In this document: positions 1 through 64,000 of the stretch, piece after piece
Layout: the number at the start of each line of letters is the position of its first letter
Numbering within the stretch: position 1 is the stretch's first letter
Made by a program: the position numbers and the translations under genes
Notes under the pieces: generated by a model
The model's input: only the letters and a program-made list of their open reading frames with translations
What the model was told of the DNA's origin: nothing
The model's database searches: none
Assembly (NCBI GenBank): GCA_030272155.1
Contig: CP126191.1
Coordinates: 1,572,501 to 1,636,500, forward strand
DNA: 64,000 bases
Direction of reading: 5' to 3'
DNA from: Tetradesmus obliquus
Lineage: Eukaryota; Chlorophyta; Chlorophyceae; Sphaeropleales; Scenedesmaceae

Positions 1-41
1 TTTTGTGTTTGTGTCTCTGTCTGTGTCTGTGTGTGTGTGCA
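1..41. repeat. TG-rich microsatellite at window edge
   Basis: The first 41 bases are almost entirely T and G, in TGTG and TGTC dinucleotide steps. This is a simple-sequence repeat cut by the window edge, so its full length is unknown. No function can be assigned. Confidence 0.8.
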
Positions 42-3000
42 TCCTTTGTCACTTTGCTGGTGTTGTATGACGGTATCAGCAGGCAAGTCGGGGGGGTGTC
101 AGTCCTGAAATGACATGGACTCATTGCTTACAGTGGCTAGCATTGCCCTCATATGCCACTGTTCACACTCTCTTTGTCGCTGCAGTAGTTTGTTGGCGGC
201 AGGCAGCACGCTTAGGCAGGTCCAGCGCGGCATTCCTGGGTGTGCACATTTCGTCACTGCTGCTGCTCGCAATCTTAGCTTGTATTGTGCTTCGTTCACC
301 TGAGTGTGTGAACTGTCTTGTCTTTTCTCAGCTGGCGCCTGTGCCAGGAACGGCGCGTGGCTTATCCAAACCAACCCTATCTTTCCTAGTTTCAGCCACC
401 CAGTGACCAAGTGACCAAGGGCCTTGGTCAGGCTGCTGCTGCTGCCTTGCTAACAGTGTGGTTTTAGGGGACCATGCTTGGTTACATGTGCTTGCAAGCT
501 TGGTTTTCGCTGTTTTTATGGTTCCGGACACCAGCTGTGCCGGAGCTGCTTGTTGGCGTTAGTGTCGGGGCTATCACTAGGTGACGGCCGTCTGCGTTTT
601 GGGAGGGCTGGTTTGTGGAAGGTGGCACAGCAGCGCGCATTGTAGAGTGTGCTTTGCACAGCTGAGCATCACTCAGGCTGTTGGGACTGGGCTCAACAGT
701 TGGTGGGCGAAGTGGGGTGTGTGCAACATACCTGCTGGTGTTCTTGTTTAGACCAAGTAGGGCCCTCTGCTGCAGCTTGGTGTGGCAGTGTGGTTTGCCG
801 CAGGAGAGTCTCTCCAGTTATTCGGTCATATCTTTTTGGTGCTGTTACTAGCGGAGGGCGCTTCCTGATGTGGTAGACGATGCAGTGATCTGGCTTGACG
901 GCTGCATATGTACGTACAATGGTGGCTGAACGGGCTCAAATCTTGACGCGAGCATGCAATTGCCGAGTGAGTGACATTCTTTTCTCGTAGCATTGTAAAG
1001 TGATGAATTGGCAGTAGCAGCAGCGCACGCTGCTCAGCACTAGAGTAGAGCACAAACCTAACAGATCAGCTTCCAACACACTGAGTTATCCAGAACTTTG
1101 TTACAATGGGAAAGCATGTGACAAGCAGGCTCTGCTGAAGCACCGTGCTGCCATTCACACTTCTGCCACAACAAGTGTTGAGTGCACTCAAGGCACCAAC
1201 AGCAGAATGTGCCACAAGCTTGATAAGCTCAAGGCCAGCACCTGCCTCGTGGAAACTGCAACATGCACAACGCAGCAGCTCCAAAGCCGCCAGCATGCCC
1301 TAGGCCTGTGGATGCCCACAACAGCACCTGCAAATGGGTGCAACTTGCCGTTGAACGGCCCATTTAAGCCGGGCTGAAACGGGGTCACAGGACACAGGCC
1401 TGACCATCAGCACTGCATACAAACAGCGCAATGCATGCCTGGTGTGCAACATGTGGCATTACAGCATGGCCGAGTGCTGCTCCTGCACATTGCTGCGAGG
1501 ACTTCAGCCCACCTGCTGCAGCCTGTGCAGTAGTCTGCATACAGAGCTGAGCAGATGCAGCGTCCCCATGGACACAGCACAGCAAGAGACAGCACAAAGC
1601 GCAGCACATTAAGCAGCAAGCGTCACGGCAGCAGCAGAAGCTGTGTGGCATGCACGCAGCAAGCAAAGGAAGAGTATAATCGGCTGTGACAGCCGCCGGG
1701 CTCAATGTATATGAAAAGGATTGCTGTGCAGATGCTCACTTTCGGCACGTCCAGAATGACATGCAAGACTAGCACCTTTCTAGGCGCGTACAGCGAGGGG
1801 CCACCTCCAGTGCATCAGGCATATCTACAAACTGCACAACCGCGCGCCGCCCTGCCCTACTGTGTATTGCCACCTACATACTGCAAATGCTCATTCAACC
1901 TCAAATCAGTGCACGAAAACTCATAGCCAATTGATTGATGTACGGCTAAGCATACCTAGAGCATAGCTAGGGACCAAGTTTTGTGTGGATGTGTGTAGAT
2001 ACATGCAGCATACATGCATGCAATGTATGCAGCCATGAGCCTCTTCTGATGCTACACGAAATTCAAACACCGGTCAGCCGCAGGCCGGGCTCATTCTGCA
2101 CCACCATTCTACCGCTTCGGTCCTTTGCGCATATTGTACAGCATTCTATGCACACCCCAGCATCGCGACCAGGCCACTGAACTGCAAGCACAGCTGGCTA
2201 TACACGCATATAGGCTATGCACAGCAGCGCAATGCACATCTGTTGATATTGCAGCTCTGCATCACACAAACGCACGCAGTGCCTGCGCTCTTTGTGTGCA
2301 GAACAGCTATAGCGATTGGTGTTGCCAGGGCGCTCACACCATCACACGATACGCGTTGGTAAAAGGCAAGCAGCCATCACAGCTTAATGCACATGTCCTG
2401 CGCTAGCTGCCAGCTGGCAACTGTATGGGCTGGGCAATGCAGCAGGCATGCACAACAAGCAAACCTGCGCTGCTGTTTTGAAGTATGCCCAACAACAAAC
2501 GAACCAGCGCCGCTGGCTCTGAAAAATACTGGGCAGGCAAGCAAGGCCCAACCAGACGGCCAAACCTCTTGAAATGGCATCCACCATTCAAATCCATACC
2601 GTACACCTGTACACAGATGCATTGCTCTCGGCAGCAGCATCCACCAGCAGCCCTGGCGCAGCGATGACTACTCAGTGCAGTAGTACCCACATAACATCCA
2701 CAATTACCTAGGCAGTGCTGAGACGTAGATGGGCGATGCGACAATGCCAGTGGCTACAGGTGATCTGACGAAAGTGGTGCAAGGCACTTCTTCGCGGCAG
2801 AACCATAACAACCATAGACACAGATGCACCCCGCATCCCAAAAACCTCCGCCACCATGAACGAAGACAGCGCACAATGCAGGCATGCAGTGCGCCACACG
2901 TGCAGCAGACAGAGCGCGACAACCAAAGAAGACACTTACGGTAATCAGATGCCCAGCAGTACCAGCAGCATGAGAACAGTAGAATGTCCAAATGCCATGG

Positions 3001-4384
3001 AGTCACAAACGCGCACAAAGCAGCTTTGCCGCATACACTTGCAACTACAGTCCCCTGCCGGTGAAGTTGCATAGCCAATGGCACAGGGCACCTTTCAAGT
3101 AGCAGCATGCAACACACAGTGCTGGGAAAGCTATGTCAACTGCTGCAACATCCTTCACACAACATGACCATGAGATGAGATGAGGTGGCCAGCAGCCAAC
3201 ACACCGCCCGTTGCCCAATTGACATCACTGCACTTGAACAGAGTGCGTGGACATGACTCACAATATCAGGATGCATCTGACATGCGTCGGGCACTCAGCT
3301 GCCGGCGCAGAGTGCCGCAATACACCGCCCGTGACACTCCAGCTCACCATGCCAGCAAGCACGCACTGGCTCCATTGGCTCTGTACCGCTCACACCACTT
3401 CAATGCTTGCGTCTTCAGCGAAATCAGTGTAGTAATCGCCTATGCACAATCCCAAACACCTATGCACGTCCTGCTATGTTGCATTATGATGTCACCATCC
3501 CAATCAATCAGCGCAAGGATCCACAGGCACAGTGTCGTGCATCACACGTAGATGTAGACAGCCGCATAGCCTGCAACACCTCTCATATCAACCGAACTTC
3601 AACCAACAGCGGTCGTGCTTGCAGCCATGCAGCAACGGCGCCTCCTGCAGATGCCTGGGTAGTGTACAGACCAGAAGTTGGCACCAAGGTTGCTGCGTAA
3701 CAGTGTGATGTTGGGACACGTATGCCATACAGATCAGGCCTGCTACACCACAGTGCAAGGAGCCTCCTGACCAACAAACTAGGAGTTGTGCTGTCTGCAC
3801 TGCTGGCCCAGAACAGCGCGTGATGTGGCCAAAACAACACGCAAGCAGTGGTAAGTTTGCAGTCAATGAGAAAGACGCCACTGCGGGCCGCATGGCAATG
3901 GGTGTTCCGTACTGCGCTGCAACATGATGTGTCACGGCGCGCTGCTTTGTACGCCTGCTCAGGCGAAACAACTGACAACTGACAACCGACAACTGCTGGC
4001 AAGCTCTGGCATTGGGAGCTGCTGTCAATTCAACATGCTGCAGCCCTGTGTGTGTCAATTAAACCGCGCGACAGCGCCAGCACATCAACCACGATGCATG
4101 CGCCGCATATGTGCAATCAGCAAGGCCGGGGCTATTGTGGGGCGATGTCAACCAAACACTGCAACGCAGATCACGCAACATACAGGCCTGCTGTTGTCAC
4201 CGAACACACCATCTGACACCCCACAGCAACCAGATTGAAATCAGGCTTGCCCCTTGTACCCCTGAAGCTCTGCTGATCAGTCCACAACCACCACTGGGCA
4301 GCTGCGAGTGCGTGCCTAATGCCACATCCCTGCCCGGCTGCCACCAAGCAAACCAAACTGCAGCACACCAACTGCAGCAAACCC
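42..4384. other. Stretch with no recognisable gene
   Basis: Open frames here are short, overlap on both strands, and carry no motif, low-complexity signature or splice-consistent chain like those of the downstream genes. Composition is less triplet-rich than the genic part. The right end holds the 3' untranslated region of the leftward ankyrin-like gene that stops at 4385. The rest could be intergenic DNA, untranslated sequence or decayed repeats; I cannot tell which. Confidence 0.5.
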
Positions 4385-4756
4385 TCAGTCCCCAGCAGAG
4401 AAGCCATCTGGCAGCTGTAGCTCCTCAAGACTCTTGATGTGGTTGCTGTGGCCATCCCCACCCTTGCCGCCCTCTGCTGCTGCTGCCTTCGGCCGGTACT
4501 CAGCAGCAGTCGCCTTCAGCCGCGACATGGCAGCAGCAGCAGCAGCCGCTGCACCGATGGCACCGCTGCTGCTGCTGCCAGACTGGGGCGAAGCTGAGCG
4601 GCGGCCCAGCGCTGCTGCTGCTGCAGCGAATGCAGCGCCAGCAAATGCGCCGCCGGGGCCGTTTGTGGGTGAGCGTGAAGGCAGGCTGCCATCGCCTGTC
4701 TCGCCGGAGGCCCTGGGGATGGCTGACCAGCCCAACTGCTGGCTCGCCTGTGAGTG

Positions 4757-4820
<64 letters not shown>

Positions 4821-5885
4821 GCCAGAAGTGTCACACAATGCACAGTGCCTTGTCTGGCAGAGCAGCAGGACGCACGCCTCCAAGGGCCTGTGTCTGGTTG
4901 CAAGCGCCGGCGTACAGCGCACCAAATGATTAAGTGCGCGTAATCATTGCTGTATGTGCAAGCTGCAGTTGCCGACAAAGTGCCGAGACACCTAACATGC
5001 ATGCTGCAGCAGCGGTGCCAGCTCACCAGTCCAGCGTGCACTTTCATAACAGCTGCAAACTAGGGGCAGAGCCGTGGAGTCAGACTACAAGTCGCTGCAC
5101 AATCAACAGCATACAGTCAACCCCGGTCAAACTCAGTCAACCTCAGTCAAACTTGGTCAAACCACCCACCTGGTGCAGCAACTCGTCCAGCTCAGCAGCC
5201 ATGCGCGCGCTCTCGCTGTCCGACCTGGCGCCAAATGACGAGCCACTTTGCTCAGGCACTGATACGCTCAGCCACGGCTCGCTCTTGCGCTCCAGCGACG
5301 GCAAGCCTGCTGCTGCTGCTGCTGCTGCTGAGCGGCCGTGCGTGCTAGCACCGCCACCGCCTGCATCACTGTATGGGGATGCCCTGCCTGCTGCTGGCCC
5401 TGCTGCGAGCTCGTTGGCGAGCTGCGCCCAGTCAAACGTTTGACCGTTAGCAGCAGCAGCAGCGCTGTTCTGCGCATTGCCGTTGCCCTGCTGGAGCGCC
5501 GCCGCTGACGCCGCCGCTGCTGTGGCTGCTGCTGCGGCAGCATGCGCCTGCTGCAGCGCTGGCGTCATCGCCAGCAGCTGCTGTGAGGCAGTCGGCATGG
5601 CCTGCCTGCGCTGCCGCTGCGCTGCATCGTCGGCAGCTGCTGCCGCAGCAACGCCTGCCGCAGCCTGGCTGCTGCTCGTAGCGCCAGACATAGCGCCAGC
5701 AGGCATGGCAGCCATCCGCTGCCCTGCAACGAAGCTCACGCCCGGCCCTGCTGATGCAACATACACAGCATTTGACGGCTGCGCTGCGCCAGCAACGCCC
5801 ACCTGACCTTGTCGCATGAGCACTCCCTGAACGGCCTGCACGTTGCCGGCTTGTGCCGCGCCCTGCAGCTGCTGCATCATGTGCA

Positions 5886-5919
<34 letters not shown>

Positions 5920-6607
5920 CTGCTGCTGCAACTGCAGTGCCTGCAGCTGCAGCTGCTGGCTTGGCGACATGCCTTGCATGCCTGCTGGTGCTGACACACC
6001 CGGCATCAGCACCTGCTGCTGCTGCTGCACATTTGTCCGAGCTACCATGAACGCACCCGGACCGCCCCCGTTGTTGGGCGAGAGCACGACAGTGCCTGGC
6101 GGCAGGTGCATCAACCCTGCCTGCTGCTGCTGCAGCTGCTGCTGCAGTTGCTGCTGCTGTTGCAGCTGCTGCATCTGCTGCAGCTGCTGCGGGTGCAGCA
6201 GTTGACCAGGAGAGCCAACAGGCATCACGCCAGCTCCTGGTGACACCAGCTGGACACCCTGCTGCTGCGGCACCAGGACCATCAGCTTCTGCTGTTGCTG
6301 CTGCTGCTGCTGCTGGCTCTGCACCTGCTGCATGTGCTGCTGCTGCTGCTGCTGCTGTGCTGGCTGCCCTGTGGAGGCCTGCACTAAGGCCAGCATGCCA
6401 GCAGGCAGGGCAAGCGACGATGGCGATGCAACCTGCTGCATATGCTGTGCCGGCATGCCAGCTGTTGTCATGGGTTGCTGCTGCTGCTGCTGCTGCAATG
6501 CCACCTGCATGCTGAGCGCCTGCTGCTGTGCAGCCATTGGCATGCTCGCAACCCACTGCTGTTGCTGCTGCTGGGCACTTGTAGGCACCTGCATTGCACC
6601 ACCACTC

Positions 6608-6643
<36 letters not shown>

Positions 6644-6789
6644 CAGCGGTTCGCCACCTGTGCCAGCATCTCAGGTGTCAGGCAGTGTTGCTGCTGCTGT
6701 GAGGCTGCAGCAATCACCTCCTCCACTGGGTGCTGCCCCAGGATGTTCACCAATGCCTGCAGCTCCTTCGCCCTGGAAGGATGCATTAA

Positions 6790-6849
<60 letters not shown>

Positions 6850-9800
6850 GCCCTGGGCCATCTGCTGAGTCACACTTGCAAGCAGCGCGCCCGGATTGCC
6901 TCCCCTAGGCCTGAACACAACTTCTGCATCTGCCGTCATAGGCAGCACATCCGCAGCAGCCGCAGTAGCAACAGCAGCAGCAGCAGCAGCCTCGCTGCCG
7001 GTGCTGCTGATGCCGCTGCTGCTGCGCTGCGCAGCCACGACTTTCGCAACTGCATTTGCAAACTCCCCAAGCAGCTGCTGCTCTGCCTCGCTGCAGTTGG
7101 AGGTGCTCCTGGCAAGCTCAGGAATACCTGCAAACGCAGGCGCGGCCTGCTGCTGCTGCTGCTGGCTGGCAGCCGAGCAGAAACTAGTGTCGCTGGCGAC
7201 AGACGCAGCATCCGACAGCTTGCGCGAGATGCCGCACGCGTTGCCCGCACTGCTGCTGCTGCTGCCGCTGCCGCTGCTGGCGAGCAGCGCGTCGCGCTGC
7301 GCGCAGGCGCTGCTGCCGCTGCTGACGTTGCGGTGCAGCGCCTGTGCGCCGCCGCTGAGCTGCATCTGCAGCTGCTGCGTGCCAGCTTTTATGAGCTGGC
7401 TGTTGCAGGATGGTGGCAGCGCAGCAGGGCCTGAGAAGCAGCTGTCAACAGATGCAAGGGCCCCAGAATCCGCAGCACTGGTGATGCTGATGGTGCTTGC
7501 AGGCACGTTCATGCAGTCCGCAGCAGCAGCGCTGCTTGATGCTGCCCTGCTGTTGGTGCGGCCAGCTGCTGCTGCTGCCGCTGCTGGCCTGTCCTGGTCG
7601 CGCTTCTGCTGCACAGCATCGTTGTCTGTAGCGCCAGCAGCGGCAGCAGCACTGTTCCTCTTCTTTCTCTGTGCTGCTGCCTTGCCTCCCGTGCTGCTAG
7701 CTGCTGCTGGCGCTGCACTGCCCTGCCCTGCCTTTGGCAATGTGGCCCCTGCTGCTGCGCCAGCTGCTGCATCGACACCACCACATGCTGCAGCACCACC
7801 CAAGCCTGCCTCTCCACCACTGCTGCTGCTGCTGCCAACTCCCGGCGGCTGGTAGATCGCCGGCCTGGCTGCCGTCGCTGCTGCTGACGGCGTATAGGGT
7901 GCAATGAGTGCAGCATACGCCTTGGCAGTTTGTGCTGCATGATCTGCCGACAATGCCCGAAGCTCTGGGATAGGCACGCTCGCCGATTTGAGCAGGCCAG
8001 AAGCACCAGGGGCAGACCCAGCCCTAGCTGCAATGCCGTCGCTGCTCTGCCGCTTACCCTTCTGCTTGCCAGATGCCTTGCCAGCAACAGCAGCTGCAGC
8101 AGCTTTGCCGTTGGCTTCAGCCCGCTGCTTGCCGGCTACGCTGGCCTTCGCCTGCTGCTGATCTGCTGCTGCTGGAGCAGCATCTTCACAGCCCGCTGGT
8201 GCTGCAGCTGCTGCCGCTCGGCCGCTAGCCTTACGCTTGCTGCTGCTGCTGCCAGTTGCAGCTGTTTTGTTGTCTGTGGCAGCAGCTGCATCAGCTGCAA
8301 GGGCTGGCGGCGATGATGCTGTGTCACTTGGGAGACAACCGAATGCACTGGGTGCCTCAATGCTGCTTGCATGTGCCATGTGTGGATCAGTGCCTGTGTC
8401 TGCCATTGCATCAGCAAAGCTAGCGAGGTCCAAGATGAGTGGTGACATCAGCTCTGCTGCAAGGCCAGAGCCGCCAGCACTGCCACTGCAGGCGGCAGTT
8501 GCTGCTGCTGCTCCTGCTGTGCCTGCAGCGCTGCCGCTGTTGCCGCTCGCGGACGTGGCGCCTCTTGCCTGTGGTTTCACAGCCGTTGGCTGCTTGCCAC
8601 GCTTCTGTTTGCTGGCGGCTGCAGCAGCGCTGCTGCTGCTGCTGCTGCTACTGCTGACGCCGCCGTTGCCGGTGGGTGTTGCACTGCGTGCTGGTACACT
8701 GGAGGGGCCCTCAGTGGCAGCCCTCACAGCTGCCGCGTCAGCTGCACTGGTTGCATTGCAGCTGCTGCTGCTGCTGCCGTTTTCAGGCAGGGTGACGGTA
8801 TCAGCAGCGCAGGGTGGGGCGCCAGTGGATGCTGCTGCTGCGCCTGCGCTGCTCTCTTCCTTGAGCATGATCACTGGGATAACAGCCATTGCCTTGCCAG
8901 ACAGGTTGCCGCTGCTGCTGGCGCTTGGTAAAGGACCAGAGGACGCACGAGTCAGCGTCTGCTGCTGCTGCTGACCCTGGCCAGCAAAGCTACCCTTGCG
9001 TTGCCTCGTGCCCGTGAAAGAGGCCGATGTAGCGGCAGCAGCAGGCGTAGCCGCTGCTGCCGCCTTGCCTTTCCTGATCGTTGTGGCGCTTGCAGCAGCG
9101 GCAGCGGCGGAAGCTGTGGCCGCCGTTGCTGCTACTGCTGCTGCTGCTGCTGTGGCTGCAGCCTCAGTGCAGCTTGCTGCCTGTGTGCTTGTTACGGAGC
9201 CGCCTGTTGCCAGCATAGCTTGCTTGATCCTACGGGCTGGCTCTGCCACTGCTGCTCGCTTGCGCACGGACCGCCTCCACAGTAAGCACAGCGTGCTCCA
9301 CACTGGCAGCAGCAGCATGCCAGTCAGCAGCAGCAGCGCTGCAATATCCAGGACCTCTGACAACCTGGTGGCAGGTGCTGCTGGCTTGATCCCGTCAACG
9401 CCGGCGCCGCTGTCCGCAGCACCGGTGGATATGAAGTTTTGGGATACAACAGCAGGGTTCTTACTCCTCTCTGCATTTGCAGCCTGAGCCTTGCTAGCGC
9501 TGGCGGCAACAGCAGCAGCTGCGGCTGATGCTTTGATGGTGCTGCCTTTCTTGCTGCCGCTGCTGTCTTGATGCTTGCTTCTTGGGGGGTTCTGTGAGAG
9601 TTTGGCGGGTTTGTTGCTCAGGCGGATGATGCCGCTGCTGGTGGAAGCTGTGCTGATGCTGGCAGCAGCCTTTTGCTTCGAGCCAGATGACGACCCGCCG
9701 CTGCTGCTGCTGCTGCTGCTGCTGGGCTTGGGGCTGCGCCGCACCCGTGGCTTGCATGGTGCAGGCGCCTGCTTTGAGTTTGGCAGGACGACCTGTGGCT

Positions 9801-11712
9801 GCGCAAAGAAGCCTTCGCTGTTTGCCAGCTGGATGGCTTGATGCAGCTGCTTGGTGAGCGTGAATATTCCTGCAACCTCGAACGCCTTGCCGGGAGCAAC
9901 ACCTCCCTGCGCGCAGCAGCGCAGCGAGCAAGGAAACATGAGCATGCAAGGAAACAGCAGCAGGGGTAATGGCGTGTGCCATGCGCTGCTGCACACACCT
10001 GAATGTTACAGCTGAAGCTGCATTTTGTGTGGCTAGACAAAAGATACCTTGACCACTGGGCAACTGCCCTGCTCCACACAAGACAAATAGTGCACATGAC
10101 CAGCCAACAGGCATTTGCTACACTGCAGGTGCGGCCCTGCGCCCAGTTCATCACGCAGCATCCATACCAATCTGCAGTCCCTCCCAGCACCCCCAGCTGT
10201 GCCTGCAGCCACCCACAGCGCAACACACACCTGCACCAGCAGCTTCATCGCCTGAATGTGCCCATGCGCAGCCGCGCATTCGAAGGGTGTTACATCACCA
10301 AACAGCACCACCTGCTGCGGCGGGCTGTTGAAGTGCAGCGTGCCGTGCGCATACAGCCCGGGCCGGTCTGCCAGCAGCTCGCAGTTCTTGCCCTTGCAGG
10401 CATCGTTGTTGCGCGACTCGAGCACAATCCTGCAAGCCATGGCAAGGTTTGACAGGTTTGGACGAATATACAAAATGCATTGTTGTGGTTGCATGCAGTA
10501 GAGGTGAAGTAGAGCAGAAGGCGGCGATGGGACCACAGTGAGAGCACACACGCGTGTCGCTCGCTGAGTTCCTGCAAGCGGGTTTCCTGCAAGTTGGTAC
10601 AACTGGTTGTAGCAGCACAGATGCTGAATGTGTGCGATGTTCAAAAGTGCCGGGCAACTCCCCTTGCGCAGAAGGTGTGCTGCAGCTGCCGCTACTGCTG
10701 CTGCACCACACCAGTGCAGGCGATGCATGATTTCACAACAGCAACAGGTGCTGCCGGGGCAGCATGTATGCTTGCACGCAGCCTCAGCGCATCCAGATGT
10801 GACCCACCTTCGTATTGTCTCCACGCCATCCCCTTGCATCCTGAATAGAACATCCATCAGCTGCTTCAACTCTTCAGCTCGCCCAGAGCATGCCAGCAGG
10901 TGCGTTATGGTCATGCCCTGCAGCAGCAGAAGGTGTTTCATGGCGCAGCGTTGCAGGTGTTACTGGAGCAATCCGCATCGGTCATCAGCATGCCACTCTA
11001 GCGTTTAGCTGAATGGCCGCTCTGCCAATTCTGTGCCAAGCGTGCATCCATGCAGCAGCAGGGCTGTACTCTGCAGCGGGCTCAACGCCTGACGGATGAG
11101 CCGTTTGCAGGTGCTGCTGCCGTCAATGTGCCACATGCGCTGCATACTGACCGCTAAGGAGTGCAGGCAGCAGCTCTGAAGTACACACTTGCGTCTGCAG
11201 CACTGCAGGTACCACATGAAAAACCCGCCTCACCGCACCTGCGCATCGTTCATCTGCAGTGCTCCCAGCAGGTGCGGAAAGTTCTCGTGTTGTGCTAGCA
11301 TCGACAAAGCCTTCTTGAAGCCCGCAAAGTCCCCACTGTACACAAAATTGTGCAGGCTGGTGGACTCTGGGTGATGATGTAGCACTCCGCCGGCGCAAGC
11401 ACCGCTTTTTTGTTGACGAGAGCTCGCATCTGCCCCACACGCTGCTGCATTGAGCTGAGAACCCGATGCGCCAGATGCACCAGCAGACTGGGCCAAATGG
11501 CGGGCTATCCCAGCCTCTATTTTCAGCTGCAGGGATCAAAACGTAAGGTTAATAAACGGCTTCAGGCGTGACCAAGCCTGATCGACAGGTTGGGGGGTAC
11601 CATCCTCGCCTACACTGACCTGGTGCGGTGGGAGGGCGCTTCCGCTGCTTGCGAAGCTCCCTGCATGCCACAACAGCAGCCACAGCACCCACAGAAGCCT
11701 CGGACTGGCCAT
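4385..11712 (-). CDS. Predicted membrane protein: signal peptide, ankyrin-like repeats, one TM segment, giant polyQ/Ala/Ser tail
   Basis: Six exons with agreeing phases: 11712-11620, 11526-11239, 10917-10808, 10429-10231, 9906-5170, 4747-4385 (about 1,929 residues). The start was chosen because it gives a signal peptide (MASPRLLWVLWLLLWHAG) and a phase-0 junction; a longer upstream ATG is out of phase. Residues about 60-230 hold degenerate ankyrin units, seen as GMTITHLLACSGRAEELKQL and DVTPFECAAAHGHIQAMKLL. A single hydrophobic segment at about 416-439 (AALLLLTGMLLLPVWSTLCLL), followed by RRSVRKR, suggests type I topology with the tail in the cytosol. The tail of about 1,490 residues is Ala/Ser-rich and then has many Gln runs, one of about 20. 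Ankyrin units usually mediate protein contacts; no enzyme domain is visible. The family is not recognised and the function is unknown. The N-terminal exons are less certain than the large exon. Confidence 0.72.
4759..4819. repeat. (CAG)20 run just before a splice acceptor
   Basis: An uninterrupted CAG triplet run of about 20 units lies in the last intron of the leftward ankyrin-like gene. On the sense strand it reads CTG and ends about 11 bases before the acceptor of the final exon (4747). It therefore sits where a polypyrimidine tract is expected. Confidence 0.9.
5113..5169 (-). repeat. Short TTTGAC-type tandem repeat at intron start
   Basis: Five imperfect 10-11-base units built on GGTTTGACCAAG / GGTTGACTGAG lie directly after the donor of the ankyrin-like gene's fifth exon (exon edge 5170). 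A matching array occurs at 44655-44715 in another gene's intron, in the opposite sense orientation. Confidence 0.7.
6791..6847. repeat. Coding triplet run (long polyglutamine)
   Basis: About 19 consecutive CTG triplets on the + strand encode a Gln run in the leftward ankyrin-like gene. It is the longest of many Gln runs between about 5880 and 6850. It is coding because the frame is open for more than 4.7 kb around it. Confidence 0.85.
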
Positions 11713-12084
11713 CACTTGCTAGTGTGAGTTCGGCTGCATTCTCTTCAGAGATACACAAGGGCGCTCTGCCCTTTCTTCAACATTGCGTTCGCATTCTTGA
11801 AACTGATCGCATTGATTATGCCGTCCGGATGCTGCCGAGGCTGCACAGTGCCAGCATTGCAAGCAGTGGTGAAGCCTGCCAAACCACGACTACTGAAAGC
11901 CCCCGCTGACACTGTGCCTGAAGTACCTCTTTCTGCGTGTAGAACAAACGTAAGAAAAGCGATAGATTGAGCACCGACACCGACAACCCTTCCTTAGCAG
12001 CTCAGTTCAAAACTCCCATCGTCGTGCCAGGACAGCAGCAGCAGAGCAACACTTGCACGCGCCGCAGCTAACACAAAAGGGACC
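11713..12084. promoter_or_regulatory. Divergent promoter region between ankyrin-like gene and NUP62
   Basis: These 372 bases separate the two predicted start codons, which point away from each other. The interval must hold both 5' untranslated regions and probably a shared bidirectional promoter. I found no convincing TATA box. The NUP62 start has a good context (gaccATGGCT). Confidence 0.5.
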
Positions 12085-15000
12085 ATGGCTTCTCCTTTTG
12101 GTGGAGGTGCGCTTTGTGCTTATCTGATGCCGCAGGAGCCAACTGCAGGGAGCAGCAGCAGTGGCAGCAGCAGCATGGCCTGAAGCAATACATCTCCTGA
12201 CATCCTGGCATGCGGCCATGTTTCATCAGGAAAGACAAGATCTGCATGTTTTACCCACAAATCACAACTTTGGTTGTCTGCAGGAGCGTTTGGGGCCTCC
12301 ACAGGTGGTGGATTCAGCTTTGGCGGTGCCTCGACCCCCGCAGGTTGGTTTCGGTTTTATGCTGGGGTGCTGCAAAGTCAAAGATCACAGCTACATCACA
12401 GCATACCAGCATTACACAGCAATCTGCCTCATAAGGCTACAACCGCAGCGCAGCTGTGGCCACCTTGCAAGCACCACAACAGTGGTGATCGTGCAAGCAC
12501 GCCCGGTACGGACACAGCTGCCCACCAGTTCATAGCGACGCCCGCTGCCTTCCTGTATCGTCTTCCCTGTGTGATGCCATGCTTGCACTGGTTGAACGCA
12601 TTGAGACCCTCTAACCCTGTGAACCCCACTACCCATCTTGCTGTGCTGTGCAGCAAGCAGCACTCCTGCATTTGGGTTTGGCGCTGCACCAGCAGCAGCA
12701 GGCACTGGCACAGCAGGCTTCAGCTTTGGCGGTAAGCAGCAGCAGTGCATTTCTACATGTGTTAATGACGTAACAGCCATGCATGTAGGCAGTGGCACAC
12801 ATTTGGCATGGCGGCACAAGCAGTGCATTCTCTACTGTTGCTTGGGGTGTTTCAACAGGCAGCAGGGATCACTTTCGGGTTGAACCAGTAATTGAGGCTC
12901 AGCTTGTATAATTGCTTTGCTTGCTCTGCAGTACCCTGTCCGTGTTGGCAGATGCACACATCCGCAGATGTGCGCACATCAAACAATTTGCGGCTGCTGT
13001 CAGCATGCCGGATATAACATGCTACTGCTCTCTGTTGTATTCCTTGCTTGCAGGTGCTGCACAGCCAGCCGCACCAGCTGCATCGCAACCTGCTGCCTCT
13101 AGCGCGCCAGCATCCGGCGGCTTTGGAGGGTTTGGCGCAGCAGCTAGCGGCGGTTTTGGCGCTTCAACCGCCGCCCCGGCAGCAGGTAGCACACCAGGCT
13201 TGTTTGGGGCGAGCAGCGCAGCAGCGCCAGCTGCAGCATCTGCGCCAGCGTTTGGCGCTGCAGCGCCTGCAGCAGGCAGCGCCCCGGCATTTGGCACGCC
13301 AGCTGCTGGCACGCCTTCGTTTGGGTTCGGCGCGCCTGCGAGCTCTGCGGCAGCACCCGCAGCGGCAGCAGCGCCTGCAGCAAGCAGCGCACCAGCAGCA
13401 GGCGGCTTTGGGTTTGCCCTTGGAGCTCCAGCAGCTGCCAGCAGTGCAGCTGCTGCGGCGTCAGCAGCTGCCTCAGCGCCTGCTGCTGCTGGCGGCTTTG
13501 CTGGCTTTGGCAGCACCACATCAGCAGCACCTGCGGCAGGATCTCAGCCAGCACCAGCGTCAGCAGCAGCAGCACCAGCAGCAGCAGCAGCAGGATCGGC
13601 CCCAGCGTTCGGCTTCGCACCGGCCGCTGGTGCCTCTTCAGCAGCGGCGGCCAGCTCTGCAGCAGCAGCAGCAGCAGCAGCGCCAGCAGCAAGCTCAGCT
13701 CCTGCTGCAGCAGGCACAGCCTTTGGCTTTGGCGCCGCGCCTGCTGCTGCTGCTGGGTCTGCTGCTGCTTCCAGCGCTGCTGCATCAGCTCCAGCAGCCA
13801 GCACTGCAGGCGCGCTGGTTCCTGCAACCAGCAGCGCGCCAGCTGCGGCAGGATTGGCTGCAGCCGCCGGCTCTGGCGCTGCTGCCGGGCCCACCGCCAC
13901 TCCTCCAGGGCCCACCGCCCCGAAGATGCCCAACCAGCTTGCAGGAAAGAGCCTCGAGGACATCATTACAGGCTGGCAGCAGGAGCTGGAGAAGCACTCA
14001 GTGGCATTTGTGGGCCAGGCGCGGCTGCTGGCAGCATGGGATGGTGCAGTGCTGGCAAACAGGCACGCGCTGCTTGATGTGGAGCAGGAGCTGCGTGCTG
14101 TGCATGCTGGGCAGGATGCGCTGGAGAGGCAGCTGGACATGATCGAGACACACCAGAAGGTGCGGCATGCTGGCAGGTTTCCTTTGTTTAGCAGTGCGTG
14201 TGCTTGCCGTGCATTGTTGTACTGTTGGGCAGAGCTGCACTGGCAGCTGGACATGATCGAGACACACCAGAAGGTGCGGCGGGGCTTGCAGTGTTTCTTG
14301 TTGTTCAGCAGCGCTTGCGCTTACCGCGCAGCATGGTGAGGCAGCGGCGTAGGTGGTGAAGCTGGCAGTACAGTGTGCTGCGTTGTGTGCAGGCGAGCAG
14401 CTGCAGGAGCCAGCGGGCGCGGTGCAGCGTATCTTTCAGCAGCACATGCTGTTGATCCTTCTCTGCTCTGCACACACCTGCAGCAGGTGCACGACTCGCT
14501 GGTGAGCGTGGAAGCAAAGGCTGAGTGATGTGCCAACAATACTACAGCTCCCATGGATCTTGATGCTGCTGCTCCTGCTGTTGCTGTGGATGTCCTTTCA
14601 CACTCGCAGGAGGTGCATGACTCGCTGGTGAGCGTGGAGGCTGAGGCTGAGCGGCTGTTCAGCGCGGAGCGCGCGCTGATGGACGCCGACACGCAGGACA
14701 GGGACAGGCTGTACAGCCGCGCGCAGGCGGTGAGCGGCGCTGCAGCAGCTGCGGGGTAGTCGTTGATTGTGAACAGCAGTAGCTGCCGTGTGAACAGCGG
14801 CTATCCCAGCAATCGAGCACTATACCGGTGGCCCTGTTGCCAGCTGTGGAGGCGGTTAATGACAGAGAGATTGCCTTTCGCGCGTTGTGAAGTGTCATGC
14901 ATTCTGCGCAGTGGCGGGGTTGTGTGTGCAAGGTGCAAGAGAGCAAGCAGCAACTCATTGCTAGCTGTTCTGAAACGCGGCAAGTTCTAACGCAAGTGCA

Positions 15001-15400
15001 GATGCACGCACGTCTCTTGTGCGTGGCAACCCCTGCCAGCACTCCTCACCTGTGCCTCCCTGTCGCGTGCCTGCCACCATCCTCTTCGAAGGTTGCCTCT
15101 CTCATCCTGTGCATTCTTATCCCTCTCTCTCTATCATTGCAGGTCAGTGGTGCGCTGAGCAGCTTGGCCAGCGAGCTCACGTGCAGCGTTGACCAGGTCA
15201 ACGAGCTGGCGGCTGCCTCACTGGGTGACGCCTCAACACCCATGGGCAGCGTGGTGCGCGTGCTGAACGGCCAGCTGCAGGCGCTGGGGCAGCTGGAGGG
15301 TAGGGTTGAGGAGCTGAACGGGCAGCTGGCGGCACTGAAGGTGGCGGCGCCTGGGCTGGGGGCCGGCAGCGGCTTTAGCGGCATGATCCGGGCGGCATGA
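12085..15400 (+). CDS. NUP62: Nuclear pore protein Nup62 (FG-repeat plus Nsp1-C coiled coil)
   Basis: Six exons with consistent phases: 12085-12106, 12284-12343, 12654-12731, 13054-14159, 14610-14729, 15143-15400 (547 residues). The N-terminal two thirds carry FG motifs (MASPFGG, GAFGAS, GGFSFGG, TPAFGFGAA) separated by long Ala/Pro/Ser spacers. The C-terminal part matches the Nup62/Nsp1 coiled-coil domain: PKMPNQLAGKSLEDIITGWQ, then AWDGAVLANRHALLDVEQEL and ERQLDMIETHQK, continuing in EVHDSLVSVEAEAERLFSAE and a final heptad-rich exon. In the known complex this domain pairs with Nup54 and Nup58 to build the central transport channel, while the FG region binds transport receptors. The first exon is only 22 nt. 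The intron after 14159 contains ghost copies of both flanking exon edges. Length is close to animal and plant Nup62. Confidence 0.93.
14130..14330 (+). repeat. 114-bp tandem duplication across a NUP62 exon-intron boundary
   Basis: The last 30 bases of NUP62 exon 4 (14130-14159) recur without visible change at 14244-14273, again followed by a GTGCGGC donor-like sequence. About 55 bases of intron after each copy are also alike. The spacing of 114 is a multiple of three and the frame is open through both, so the second donor could add 38 residues. Confidence 0.85.
14475..14650 (+). repeat. Ghost copy of NUP62 exon 5 start
   Basis: The acceptor and first ~45 bases of exon 5 (from 14610, GTGCATGACTCGCTGGTGAG) have a close copy about 126 bp upstream at 14484-14525, itself preceded by a CAG acceptor-like sequence. 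The copy runs into a TGA soon after, so it does not look usable as an exon start. Confidence 0.82.
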
Positions 15401-17326
15401 GGCTGCTGCTAACATCAGGGCGTATGGCGTCATCGCTATGACAAGGTGTTGATGGGGGCTGTTTCAGTCTCTGCTGCAATCCGGGCGGCGTGATCATGCG
15501 GCTGCTGCTGGCGTTGGTGTTGGCTGCGTTGGTGGTGGTGTTGCTATGGCAGAAACGGCAGCAAGGTGGTGATCTTGGAGGCGTGGAGGCTCTGCTGGTG
15601 TGCTGCTGTGTTGCACAGCTGGGTGAGCTACCAGGGTGTTCAGCACTGCTCCAGGTGTTCAGGGTTGTCGTTCTAGACAGATCTGTCAGTTGGAGGTGTG
15701 TTGAAACAGAGGTTGCACTCACTGCGTGCACCTGGCAGTTCGGTCAGCTGGAGGTGACACAGAGGTTGCATTCAGGTGCACGCACGCACTGGCAGGCTAG
15801 CAACACATTGTGTGTGGGGGGCTTGACAGCTGTGGGAGAAGGCTCACAGCAGTTAATGCAGCACTCGCAAGGCATGGTCTGGCGTGGCCAACACAAGGTT
15901 GCCTGCTACGGTAGCAACTGCGCGGTCACAGGTTCAACCAAGTTGGCAGTGCTTTGTTGTGTGGAGTACAGCTGCTTGTGCCAGGCACCACGGCACCGAG
16001 CACCGGCACACAGCACGATGCATGCCGCTGGGCCAACCAGTGTCTGTCTGATTGTCGGCATGTCTGCTTACCTGTCGATGCTGAGACTTTCGAGATGTCA
16101 CGTGACATCAACATGTGCACGTTGTAACAGATGTCACAACTTGTCAGTGACCTGGATCGTGTCAGAATCCGTCCCGTTAGATGCATATGGGGTGCAGGCT
16201 CAGCCGGGCACTGCACGCAGACATTCAAAAATGTGTGACTGCAGGCCCACAGGCTAATTCTGATGGCGTTGATGCTATGGCTTGATGGGTAACATGATGA
16301 TGCCATGGCTTGGGGTGTGCGTAATGCTAGCAAACATGATGGTGTGGTCCCTTCTGTTGCCGCTCCATTGGGGCGCGGGGCCGATGGCGTTGATGCTATG
16401 GCTTGATGGGTAACAACATGATGATGCCCACAGGCTAACTCATTGCAGTGAGCAGCTGCTGCCACCAACATGAAAAGCTAGCCATTGTAGGCCACGGCGC
16501 AGCTGCCAGGCTTGCCAACTGCGCTGCAAGCGCGCCATCTCCATAGCACTCAGACTCACACTGTACTCAGAATCACACTGTATACCATAGCACTCAGAAT
16601 CACACTGTAAACCCCACCATAATGAAAACAACGTGCCACCGCGCATCTCCAGTAGCCAGGCAATCACATAACAACAGTTATGCCATGGCTGGCCAGCGTA
16701 TCAATTGCACCGCATTGTCCCTACATGCTCACACTTTGGTGTATGTTCAAGGGCATGCAACTGCCACGGTCTAACTAATTCCTTGCAGAAAAATCATGAT
16801 GAAGGCATCCCCAAAGCTTGTAAAGCAACACCACACCACAAATCAAATCAATGCACGTTACACAACGCTGCATCTTGTACAACAGACATGTCAAGGCTTC
16901 AAGCTGAAGCGTATGTGCAGACGTCAATGTGTGCAAAGTACCTCCTGCCTGTCAGCTGCTGCAACCGCAATGATTCCCTGTGATTCTTGGCATCACCGGC
17001 TGATGCTTCCAAATACACTAGCAGTATATATAAATATACACAGACATGCCAGTGCTTAACAAATAACAACAAGTTTTGTAGTAGTCACTGCTGCAGGATG
17101 TGAGCCGCACTGTGGCCATGGCAGAGGGGGTCCTGCCCCCTGCTGGCTGCCAATCAAACAGTGCATGACATCAATACGCAATCCCAAACGCTGCTCTGGG
17201 CACATGCCACCACACCGCTGCATCGAATCAAATATCGCCCTTGTGTGCGCATGCAATGTGTGTGAACTACCAAACTTAGCATGCTACAGCACCACATGGC
17301 TGTAGCACCTGCCAGGCTTGCTGCTA
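15401..17326. other. Convergent intergenic region (3' ends of NUP62 and subtilase)
   Basis: Between two genes pointing toward each other. No gene-like chain of exons is seen. It contains two copies of a ~45-bp segment beginning GATGGCGTTGATGCTATGG at 16263 and 16382, and a short repeat of CACTCAGAATCACACTGTA near 16547-16610. Both untranslated 3' regions must lie here. Confidence 0.5.
16263..16440. repeat. Local direct duplication
   Basis: A segment starting GATGGCGTTGATGCTATGG occurs at 16263 and again at 16382, about 119 bp apart. A flanking CCCACAGGCTAA motif recurs at about 16240 and 16428. The spacing resembles the ghost-exon duplications, but no exon is identified here. Confidence 0.75.
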
Positions 17327-17547
17327 CTACAAAGGCTGCATCACGACTGCAGTAGTACCTAGCAGCTGCTTCCCACCTGCACCCCCGGCACTGCCCACAG
17401 TTGTCCTGTACTCGACCAAGCCCATGTACCTCTGCAGTGGTTGCCATGCCTCCACTGTCATGTTCATACCAGAACATGACACTGACACTTGAGCCGGGAC
17501 CCCCTGAGTCACTTCAACAGTCGGGGAGGACAGCATGAGGCTGGTGC

Positions 17548-17582
<35 letters not shown>

Positions 17583-20500
17583 GCAGGGATGAACCAGGCG
17601 TAGAGGTTGTACTTTAGCTCGGGGATAGCAGTGGAAGAGTAGTTGGCGTAGACCTGCAAACAACGGGCGGCAGAAGCAGCAGCAGCAGCAGCAGGATTGC
17701 CAGGAAGAATTCGCCCAGCACGCGATACAGCGACACTAGAGTCCATTCGAGCATGGTGCAGCTGCGCGTGTACTAATCACAGCTGCAAGGCTTGCTGGTG
17801 TTGTTTGCCCAGCTCGAAGTGCTGGTATACTTGCTGGATGAACTGCCTGTCCAGATAACCCTCTCTCATTGCGTCCTACACATTGACACAGTGACACACC
17901 AACGCACCAAATTGCATGCTTTGAAACCCACCACCTGCTAAACCCGCACAGCTACACCCGCACCTGCAGTATGTATTGCCCTGGGCTTGGGTTGCGCATC
18001 AGGACTGCCTCATCCGACCCTGGTTGAGCTGATTGCCACACAGCAGTCAGCGTAGGATTAAACACAAACAGATCAAGCTCTGGATTGCCTGAGTAGTCTT
18101 GCGCAAACAGCGCAAAGCGAGCATATGCCAAGCCTTCTGGTACGCTGAAGCCCAAGAAACTCGGCTTGTCGCTCGCTGTGCCAGTTACAACAACTGCCGG
18201 CACTGCTCCGTATGCTGTGAGCTCCAAGGTTCCGCTGAAGGCAGCGGTGACGCTGTAGCGTCCAGATACTGACGGCTGCTGCGCAGTCGACAGCGTTACA
18301 GACGCCGGTACAGTTGCAAATGGAACAGTTTTGACCGCCAGAGGGATTCGAGCCGTTGATCCCAAGTTGCTGGTCCAAGTTATAGCGCCAAACATGTATG
18401 TGCCGAACGGGGCGCCTGGCTTTACGGTTATGCTGATGGTTAGGGTTTTGATGCGGCCGCGGTTCACAGTGAAGGTTGCCGGAGACACCTCAGCTGACAG
18501 GTAGGCTGATGCATTGCCGGAGTTGAAGCTGACAGAAGCAGTGAAGGTGGCATTGCGGCCCAGCTCAACGTTCTGCAGGATGGAAACAGGATGGGTGATG
18601 TGTACGCTGCAGTTAGTGAACCAGCAGCTGGGTGCCAACTTGAGGTCAAATCATGCGATCTTTTGCCACAACCACCATCAACACAGGCTCAAAGCTTTGC
18701 GCCGAGTCACGTCAGCGCAACATGCCAACCTAGGGTACTGTACCCCAGCGGCAGCGCCAATATGTTTGGCAGGAACGCACAGCATCACTATGTGGTGTTT
18801 GAACACAGCTGCTTGTAACCTGCTGTTGGGGAACTGCAAAATGCACACTCCCCTGCACCACGCGAGTGAAGCTGCGCTTCAGCCCAGGCTGCAGGTTCGT
18901 GAAATGCACCAACTCGGTTTCTGCTCCACAGCATAACCTGAAAACCTGAGTTAAAGCTTTCAGCACCTGACACCATTTTAACAAAATGAAGACGCAAAGC
19001 ACACCCCAATTCGTGCTGTCGCAGGCTGCAACCGTCATCTGCCACTGCCACGCTGTTATGGCTCAAGGCTGACCATAACAGGGGCCCCAGCGCGTTGGCT
19101 AAGCCACACTCACCTGCACCACGCGAGTGAAGCTGCGCTTGAGCCCAGGCTGCAGGTCTGGCAGCGATATTGAGGGCGCGTTGAAGTTGTCTGGGTTGCA
19201 CTTGGCAGGGCTGACATCACACACACTGCAAGTGCGGCAGAGCGCAGCATGCCGGAGAACTCAGCGCTGTACACATCAACAAATCAACATGTCGATTGGT
19301 TGACATGGGTGTAAGATGCAGAAATGTTGCAAGCTTGGTGCAGTAGTGTCAATCAGGCTACCCACAAAGTCTACCCTGCTGGATCCAAGTGCAGCAGTGG
19401 AATGAGTCTGTGGCAATGATAGCGCTTGCAACTCTCGCCCCAAACACGCACAGCAAAACGCCACGCTACTGCTGGACGTTATAACATTGTTAGTAACGCA
19501 TGCGCACCTGCACCAGGTGTCTTCGGGCTTGCGCTCCACGCCACACAGGAAGTTCTGCCAGTCTTCAAAGTTCGAGTCGAACACCAGCCCGGGGTTTAGG
19601 GCCTTGAGCGGGTCAACGTGACCCGACCCAAAGTCAAACGGATCGCCAAACACTTGGCCGGTGTTGCCTGTGCGCGTTGTCTGGTAAGCAGACGTCATCA
19701 TGGCTGCAGGGTGCAGGGGACGGGGGCAGCAGCAGGGTCACAATCTGTAGGGTGAGGGCACTTGGTGTATGCTGTCCATGCACAACCATCGCAGGCAGCG
19801 ATGATCCTCCATCAGGATTAATCCGGGCATGACACAGCTGTACTGTTGCTTGAAAGCAGACTGCGTGCGCTTGCTGCTGTGTGAAAGCACACTGCTTGCT
19901 GACTCGTGTCACGCAGCAGTGTCTTCAGAGCTGCCTGTTGGCTCACCTGACTTTATGGCCATGGGGCTCCAGCGCGGGAAGCGCTGCCGCAGCAGTACAG
20001 CAATGCCGGCCACGTGAGGGGAGCTCATAGAGGTGCCTGCAAGCAGAGAATGTTATGTTGTGATTGCAAGACGACCTGATATGTAATGTTTTTTGGCATG
20101 CTGCACCAAAGGTGTCAGCCGCAGGCGTGCATCCCTTGACATGCGCACCAGTTGGTAAAGTGCTGCAGGCTGCTGTTGTGCTGTTGTGCTTATGTTTGGC
20201 ATGTCTTTGGGTGTCGTTGTGGCATGCACAGCAATGTGTCCTGCCAGCTGGGCAAGCAAACCAGCGCCAATCTTCACACAGCACCCCAAACCCACAACAG
20301 CATACACATCTGTTGATGCAGAGCCACCACAGCAGCTGCCGCACCTGACACAATTGCAAAGTTGGGGTTGAAGTCCTGCCTGGGAGCCCATGCAGCCAGA
20401 ATGTCTTGGCCTGCAGGCAATGGAAGGATAGCAGCGGCAGCGGCAGCGGCAGTGGCCGGATACAAGTAGCTCGTGTGGCCATCACAAGCTGGGCGGCGGT

Positions 20501-23236
20501 AGCGTGTATAACAGGCATGCTTATAAAAGCACGGCAGTTCTCAGTTCACGATAGCAAGCGTTTGTTCAACCTGCACACTCATAGGCATCCCTAGGCAATG
20601 CCAGCAGTCACTGCCGTGCCTGCTGCCTCACCAGGCGCTGTGATGTCTGGCTTCAACAGCCTGCCGCCAGCAGCCCTCGTGGGCCCCCTGCTAGAGAAGG
20701 CAGCTATTTGAGGCGCAGTGTTGCCATACGCCGGGAAGAACTCGGTTATAACACCAGAAGCATCGGGCTGCGATGCCAGCTGGCGCACAGGGTCCCTGTA
20801 GGCGGCCTTGAGGTGCACCGAGGGCACTGAGTGGGTGTCAGCGACTGTGTTGTCCTGCAAGTGGAATAACTCAAATTGTGTTACTAACAAAACAACAGAG
20901 GCGGAGTAACACAGTTAGTATAATGTACGGTGGGTGCCATGGCGGTGACTCCGTGTGGTGCGGAGCACAGTTTTTTGTCTCAAGTGCGGCAGATTTGCTG
21001 TTCAGAACGGTATGGAAGGATTTTCAGGGTTACACTCGAGTGCTGCCATCACGCCCAGCTTGTCAGAGCAGCACAAGTTAGACAGATCTGCCAACGTCAT
21101 GCAGCAGCCGCCGTGGTGAAAAAGCGCCTCACCGGCGTGTCAGGGGTGTTGAGCATGACCATGCCCACTCCACCAGCAGCGGCAACGTTCCTGTTGCAGC
21201 AGCGTTGCGGCATTAACATGATCAAATGTCAATATATACAGGACAAAACCTCCAAAAGATGCTGTGAAAAGTGAGTTTATTGCGAGGATGAGGATGATTG
21301 GTTACTCAAAAGCAGGCAGAGCTGCACTTGCTGTCACTGTAACCCATGTGATCACAGGCAGTATCACCAGCAACATGCGCAGGCACCTGCTGAAACCACC
21401 CATTTCTAGCCCCATTGTGGAATGTCCGTAGAGATTTCGATATGTTTGATGATTGCACTCTGGCACTCACTTGCTCTTGTCAACCCTGGGGATGATGCCT
21501 CTGTCACAGATCTGCAGCGCGCAGCAGCAGAAAGCCATGCAGCATCATTGCACAGCTGAGCAAGCACATGGGCCTGGGCCTCCTGGTCCAGCTTTGTTGA
21601 AGGTGCACAGCCGCCATCTACTGTGTAACTTGTCACACCACATTACACATGGCATGTCACACACTGCTTGGCGGCAGTTGTAGCACAAAGTGGCAGCTGT
21701 CAAATCCTCTCATGCTGCCTCTGGCCACCACAGAGCAGCTGACCCCCGTGATCCCAGCAGCCATGTGGCTGGCACTGCATACTCGGTGTGCATCATCGTA
21801 TTGGCTGTGGAGCACACACACACCACAGGAGATGTCATGCTGCAGTCACAAAACATGTGCAAGGTTTTCAGCATCAGTCAGCGAGCAGTTTGTTCGCACT
21901 AGAGGCCTGTGCCAACCCACCACAATCTTGCCAGTAACAAGCGCCGGGTTCAGGGTGTTGGCATAGCACAGGTTGGCCTCCGTGAGGTTTGCTCCTTCTT
22001 TTGCAGCAGCCACAGCAAGCACTGCAGGTGCTGGGCCCACACCCTTTCGATTCACTGAGGCGCCGACAAAGTCACTGCCACTGACTGAAAAGCGCGCTGA
22101 CAGCGTTCTGTCATGCGTGCTGGCGGCGACTGCAGTGCATAACACGAGGCAATGCAGTTCAGCATGCTGTGTGTATTGTTTGGGAGGTCAGCCTGCACAT
22201 GTGACAAGCGAGATGGACCATATAAAAGGCAGCGCAGTACAGCTGCACGGAAGAGTTGCGCTGATTGTCATCAACTGCGCAGCTACCTGCCATGTTATCA
22301 AATAGAATCGCATGCTGCATGGGTGTCCACAGCACTGGAGCAGATTCTCCCAACAACACAGCTGCAGCATACTCACCAGTGACTGCCCAAGGCATGGAGT
22401 TTGTAACGGTGCCGGTGTCCCCATCATTGCCTGCTGATGCCACGCACAGGATGCCTGCACGTGCCACCTGCATGAAGGCTTCTGAGATTATGTCGCGCAG
22501 CGACTCCCCTTGGGAGGAGCCAACCTGAGCATTGCCGTACATCCAAACCACAGCATATACGTTGTGAAGCAAACGACGTGGCAGCAGCGCTGCAGGACAC
22601 CTTTCAGCCCGGCTCTGCTGCTGCTCTGTGGACAGGTATGCACCTATGCTGTTCATATTCAAGTTGTGTTTGCAATGCAAAAGCGGCAGCTGGATGCAAA
22701 GCTGCCAAAAGGCACCATTTGAAGAATATACTGGCGGCATTATGCATTGGAGTTATGGGTGCTTCCCCAAGCTTACCGAGTAGTTGATGACATCAACACC
22801 TGGCAGTGCATTAGCAGCCAGTCAGCAGCAGCAGCAGCAACGGCAGCAGCAGCAGCACCAGCAGCAGCAGCGGCAATCGCACACAATGAGTGGCGGTGTG
22901 AAGTCATGAAGCCACTCGTACAGGTTCGGGTATCTCCATCAGGCGTGTGTAGCATAGGTGAATACAAGGGTTTTACTTGCAACCTATAGCCATACACACA
23001 ATTCAACGTTTTTACGTCAACATGAGACTGCAACAGACAGCTGGGCAGCATAGGCAGGTCCACACACAACAGAAGCAAACAGGTTGCACAGGCAGCAGCA
23101 CTGCAGGCCCGCACCATCTTGCACTGCAGCCTCCAAGGCAGCGATGATGTCAGCAGCTGTGCCGGAGCCACCCCACAGCGCCTTGTACGACACGATGCGG
23201 GCCCTGCAGCAGCAATTAGCAGATACGCACGGCACC

Positions 23237-23291
<55 letters not shown>

Positions 23292-26200
23292 CAGGCAGGC
23301 AGCCGGGGTGTGTCAAGATCAGGCAACACACAGAGCAGCTGCAGCAGCGGTGACCACACAGGTCCCTTTGACGCGACCAACAGGCAAGCTGAATGCAGCT
23401 GTCAGATTACAGGCACCAAGCAGCCAAACCCTCACCCCCAAACCCTACCTTGGTGCAGCTCCTGACAGCCGTGCCGACCACTGAGCGCCATACTTGTCGC
23501 CAGGCACTGACACTCCCCAGTTGCCTGCTGCTGTCACTCACCTGCACTATCGCTTCCCATGTGACAGACACATGAGTGCCCAGAGCTCATGGCAAGGCCT
23601 AAACGCAACGTGTAGGTGGTTGCAATAGTATGCTGTTTGTGCGGTGAGCAAACAAACATAGCACTTGAGGCGCTCTCCAACCCAGAAAAAGCAGACCAAT
23701 GCAGTCAAACTTTCAACCCCAAACCCTACCTGGGGGCTGCTCCGGACAATTTTGCCGTCCACTGGGGTCCATACTTATCGCCAGGCACCGCCACTCCCCA
23801 GTTGCCTGCTGCTGTTGATGCCGTGTGAGAGCCGTGGCCAGCGGCGTCGCTGCAGAAACGTAACAAGCAGCAAACGTGCAAGCGCTGTTCGTGACGTGCT
23901 TGCCTGGGCGTGCTTTGTGATATGAGGGTATGGGCTGCATAACAGGAGAAGCGGGCACTGCAATGTAAGCGACACTGCATTAATGTGACTGCAATGTAAC
24001 TCCTGTTGCTGAAGCTGGCAGCTGCGTTTACACATGCTTGCATTGCAGCCAACAGTGATCTGCCATGCAGTGACTTGATGATGTGTTATTCTTGTGGGAA
24101 GTAACATGAAGGTAACATGTCACCAGCGCAGCTCACCTGCAGCTGAGGGTTTCGTTTGGGTAGTTTGTGGCTATGGTTGACTCATTGCCCATGCCTCTGT
24201 AGAAGAACTTGCAGCCAATGACCTTCAAGCTGCAACAAGGGCAGCACAGGAAAGCACGTCAAGCCTGCATGTTCCTGGGTGCTGCTGCCATTGCCAGCCA
24301 CAACACATGCTGCATCATGCTGCAGCGCATCATATGCATCTGCCTGCAGTTTTCAGTCACCGCTTCCTGAGGCCTGCAGATAGTACTGATCAGCTGCAGA
24401 GTTGTCGGCACGCCATACATAGTAAGCCCTTCGTCACAGCTTGCATAAACCCTTGATGAGTAAGCAAATATCCTCACTTGCAGGTGCTGGTGGGAAAGCC
24501 TTGCCCCTCCTGGCAGGTGGTGTTGAAGGTCTTGGCCCTGCGCCTGGTGGGGTTGCTGTAGCTGGCGTCAGCAGCAAAGGAGGGGTGACCTGGCGAGTAG
24601 CCAGTGTCAATGATGCCCACAACCATGCCCTCGCCTGCACGTCAACACAGCCAGCAGATTGCCAGACCATAATGCGTGAGGTGGAGAAGATCACAGAGAT
24701 GCTATGTATTAGAGTTTTTTCTTCAAGCAGATCACCATGCCCTCGCCTGCACGCCAACACACCCAGTAGTATGCCAGACAGTAAAGCGACGAGGACAACA
24801 TCACAGAGATGCTATGCATTGGAGTATCTCACTCAGGCAGACCACCATGCCCTCGCCTGCACGCCATAACACCCGGCGTGTGGTGTGTTGCAGGCTCAAG
24901 AGCAAAGGATCACAGAAATACAATGAAAGGAAACATGCAGACAAGAAGTTCTGTGCTGCTTTCAGGCTGGTAGCAGACAAAAGTTTTGCAGGCAAGGCAT
25001 GAAAGTACAACAGCAGCCAACAGCAGCCGTTGCACATACTGTGTCCATGCAGTGCTGGCCACGCACCTGCTGAGGCTGTGCCCAGGGTTGCAGGGCTGGG
25101 CCTTAGCCTGTCCCACATGCCTCCACTGCCATCCTGCGCGGGGCCTGACACAGCAAACAACAATAACAGAGAAGGCAATCGCAGGCGATGCACATGCATG
25201 GTGGTTTAGGTGTGTATACGCTGCAGCATGCTGGGCGCAGTCAAGCCTGCAGAGTTGCGCACACGCTTGCGAAAGCTGCAACCAGGCAGGCAACGCCCCT
25301 GCAGCAGCAAAGCCCTTGAGGCGGTGGGCAGGCGATTGCATATGGTTCAACACCTGCTTTCTGCGCTGTGTTATCAGTGCCGTCGATTTCACAATGTTGG
25401 CTGCTAGCTGCTTCAGCCAGCAGCCCTTGCCTGCAGAGCCACCAACTGCTGCACCTGTGGCGTCACTGCTGCACCTGCAGAACTGCCTGCCGATGCACCT
25501 GCAGAACTGCCTGCCGATGCACCTGCAGAACTGGCTGCCGATGCACCTGCAGAACTGCCTGCCGATGCACCTGCAGAACTGCCTGCCGATGCACCTGCAG
25601 AACTGGCTGCCGATGCACCTGCAGAACTGCCTGCCGATGCACCTGCAGAACTGCCTGCCGATGCACCTGCAGAACTGGCTGCTGCTGCACCTGCAGAACT
25701 GGCTGCTGCTGCACCTGCAGACGTATCTGCTGCTATACCTGCTGCTGCACAGTGCATCAATGCTGTGGCAGAACCACCGACTGCTGCACCTGCACCTAAC
25801 TGGCTGGCTGTCATGTGCCTCGCAAAGCTTCCCCACCTGCTAGCCCGAGAAATCGAATTGAGGCATCTGTCATGGTGTGCACCAGCTCATTCCTCTCCAC
25901 GCGCGCCACGTTCCGGTTACGCCGCAGTCCTGCTAGCTCACTGTCACTAGGGTTCTTCACCAAAAACCCTGCCAGCGTCGTCTGGTACTTATACCCTATG
26001 CTGCTCGGCTGCAGCCCGGCTTGTGCTGCTACAGCTGCCGACTGCGCATTCACGTGTGCAGCATATGCTGCGGCGGCGGCACTGCTGACATCCAGCCGCC
26101 CGCCACCTGCTGATGCAGTCGCTGCAAGGCCGCTGACTCCACCACTGTAAGCAGATAGCGGCGCTGTTTTGAGCTGCACTATGTATGAGCTTGGTAGTGA

Positions 26201-26341
26201 CGCAGCTAGGCGCTGCTGTGCGCGCTGCCTTTCCACTTTCTGCTGCATGTTGTCATCAGCGTTGCGCCCATATGCGGCTGATGCCATGGCTGCACAGCAG
26301 CTGACCACTAGTACCAGTAGCAGCAGCACGTTTGATGCCAT
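17327..26341 (-). CDS. Secreted subtilisin-like serine protease (plant-type subtilase, S8)
   Basis: Seventeen exons, all phases consistent, about 1,021 residues. Exon edges: 26341-25837, 24634-24478, 24229-24137, 23849-23730, 23203-23115, 22799-22777, 22524-22377, 22129-21921, 21511-21471, 21190-21133, 20854-20632, 20410-20345, 20036-19947, 19703-19508, 19225-19114, 18572-17964, 17653-17327. Order of parts: signal peptide ([19 protein letters not shown]), I9-like propeptide, catalytic Asp in [16 protein letters not shown], His in [14 protein letters not shown], oxyanion Asn in ASAGNDG, a PA-like insert ending in GKIV / [13 protein letters not shown], catalytic Ser in [19 protein letters not shown], then an Fn3-like C-terminal region and a poly-Ser stretch. 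All catalytic residues are present, so it should be active on extracellular or wall proteins. One exon is 23 nt. Several introns hold ghost exon copies. The substrate is unknown. Confidence 0.92.
18854..19155 (-). repeat. Ghost copy of subtilase exon 15 3' end
   Basis: The last ~43 bases of exon 15 (19114-19156) recur at 18854-18896 in the following intron, with one or two mismatches and a donor-like edge. The spacing is about 260 bp, wider than most ghost copies in this window. Confidence 0.85.
23440..23849 (-). repeat. Ghost copy of subtilase exon 4 (His exon) 3' part
   Basis: About 90 bases of exon 4, from the codons for [14 protein letters not shown] to the donor, recur near 23450-23540. 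The copy reads [17 protein letters not shown] and stays open to a matching donor (gtagggttt), but it lacks the catalytic-His half. The differences are mostly silent or conservative, so the copy is not a fresh duplication. Confidence 0.82.
24600..24880 (-). repeat. Three tandem copies of the acceptor and start of subtilase exon 2
   Basis: The real exon 2 starts at 24634. Copies of its acceptor and first ~20 bases (GCGAGGGCATGGT) start at 24746 and 24856, giving spacings of 112 and 110 bp. Flanking intron sequence (CGTGCAG and the CACAGAGATGCTATG region) is shared as well. Confidence 0.85.
25478..25735 (-). repeat. 24-bp minisatellite with 72-bp higher order
   Basis: About ten copies of a 24-base unit (on + strand CTGCCGATGCACCTGCAGAA plus 4 bases) lie in intron 1 of the subtilase. 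Variants alternate as two CTGCCTG units then one CTGGCTG unit, giving a 72-bp higher-order period. The array is open in several frames and would encode (GASAGSSA)n, but the flanking exons join in phase without it. Confidence 0.88.
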
Positions 26342-26423
26342 GTTGTGTGGTGGTAAACTGCGGGCTCTACCGTTGCTCACTGAGCCAGGCAGCAAGAATG
26401 GCGTGCATGTGGCTTGGGTGCCG

Positions 26424-26427
<4 letters not shown>

Positions 26428-26460
<33 letters not shown>
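26428..26460. repeat. Triplet run upstream of subtilase start
   Basis: About eleven CTG triplets on the + strand, read as CAG in the sense of the leftward subtilase, lie about 90-120 bases upstream of its start codon at 26341, probably in the 5' untranslated region. Confidence 0.7.
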
Positions 26461-27600
26461 CCAGGCGTTGCCGCTCTAGTTTGTAATGTCCATGCACAAG
26501 CGAAAGGTGAGAGATGACGAATGCTCTGCAACCCGTTGCTGGTACTTGTGTGGCTTCGGTTGTGTGAAAGATACAATCAGGCTGCGGTGAGCACCCGGCA
26601 GCGCGCACGGCACGTCAGCTAACTCGGTTGCGTTGAATTTATATCATCGTTTGATCAGAGCATGTGAGCTGCATGGCGCTTTGCTCGTGTCGGTGACTCC
26701 TGATGCTGGGCAAGCAGCAAGCACGCAATATCAAGAGACGTGGCTTGAAACTGCTCGTGATCAAAATGCAACAAGTATTTCTTAACTTCAGGGCTGTGCA
26801 GGTGGCTGTGCCCAGCGAAGCCAGCAGGAACAACCACAGAACACGGACGAACAGCGTTCGCACGGCACAGAACGCGAGTGTTGAGCTCCGGAAGTCGTTA
26901 CTATAGTTTCAAGCATAACTATGATAAAATGATGTAATTGCATGTATGGTACGAACATGCTTCCAAGTTTCCGGCCCCCGGGCAATGCAGTGGCAATGCA
27001 GGCTGGCTCCTCTGGTTCAGGCTGGAGTACCACTCGTGCGAGATCTGCAGGCAATCCTAGGCGCAGGGATGCTTTGAATCATATGACTTTAAAGCACTTC
27101 ACAGAAGGTTTGGCTAAGAGAGCCACACTGTGTGTCGTTCACCACACACCAAGTGCCTTTCCCAGCTGGCCCAGCCAGTGGCTTGTGCTGCTTTTCCACA
27201 GACAACTGACAGCAGTGCTGCACTTTCCACCACATCCATCACTGGCCACAAACATTTGCATGGCTGCGATAGGCATTCACACCAGTGAGCATGCCTGCCT
27301 TGCATGCAGCACAATGCCACAAGCCGCTTGGGTGGCTGGGTGTAGAACCCTCAAACGGGGTGTAAACCCTCAGGGTTCCAGGCTGGACGCGTCTGAAGAG
27401 TCAGCCTGCGTGCGGCATTGCTACATAGTGGATGCCTTACGCCTTTTGTGCTACTTGACAAAGCTTGAGGTAACAACAAGCTGCAACAATCATCAACTGC
27501 CGACGACGCAGCACTACAGCCGCTGTATGGGCGGCCCATCAAGAACATATACGCGCAGGACACCGGCCTACCCTCAGCACTGCTTTGTGGCAAAAGGGGA

Positions 27601-27695
27601 AAATCTGCACCATGCTGCCACTCCTGCTGCCACTCCTGGGGTCTGCCAAATCTGCACCATGCTGCCACTCCTGCTGCCACTCCTGGGGTCTGCCT
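27601..27695 (+). repeat. 47-bp tandem duplication
   Basis: Two head-to-tail copies of a 47-base unit beginning AAATCTGCACCATGCTGCCA and ending GGGGTCTGCC, essentially identical. Each contains an internal duplicated GCTGCCACTCCT motif. No gene is assigned. Confidence 0.9.
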
Positions 27696-27989
27696 CATCA
27701 TCATCACAATTGGGCCTGCCTGTTGAGGCTACTGCCATTTGAAACAAATTGTACTTCTCTCACACATTCCTGCTGTGCTTGCGTGCTTGTGCACGTCTAA
27801 ACATAATCCCCGCTGTCATTGGCTTGCGGGTCCTGTGCAGGCAACACCACGCTGCTGGCTGTCATCGGCTGCCACGTGTGTTGGGATGCAGCTCTGAAGT
27901 CTTCGGGCCCAGCTTTGCTTGACATGCGCAGCTACGCATCCAGCTTAGTCCTCAGGATTCGAAGGGTGTCTAGATTCGTTGTTATGCAG

Positions 27990-28584
27990 CTATGGCAACG
28001 ATGCAGAGCGCCTGGCTTGCCAGTCCTCACTGTGGGCGGGGCAGATGCGTGTCCTGCAAGTCAGCGGCAGGGGGCCAGTGCCTGTTGGGTGGATGGAGCA
28101 CAGGGTGTTAGCTGAAGCGCTGCTGCTGCAGCTGGCAGGGCAGTCATAGCGTGAGCTGTTGCGGCAACCATACGTGCGTCGCTGATGGCATAGATACTGC
28201 CGCAAATGCCTGCACGAGGAGTTGAAGCGCTCATGCTGCTGCAGCATGACTTGACTCAAGCCTGACGGCGTGTGAACCTTGGGTTTCTGCTGCACCCACC
28301 TGGTGGCCTTCTGAGTGCTCTGATATGTGGTGGTTGCTGCTGCCCACAGCAGCAGGTTGTTCCCTTTGGTGGGAGTCGTTCAGTGCTGGTGCTTGACCAG
28401 CATCCAGCTCAGCAGCAATCTTGGCCAGCTTGCTAGCTACCTGGGCTGCCTCAGCTGCCAAAACCGCTGTTTCAGGGTCAGTAACTTCTTTTTCTCGTTG
28501 CTCTGCATTTAATAAGGTGCGTCCTTCACATGTGACGCTGATCAGCAAGCACAGCAGCACGTATGCGTATGCAACGCGTCTCAT
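27990..28584 (-). CDS. Small secreted cysteine-rich protein (hypothetical)
   Basis: Exon 1 is 28584-28300 (95 codons). It starts with a signal peptide (MRRVAYAYVLLCLLISVTC) and continues as an Ala/Glu-rich, probably helical stretch (AVLAAEAAQVASKLAKIAAE). Unspliced, the frame ends at 28231 after 117 residues. A 61-nt intron (28299-28239, gtgggt...ctgcag) would join in phase to a second exon 28238-27990, giving 177 residues. That exon carries eight cysteines (CRHLRQYLC, CRNSSRYDCPASC, then three more), as in a disulphide-bonded extracellular peptide. No family is recognised. The signal peptide is clear; the spliced form is inference. Confidence 0.5.
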
Positions 28585-30906
28585 CGTCAGCTGCTTATAG
28601 ATGTTCAGAAAGGTTTTTGCAGCAGCCCTTTATGTTTTGACGATACGATCAGCTGGTGGATGCAGGCAATCGACGGCAAAGTGGCAACCGGTGAATACGT
28701 ATTTGGGACCGCTGACAGAGCGTCGCTCAAGGGCTTCTGTAGCGGTTGATGTGTTGTAATAGCGTTTTATGGCTTTAAACTGGTGAATAGTGCAGGGAAC
28801 AAGCGGTGACACCGTCACAGTCTCGGAAGTCGAGTCGCCTATGACGAACATACCAGGTTCATTCATTCATTCAGGTGCAACCTGGGCAGCTGCCCTGCCA
28901 AGCGGGCTGTGAGAGAACAACCGCTCAGAAGCTGCACCTTCACCGAGCTGCAAGCCTGGCAGAACAGTAACACCAGCCAAGACGCGCGTGAACAGCACTC
29001 CCGCCAGATACGCCTTCAGCAACAGCGTACTCTGCTGCTAGCAGCAGGCTGTGCAAACTGCTACTGGCAGCGCCAGCGCATTTGTGGCACCGTCAAGTGC
29101 TACAGCTACTGTGCAGACCATATCACATATGTGATCTGCTTGTGTTCATACAGCAGCGGCTTGTGCGCTGATGTCCCTCAAACTTGCTGGGACTGTGCCA
29201 GCCTGTCACCGAACGGCGCAATTGACAGATGCATGGGTGTAGCAGTTGCTCCGAAGACAACTCAGCAGCAGTGCAGCAGAAAAATTCATATGCAACAAAA
29301 TATGCACAAGATACAAGCAGCAGCAGGCTGCGGCACCTGTTGCGGTCCGTTTCATCCCTGTCATGACTCCCGCCAGGCACACGACATCTGGCACCTGCAA
29401 AGCGCTGTACGAGTGGCAAGAGAATCCAGCAACTGCTGCGACCCTACAACCAAATAGCACCCCATTCCCAACAACTGCGCCTGCCACGCAGCGTGTGCAC
29501 AAGTGCAGGACATGCGGCTGCGGAAGACAGGTCAGCGCTAGCTCGGGCTGGACAACCAGGCCTAAGGCCTGCTGCTCATCATGATGCATGTGATTGCATG
29601 CACTATGCATGCACCCCAGGCAACCAAGAACTGTTCACAACGGTGCTGCCCTGCTACATTTGATTATATATGCAAGATATGTGCAGAAGTCATGTTCATG
29701 AGCAGGAGGGGTCTAGCACGGCGTCTAGACTCCCTTGTTAGTGGCAGGCCAAGTTTGGTCCCACGCAATAAAACCACCAGTTTTGATAATATGCTGCGGC
29801 AGCATCCACAAATTGTCGGCAGCCTTGCTATGTTATAGGCACACCATCCACCTGCTGCCTTCACATGCTGTCATGCAGTAGACAATTACTGCACAACAAC
29901 CAATGCACAGCGAGTATGCCCTTGCCTACATTGGCCGGCAAGGGAGACGCCAAACATGCTGCTGCACAACCAACAAACTACAGATCTAGCCTATATTCTA
30001 CTCAGCGCTTGTAGGGTGTGCAAATGATGCAGCACAATGGTGACTGGCAGTCTGCTCCACCAAACAACACATCCAGATCATGCTCAGGAATGCATACATG
30101 CACGTATGCATCAAGCAGGGCAGTCTGGCAGCGCCAACAATGTGCACACCTTAGTATCGATCTCTTTGATCACTCTCAATGCACTTCATGCGTGGCTTTT
30201 GCGCAGTGCAATCCTCACAATGCGCATTCCAGTCTTGCAATGCGAGCAGCATGTCGCTGCATTCACAAATCTGCAGGCAATCGCCACAACCCACATACAG
30301 CACAGACATCTACTGCCACTGTTGTCAACTGCTACGCTGCACAAGCCTACTGAGCCCCTGCACATGGCTCAGCAGAGGCCCTCGATTCCAAAGCAGCCAA
30401 ACGTATCCAGGCAGAACTGCACTTCCGCTCCCCCCACAGCTCCAGTGCAACCAGTTTCTTTCAGCAACACAACCATCAGAAGAGCTGCTGCTGCTGCAGT
30501 TCACAAATCGTGGGTTGGGAGACAGCACCCACTGAATATGACAAACCATCAGTTGCTTGACCAATGCAAACAGGCTCAAACGCAGCCAGCAGCAGATGCC
30601 ATGGGTGCAAAAGGGATAAGCTGCAGTACATCATACACATGCAAAAATGCATGTGTCGAATTAACAACCGTAGACACTGCTTGATGGAGCTAGCAGCTGC
30701 TGCAAGTCAACAGTCAGCGTAAGCCAACCCAGTCAGCCACTGGTATACATGTGGCTGCCTAAGCAATAGCTGGCTTGGTCTGCATCTGCCATGGTAAGTG
30801 GACGGCAGCAGCCCCACTTGCCAAATAATCAAGATGCGTTAAAATTCTCCAGCCGCCACTGCAGGAAGCCTGAATCCAGCAACGCAGCAGCCTGCACCTC
30901 ACAAAA
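28585..30906. other. Intergenic region with one weak Cys-rich open frame
   Basis: It holds the promoter of the leftward small secreted gene and the 3' region of the pherophorin-papain gene. A + strand frame open from 28810 to 29457 is rich in cysteine between about 28870 and 29250 (CNLGSCPAK, GCANCYWQRQRICG, KCYSYCAD). It follows a good acceptor (cattcattcattcag at 28874), but has no ATG and no matched partner exon, so I do not call it a gene. The rest shows nothing. Confidence 0.4.
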
Positions 30907-32269
30907 TCATCGCCTGCACATCTTCAGCTGAGTGCCGGCAGCCAGGCAAGTAATATCCTTGCCACTCAACGCCTCAAAGTTGTCAGCAAGAACACCCACA
31001 AGCGGCCGCAAGCCTGCAGCTGCACCTCCCATGCTGTGCCAGATCACACTGAGCCTCTCGCATGCAACATTTGTAGTGTAAGTTGAGCAGTCGGCCGGCC
31101 GCGCCGCTCCAGAAGATGACGCGGATGCTGCCACGCTGTTTCCAAGCAGCTCTGCAAGTGACACACTCATAAGGGAGAGTCTGCTGGGCCTGGTTCGGTC
31201 CTCAGGTAACAGCACCAAGTCATCTGGGTCTATGTCTGGATGCTTGCTGCTGTGCTGCCTGTTGGGATCGATGATAGGAGCCTGGAACACACCAGTAGCT
31301 GCAGCACCAGAGGCACCAGCTGTGTTGCCAGCTATACCGCCCTCTGCTTGCAGGGCAGCTGTTGCAGCCTCCTGACCTCCAGGTGCTGCCAGCGGTACAG
31401 CCAATCTAGCAGCCGCAGCACTGTCTGCAACTTGGCTAGTGTTCAAAGCTGGTTCTGGGCTGGGGCTTGCGTTGATCGGCGTTGGTTTGACCGTGCCGGC
31501 TGGGTCAACCGGCCTTGGGGATGACAACACAGGGTCCAAAGTAACGCTGTCAGGGCCGGTGCGAGGGGTGAAGGAGAAGCCTCCGATCCATGCACCCATG
31601 CCCACAGCAGACTTGACAGCAAGCTGCAGGAGGAACAAAATAGTGGAGAAAGAAGGCGAAGGAGTGAGGAGGGCAAGAGGAGTGAGGGGCAGGGGTGGCG
31701 CACGCCAGCGGCGTGTGCACCGTGCTAGCATAGTTGTTTGCAAGAAGCGCAAGAAACGGGGCTGACAATAGCAATGCTGAGCTGCTTTGCGTCACAGCGC
31801 CGCAACAGTCAATATCTGCACCTGACACTGCTTCAACACACATGCACATTGATGGCATCAAAGCCACATCATAGCTGCCAAACCTATGTGCCTCAACCTG
31901 TTGCTGCTCAACTGATGCACTGTGCCAAGCTTGCCCCCAAACACAATGCATAACATAATGGGATCATTACGCGTGAGTTGGCTCACCTTCCAGTACTGCC
32001 CAGCCCCTACTCCCGGCAGTGAGTCCTTGATAAGCCAGTAGTGCTGGCTGGCATCGCTGCTGCTGAAGTTGTAGCCAACAACAGCCACAACATGGCCGAA
32101 GCTGCAAGGCAGCACACACATCATGGCGTCAAGAAGCAGCAGCAGCACCTTACAGCTTCACTGCAGCATCATGGCGCTAAGCAGCAGCACAGCCATTGAG
32201 GCTTCCAGCACGGTAAGCATGCAAGAGGCACTGGCAAGCATGCACTGCTGGCGGCTCCGAACAGCAGCA

Positions 32270-32312
<43 letters not shown>

Positions 32313-35300
32313 GCGCACCTGTTCTGCGATGACGTGCTGTCTAGGTCTTCCACTACAAGGTCTCCAGCTGCTGCTGCTGCGCCGATGAGCATGCCGCCAC
32401 TTTCCTGCAGGCCTGTCAGCTGCTGCAGCATCTCCTCGGTGACCTGCAGGCAGAGAGTTTGCAGGAAAGTGAGTACTCCAGTACACGGGCTTGCAGGAAA
32501 GTGGGTGCGCACACACATGGACTTGCAGGAGGGTTGGTTGCAGGAAGCTAGGTGCTGCAGTGCCACTGCAGGCAGGTGATTGCAGCAAGAGTACATTGTA
32601 GCAGTCCTGCCACACCTCCACCACAGATGCGTGTGTTAAGGGCTGCTTGGACAGTGTGATCTAGAGTGCAGTGCATGGCAGTGCAGGTGCACACACACAC
32701 AGCACTGGTTGCGTACATGAGCAGGCTAGCACATCTTACATTGCGCCCCACACTGCACCCCACCGCAGAGCATCGTGATGCAAAGTACAGCTTCCAGCTT
32801 ACAGGCTATCCCTCACCTGCAGTCGTGCTGCCACTGCATGGTGCTTCTGGATGTGTTCCAGCACAGCGGTGTACCTTGAAGGGTCGGTCTTTGGTGTTAG
32901 ATCAATGTACCTGAACCCCTTCAGCCTGCTGCAGCCTGCCAAGGCACCTTCACAGCTCCCCTGCAGGTTACCAAGCTCTGCAATTGGATATTGAGCGCCA
33001 ACAGCATCTCCATAGCAGCTGGCATTTGCTGCGCCATGCTGTGCAAGTGTCGCCATGGCTACCGCAGAATGCCAGCCGTTAGCAGTTGGTGTTACCGCGC
33101 TGGCGTTGTTGGCGGAGCTGTTGGCAGCTGCCTCTGGGGTTGCTGGCTGTGCCGCGTCACACCAGTGCAGGGCCTTTTCAGACAGATTGATGCCGTCTGG
33201 CTTCCCTGCAAGGACAGCAGCAGCCACAGCCGCAAGTCACTCTTGGCAAATACACAACACATGAAACTGAGGAAAGGGTAAATTCAGGACAATCAACTTT
33301 CACCTGCACAGAAGATGCTTTGAACCCAACCAACAAGGCACCAAGAGCAGTGGGCAAGATAAAGTTGCTACTTTTGCAGAGGGACATCAATGCAGCAGCG
33401 CAACATGCAGAGCACAGAGCTGTAGCTGAAGCCTACCTGCGGACAATCGTGCCGCCACAGTGGCTTCCAAAACAGCAATCGCCGCGTAGCTTGCCGACAT
33501 CGATGACCGCCCTTGACTCTTGACAGGCGTGTTGAAAGCTGTGCCGTCAAACGCTGCCAGCTGCTCCGCTGCCACAATGACGCCCTGCGCATAGCGCGCA
33601 AACGCGAGCCGTTTTACAATGTTGGCCGCTGTTGCAGGAATTTGAAGGGCCTTTGCTGCGGCGCGTGCATCTCCTTCTTTGACAGCTGTGCGCAGCTGCT
33701 CAGCCGCAATCGCCATGCCTTGGAATGCATCTTCAAGCCGGTTCACGCTGCCTGCTCTGCTGACTGACAGGGACTGTGTGCCGCCTCCAAAGAGGGAACC
33801 TGAAGCAGCAGCAGCGCCAGCAGCAGGGTGATCAACAGTCGAACAACCATGCAAAGGCAGCAATGGTTGTCATCTTACCACTGCCGGATCTCCAGGTTGT
33901 GAAGTCACACTATTGAAGCATAGCTTCTGCAACTGAAACGCCACAAATCCTCTCATTCATGCAGCATTCCGGGCAAAAAGATGCACCTTAGCTCGTCATC
34001 CACTCACCATCGCCCGTGGTGCCTTCCATGCAGCAGCCGCTGCTGCTGGCTGCAGCTGCTGCAGTGCTGACTGCTGCTACAGCAGCAGCAGAGAAGAGGC
34101 GATACCTGCAGCGGCTCGTGCCCTTGCACAAGTCGCTGAGTGCGGCACAACCATCTGATGAGCCTGCAGCAGCTGTTGGTGCAGGAGGGAGCGAGGCAGG
34201 CAGATGCATGGGCAGGGTCAGCACCCACCCGCACACAGGTTGTAGCAGACATGCCAGCCGCATCACTCATCTGTAAACGCACGCCACTTAGCCTGCTTGC
34301 TCCCATGCATTGTGCAGCATGACAAACCGCAACAATGTCGGCACACATGACATTACAGGCTATGTCAAATAGGCACCATGCATGCAGCTGTCTAGCACGC
34401 ACCTGGTGCAATCTGCACGCACAGCTGCTTTGTTGTCTGGCCAGGCTTCCAGGCCCCCAGCCGGCCAGACACCAGCCAGCCCTGAGGGCCCAGGCTAAAC
34501 CTGATTGGCTGGCCGTCAAGGCTCCAGCTGAACCTGCCCAGAGATGCGCTGCAGAGGCCAGGCTCTGTACAGAACCGCAAGCAGCACACCACATGCAGCA
34601 CCACATATTAGTTGCATGATAACTGCTGCTGCTGTCGTGAGCTGATGCACATGTAGCTGTTGCAGCTCTGCTGTGCTTGCGCTGATGTACATGTAACTGG
34701 TGCAGTCCTGCAAGAGGTGCGTGGCCGAAGAAGTGCAATGCTGGTCAGTGCTCGCTGCTCCAGCCAGCATGCAGGCTATCAGCAACGACACCACTTCAAA
34801 ACATCAGTTTCCTGCCACCGCTTCCTCGGGAGCAATTGCCACAGTAATCTCATCACAGCATGCTGCACAGTCAGCAGATAAGTCACGTGACAGCCAGCCA
34901 TTCATCATGCAGCTAGCATCCCCAGTGCCCACCTATGTGTACCGCCACTCTGTTGGGGCCCCTAGCAGGATTGCAGCAAGGGCTGCTGGCTGCAACAGTG
35001 CACTGAGCCTGTCTACTGATCACGAAGCACTGCTGAGCTCCACCCTTGGCTACTGCTGCCTGCTGTTCCTGCAAGTGCTGCAAGGTCATGGCCCAGCTGC
35101 TGGAGGTGCTGTCTGCACTGCAGTATGACAGCCACTTTGGGGCAACAACTGTGGTTGCGTCCCCTGCTGCTGCATCACCTGCTGCTGGCACTGCTGCTGA
35201 TGGTGTTGCTGTTGCTGCTGAGGAGTCCTGCAGCACGTGGCGGCGCGCTCCCCTGCTGTCTGCTGTACATCAGAGGCGGCAACAGCAGCAGTTACAGCGG

Positions 35301-35695
35301 TTGGTGGTGGCCCAAAAGCTGTCAGCGCTGAAAAACAGATGGAGCGACACCTGCAAAAGCTTTGCTTCCGGCTGGACGTTGTGCGATGTGCAGATGCTGA
35401 ACTCATTGCAAACGCAATCCTGATGCTGTTGCTGTCCTGATGCAAGCATACAGGCAGTACTAGACGTGTGTGACAGGCAGCGCCAGCGCAGAGGCAGCAG
35501 AGAAAAGTTGGTACATAGAACAGTGTAGATGCCGATGCTTGGCTGAACAAGCGTGATTGTTGCTGACTGCATCGTGTTGAAACTGGTGCTGCAGCACGAC
35601 TGGTCCACTGGCTCACCAGCGAAAGGAGCGCCGTGTACTGCTAGCAGCACACACGCCAGAGCCATGCATCGCAAGCCTCTATGATTGTGAACCAT
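30907..35695 (-). CDS. Pherophorin-domain / papain-like protein with catalytic Cys replaced by Ser
   Basis: Eleven exons with agreeing phases: 35695-35617, 35436-35351, 35068-34933, 34564-34403, 34163-34008, 33799-33437, 33205-32817, 32660-32595, 32443-32319, 32101-31987, 31623-30907 (about 797 residues). A signal peptide (MALACVLLAVHGAPFAG) is followed by a pherophorin domain: CVCNEFSIC, then QCFVISRQAQCT...PCCNPARGPNRVAVHI, FSWSLDGQPIRFSLGPQGW, LCVQIAPGSSDGC and CRYRLFS...GCCMEG. A papain-like domain follows: FNTPVKSQGRSSMSASYAA at the active-site helix and GHVVAVVGYN...YWLIKDS near the His/Asn site. Aligned with papain, the oxyanion Gln and catalytic His are kept, Cys25 is Ser and Asn175 is Asp. 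It is therefore a pseudo-protease or a Ser-variant, as in silicateins and SERA proteins. A matrix or wall location is inferred from the pherophorin part. The C-terminal 230 residues are unassigned. The small exon 32660-32595 uses a weak donor. Confidence 0.82.
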
Positions 35696-36315
35696 AGTGG
35701 CTGATCAGCTGCTCTGCGTCGAAATTGCGCCCAGTTAGATTGCTGTGCTGTCTGCAGCCTAATAATGTCCACGTTATCTGATGGCTTTGGAAACTTTTGT
35801 AATGAAAGTGACGTCAGACAACTGCAGGAACCAGGCTCTGTTTTGGGCGTGCCCTTGTACGCTGTACACTTGTGATGAGTGAGCCCCTTGACAATCAACA
35901 AGCAACGATACATAAGAGATCGAGTAAACGGGCAAACCAAAACTTCCTGCTAGCCTTTAAGTCGCCGATATCACCCTTTGAACGAGTGTGTTACGAGGTT
36001 TGGTCCAAGCCTACCAGTGAACAGGACCCCACTGGATGCCGGCCTGGGCGCAAGATCCGGTTACAGCTGTTTTTCTGGCGTTGTCTTACGTTGCAACTTG
36101 GGCACTCTTCTGCCTGGACACGTGCTGCACTGAACACCTCAATGATGCTGCCTCTCCTGCTCTACAGCAACTCCGGCAGTGGTGCTGTCCGTGCTTTGGC
36201 AAATGCATCGGTCAATCAGTTATGCTTGGTGAGACTTGGCGTTAATTTCCCGTTGCCCCTTCACATGCCAGCTGTGTTCACACTGCTATTCACAGTCTTC
36301 TGCTGGTGGCCCTAG
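35696..36315. other. Divergent promoter region with an unassigned open frame
   Basis: It lies between the leftward pherophorin-papain start (35695) and the rightward DUF1348 gene. It must contain the promoter of the former and the 5' part of the latter. A + strand frame from an ATG at 35875 to 36315 (MSEPLDNQQATIHKRSSKRA...) and overlapping frames to about 36430 look partly protein-like, but match nothing I know and do not join in phase to the DUF1348 exons in an obvious way. Confidence 0.35.
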
Positions 36316-38025
36316 CTTCGCAGCTGGTCACTGCTGAGTCCCTGCTGCTGCGTTTGCCTCTGCAAGCAGTTGACCAGCTCTTACAGCACGCAGCAGCCTC
36401 CAGCAACGCGGCCTCCCCTGCCTCCTTTTGATGAGCAGACAGCACTGCAGAAGGTTAAGATGGCAGAGGCTGCTTGGAACACCAGGTGGCGCTTGTCATG
36501 CATTGTTAGGCGTTGAGTGTACTCCACTTGAAGAAGCTAACTCTAGTGTGTAACCGGCGTTCGTGCCGCATGCCTTGCTTGTCAACACCAGAAAAAAATA
36601 CGATGATAACAGCACTACCCAGCAAAGCTGCGTTCAACCCGCGCTTCAGAGCAGCAGACATGCAGCAACTGCAGCGCCTGCAGCAGCCACATCAGCCACA
36701 TCAGCTGAGAAGATGCATGTTGTGCTGTGCTGTGCTGCATTTCCCCCTGCAGAGACCCTGACAAGGTTGCGCTGGCATACACAGAGGACTCGGAGTGGCG
36801 CAACAGAGCCGAGTTCATACAGGGCAGGGACGCCATCAGAGAGGCAAACTGGGTGCTTGATGCAGCCCATAGTTTGTAAAGCGCTTGACCATAGTCACCC
36901 TCAAAGTTGCACATTGTAACCAGAAACTGAGCAGCCTTCATTACAAACGGAACAGCAGCACGCATTGCGCAATGCTGGCAGTAGCGCTAGCCACTATTCC
37001 GTGTGCCGTGCGCCATTGATGACGTGCATATTACAGCTGCCGTGATGGCCTATGTGTCTTGGCGGCTCTACAGACAGCGCAAATCAACACGTCCACGTAA
37101 CAATCCTCTCTGGGGTGGCGCTCATGCACCCGCCTGGCCTTACCATCATGTAACACGCAGATCAGGCAACCTTGCATCAACTGCCAGTCAACCAGTGCTG
37201 CGCTGCAGTTCAAAGTCCGCTGCACAGTGATAGGGTTGCTGGCGCCACTGCTGCTGCTGCTGCTGCTGTGTTGTGCTGCTTGCAGTTCCTGAGGGGCAAG
37301 TGGGCCCGGGAGCAGGACTACAAGCTGCGCAAGTACCTGTGGGCCTTCAAAGACAACCGCATCGCTGTCTGCTTTGAATACGAGTACAGGGACGGCAGGT
37401 GAGACAACCGCATCTCTGTCTGCTTCGGATACGAGTACAGGGATGGCGGGTGGGAGTGTTTGCGTTATCGGTATCTCTGTGTGCGAGCCTCTTGCTGTAT
37501 TCCTGACAGTGCTGGACTACACATCTGCTGTACCACACGTGCATGTGCAGTGCGGAATCCTGTGATCACGTGGCGCATGTCGTGCTGTTAACATGGAGTT
37601 TGCAGAGCAACCGGATCAAATTACAGTGTTCAGCATGTAATGGGCTGAAGCTGTCATCGGACCTGCATCCTACTGTGCTGTGCTTTTGCTGCTTGCGCTG
37701 CAGTGGCCAGTGGTGGAGGGCATACGGCAATGAGAACTGGGAGTTCAGCGCGGTGCGGATTAGCAACCTGGCAGCCGGGCTTTGCTTTTGCGTGCTGGTG
37801 GCAAAGCCCTGACTTTCCTGTGCAACAGTTTACATTGCATACCCATGCTGCGGAAGCTGCATCGTGCATGGAACATGCAGCGCATGTGCGACGCAGACAC
37901 ATCAGAGGGCGGAGTACACTGTATGTTGGTGCCGGCTGTATTGCTTCGAGCATCCGTAGTGGGTAGGTCATCCGTTGGCCGCCGTCCCAACTGCTACTGC
38001 TGCCAAAGGCTGTTGTTCCTGCTGC

Positions 38026-38079
<54 letters not shown>

Positions 38080-38277
38080 ATTACCTGCTTGCAGGAGGGC
38101 CTGATGCGCAAGCGCATCGCCAGCATAAATGAGTCAGAGATCAGGGAGGACCAGCGCCGCATTGCGGTGGATGAGGGCGCTGTGGTGCACAACAGCTGGC
38201 TGCAGGAGCAGGGGCTCTCAGATGTGACGGCGGGTGGAGACTTCCCACTGGGCGGCGGCAGCAGCACGTGTTACTGA
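36316..38277 (+). CDS. DUF1348 / NTF2-like (SnoaL-fold) family protein
   Basis: Exons: open from 36316 (upstream limit of the open frame, not a start codon) to 36485, then 36753-36843, 37286-37398, 37704-37752, 38095-38277. The product reads [80 protein letters not shown], then [40 protein letters not shown] and IREDQRRI. This is the full conserved core of the DUF1348 family, small NTF2-fold proteins common in bacteria and some eukaryotes and mostly uncharacterised biochemically. The intron after 36843 has a GC donor (GAG|gcaaac). The 5' exon with the start codon is not identified. The exon ending at 37398 is followed by a tandem ghost copy. Splice phases agree throughout. Confidence 0.88.
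37352..37449 (+). repeat. 51-bp tandem duplication of an exon end
   Basis: The last 47 bases of the DUF1348 third exon (37352-37398) plus 4 intron bases are followed immediately by a second copy at 37403-37449 with about four mismatches and its own GGTGGG edge. A TGA between the copies prevents in-frame use of the second donor. Confidence 0.92.
38021..38080 (+). repeat. (CTG)n run before acceptor
   Basis: About 19 CTG units with one TTG interruption end about 14 bases before the acceptor of the last DUF1348 exon (38095). A shorter CTG run (37243-37268) precedes the acceptor at 37286 in the same gene. Confidence 0.9.
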
Positions 38278-39152
38278 TCTTTGTTTGCTGATCCATTGGT
38301 TGAGCACCTGAGAGTTAGGGGATGGAAATGTTTAGGCTAGTCATTGGCATGTGTCACAGGAGGGGGAGTTGGTGATTCCTCTTCAGTTGGTGTGCTGCAT
38401 TTCACGACAACAAAGCAGCACATTACTTGCAGCAAGGATCCTGTCCTGATAGTCTGGTAATGAACATCACACATAACGGCATTATGTTGGGGAGTTGCCA
38501 TCTTGAATCGGACCACTAGCCACACGGCATGCCCGTTATGATCACAGGCATGTTGCCAGCCTGGCAGCAGCTGATGCAGCGGCAAGCGGCAGCACCATTG
38601 GCGCTCAACTCCATGCGCTGCAACCTGCAGCGATTGCCGCTTGATAACAGCTGTGTGCATGGCGCCAGCTGGTGCTTGGCGATTTGTGAGGCTGCACACC
38701 TTGCAACTGCCGTAAGCAGCTACACTGGCAAGTATACATCAAGCAGATGACGAGTCTGGTCACAGTACCAAAGCAAACAGGTGAACACAGTGTACTGCAA
38801 CTGCTGCATTCAACCCCTTGCGAAAACCATATGCATTGGATCACGTGCACACACGTGCCAGACACGCAGCACTATTGCGAAGGCCTAGATCACAATGCAT
38901 TGCCAAGCACACGCCTGGAAGTCATATCTACAGGCAGACACTACATTGCCAAAGTACTCTGCAGCACCTCAGGGGGGTGGAGTGTATTCAGAGCAATACA
39001 TGATACCACACTGCGGACACACAGCGCTGATGTGCTTATATCGTCAGGGTGCCGACATAGCTGGCTCACCAGCATCACCTGCGCACCGTGCACTGCAGCA
39101 CACAGCCGCAAGGTGCCCTTTATGCTATGGTCACATACCACACCCCCGGAGC
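38278..39152. other. Convergent intergenic region
   Basis: Between the 3' ends of the DUF1348 gene and the leftward secreted gene. I see no coding chain, repeat array or clear motif. Both 3' untranslated regions must lie here. Confidence 0.5.
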
Positions 39153-42100
39153 TTACTGCTGCCTGCGCCCCAGTGCTGCGCCAGCCCCACTGCCATAGCC
39201 GCGCAGGCGGCGGCGCTGGCCGCCCGCTGCTGCTGCTGCTGCCAGGCGGCGCCGCCCTACATTGAAGTCAATGTTCTCGTTGCTGCCCAGCGCCACGTTC
39301 TCGCTGCGCACGTTGGAGGACTGCGTGGCTCCCACGTAGTTGAGCTGGTCGGACGCGCCGCCTGCAGCGGCAGCAGCAGCAGCAGCAGCAGCAGCAAGAT
39401 ACAGTATCAGCATGAGCTGCAGCAGCAGCAGCAGGATGGAGTATCAGCATCAGCTGCAGCAGCGACAGCACAGGTGTTCTAGTGTACACCGTTTTCAGGC
39501 AGGGGGGCTTCTGGACCAGCATTGCTCGCAGCTGCACGGTTGTGCATTTACCATGCCTAAACTGGGTCGGGTTCAGTCTCGAAAGTGTATTGTATTGTGT
39601 ATTGTACTGTAGATTGTAATTTTACAAATCAGCAGCCCACAAGCTACCCGTCACGAAGTTGGGCTGATTGCAAGCGTCGCATGCAGATCATGATCGCCTT
39701 AACGCGCATGCACAAACGTTGCTCCCGTACAATCAAACAGCTGGCATTCAAGCCAAGCTGCATCTGCTTTGATACAGCGACATCACACTACCATGCACTT
39801 GAACCCTGATGACAACAGCCTAGTCAAACCAACACCTGTCAGTCCTCATTATCCCTGCAGCACAAAACGTGCTTACCAGCCAACAGCAGCAGCAACAGGA
39901 TGGGGCAAATGCAGAAGCAGCCAGTCTCTCCGTGTGCGTCAGTCACTCTGTGTGCAACAGTGCACCTAATGCAATTGCATTTTGCGCAAAAGGCAGCACG
40001 TAGGTGCAACAGGCTTGCAGCCCCTCCCACCTGAGATGTAGTTCCTGCTGACGGTGGTGCCTGCATTGCCGCTGCTGATGGCCACTGCTGGCCGCTGGCT
40101 GTTCTTCCAGGTGGTGCCACGGATGGCTGAGGCAGCACCCGCACCAGTCTGCTCAAAGGGGTCTGCGCGCAGCACACAGCACATGGGGTTACAGCGCATT
40201 TACTTTTAGGGCTGTTTGCCGAGTCGAAAGGTTGGGCTGTCAAACGGATCTGCGCGCAGCACACAGCACAGGTGGTGCAGTGACAGCAGGTTGCTCACTG
40301 GTAGACTGACGGATTGGGCGGCAGGTGTCACTTGGGCAGCTGAAGTAGAGAGTGTGCGAAGCTTTAATGTGGGGGCAAGAACAGCATCAGGACGTGCAGC
40401 AGACAAACAACAAGCGACAGCAAGGCAAGTCACTCGCTGGGCAGCATGCAACACTCGACAGCCTGGCAGCCTGGCAGCGCTGGTCAACTTAAGACAAGCA
40501 AGAATCCTGCTTTAGTTATGAGCATGGCGGAGCACTCACTGGCTGGCACAAACACTGGCGTCCTGCCAAAGATGTCATCATTGGCGCGTGCAGCAGTGGT
40601 TCCCCACAGCCCACTGGCTCGCACGTTGCCCCTGGCCACTGCATTGGCAGCCTGGGTCACATGGTTCATGCGGGCAAAAGCAGCACCCCTGCATCATGCA
40701 CACATGAACAGAGGAATAAAACAATTACAAAAAGTCAGCAATTGATCACGATGTGCTGCTGAGCAGCTGACATACAGGCTGTGCAGCATGGCAGGTTGAA
40801 CACAGCATCACGCACTGCGCAGGATGAACCTCGAGCCCCAAAGGATTATGTAGAGCCACGTGTTTGGCCCCCTGCGATGTCACTGCGACTGCAGTCGTAT
40901 TCGTCGCACCTGCCGACGTCGTTGTCCAGGTTTGTCGCTGTGGCGCCGGTGGCGACCGCGCTCTGGGGGATCGCCTGAAGCTGGCCGTAGTCGTAGTCGT
41001 ACGTGGCCGGCGTGGCGATGCCGGTCGCATCCTCCCTGAGGGCTTTAAAGATGCTGTAGTCGTAGTCTCCGGCAAAGGTGTAGTCCAGGCCGGTGGCAGC
41101 AAGCACCTCTGTGGCGGGAGGCAGCAGCAGGGCAGACAAGCGAATAACAATGACAGTCAGGGCCAAGCAGCATCCACTCAGACCAGGGCAGCCCCCCCGA
41201 GCTACAGCCCTCACAAATATGGCTGCACTGCTGCACTGGGCACTGCCGCACTGGCAAGGATACGACCGCCGCTGAGGGCGCTAAACCCTACCCCACTATA
41301 CCACAAGTTGATGGTTATGATCTCAAAGTTTGGCGGCGTTGGCCTCTTAAGGGCTGAGATAGCCCACTTTCAGTGTTTTGGCACCCCTTGATTACTTCCA
41401 GTGGGTGGCAGGCAAAGGGTTGACTCGTAGCAGCAGCTACAGCAGCAGCGGTCTGCCAGCCACTGACTTGGAAGCAAGCATGCCCTGCTGCATTGACTCC
41501 CAAGCAGATGGGCAGCAAGCAAAAATTCAGACACTCCCACAGCCTCGCCTCTCAGCCAGGCAGACGCCACAGCAGCACTGTTCATGGCTCAATTGCAAAC
41601 CACCAACCTCAGCACAAGGCAGAACACAACCTCTTGTCTACACTACTCCCATCATAACCATACCTGCAGAACATGGCCAGCTGAGGCTTGTGTATATAAA
41701 TGCATCCGCTGCTTACATCGCCGCCACTGCTCGTCCCAAGCACCCAGCGGGCAGCTGTCACTGGCGCCAACAGCAGCACAAGGCAGCACGCATCCCCAAA
41801 CACTACTAGCACCCATCAGCATACTGCGAAGCACATGGCAAAATGAGCTACACACATTGCCGCCACTGCCACTGCTCACCCCAAGCACCCAGCGGTCGAT
41901 TGTCACCAGCACCGACAAAGGCACGCGGGTTTGGCGTTGTGAAGTTGGCAGGGCCCGCGGGCGCGATGCGCCTCTGCGCGAGACTGTTGCTGCCCTCCGC
42001 CACACGCGAAGCAGTTCGGCCGCTGAGTGGCATAGCAATGGAGCGCGCGTCTGCAGCTGTGCGTGTGCTGGCGCTGCGGCGGTCGGAACGGCCGCTGTGG

Positions 42101-43267
42101 CAGTGCGCAGGGGCAGGGACAGCAACAGCAAAGCAGCCAGGCGGGGCAGCAGGGCAGGACGAAGGTTGAGGCGAGCCAGCAAGTCCAGCGGGGTGCTCAG
42201 GGACAAGGCGAGGCAACATGGGTAAACTTGGAGAGGGGGAGGGGTGCCAAGGCGCGTGTGCTGAAGGTGCTAGGCGTACACGGAAGACTGCCCATGGCTG
42301 GGCCAGATGGTGCCGCATCTGTCTGCTGAGGCAGGCTTGGTTGATGTGTGCTGCCAGTGCAGCGCGCTTGCCAGCGACCAGCTGCCCCTCAGCAGTAGCA
42401 ATGCTGTCACCAAGCACCTGTTCGAAGCCCAACCCCCTGCTCTATTGGCCAAAGCAGCAATACACGGGTTTCCAGCCACTCACGTGGCCTGGTAGGTGCC
42501 CTTTGTCACGCCTCCAAAGTCCATGTTGGTTGAGCCCACAGCAGAGCGTGCCTGAGCAGTGATGGCTTCCTGAACCAAGGGCTCGGCTGCAGCGGCGCAG
42601 CAGGCAGTAGCAGGCAGCAGCAGGCAGCAGCAGGCAGCAGCAGGCAGCAGTGGCGCAGGATGCATTCTTAACATGCATCACAGCAGCGTGCGCTGCATCT
42701 ACTGAACGGCGTTTGAGCAAACGCTACAAACTGTATGTACTGCCAGTGACACTATTATGGGGTTCATAATGCGCTGCAGGATTGCCTAGGGTTGCCTGTC
42801 AGTGCAGCACCTCACAAGCCCCACAAGTCCACATACTGCTTGCTGTTGCGCGTCACACTGTTTAGCCGCCAAACCGCCCAGCCCTGGAATCTGGCGCACG
42901 CTGCTTGCTGGAGCTACTGTGCTGCCAGCACAAGTTCACCATCAGCACAGCCAGCGCTGGGTTCACACGACAAAATCGTTGTGGAATGGCACTCACTGTC
43001 GATCAGGCTGCCGGCGGTAACTTGGGGAGCAACCACATCATTGTTGTTGGCAATGATGCGCTTCTCTGACACTCTTCCAGCATTGCTTGTAACACGCGTG
43101 ATGGGCTGCAGGGCCAGTGTAAATGGCTGCAGCAGCTTGCGCCCAAAGCTGACTTTTGGCTGTTGCAGGGGGCTGGCTTCCTCTGCTGCTGCTGCTGCTA
43201 CTGCCAGATGATGCACAGCGACTGCTGCCAGCGCCAGCAGCAGCATCGAGCTGCGCTGCCGAGCCAT
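39153..43267 (-). CDS. Secreted protein of unknown function
   Basis: Seven exons with consistent phases: 43267-42997, 42586-42484, 42073-41880, 41108-40910, 40688-40540, 40162-40031, 39361-39153 (about 418 residues). The start gives a signal peptide (MARQRSSMLLLALAAVAVHH). The mature part is rich in Asn, Gly, Ala, Thr and Val, with Asp/Tyr-rich GLDYTFAGDYDYSIFKAL and TYDYDYGQLQ, and Asn/Ser-rich SSNVRSENVALGSNENIDFN near a basic C-terminus (RRRL, RRRLRG). Cysteines are absent from the mature exons I read. No domain is recognised, and I infer an extracellular or wall role only from the signal peptide. Two of its exon edges have ghost copies in the neighbouring intron, and acceptors are preceded by CTG-rich runs. 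Confidence 0.72.
40161..40270 (-). repeat. Ghost copy of an exon start in the secreted gene
   Basis: The acceptor region and first bases of exon 6 (edge 40162) share TCTGCGCGCAGCACACAGCA with a copy beginning at 40249, 88 bp upstream in the sense direction. The copy would read ADPFDSP against ADPFEQT in the real exon. Confidence 0.8.
41719..41930 (-). repeat. Ghost copy of an exon end in the secreted gene
   Basis: The end of exon 3 (edge 41880) and ~40 bases of intron have a diverged copy whose matching edge is at 41735, 145 bp further into the intron. CGCTGGGTGCTTGGG is shared. In the copy the donor GT reads AC, so it is dead. Confidence 0.78.
42596..42660. repeat. CAGGCAGCAG-type tandem repeat near acceptor
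   Basis: About five 11-base units (GGCAGCAGCAG / GGCAGTAGCAG) lie just upstream, in the sense direction, of the acceptor of exon 2 of the secreted gene (42586). On the sense strand it is CTG/CCTG-rich, like other acceptor-proximal tracts here. Confidence 0.85.
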
Positions 43268-44196
43268 TGAATTTTCCCGCAACAATCAATCACGCAAATG
43301 GGCCTGCCGGTCTTCGCTGAGTCCGCGTGGAAGATCAGCGTCTGTCAACACGGCACGCGGTCAACCAGGGTTTCACAAACAGCCGGCAAACTCGACAAAG
43401 GTTGCATGCCAGCAACGAAGCCAGAATGGTGCGTTTGCTATGCATGTAACCTCAGCAGATGACAGCCAGCGACCTTGCCTCGCCTGATCCTTGTCGCGGT
43501 GCACTTTCTCGGACGGCCCGACGATGCAGAAGGGCGCGCGTTGATACGTAACCACAGCGCTGTCGGGCAATTAATATGGTTAAGCAGACGTCAAAAAGAC
43601 AAAGTTGGGGTTGGGAGCAAGCAGTTGCGAATCCTGCAGCGGGGCTGCTCGTGATCAGCTTTGACACTACAACCTCATTTGCGGGTACACAGACGCACAC
43701 GTTAAATATTTTAAGCGTCATGTCACTTTTAAATTTACGCTTGCGCCAAAATCACTGTCGTTTTCCTCAAACTCCACTGCGCACGCACCCAGCCAGCCCA
43801 GCACTGCCTTTGAAAGGCGCAATAGGTTGCAGGAGGACGGCAGAACAAGCAGTGCTCGACTCAGCAGCGTGCATGCACCAGACATTGCGAACAAGCATCA
43901 AATCTAAGTTGAATTTCGTAGTGCCAGGGGATGAGACTTCACATATCAGCAACAGTAATCAGTCTTAAGGCTGACACGCGGCTTCTGCAACAGCAGTGCC
44001 CAACATGTGAGATTTCTGCCCTAGGAAACAGGAAGCAACGCCGGCATGCTGCACCTACAATCTGACAGCTGCCAAAAATGTACACTAACAGACTGCGCGA
44101 AAACAGCTTGGCAGCAAGGCAGCCCTGCGGCTCGCTCAATATCGCACCAAAGGGCTTCTCTCTGCGCAGCAACTCTCCATGACGCCACATCCCACT
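43268..44196. other. Intergenic region upstream of secreted gene
   Basis: It contains the promoter of the leftward secreted gene and the 3' untranslated region of the leftward SRRM1 gene. An AT-richer patch lies near 43700-43740. I see no gene or repeat. Confidence 0.45.
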
Positions 44197-47100
44197 TCAC
44201 AAGCCAGCATATGGATCCCCATCCGTGTCCTGCGCGTCATCACCCCCGCCTGCCTCAAGCGCTGCTGCCAGCCCCTCCGCAGCTGCATCTGGAACCTCCT
44301 CATCCCCAGCAGCAGCAGCATCTCCCTCCTCCCGCTGCTGCTGCTGCTCATCAGCTATCTCCGCTGCTGCTGCTGCTGCATCCTCCGCGCCTGCTGCCTT
44401 ATCGCCAGCAACAGCGCCGTTCTCCTCAGCAGCAGCAGCATCTTCTGCTGCTGCACCGTCGGCAGCAGCAGCATCACCCTCGCCGTCTCCATTAGCAGCA
44501 GCATCTGCGCCATCACCAGCATCTTCGTTGTCCCTGTGCCTGTGCTTGTGCTTTTTATCCTTCTTGTGCTTCTTATCCTTTTTGGCCTTCTTCTCCTTGT
44601 GCCGGCGCTCCCGGGCACCCTCGCTGTCGCTGCCGCCAGCAGGCCTGCAAGCAACAGCAGTTTGACCGTGTTTGACCAAGTTTGACTGAGTTTGACCAGG
44701 TTTGACCAAGCTTGACTAAGGCCAGTGTTTAGAGGGAAGCGCAGCTGCTGGTGACAATGCTGCTATTGTAATGGAGAAAATATGCAGTAAAAGCTGCTCG
44801 CCGCTGCACTGGCGCTTGAAGCCGGGTAACCACAGTTTGCATGCGGCTATTGCAGAATGTATTGTCTTCCCTGCACTTTTTTAGATTGCGAAGCACTAGG
44901 TGTAGCTGTGGGCGCAGCCATGCCTGGTGCCAAACACCTTGCATGTTTCATTTGCAGCAGCTCTTGCCTGCTGATGCTGTGATGCATGCTGCGCTGTCTC
45001 ACCTGGCTGGTGACGCGTCAGCCTCACGCTGCTGCTGCTGCTCGTCATCCGGCTGCTGCTGCTGCTCCTCTGCAGCAGCCTCGAGCTTCGGCCGCCTGCA
45101 AGCATGCAGCGCAGGGCAGGTGCAAGGTCGGCCGCCAGCTACCCTCCTCGCTGCCTCTACTCCCGTCACTCCTCCACCCGCCCTCACTCCTTACCCTCCC
45201 CTCTCTCCTTCTACTCAACTGACGAAGCACACCCTGTCACAACCCACACATCTGCTTGCAAGCAAAACAGCAGGGGCTGCCACTGCCACTTCCAGGTTTA
45301 CAGACACACATGCTAAAAAAATCCATGTCAACACATGCTTTTGATGCCAACAGGTCAGCCAACGCTGCCCCCATGCCAGGCCCACCTGTCCTTGCTGCCA
45401 GGGCTGGGTGGTGACAGGCTGCGCTTGCGCCCGCGCCCGCTGCCGCCATCTCGCTCCCTTGACCTGCGCCGCTCACGCTCCCTTGAGCGCTCCCTGTCTG
45501 GGCGGAAGTCCCTGTCACGCTCGCCCCTGCAATGAGGAACAGAGGCATGCGCACGGAACAGGCACGTGAGGTGACCGAGGTCATGAAAGGGAGTGACACC
45601 AGCACGCAGCAGGAGCGCTGGATGCTGACAAGGCTGCAGGGAGGTGTTATGCCTAGGGATGTGCGCGGACGTATAATTCTACCTTCTATACTAAAATTTA
45701 TAGCGTATAACACGTATAACTCGTATAACAGTATAGAAAAAACCCTGTATTTGCAACAGGGGGTTCAATGATGATTCTGACAATGCAGGATTGTTGAGGA
45801 TGTTGTCAAGTATTATTTTGTTGCTTTAAAGCACCTACAGCTGCCAGCTGAGTGCAGAAATGGTGGAGGTTTTGTGAAATATACCCATTATACTATCTCA
45901 CTGTTACTAGTATAACACCACTTATACTATACAAATGGTATGATACTCATGCGTTTATACTGAGTATATGATGGATCGTGGACGTATAATGCGTATATGC
46001 CGTATAAAACACCCAGTATACACGTAGTTATACGCGTATCCAGCGTATACAGCGTATATTATAACTATACGCAAATTATGCGTATAATCAGGCTCTCAAA
46101 AATATACGACGTGTAATACCGTATATTATACTTCCGTATATTATACGTCTATATGTCCGCACATCCCTAGTTATGCCACATGACCGGGATGCTGCAGGTA
46201 CTTGCACACAGCTGGACAGGCCACTGGTGCTTTGTAGGCTATGGTTGCAAGCAGTGACGTTGACAGATTTCACACTGCAGAGCATGCACACACGACAATG
46301 CTGTCCTGATTGAATGCACCCAAGTACAGCTGGCTCAAATTTTGCCGAGGTAAAAGCTTACCCACAGCAGTTTCATAATCCAGTTCACAAAGCAAGATGA
46401 CTGACCACATGACACCATTCACACATAAAAAGAGCCACGCACCTCCTAGCAGGGCTGCGTGAGCGGCCGCCCCTGCTGCGCCCGCTGCGCTCATCCTCCC
46501 GCCTGTGAGCAGCACAGCAGCAACAGCAGACAGCATCAGACAAAGCACCAGCAGCTTGCGCTCGACATGGTGGACTGCCATGGTTGCAATGTGCTGACGC
46601 GCATCGCAACAAGCTCACACATTGCAACACATTGCAGGACGCCAGCAGAAACGGCAACGCAGCTCAGGCCAGCAGCAGCAGCAGCAGCAGCAGCAACTGC
46701 AGCGCACCTGTCGCCCCTGCGCAGCCGCTCCCTGCTCCTGCTCCTGCTGCGGCTCCTGCTGCCGCGCCGATCGCGCCTGCTGCTGCCACCAACCCGCTCC
46801 CTTTCCCTGCTGCGGCTGCGGCTGCCACGCCGCAGCTTGCCGCCCCGCTCCCTACTCCTGCTGCGCCTGTCCCTGCCTCGCTCCTTCTCCTTCCCTTCCT
46901 TCCCCTCATCTCCCGCTGCCGCCGCTGCTGCTGCTGCTGCATTAGGTGCTGCTGCTGCAACTAACTCCGCCTTGTCCCTATCCCATCTGTTGAGCCGTTT
47001 TGAATTTCCAGCGACAGCTGGCGGCCCAGGGAAGGCCATGCCTGCAGTCAACACCACACCCCCAGGCTGGTCAAACCTGCTGCGGCGCTCGCCGCCTGCT

Positions 47101-49657
47101 GCTGCTGCTGCACTGCCAGCTGCTGTCGCGAGCTTGGCTTCTAGTGCTGCCCGCTCGCGCTCCGCCTCTGCACGCTTCAGCGCGAGTTGCTCCTGCACGG
47201 CAGCACGGTGGATTTGTGAGTATGTTATACTTTGAGTAGCTATGGTTACACAGACGTACAGGCAGCAGCATGCAACACAGGTAAGGTGACTGCTCAACCA
47301 AACATTTGTCAATCCACACATTTCAGGTGCACTTCGAAAGACAGATCAGCTTGATGTTGAAGAGGGCCAGCCTCCAAGAGATATACCTGTAGCAACACAT
47401 GCTGCACCAGTGCAGCTGCAAAACAACGAACACCAGACAGACCGCCGCACATACCTGTATGGCTGCCTCGCGCAGCATGCAACACAGGTAGGGTGGCTGC
47501 TGAACCCAACATCCGCCAATGCATGCCGCAACAGCACAGCTGTGCACAAGACAGCGCGCAAAAAAGAAACTGCCGCACGCACCTGTATGGCTGCCCCACG
47601 CACGCACCAGTGCAGCTGTGCAGGAAAAAGAGCGCAAAAAACTTCCTGCCGCAAAAAAACATTTTGCCGTACCTGTATGGCTGCCTCGCGCTCGCGCCGC
47701 TCCCGCAGCTCCTGCTGCTTTGCGTCCAGCAGCTGCTGCGGCACGCCGCTCTCGTTGCTGCTGGCGCTGGCCAGCATGGACCACAGCTCCTGCAGCAGCA
47801 GCGGCAGCAGCAGCAGCATGATGCTCAGCCATATATAGCATTGCAGGTGAGAAGAAGGCCGTCACTAATATGCACACGCTTACCAGTTGGACAAAGGAGA
47901 CGACATACACGGGCAGCCTACTTAAAACCTGGTCTTACAACACACTGTGGATGGCAATGCACTGCATCACACCACGAGCATCACATTGACAAGCAATCCC
48001 AGCAGCAGCCCGAAACTCACAGTACGTGCCAACCAACCGCCATCTAGACATGCTCAGGCACCTGCATTGTCAGCACCCCCAAGCCCTAAACCATAACCCC
48101 TGGATCATCCAAACCCTTGAAACCCCACCTTCATGAAGAGGCTGGTGTTCTTTTCCAGGAATGGCAGCAGCTCCACATGCATCTCCTTGGGGCCGGTGCG
48201 CTGTATGAGGGCAGCAGCAGCAGCAGCAGCAGCAGCAGCGCAGTTTAAGCAACACAGCAGCAGCAGCAGCGGGCAAGCTCAACGCCGCCGCCAGTTTCCA
48301 GGGTCGCTTACAACTCCTGCAAAGACAGCAGGGTGGCAGTGCCGATAGCGCGAGGTGAGATGTGCTTTGTGCTTGAAAGACAGAGCAAACAGTTGGCTGG
48401 CACAGCTGTGGTGTTGGCTCGTGATGGGTGCAGCGCCAACCCTCAACATGCTCTGCCGTGTACGCGCAACATCGCGCGCGGTACCGGGCAGGTATCAGTG
48501 CAGCAACTTGCTAGGCAGGCATGGTGGTTGAGGTGCAAGCAGCCCCAGTGCACACTGTACCCAGCATGCAAAATTACAAAGAGCACAGCACTTGGACAAA
48601 GTGTGACAGGCAACATAACTTTGGCTGAAGGTTGCCGGGCAGCAGTGCAGGGGTGTGGCCCTCACCTGGTCGATGAGGTGGTTGTGGATCATGGAGATCA
48701 GCACCTGCGGCAGCGGCAGCAGCAGCAGCGGCAGCAGCAGCAGCGGGCAGCATAGACACGCAGTGCGCATGACTCGGCGGCAAGACATGCATGGCATGCA
48801 CGAGTTGCATTGACAGTGTGTGAACACGCCAGGGGTGCTGGCAGCACAGGCCCAGACATGCCACTCTGACCAAGCTAGTCAACAAGCATGACGAGCCTGC
48901 GGTGTCAGTGAGCATATGCTCGACGGACTTAATGCATCTTTGAGCCAGCATTGTTTGCACAACCTGCAGTATTCAAACTCCTCATGCTTTGCACCCCCTC
49001 GATCCATCTGCCCAGCAGCTCAGTGCACGTGCCTTTCGCACCATAAGCAGCAGCAGACTGAAGCTGAGCACACCAAACATGCAAGAAAAAAAGTTAACAC
49101 CATCACGCCCCGCACCTCCTCCTCAATGCCCAGCAGCTCGGTCACGCGCTTGGCACCACCAGCAGCAGCAACACAGAGCTGGGCACACCCAATGTAACAG
49201 AGAAAGTAACACCCCTTATGACGCACCTCCTCCTCGATGCCCAGCAGCTCTGTCACGCGCTTGGCCACCCACTCCTTCATGACCGTCCAGTTGACCTGCG
49301 GCAACAGCAGCGGTCTGGATCAGCAGCAGCGGCCTAGATCAGCACACAGCGCCAGCAACGGGGGTCTAGATCAGCACACAGCAGTTGATGGATGATCACC
49401 CGGAACCAGCAGCAACGAGTTCATGATTGCTGCCTCGCTCTGAGCATCACACAGCCCAAGAGCACAGCAGCAGGCCGCCCCTGATTGCTGTGCTTGGTAT
49501 GCATTGCGTCCAAGTGTATTACCGCAAGCATTTATATTCAGGTTTTGATTGAAGTTTGTACAAGTCAATTCATACTCCAAATACTCCGCTCGCGCTGCCC
49601 CACCTTGTCCCTATCCACTGGCAAGTCCAGCTCTGCAGGGAACTTCATCTTCTTCAT
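44197..49657 (-). CDS. SRRM1: SRRM1/SRm160-like splicing co-activator (PWI domain, SR-rich tail)
   Basis: Exons, phases consistent: 49657-49604, 49295-49227, 48704-48666, 48200-48129, 47789-47673, 47192-46708, 46502-46443, 45526-45386, 45095-45003, 44644-44197 (525 residues from this ATG). The N-terminal 120 residues form a PWI domain: KFPAELDLPVDRDKVNWTVM, KEWVAKRVTELLGIEEE, VLISMIHNHLIDQ, MHVELLPFLEKNTSLFMK, then LWSMLASASSNESGVPQQLL. The PWI fold binds nucleic acid. In animals and plants the protein links spliceosome and exon-junction complex. The tail is RS/RE-rich (RRSRSRERGGKLRRGSRSRS), then KEKKAKKDKKHKKDKK and an acidic Ala-rich end. The start is uncertain: the frame is open to about 49710 (FFGNASKSKAAMKK), where the usual GFFRGTS lead is missing, so an upstream exon is likely. 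Shorter than human SRRM1. One intron holds a hAT MITE. Confidence 0.88.
44655..44715 (-). repeat. Short TCAAACTTGG-type tandem repeat before acceptor
   Basis: Six imperfect 10-base units (sense strand TCAAACTTGG, TCAAACCTGG, TCAAACTCAG and similar) end ~10 bases before the acceptor of the last SRRM1 exon (44644). This is the same repeat family as at 5113-5169, but opposite in sense orientation. Confidence 0.8.
45654..46169. mobile_element. hAT-type MITE (non-autonomous DNA transposon)
   Basis: A 516-bp element begins and ends with the inverted repeat TAGGGATGTGC, and the inverted similarity continues into GGAC and GTATAAT. It is flanked by a perfect 8-bp target-site duplication, GTTATGCC, at 45646-45653 and 46170-46177. 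TAGGG-type termini and an 8-bp duplication are hallmarks of the hAT superfamily. The interior is AT-rich, full of TATAC/GTATA steps, and has no transposase. It lies in the SRRM1 intron between exons 46502-46443 and 45526-45386, so it is spliced out. The perfect target duplication suggests a fairly recent insertion. Confidence 0.93.
47380..47700 (-). repeat. Four tandem copies of an SRRM1 exon end
   Basis: The real exon ends at 47673 (sense GAGGCAGCCATACAG|gtacgg). Copies of GCAGCCATACAG plus a GT edge lie near 47585 and 47455, and a weaker one near 47382. Shared intron text includes CACCAGTGCAGCTG and a GCAAAAAA stretch. Spacings are about 90-130 bp. Confidence 0.85.
49116..49295 (-). repeat. 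Ghost copy of SRRM1 PWI exon end, in frame
   Basis: The last ~40 bases of exon 49295-49227 (encoding AKRVTELLGIEEE) recur at 49116-49155, each followed by a GTGCG donor-like edge. The spacing is 111 bp (37 codons). The frame is open through both copies, so the second donor could give a longer PWI domain with a repeated segment. Confidence 0.88.
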
Positions 49658-51153
49658 AGCAGCCTTGCTCTTGCTGGCGTTGCCAAAGAACACCAGCAGC
49701 AGCACCACGGCAGCAATTGTTCATCAGCTTGCATGTTGGCTGGACCCAAGGCAGTGACGGCCGTCACCGCATAGCAGTAGCTGCTGCTATGGACGGTTCT
49801 ACTGCACTCCAGCACCGCTGCAGCACACACAGATGGCTTGCCGGCACAGCTTAGATGTATGTTAGCACACAGAGCCCAAGTAACACATGCTTACTTGCTA
49901 AACCTGACATCTTGAGCAGCAGAGACGCCCCTGAAGCCTCCTACTCCAGCCATGCTGCTGTACTTGCTGCTGCTTCTACTGCTACTGCTGCACGGCTAGA
50001 AGCACTGTGCAGCGGCAGGCTGCCTGCCGCCGTGTCCGACGTAAGTATCGCTGTTGATGGTAACCCTTTGACTGTGCAGCAATCCCAGCAGTGTGCCGAA
50101 GACACGCAGCTGCTGATCCACTGCCAATCGCCCCAAGTCGAAAGGTACCAACGTGATCTGACACCGAAATGTGGAAAACCGAAAAGGTGCCCCTAACTAA
50201 GCAACTTCAGACCCTCCGCACATGAAGGGGCCTCCCTCGCCAGGTGAGAGTGAGCTTCACTGTTTGAGCGGAATGACAGGTGTTGTTCAAGTGTGTGCGC
50301 TCGCAACGCACCCATTGCACTCGGAAGCATTTAGGCGGTCTGGATCCGCGATCACAGAAGCGTTCAAAAGCAAAAGGGCTTTTCCGAATGGCAGCAGCCA
50401 CCAACAGTATGCAGTGCACAGCTTTGCACTGCAGAAACTAGTGTGATTGATCAAAACTATATAAATAGCGATGTGCGAATCGCACTGTTGATGGGGTTAC
50501 ACCATTACCCTTGACCATCACTAGCAGTGCTGTTGTTGAACAGCAGTAGCAGCAGAGTGCCAACCAACTCCTGCCATCACCTTGGGCTGCAAGTCTTACC
50601 TCTTGATCTCTGTTGCGCTGTGTAGCTCTTGAAGCTACTTTTGTGAACAGCAAAGCGAGCCTGTGGCTGTGAGCAACTGTGATTCTGCCTGGTGAGTTCT
50701 GTCACTGCTATGCACCATGTGGCACTGGATCAGCAGTTGCTAGGCACGATCTGTTGATACTGTTAGTATTAGATATAGTATGTTATGTATCTGGCTTCTG
50801 AGTACTCAAACGGTGGGTGCAACACCCAGCTGCTGCTTGGAGAATTTGGGCGCTGCCGCTGCATGCCCCATAGCAAGCCCTGATGCAGTGCGCCGTGCAT
50901 ATGCTGTGTTCTGTGCACATGTCTGCCACCGTCAGTAGCTGCACAGCACCAGCTGTAGTTAAAAGCAAAGGCTTTTGAATAGCTGCACGTCATCATCACC
51001 TCCTGTGGCCTGTTTTGGGAATCATGCGCGTATGTATGAGCAGCATGCTGCGCTGCATGCACACACACAGTCAAGCATGCACCCTGTGCTGCATACCTAC
51101 AGGTAGCCAACCAGCAGCAGCAGCGGCTGTCCTGCAAGCAGTTTCCTGCAAGC
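49658..51153. other. Divergent intergenic region between SRRM1 and SAP-RRM genes
   Basis: It must hold the missing 5' exon(s) of SRRM1 and the promoter of the rightward SAP-RRM gene. A possible tiny SRRM1 first exon lies at 49909 (ATGTCAGGTTTAGCA followed by agtaagc on the - strand), but its phase does not fit the next exon as drawn. No other gene is seen. Confidence 0.4.
50458..50468. promoter_or_regulatory. TATA-box-like element
   Basis: TATATAAATAG lies about 690 bases upstream of the SAP-RRM start codon (51154). If it drives that gene, transcription would begin near 50490 and the long leader would probably contain an intron; several CAG acceptors lie between 51090 and 51150. Direction is uncertain. 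Confidence 0.4.
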
Positions 51154-51548
51154 ATGGACGGCAGCGGCGACCCGGGCAGGCCCTATGCGGAGATGACAGT
51201 GCCGCAGCTGAAGCAGGAGCTGCAGGCACGCGGCATCGATGCCAAGGTGGGCGGGCAGGGCAGCACAACCCTCAGCTATGACAGATGTGCGCAGCATGCT
51301 GTGTGTATGTTTGGAGTGGGGAGCAGGGGCATCGACGCCAAGGTGCGCGGGGGCGGCATGCGCACAGCGCTGAGGCGATTACCGCATGATGGCAGATACC
51401 TGTGTGACATATTTGTGTTGGGTGTGGGGGTGGGGAGGGGGGGGGGGGGGGGAGGGCGTCGACGCCAACGTGGGCGGGCGGCGCCGACAGCAGCTGCATC
51501 AGGCACTGCTTGGCGCAATGCAGTGTGGCAGATGTCTGCAAGTTGTAG

Positions 51549-51613
<65 letters not shown>

Positions 51614-51940
51614 GGGGGGGGGGGGGGGGGGGGGCGGCCAGGGGCAGCGACGCCAAGGTGGGCGGGCAACGTGGGCAGAGGACTTTCACAGTGCACCATG
51701 GCAGATACCTGCAACATGTAGTGTTTGTGTATGTGTGTTTTGGGGGCCGCCAGGGGCATTGACAGCATAGAGCACAGGCGGTGCTCGCCACACACCAGCA
51801 CAACGCATCTGCGATACGATGTGTGCATGATGTCTGCTGCTGCTGCCCCCGCTGCTGCTGCTGCAGGGCCGCAAGGCTGATCTCATTGCGCGCCTGGAAG
51901 CAGATGACGAGGAGTTTGCAAAGGAGCTGCAGCGGCAGGC

Positions 51941-51971
<31 letters not shown>

Positions 51972-52011
51972 GGCGCTGACACTGCTGCAGATGGTGGCGA
52001 TGGTGATACAG

Positions 52012-52048
<37 letters not shown>

Positions 52049-52690
52049 GGATGATGCAGATGCAGATGCGGAAATGGAAGAGGGTGATGCGGGAGGGCTG
52101 CTGCTGGAAGAAGATGAGCAGCAGCAGCAGCAGCAGCAGCAGGCGGAGGGGCAGGAGGGCTCTGGCAGTGAAGGCGTTGGGCTGTATGATGAGATGGATG
52201 CAGATGCAGCTGCAGATGATGGTGGTGGTGGTGGTGGTGGTGGGGGTGCAGAAGAGCAGTCTGCAGAGTATGGCGCAGATGCTGCTGCTGATGATGATGC
52301 ACAGGTAGTGGATGATGATGCGCAGCAGCAGCAGGGGGAGGGAGGTGGGGAGGTTGAGGAGGAGCTGCTGCTGGAGGAGGACGAGGACCCTGAGCAGCAG
52401 CAGCAGCAGCAGCACGATGCAGATGGTGATGATGCAGGGGAGCAGCTGCTGCTGGAGGAAGAAGATGAGCAGCAGCAGCAGCATGATGATGAGCAGCAGC
52501 AGCAGCAGCAGGCTGATCAGGAAGAGGAGGAGGGCGACTTTCTGGACTTTGGTGATGGGGAGGATGCGGGGGAGCATGATGAGGAGGGGGCTGAAGAAGA
52601 ATACCAGTATCAGTGTAATGAGGGCGATGATTATGCTGAGGGTGATGGTGATGGGGATGGTGATGGGGTGGCAGCAGCAGGCAGTGAGGG

Positions 52691-52731
<41 letters not shown>

Positions 52732-52788
52732 GTTCAGAAGAGGAGGATGAGCTTGGGAAGCTGCTAGATGAGGAGGAAGAGGAGGAAG

Positions 52789-52832
<44 letters not shown>

Positions 52833-53724
52833 AAGAAGGAGAAGGTAGTGGCGCCAGCACAACAGCAAGCACAGAAGCAGCAGGCAGCGGCTGGCGCAAA
52901 GCCTGCTGCTGCAGGCGGTGCTGCTGCACAGGCAGCACAGCAGAAAGTCAAGGTAGGAGGAGGCAGGCTGCAGGGTATGACGTGACCACTGCTGCTGGTT
53001 CAGTCTTGACTGTGCTTTTTGCTGCGCATACTTCCGTGACAGGCAGGACACCCTGCACACAGATGCAGCCGTCACTTCTGCTCATACATCAAACACCTGC
53101 CCAGTACTGCTCAGCTTGCTGTGGCTCAGCCTCCCTGCCTGCCCACCTTCTGTTGCTGCTGCTGCTGCTGCTGGGTTGCCTCAGGCGCCTGCGCCCCCTG
53201 CCGGCGCCCCGCCGCAGCCCCCCAGTCAGGAGTGGGAGGCGATGCAGCTGCCGCAGCACTGGGTGCCGCAGCCCATACTACGGGTGAGGCCCGGGCCTGA
53301 ATTGCCTGCTTTTCTGCAATTTAATTGATGTTTATCCACACATACATAAGTATGTTGTTGTGGCCTGAGAGGTGGTGCATGTCTGCCAATCTGCAGTCGA
53401 ATCATTGTGCTACGAGTATGGTTGTTAGCTCATGCCCCAGCAAAGCATCGGGTTGTTGGTTGTGGCCCGGCCCGGACATCGACACAGCATGCACACCAGG
53501 GCAGCAGCACCCGCAGTCACTTGCCGCAGCTGCAGGTGTGCGCTTGTCTCTGTGTCTCCAACGTTTGCGCTGTGCACTGCGTGCTGACAGAAATTGCCCT
53601 CAAAACACAGCTTCCACCCAGGCGCACATCCCACCACGCTTGCCAGCATTGTGGCCAGCTGACAACCAGCATCCAGCCACTCAACGGGCACTCAAAGTCT
53701 GCTATCCCTGCCGCTGCCGCTGCC

Positions 53725-53757
<33 letters not shown>

Positions 53758-54785
53758 TGTCCAACATCTCCGCAGGCGTCACCCCAGAGGAGCTGCGGCA
53801 GCTGCTCACAGGCCCAGGGGGGCTGCAAGTAGACAGGCTGGACATGGCTCCACAGCAGCTGCCCGGCAATAACACCGGCAAGCAGCAGCAGCAGCAGCGG
53901 CTGCAGGTGGCGTATGTGCGGCTGCCAGCCACCACGAGGCCCTGGGCTGCTGCTGCTGCTGCTGCTGCTTCCAGTGCAGCTGCGAGTGGCGCTGCTGCTG
54001 CTGGCGCTGTTTCAGATGATGCTGGAGCGAAGGAGGAAGCTGCGGGCAAGGATGCTGCTGCTGATGCGGCATCAGCTGGCAATGGTGATGCAGCAGCAGC
54101 AGCACTGACAGCTGCACTCGCAGCAGCAGCAGCAGTACCTCCTGCTGATGACAAGGAGCAGCCAGCAGCAGCAGCAGCAGCAGCTGGTGGCAGCAGCAGC
54201 CAGGATGCTGGGCAGCTCACTGCAAGGCAGCGGCGCCAGAAGCGGCGGCGGCTGATCGCTGCGACTGGTGCTTCTTCTGGGTATGACATTCTAGGTGTGG
54301 CTCGGACAGTGGTGGTGACGCTGGCTGGCAAGCGGCTGGCGCTGCAGGGGCGGCCGCTCATGTTTGAGGCAGTCATGGAGCAGGTGGGTTGTGGGGTTAT
54401 GGCTGTGATGTTTATTGATGATGGGTTGGTGCTGGATGCATCTTGCAGCTGCAGGGGCGGCCGCTCGTGTTTGAGGATGTCATGGAGCACGTGGGTTCGT
54501 GGGTGAGGGTTTTGTTACTGGTTTGGAGTGTGTTGGTGTGGTGGATGCATCCCGCAGCTGCAGGGACGGCCACTCATGTTTGAGGCTGGTGATGGACGCA
54601 TGTGTGATGTGGCGGCTGATGGGGCATCTCACTGCTATGCCCAACCTTTGCTGCACATGGTAATGGGTGTTATGGCAAGCATCTGACAGCATGCACCGTT
54701 GGGCCTTGAACTATGCTGCTGTGGACAGCAAACGTGTAGCTTTGAGGTACCCCACCCTGGTCGTCAGCCTCACGCGTCCAATGCA

Positions 54786-54840
<55 letters not shown>

Positions 54841-55358
54841 AGGTGACGCTGTTCATCAGCGGCGTGCTGTGTGACGACGCGGCGCTGCGGGCACTGCTGG
54901 AGCCGTGTGGGCAGCTGGTGCGCGCCTTCGTGGTCACCAACCCACAGGTGAGGTGGCAGCATGACTTTGCTATGTTTCTGCAACAGTTTCACCAGTATTA
55001 TGATCCATGCTGCCACAGAGCAGCTGTGCGCGCCTTCGTGGTGACCAATCCCTGGTGAGGCCGGCCTCACGGCCACTTCTTTCATGTGTGAGAGCCTGGT
55101 GTGAGGCGTGTAGTGATTGGCTGTCACTGCTCAACATGGCGTATGCCTCCCTGTCTCGCATCATCTGTCACAACCATGTGCTGTGCGTGCCTGCGCTTTG
55201 CCGCGTCCCTGCCCACCTCGTACAACATTTTTTTCTGATAATCAAGTCCCTTGCGTTGTTGTGTTGCTGCAGGGCGGCAGCAAGCACTACGCGTTTGCGG
55301 AGTTTGCGCTGCCTGAGGGGGCCCTGGCAGCGCTGCGCGCCATCAACCGCAGCCCCAG

Positions 55359-55391
<33 letters not shown>

Positions 55392-56351
55392 CCAGGCTGG
55401 GGGGCTGAAGCGGTGGGGCGGCTAGGCAGCTGCTTGCTGCTGGGGTTCTCAGCTACAGGCTACAGTTGCTTGTTTGTGGCTCGGCAGTGCTTGCATGTGG
55501 CTGAGTAATGGTTTTTGTTTCTAGTTCAGGTCAGCCGAACATTGCTGCGTAGAGTCGCTTGTTACATGGTGAAGCGCAAGAAAAGGAATGGCCTTGTGTC
55601 TGTCACCAACGCACAGCAGCACTGCTTGCTAGTGTGCTATACGGCTCTGAACGCTGCCCCTGAAAGTCACCTCTGCATTTGCTGCTGCTCTGCAGGCCTG
55701 CCAGCAGCGGTGCACTGGCTCCCAACGCTGCTGCTGGGTCAGCAGCAGCAGCAGCAGCAGCAGCGGATTCGAATGACCAGGCCAGCAAGAGGCTGAAGCA
55801 GGGAGATGGCACAGCAGTGCCCAAGCAGCAGCAGCAGGCACGCAAGCCTGCTGCAGCCAAGAAGCAGCAGCAGCAGGCAGCGAAAGAGGCCAAGCAGCAG
55901 CAGCAGGGGGATGGAAACAGCAGCGATGAAGATGTGCTTGCAGGGCTCGTGACAGAGGATGAGGAGGATGAAGCTCGCACTGTGACTTCTGGTGTGAAGT
56001 CTGAGGAGGCTGCAGGCTCAGACGACGAACTTCAGCGCGAGGAAGTTACTGTGAAGTCTGAGGAGGACCAGGAACTTCCTGATGTGAAGTCGGAAGATGC
56101 TGACCATGACATGCAGCAGCAGGACGACGAAGAGAAGGAGGCAGCAGCAGGCAGCCGGGGTGGTGTGAAGCGCAGGCGCAGCAGCGAAGGCAGCGATGTG
56201 AAAGAAGAGGAGGAAGAGCAAGACGAGCAGCAGCAGCAGCAGCACGTCGGGGAGGAAGCAGCAGCAGCAGCAGCAGCAGCAGGTGGTGTGGACAAGGCGC
56301 AGCAGCTGCAGGATGCTGCAGCGGCCCTGGCGGTAAGCTGCCGCTGCTCTG

Positions 56352-56387
<36 letters not shown>

Positions 56388-56571
56388 CTGCTGCTTTTTG
56401 CTGCTGCGTTTTGCTGCTGCTGACGCTTGGAACCAATGTTGTGCGTGATGTTCTGCTCGTGAATCTGTCTGCCTGCATGTGCATCTACGGGGCTGCATTC
56501 CAGCCCTGCATGCCCTCCCACCCCTGCTGCAGTCACTGCACCCCACTCACTAATCGCTGACACAATGCATG

Positions 56572-56602
<31 letters not shown>

Positions 56603-59600
56603 CCTCACCATGCAGGCGCAGCGCTGGAAGGCCAGCTACTCCTTCCCCCGCTGCGCCAGGGACCTCTTTGCTACAGCGCTGCAGCTGGTGGGTGTGCCTG
56701 GCAGCTGCCGCAGCGAGGCGGCGCTGCGCTCGGCACTGGGCAGATACGGCGCGGTTGCAACCGCACAGGTGCGTCACGCGCTGTGCTTTGTGCATTTGGA
56801 GGTTTGCGGCGTGTTGTCTTCTTCTAGTGCTCGTGGATGTGATTTGCTGTAGTTAGCGCTGCTGCTGCTGGCAAGCTGCATGCTTTTTTGGATGGCAAGG
56901 TGGGGCAGCGCTGCAGCTGGTGGGGGTGCCTGGCAGCTGCCGCAGCGAGGCGGCGCTGCGCAGCGCACTCGGCAGATACGGCACGGTTGCCAGCGCGCAG
57001 GTGCGCCACGTCCTGTCTTGTGTGCAGTCAGACAGCTATTCTGTGCCGTGTGCTGCTGTTGAGCGCTGCATGTGTGCCCTCCACTTGCGAGGTGCACAAG
57101 CTGTGACTGTTGCCGATAGCCATCCACCTGACGCATGCTGTGTCTCCTTCCCTTGTTTATGTCCTCTTCCCACCTGACGCATGCTGTGTCTCCTTCCCGT
57201 GTTTATGTCCTCTTCCCACCTGACGCATGCTGTGTCTCCTTTCCGTGTTTCTGTCCTCTTCCCACCTGACACATGCTGTGTCTCCTTCCAGGTTGGTGCG
57301 GCTGAAGCGTGTGCGCGTTGCTGGTCCAAACCCACAGTAAAGTTCCTATAGGATTTTGTTGTCATCAGTCAAAACTGACCCGAGCTGTTCCTCTGTCCCT
57401 GTTCTTTCAACCTGTTGCAGGTGCCGGTGCAGCATGCGTTCCTGCTGGTGTGTTGACTTGGTTTGTGCTTTGCTGAGAGCTGACCAATGCTGTGCCTGTG
57501 TCCCTATTCGGTTCGTTTTTTGCAGGTGCCGCAGCAGCGTGCGCGCATTGCTGGCCCAGAGGCTACGGTGTATTCGGTGTGTTGTGTTGTGGCAGTTGGT
57601 GGGGCTGCGTGGGCCTGCTGCTGCTGCCTACGTGTTATTGTCATCAGTCAAACCTGACCAATGCTGTGCCTCTGTCCCTTTCATTCACCCTTTTGCAGGT
57701 GCCGCAGCAGCGTGCGCGCATTGCTGGCCCAGAGGCCACTGTGGAGTTCCAGAACAGCGGCTCGGCTGATGCAGCATACAGGGCCCTGCTGGGCCTGCCA
57801 CCCAAGCAGCAACAGCAGCAGCAGCGTGCAGCAGCAGCAGGTGGTGCTGCTGCTGCTGCTGCTGACGCTGAAGGAGGCAATGCAGAGACTGCAGCAAACG
57901 TTGCAACAACAAACGTGAATGGCCAGGCAAGCAGCAGTGATGAGCTGTGCCTGATCACCAAGCACACGGGGTATGTCTTTGTGTCTGCTGCAGACCCAGC
58001 AGCAGCATACGGCGGCATGCCAGGTCAGCCGCTGTGTGTGGCGGGGCTTGGGGTTGTATTCCTAAACCCTTCCAGGGAGGCTGAAAAGCGCCAAGCCCTG
58101 CTGCGAGGAGCAGCAGCAGCAGCAGCAGGCCCGGCAGCAGCAGGGCAAGCAGCAGCAGCAGGCGGCATGCGACCCGGCATCCTGCCTGTCCCTGCGCCGC
58201 CGGCCAGGCCGCCGCCGCCCGGTACGGGTGGGGTTCTGCAGCGGGGCGGTTTAGGTGGTGGTCCAGGGTTTGGGGTTCAGGGCCCAGCAGGGTTTGGCGG
58301 CAGGGGCGGCCCGCCAGGAGGGCCAGGGTTTATGCCTGGCGGCAGGGGCGGCCCGGCTGGTGGGCCAGGCATGATGGGGCATGGTGGGGGCTTGAACCCT
58401 GCGATGGGGCGTGGTTCAGGCCGTGGTGGGCCAGGGTTTAACCCTGCAATGGCAGGTGGACCAGGGTTTAACCCGATGGCAGCGATGGCTGGGATGATGG
58501 GCCCCGGTGGCCCTGCCGGCTCCCGGCAGCAGCAAATGGCCGCTGCTGCTCAAATGCAGCAGATGCAACTGATGATGATGCAGCAGATGGCGCTGATGCA
58601 GCAGCAGCAGATGGCTGCTGCAGCAGCAGCACAGAAGCAGCAGCAGCTGCCGGGCGCTGCTGCTGCTGGGGCTGGGGCCAGGGCTGGTCAACCTTCGCAG
58701 GGTTTACCTAAACCTCCGGGTGTTATGCCAGGTCAGCAGCAGCAGCAGGGTTCAGGCAGGCCCAGGGCCCCTGCCCCTCCCCCAGGACCTCCCCCAAGGG
58801 GCCAGCAGCAGCCAGGCGGTATGCCAGGTCAGCAGCAGCAGCAGGGGATGCAAGGCGTGCAGAGGGCTGTGCAGAAGCCTCAGCAGCAGCAGCAGCGACA
58901 GCAGCAGCAAGGTATGGGCATGCAGGGCCAGCAGGGCATGCCTGGTGCAGGGATGCAGATGGCAGCTGGTGGCAGGGCTGCAGCTGGGATGCTGGGGCGT
59001 CAGCAGCAGCAGCAGCAGCAGCAGCCAAAGGCTGCAAAGCAGCAGCAGCAGCAGGGCTCGGCTAGGATGCAGGGGCAGATGCGTGGCAGTGACCAGGGTG
59101 AGGGTTTTGCGGCAGCAGGGTTTGGCACCAGCCCACAGCAGCAGCAGCAGCAGTTGTGGCAGCAGCAGCTCATGATGGCTGGGGCAGCAGCAGCTGGTGC
59201 GAGCGCCGGGCGGCAGCAGCAGCAGGGGCAGCAAGGTAACTGGCAGCAGCAGCAGCAGCAGCCTCAAAAAATGCAGCAGCAGCCGGTGCAGCAGCAGCAG
59301 CAGCAGCTGGCAGCTTGGGATGGTGCTGCGGACTACACGCCCTGGGGTGATGAGGAAGATGTGTTTGATCTGGCTTTCAGCGGAGCACCTGACACTGCTG
59401 CTGCTGCTGCTGCTGCTGCTGGCGGCGGCATGGCTGGCGTCAACATGATGGGCGGGGCAGGTGGCGCTGCGCAGGCCATGCAGCAGCAGCGGCAGCAGCA
59501 GACTGCCAGGCAGCAGCAGCAGCAGCAGCAGCAGCCACAGAAGCAGCAGGTAAGGCAGGCGCAAGTGATGCCGGGGCGGCAGCAGCAGCAGCAGCAGGCG

Positions 59601-60550
59601 GCAAGTCCGTACTCACAGCTGTATGGTCAACAGCAGCAGAAGCAGCAGCCACAGCAGCAGTTCAACGGTTCACAAGACGAGGACGAGTTGTATGGCCAGG
59701 CTGCAGGCGAGGGTGGTGCAGCAGGCTTTGGAGGGCTGAAAGCTCAGATGGGCTTTGGGCAGCAGCAGCAGCAGCAGCATGCGCCGCAGCAGCAGATGCT
59801 GCAGGGAGGTGGCCAGGCTGGTTACTTGGGTGCAGATGAATGGGATGATGAGGATGAGTTTGATGCAGCAATGACAGATGCTGTGTATGCAGCTGCACCA
59901 GCTGCTGGGGGTGGAGCCGCAAGGCAGCAGGGCGGTGCCAGCAGCTGGCCTAACCAACAGCAGCAAGGCAGCATGGCAGGTGCAGCAGGGCAGCAGCAGC
60001 AGGCCAGGGGCACATGGCCTCAGCAGCAGCAGCAGCAGCAGAGGCAGGCTGGCGTGCAGCAGAAGCAGCAGGGAGGGGGCTTTGGGGGGTTGCAGGCACA
60101 GATGGGGTACGGCCAGCAGCAGCAGCAGCCGGCAGCAGGGGTGCGATCGGGGTCCGGTGGCGGTTCTGGTGGCGGCTATGCGCAAGCAGCAGCAGCAGCA
60201 GCAGCAGGAGGAGGTATGGGCAGCTATCAGCAGCCTCAAGTGTCACCCAGGTTTGGAGGTGGCCAGTTTGGCGGGCAGCAGGGTATGGCCACAAACATAA
60301 CAGAGCTGCAGCTGTCGCAGGATACGGATGATTTTGAATTTGAGGGTGCGTTTGACAACGGGGATGGCGGCTACGGCCAGCAACCTGGGTACGGCCAGCA
60401 GCAGTACATGCAGCAGCAGCAGCAGAGGCAGCCGCAGCAGCAGGGGCAGTACAGGGCGCAAGGCGGGTTTGGTGGAGGAATGGGCCAGCAGGTTGGCATG
60501 GCTGCTGGGGGTGCTAGTGCCGGGATGGGTGGAGGCAATAGGTTCGGAGG

Positions 60551-60588
<38 letters not shown>

Positions 60589-60713
60589 GTAGAGGAGGTA
60601 TGGCACAGCGCGGTGGTGCTGGCGGCCGTGGCGGTTTTGGCGGTGTGAACCAGCAGCAGGCGATGCAGCGGCAGGGGCAGATGGGCTACAACAACCAGCA
60701 GCAATGGGAGTGA
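51154..60713 (+). CDS. SAP-domain / RRM protein with prion-like Gln/Gly-rich tail
   Basis: Nine exons, all phases consistent: 51154-51246, 51867-52952, 53185-53283, 53757-54383, 54843-54947, 55273-55412, 55696-56332, 56616-56768, 57699-60713 (about 1,984 residues). Residues 1-45 are a SAP domain (YAEMTVPQLKQELQARGIDA then GRKADLIARLEA), a DNA/chromatin-binding fold. Next comes a 350-residue Asp/Glu/Gln-rich stretch, then RRM-like pieces: ILRVSNISAGVTPEELRQLL, VTLFISGVLCDDAALRALLE, YAFAEFALPEGALAALRAIN, and ALRSALGRYGAVATAQ with EATVEFQNSGSADAAYRALL. A KR-rich acidic linker holds four VKSE motifs (resembling the SUMO-site pattern). The last 1,000 residues are RGG/GF then Gln/Gly/Met-rich, like prion-like RNA-binding proteins. 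A nuclear RNA-processing or chromatin-RNA role is inferred. The architecture recalls Acinus/SAFB-type proteins, but orthology is not shown. Six of its eight introns have CTG-rich acceptors and five have ghost exon copies. Confidence 0.85.
51229..51766 (+). repeat. Five tandem copies of the SAP exon end
   Basis: The end of exon 1 (GGCATCGATGCCAAG|gtgggcgggc, edge 51246) is repeated with matching edges at 51342, 51469, 51657 and about 51766, at spacings of 96, 127, 188 and 109 bp. Copies include donor-like GTGGGCGGGC and a downstream GGCAGATACCTG motif. The + frame is open from 51154 to 51762, so the 51342 donor (+96 nt) could be used in frame. Confidence 0.87.
51432..51634 (+). repeat. G-runs and (GT)n tract in intron
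   Basis: A G-run of about 20 lies near 51436-51453. A (GT)n tract of about 31 units (51549-51611) leads directly into a second G-run of about 21 (51614-51634). These lie in the SAP-RRM first intron, inside the ghost-copy array, and arise from its GTGTGT...GGGG segment. They could form Z-DNA and G-quadruplex structures. Confidence 0.9.
54342..54600 (+). repeat. Three tandem copies of SAP-RRM exon 4 end
   Basis: CTGCAGGGGCGGCCGCTCAT (encoding LQGRPLMFE) near the end of exon 4 (edge 54383) recurs at about 54449 and 54558, 107-110 bp apart, each preceded by GATGCATC(T/C)(T/C)GCAG. The second copy keeps a GTGGGTT donor-like edge; the third is decayed. Spacing is not a multiple of three. Confidence 0.88.
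54788..54840 (+). repeat. (CTG)18 run abutting acceptor
   Basis: A perfect CTG run runs straight into the acceptor of exon 5: the last CTG is followed by CAG at the intron end (54842). The repeat itself supplies the polypyrimidine tract. Confidence 0.93.
54908..55056 (+). repeat. Ghost copy of SAP-RRM exon 5 end
   Basis: CAGCTGGTGCGCGCCTTCGT and following bases at the end of exon 5 (edge 54947) recur at about 55019-55054 with a GTGAGG donor-like edge, 107 bp downstream. There are about four mismatches and one small deletion. Confidence 0.88.
56675..57001 (+). repeat. Ghost copy of SAP-RRM exon 8
   Basis: The last ~96 bases of exon 8 (56675-56768, encoding ALQLVGVPGSCRSEAALRSA) recur at 56908-57000 with about eight mismatches and the same GTGCG donor. 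The copy reads open as ALQLVGVPGSCRSEAALRSA LGRYGTVASAQ but lacks the exon's first 20 residues and a clear acceptor, so mutually exclusive use is possible but not shown. Confidence 0.88.
57121..57290 (+). repeat. 46-bp tandem repeat, nearly four copies
   Basis: A 46-base pyrimidine-rich unit (CCACCTGACGCATGCTGTGT, CTCCTTCCCGTG, TTTATGTCCTCTTC) is repeated about 3.7 times in the intron before exon 9 of SAP-RRM. Each copy ends in a splice-acceptor-like pyrimidine tract; the last runs into TTCCAG. Confidence 0.9.
57286..57760 (+). repeat. Four copies of the acceptor and start of SAP-RRM exon 9
   Basis: The real exon starts at 57699 (GTGCCGCAGCAGCGTGCGCG). Copies start at 57526 (near-identical for ~45 bases), 57421 and 57296 (decayed), each after a pyrimidine tract and (T)GCAG or CCAG. 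Spacings are 125, 105 and 173 bp. A TCAAACCTGACC or TCAAAACTGACC motif precedes several copies. Confidence 0.87.
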
Positions 60714-61802
60714 GGCGTGCTGTGTTGTGAAAGCACATAATGTGCATGACCAGCGTCCTTCGATATCCTCGCTTTGTATAGAAATCGTCATTTTACAAAG
60801 GCACAGCCAGTGCATGTGCCCGCGCGTGTTGGCTCTGAGCGGCGTTGCGATGCAGAGTGCTGCTTGGTAAAGGTGCAGCTACACATGTATGTGTTGAACA
60901 TAGCTCAATGCTCTGGCTGACGGGATGGCCTTGCGCTGGCCTTTGATGCAGAACTGGATTAGCTGTGTTTGCATTTTGCTACTGCAAAGTGTGTTACCTG
61001 CAGCTCTTTATATGATCAGCTGCAGCTGGGTGTGTGAAGCAGACACAAGAAACGCGCGCCCCGGAGACGATCAGCGCTCTTAGCATGTACGGTATTTACT
61101 TGCAGCGTTAAGGATATCGCAGCACGTCTTTTGGGCGACGACCTGAGAGTGTCACTGACTACACTACACCAGGGCTACCTCAGACTACAAAGGGGCAGAA
61201 GCCCGTCAGTGCTCGTTCCCCCCCAGGCATCGTGGCTACTGGGAACAGCACTGACCAGGTTGTATTTTGTTTGCAGGTAATACTAGAACAAGTAGAAGGA
61301 GCAGCAGCACTAGAGTGTGAAGTTGCAGCAGCCATGATGGCCTGGGGGAGCCGTCTACTAGCTATGTGAGTATCCATGATACTGCATTATGCTTGTAATG
61401 AATGCAATCGGCAACTATCTATTTGGGGCAGTGGTTGTCGACTCGACGATGCGCGTACTTTCGCGCCCATCCAGTATGACAATGGGACAGCATGACGCCG
61501 AATCACGTGCTGCTACCCCACTTGATTACAATACTGATACTACATTGTTGAAAACTAGTTAGACGTGCGTACCATCCTTTGCTTCGCACGAGTACGGTTG
61601 GCGGAAGTACATCGCGCGTCCGTTTGTCAGCCGAATTTTGTTGCTTCACTTGCATCTGATTGCAGCGAAATCAAGAAATCGTCCAAACTGTTCTATAAAT
61701 AGGAGACAGTCAGTGACAAGAGGAGCTTCACGCCTGACTCTCTCGGACTGCTGCCTGCTGCATGGCATGCACGCTTTGACATCGCAAGCGAAGCGCAGCA
61801 GC
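60714..61802. other. Intergenic region between SAP-RRM and second subtilase
   Basis: It contains the 3' untranslated region of SAP-RRM and the promoter of the rightward subtilase. Less triplet-rich and more AT-rich than its surroundings. No coding chain is seen. Confidence 0.5.
61694..61700 (+). promoter_or_regulatory. TATA box of second subtilase
   Basis: TATAAAT in the context CTATAAATAGG lies 109 bases upstream of the predicted start codon (61803). Transcription would begin near 61725. This is the clearest core-promoter element in the window. Confidence 0.65.
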
Positions 61803-62332
61803 ATGCGTCTGCTGTTAATAGCAACTGTAGTATGGACGTTTTGTATCAGCGGGACTCACGCAGCAGACCATGCCCTGAACGCTGTGGATGCTGCTGAGGA
61901 TGTGGTGCTGAATGTGAGTATTGAGACAGAATGCAAATTACCAGGTGAATGCCCTGTTGCAACGATGATGTTTACCAAAACACTCAGTACCGGGCAATTG
62001 TACAAAGCACCACAAAGTTCAGGGCGGCGCCGATCTCTGACATGACTGCATAACCAGGTTGCTGCTGCTGCGCCAGCAACACCAGCAGGCGGACAGCAGC
62101 GAAAAGATTTTGTAGAGTTGTACCTAATGTGACATAGAAAGTCTCTGCCAGTTTGAGTTTGGTGCCGCACCTGGCAGGTTGAGCAACCAGATCATACTGT
62201 CCATGAGTGTTGCCTCTGCATCTTTGCACTTGCAGGACAGCGACGCTCCAGTCGCTGTGGCGGCTGCTTGGCAGGCAGCAGTGCCATCCCTGATAGGAGC
62301 AGATGGGCCGCTGCTGACACAGGTGGGCTGGC

Positions 62333-62381
<49 letters not shown>

Positions 62382-62434
62382 GCAGCAGCAGCAGCAGCAG
62401 CAGCAGCGGCAGCAGCAGCAGCAGCAGTAGCAGC

Positions 62435-62471
<37 letters not shown>

Positions 62472-63051
62472 GCATGAAGGCCCTGGCCAGAACTACATCA
62501 AAATTTGATAACAGCTGACCACAGCCAGTAGTGGCTGAGCAGCCTGGCAGGGTTTTGTGGTGAAGGGTTGGCATCCTCATCCCTGTATCAGCGTTGGCAT
62601 CCTCGCTTCTATACAGGACCCACATGCAACCTCCCTCTCTGTATGACAATGTCTGTAACCGGCACAGTGCTGCAGTGGCACAGTAGGTGCTCTGGAGTTT
62701 CCCAGACCCTTTTGCAAGGCATCAATTCACTCTATGAGTGCCTGCTGCTGAAGATTTGATCATCTTGTGTTCAAATGCAGGTGGAAGCCGCCCAGAGGCT
62801 AGGACTGTCAGGCAAGGGCACCACCGTGTGTGTCATCGACACGGGCGTTGACATCAGCCACCCCAACTTTGGCGCGTGCAGCGAGGGCATCCGTGGCAGG
62901 GCCTGCAGGGTCAAGTTTGGCTTCGATGCAGAGAGCGACTCCAGGGACCCTGTGAGTGTGCCTGACAGCGGTACTACAGATATGAAGTTGCAGTGCATAG
63001 ATAGGTTGTACAGAGTTCACCATGCCAAGTGGCATGTGTACCGACAGCAGA

Positions 63052-63096
<45 letters not shown>

Positions 63097-63912
63097 GCAA
63101 TTTAGTCTTGCATTGTGGGGTCCTTCTGCATGCTGGTCTGGATGCTGCAGTAGAACATGGTGGCACTCACGCCTGTTGGCTCACATGGCGCCCATCCTGC
63201 GTCACGGCTACAAGGTCCAGCAACAGCAGAACAAGTTGCAGTGACATCAGCAGCGCGGAGCAAGATGCAGCCGCTGCTGCCTGCACATGCCCACATGTAT
63301 GCTGCATCCCTCTTTTTCCCCCTGCCCTGCATCATTCCAATGCCAGTCCCCCAGGAGAACAGACTCAGCGGAGGCGGGCCATGGCACGCATGTGGCTGGC
63401 ATTGCAGCGCCATGAGTTGTCAACGCAGCCACTGCTGCCGCCCATACCCATACATGCTGTGGCCTTACTACCTCTCTGTCCATGCCTTCCGTGCAGTCCC
63501 CAAGGCGGACCGTCACAGCAGACGCTGGCCATGGCACGCATGTGGCATTCCTGCTGTGCCGCAACACCGCTAACCTCCTTCCCCCTTCCGTGCCTGCAGT
63601 TCCCCGGGCGGACCGACACAGCGGAGGCGGGCCATGGCACGCATGTAGCTGGCATTGCAGCGCCATGAGTTGTTAATGCAGCCACTGCTGCCGCCCATAC
63701 CCATACATGCTGTGCCCTGTCTTTCTGTAACCTCTCTGTCCATGCCTTCCGTGCAGTCCCCGAGGAGAACCGACACAGCCGAGGCAGGTCATGGCACGCA
63801 TGTGGCTGGCATAGCAGTTGGTGGCTTCCCTGACAAGCTGCTGGACGCTGCAGGCAAGCCCCTGCCGTACCAGCGCGGGGTGGCGTATGAGGCACGCCTG
63901 GGAGCATTGCGG
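61803..63912 (+). CDS. Second subtilisin-like serine protease, 5' part (runs past window end)
   Basis: Exons seen, all phase 0: 61803-61913, 62236-62322, 62781-62951, 63757-63912, with more beyond 64000. The start gives a signal peptide (MRLLLIATVVWTFCISGTHA); an in-frame ATG at 61767 would add 12 residues. Catalytic Asp lies in TTVCVIDTGVDISHPNFGAC and His in TDTAEAGHGTHVAGIAVGG; the Ser part is outside the window. The spacing and the FGA/GR insert differ from the 17327-26341 subtilase, and only a short region precedes the Asp domain, so this is a different subfamily rather than a recent duplicate. The intron before the His exon holds three ghost copies of that exon's start. The intron after 62322 begins with a long CAG run. 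Confidence 0.88.
62334..62472 (+). repeat. Long interrupted CAG run in subtilase-2 intron
   Basis: About 46 CAG units with a few CGG and TAG interruptions begin about ten bases after the donor at 62322. This is one of few triplet runs in CAG rather than CTG sense orientation, and it sits at the intron 5' end, not at the acceptor. A shorter CAG run (63054-63094) follows the next donor. Confidence 0.92.
63340..63830 (+). repeat. Four tandem copies of the catalytic-His exon start
   Basis: The real exon starts at 63757. Copies of its CAG acceptor and first ~60 bases start near 63350, 63497 and 63600. Each keeps the codons of AGHGTHVA, and each is preceded by the same CTCTCTGTCCATGCCTTCC-type leader or part of it. 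Copies one and three run to a TGA after GIAAP. Spacings are about 147, 103 and 157 bp. Confidence 0.9.
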
Positions 63913-64000
63913 GTGAGTGATGTGCACATGGCTGTGGAAATTAATCTGGAGGACTGTGTTGTGCTGAGAATGTACTAGATTATGCTGGTGGATTGGCCTG

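What the first reader, a model, noticed from the sequence alone, without database searches (positions are those of the whole stretch)
14130..63830. Exon edges repeatedly duplicated into adjoining introns across seven genes
At no fewer than 14 splice junctions in seven genes (NUP62, two subtilases, DUF1348, the secreted unknown, SRRM1, SAP-RRM), a block of 20-100 exon bases next to the junction plus nearby intron is repeated inside the intron. Each copy keeps the exon edge and often a GT or AG. Both donor-side and acceptor-side copies occur, many at spacings of 88-130 bp. The pattern does not depend on gene family, so it points to a general process of intron growth by tandem duplication across splice junctions, or to a selected arrangement of decoy or alternative splice sites. 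Tandem duplication is a known proposed route to intron gain; a genome-wide, junction-anchored version at this density is not something I recognise as described.
Basis: partly seen in the sequence, partly recalled or inferred. Interest (0 to 1): 0.92.

Follow-up and report, generated by a model that had tools for sequence, protein, structure and literature searches.

The report
Exon edges copied into neighbouring introns
In this alga-like genome, stretches of about 120 bases straddling the edge of a coding piece have repeatedly been copied side by side, leaving spare exon ends with splice signals inside introns that tend to be longer.

Summary
Exon edges recur, in direct orientation, inside the adjoining intron at 59 of 736 predicted junctions (8.0%; 21 of 586 outside one hot block) in 314 kb from four contigs. 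Chance rate is 0.05%, the exon-interior control 1 of 272. Inverted copies: 0 of 793. Distance to the copy is narrow: 40 of 59 at 90-134 b; an annotation-free lag spectrum peaks at 120-134 b with multiples. Exon and intron parts are both copied, so these are tandem duplications of a ~120-b unit crossing a coding edge. Stop-codon edges show it too (6 of 40), start codons hardly (1 of 48, probably a split gene), so it is not specific to splice sites. Copies drift at about the synonymous rate and keep GT/AG no more than expected, giving little support to selected decoys. Introns with a copy are longer (median 382 vs 271). Purely non-coding duplications lack the 120-b peak (4 of 27). One 50-kb block holds 38 of the 59. 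Why the unit is ~120 b, and whether coding edges are targeted or only better survivors, is unresolved.

The parts
14135..14305 (+).
14473..14636 (+). Acceptor edge (exon start 14610, same gene) and upstream copy (start 14484), offset 126
18844..19157 (-). Subtilase A: donor edge of exon 19114-19225 and copy at 18853-18896, offset 261 (about two units), 96% over 53 b
23415..23802 (-). Stop-codon edge (predicted CDS end near 23729) and copy about 280 b downstream; not a splice junction
24607..24877 (-). Acceptor edge (exon start 24634) and two upstream copies at offsets 112 and 222
37351..37452 (+). DUF1348 gene: donor edge (exon end 37398) with an adjacent 51-b copy (short-unit exception)
   Evidence: DUF1348 domain reads across the intron
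41735..41924 (-). Donor edge (exon end 41907) and copy, offset 145; weak (score 23)
47420..47602 (-). PWI/SRRM1-like gene: donor edge (exon end 47583) and copy, offset 128
49035..49265 (-). PWI/SRRM1-like gene: donor edge (exon end 49227) and full-length copy, offset 115; exon and intron both copied
   Evidence: PWI domain reads across the intron
51324..51666 (+).
54348..54612 (+). Donor edge (exon end 54383, same gene) and copies at offsets 107 and 216
56736..57026 (+). Donor edge (exon end 56768, same gene) and copy ending 57000, offset 232
63344..63817 (+). Subtilase B: acceptor edge (exon start 63757) and three upstream copies of AG plus the HGTHVAG-coding exon start (copy starts near 63347, 63497, 63600)
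   Evidence: PF00082 match starts at 63754

Best explanation
The copies are remnants of tandem duplications with a unit of about 120 b (mostly 90-150) that crossed one edge of a coding segment. The block held some tens of exon bases and the neighbouring non-coding bases. The event lengthens the intron (or 3' flank) by one unit and leaves a spare exon edge with its splice signal (or stop codon). Such events survive when the cell still reads one intact edge: the first donor, the last acceptor, the first stop. Events across a start codon, or out of frame inside an exon, would be lost. Afterwards the spare copy and the intron drift freely while the functional edge is held by selection, so the exon edge stays recognisable longest. 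Shown: direct orientation, duplication of both sides in most pairs, unit length, occurrence at donors, acceptors and stops, longer introns with copies, near-neutral drift. Inferred: origin by fill-in of staggered breaks or template slippage, the survival rule, and some extra bias towards coding DNA.
For: Direct copies only: inverted 0 of 793. Profile around 63 donors and 42 acceptors: exon side ~0.9 at the junction falling with distance, intron side ~0.6 out to ~80 b against a base of 0.2-0.3 over most of the range; intron part above random at p<=0.05 in 52 of 75 pairs. Offset does not depend on the length of copy retained (r 0.03, 69 pairs). Lag peak at 120-134 b with multiples near 250 and 390. 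Differences by codon position .069/.063/.119: the copy changes at ~.066, close to the functional exon's own third-position excess of ~.05 (71 pairs). Substitution ratio exon/intron .53 (.43-.65) and gap ratio .37 (.22-.56), near my expectation of ~.6 and .5 for a held original plus a free copy (39 older of the 45 alignable out of 76 pairs). Stop edges 6/40 vs start edges 1/48, p .04. Introns with a copy 382 vs 271 b, p 2e-4; outside the hot block 405 vs 282, p .006. A protein domain reads across the copy-bearing junction in 9 of 10 fragments tested.
Against: A neutral simulation predicts better-preserved intron parts: with exon score 30 or more, 54% of 35 pairs have intron score >=8 against 80-100% simulated; with exon score 20-29, 33% of 27 against 69-100%; see also (median intron identity .70, random .60). 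Non-coding duplications do not share the 120-b peak (4 of 27 at 90-134, against 37 of 72 edge events, p .001), so a plain genome-wide mutation spectrum plus survival is incomplete; stop edges, which face no splicing filter, also show no short units (130-281 b). The lag spectrum also has short-lag signal (431 matches at 15-29, 577 at 45-74, against 986 at 120-134), part of it minisatellites. Exon-exon events do exist (38, 15). 38 of 59 positive junctions lie in one 50-kb block. Longer introns also offer more room for a copy.
Confidence: 0.6

Rival explanations
1. A distinct process aimed at coding edges: something about the coding/non-coding boundary (nucleosome placement, polymerase pausing, R-loops, paired nicks) makes breaks ~120 b apart, so duplications start there rather than merely surviving there.
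For: The ~120-b size is specific to edge events (62 of 76 exon-intron events with lag 15-200 lie in 90-149, against 22 of 61 intron-intron and 4 of 21 intergenic; 37 of 72 against 4 of 27 at 90-134). Scoring only non-coding sequence, 22 of 28 events at 90-164 b lie near junction pairs. Block C1:600-650 kb against the other 264 kb: exon-intron events 94 vs 50, intron-intron 33 vs 52, intergenic 5 vs 20, exon-exon 7 vs 31, so edge events are raised most.
Against: Array members are not independent, and intron-intron events there include copy-copy pairs. Outside the hot block, full-length duplicates at 75% non-exonic identity are 3 junction: 2 internal or 3: 5, as expected by chance. No motif or breakpoint signature was sought systematically.
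Confidence: 0.22
2. Selected decoy or alternative splice sites: the copies are kept because they regulate splicing or mRNA decay.
For: GT kept in 41 of 45 and AG in 22 of 26 copies; exon parts better preserved relative to intron parts than simulated.
Against: The kept fractions match drift at ~6.6% per site; first and second codon positions differ at that same rate, and the third-position excess is what the functional exon alone would add; stop edges show the same pattern.
Confidence: 0.07
3. Tandem duplicated exons used alternatively (mutually exclusive or cassette exons).
For: My gene finder called several copies short exons.
Against: Judged by eye, the far ends of the copies show no consistent AG or GT (105 pairs listed); offsets show no preference for multiples of 3 (23, 27, 21 of 71 for remainders 0, 1, 2); two of the three subtilase B copies run into a stop a few codons on.
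Confidence: 0.06
4. Insertion of a repeated element (introner-like) with long target-site duplications.
For: Exon-edge copies flank a ~70-b spacer.
Against: Spacers do not look like a family: of 298 cross-hits among 68 spacers the 25 best were shown, each either the same spacer listed twice or C1a spacers rich in CAG/CTG; spacer length falls as copy length rises (r -0.70), as for a fixed unit.
Confidence: 0.03
5. Assembly or sequencing artefact.
For: No reads could be inspected.
Against: Most copies differ by several to about 35 per cent, with substitutions and indels, and the pattern recurs on four contigs.
Confidence: 0.02

Closest known systems
Tandem duplication crossing an intron-exon boundary in potato RdRp (Ma, Lan & Niu 2016, PMC4974935; abstract, introduction and results section read)
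   Same: A block holding intron end plus exon start is tandemly duplicated; parental splice signals are inherited by the copy.
   Different: That is one case and it created a new intron. Here 54 of 421 introns (21 outside the hot block) carry a copy, on donor and acceptor sides and also at stops, with a near-fixed unit, and the copy stays inside the enlarged intron.
Rogers/Hellsten AGGT exonic tandem duplication and internal gene duplication (Gao & Lynch 2009): known from PMC4974935 and a reference list; the originals were not read
   Same: Tandem duplication within genes as a source of intron sequence.
   Different: As described there, those duplicate exonic segments or segments with whole introns; here an existing junction or stop is straddled and the non-coding side grows.
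[quoted passage not shown] start of abstract, two passages and a short summary seen)
   Same: A candidate route to direct duplications at breaks with complementary 3' overhangs.
   Different: Described at Cas9-induced breaks; no link to coding edges or a 120-b size in what I saw.
Introner elements (PMC9860276; search listing only)
   Same: Mass change of intron content.
   Different: No repeated element seen in the spacers.

Membership tests
Junction-crossing tandem genomic duplication | Direct duplicate containing both exon and intron sequence across a junction | tested here: met
   Profile over 105 junction pairs; intron part above random in 52 of 75
Junction-crossing tandem genomic duplication | Absent from relatives (recent derivation) | not testable with these tools
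   G000 has no relatives here
AGGT-type intron gain (Rogers/Hellsten) | Duplicated segment is exonic and makes a new intron | tested here: not met
   Intron sequence is part of the unit in most pairs; whether each intron predates the event needs relatives
Introner elements | Inserted sequence belongs to a family repeated across loci | tested here: not met
   No spacer family among 68 spacers beyond CAG/CTG-rich hits in the 25 best of 298 shown
Tandem or mutually exclusive exon duplication | Copies flanked by splice sites on both sides | tested here: not met
   Far ends lack consistent AG/GT (judged by eye)
Minisatellite | Arrays of several near-identical units | tested here: inconclusive
   Many clusters are a single diverged pair; one array of identical 130-b units at C1:605568-606014
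Selected decoy splice sites | Copy evolves slower than neutral sequence | tested here: inconclusive
   Copy rate ~ synonymous rate, near-neutral ratios, but intron parts more decayed than simulated

The most novel reading that the evidence does not exclude
A mutational process targeted at coding-sequence edges (splice donors, acceptors and stops) that duplicates blocks of a characteristic ~120 b, active unevenly along the genome, and a main route by which introns in this lineage grow in steps.
Probability: 0.3. Interest if true: 0.82.

Novelty: new variant of a known kind. Interest (0 to 1): 0.62.

Why it matters
Intron growth is usually put down to transposons and small indels (recalled). A tandem duplication of near-fixed size that straddles coding edges, visible at 59 of 736 junctions sampled (21 of 586 outside one hot block), would give a countable, datable mutation class and make intron lengthening directly testable. 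It would also explain cryptic splice sites with true exon flanks, a trap for gene prediction: my own gene finder took several copies for exons.

Tried and rejected
Rejected: chance repeats; inverted copying (0 of 793); element insertion with long target-site duplication; helical (8-13 b) or codon periodicity of unit lengths (none). A link of the hot block to a mating locus was looked at only through RWP-RK matches (7, on C4, C6 and C12, none on C1), a weak test. A model in which only the exon edge is copied, which seemed to favour, was dropped because searches show intron-side similarity in most pairs.

Discarded or limited results: (windows overlapped themselves and counted self matches; it gave 4 junction of 61 and a p-value near 1, an artefact). 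One search holds 3 same-intron 'upstream' donor rows that are self-mappings. The duplicate list, and the junction pairs taken from it, come from BLAST self-alignment, which I believe (recalled) drops hits closer than about 50 b to the main diagonal, so lack of short units there is no evidence; searches do not use it. In one search alignments were sought from 40 b on, so units under 40 b are mostly out of its reach. Later rounds of the first gene model drifted to tiny exons, so a penalised model was used. One search timed out, crashed (rerun), one search failed because the stretch held stop codons.

Literature: searches listed no description of coding-edge-anchored ~120-b duplications; only titles and abstract starts were seen except where stated, and the library lacks most subscription papers.
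Full report
Setting. The window is G000:C1:1572501-1636500, part of a 104.66-Mb genome in 17 contigs. The genome is CAG/CTG-rich, with a learned donor CAG|GTGAG and acceptor TGCAG|G and RWP-RK genes. From recalled knowledge this fits a green alga; the species was not identified. For background I fetched five 50-kb blocks: C1:600-650 kb (C1a), C1:4.30-4.35 Mb (C1b), and C2, C3 and C9 at 3.00-3.05 Mb. With the window this makes 314 kb.

Gene models. No annotation is held, so I trained a hidden Markov gene finder on the sequence itself, starting from six subtilase matches. It gave 53 genes, 480 exons and 434 introns. Check: ten 116-150-aa fragments spanning junctions with copies (10 of the 21 such introns outside C1a) were scanned; nine match a Pfam domain that runs across the junction (GH5, STT3 twice, kinase, RPE65, LON, DUF1348, PWI, folate receptor), one has no match. 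The RPE65 fragment shows a short repeated motif, so the model probably included a copy there. The models are good but not exact, and sometimes call a copy an exon, which lowers the counts for the window.

Is it real? Local direct duplicates, with simple repeats masked, exceed three kinds of null by orders of magnitude. The cleanest test aligns up to 40 exon bases at each junction with the adjoining intron (up to 600 b): 59 of 736 junctions score >=17 (35 donors, 24 acceptors), against 0.05% with introns of other genes and 1 of 272 exon-interior segments. 54 of 421 introns and 20 of 51 genes are affected. By block: window 6/138, C1a 38/150, C1b 2/133, C2 2/117, C3 7/96, C9 4/102; outside C1a 21/586. 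Inverted copies: 0 of 793.

Anatomy. Around 63 donors and 42 acceptors with a copy 60-330 b away, matches are about 0.9 per position on the exon side near the junction and fall to about 0.5 at 80 b. On the intron side they drop within about 6 b to about 0.6 and stay there to about 80 b, against a base of 0.2-0.3 over most of the range. The intron part scores above random at p<=0.05 in 52 of 75 pairs. So in most pairs the duplicated block straddles the junction. The part still alike without gaps is the exon edge (median 35 b at donors, 42 b at acceptors) plus about 8-9 b of splice signal. The distance between copies is narrow: 40 of 59 at 90-134 b, 21 of them at 120-134; among 71 clusters with spacing 85-170 the mean is 120.5, s.d. 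17.8, with no helical or codon period. A spectrum of 10-mer lags, made without annotation, has 986 matches at 120-134 b, with multiples at 240-269 and near 390; it also has short-lag signal (431 at 15-29, 577 at 45-74), part of which is minisatellites. The spacing does not depend on how much of the copy is left.

Which kind of edge? Stop-codon edges show copies in the 3' flank at 6 of 40 genes, spaced 130-281 b. Start-codon edges show 1 of 48, and that one (C1a_g7) pairs with a donor of the preceding model, so it is probably one gene split in two. A stop, donor or acceptor can be duplicated without changing the protein if the first stop, first donor or last acceptor is used; a duplicated start would usually change it. 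This fits a survival rule (inference) and shows that the process is not specific to splice sites.

Is the edge preference only visibility? The functional edge is held by selection, so an exon-edge pair decays more slowly than an intron pair. Windows inside introns find a duplicate in 16 of 625 and intergenic windows in 17 of 1125, against 8% at junctions; outside C1a it is 8/524 and 11/935 against 21/586 (p .04 and .003). To reduce the visibility effect I scored only sequence that is non-coding in both copies: of 28 events at 90-164 b, 22 lie within 130 b of junction pairs, against a share of about 0.36 expected for introns. Purely non-coding events away from junction pairs are few (27 over 8,812 windows) and 4 of them fall at 90-134 b, against 37 of 72 edge events (p .001). 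By 12-mer events, 62 of 76 exon-intron events with lags of 15-200 b fall in 90-149, against 22 of 61 intron-intron and 4 of 21 intergenic; in the other blocks alone it is 21 of 26 against 14 of 60 (lags to 210). So the 120-b size looks specific to coding edges. The excess of events at edges is less secure: with full-length duplicates judged at 75% non-exonic identity it is 8 junction to 2 internal with C1a, but outside C1a only 3 to 2 (at least 50 columns) or 3 to 5 (at least 30 columns), no more than the expected 0.36; at 65% identity it is 11 to 4 or 12 to 7.

Fate of the copies. In 71 pairs, differences at codon positions 1, 2 and 3 are 68/985, 63/993 and 118/988. The copy therefore changes at about 6.6% per site, and the functional exon adds about 5% at third positions: the copy behaves as unconstrained. 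GT is kept in 41 of 45 copies and AG in 22 of 26, about what that divergence gives. Of 76 pairs 45 could be aligned on both sides; in the 39 older ones the exon/intron ratios of substitutions (.53) and gaps (.37) are near my expectation for a held original and a free copy. One result goes the other way: in a simulation the intron part is better preserved than observed when the exon edge is nearly identical (54% of 35 pairs against 80-100%, and 33% of 27 against 69-100%). Large insertions, conversion of the exon edge, or mild constraint could explain it.

Effect. Introns with a copy have median 382 b against 271 b (54 vs 367 introns, p 2e-4), a difference of about one unit; outside C1a 405 vs 282 (21 vs 315, p .006). 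Longer introns also offer more room for a copy, so this is support, not proof.

Mechanism. A tandem duplication whose unit equals the stagger of two nicks or a filled-in overhang would give direct repeats of set size; [quoted passage not shown] start of abstract, passages and a short summary seen). What would set about 120 b and favour coding edges I do not know; nucleosome-scale protection of exons or polymerase pausing at edges are guesses.

Standing against the literature. Duplications crossing an intron-exon boundary are known as single cases, above all in potato RdRp, where the copy created a new intron (PMC4974935), and internal gene duplication is said there to be common (Gao & Lynch 2009, not read). 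I found no report of a dense, coding-edge-anchored class with a near-fixed ~120-b unit in the searches. I therefore class it as a new variant of a known kind, with a real chance that the targeting itself is new.

Noticed in passing
G000:C1:600001-650000 (L009-L013): Hot block: 38 of 150 junctions have a copied edge, 15 of them in one long gene (C1a_g1, 57 junctions tested). Against the other 264 kb, exon-intron events are 94 vs 50, intron-intron 33 vs 52, intergenic 5 vs 20, exon-exon 7 vs 31.
   Followed up: partly
L009:5568-6014: Array of several identical 130-b units with exon edges, next to more diverged single copies; looks like a recent expansion of an older duplicate.
   Followed up: partly
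window 16262-16428 and L018:8590-8640: A closely similar motif of about 40 b (GATGGCGTTGATGCTATGGCTTGATGGGTAACATGATGATG in the window, three bases different in L018) occurs in predicted intergenic DNA at two distant loci; possibly a dispersed repeat or 3'-end sequence.
   Followed up: no
window 25470-25721: 24-b minisatellite (10.5 copies) mostly inside a predicted exon of the minus-strand gene.
   Followed up: no
window and fetched blocks: Very frequent CAG/CTG (AGC) runs; 10-16% of each block was masked as simple repeat.
   Followed up: no
window 57124-57289: 46-b tandem array (3.6 copies, 95%) wholly inside a predicted intron, one of the purely intronic duplications.
   Followed up: no
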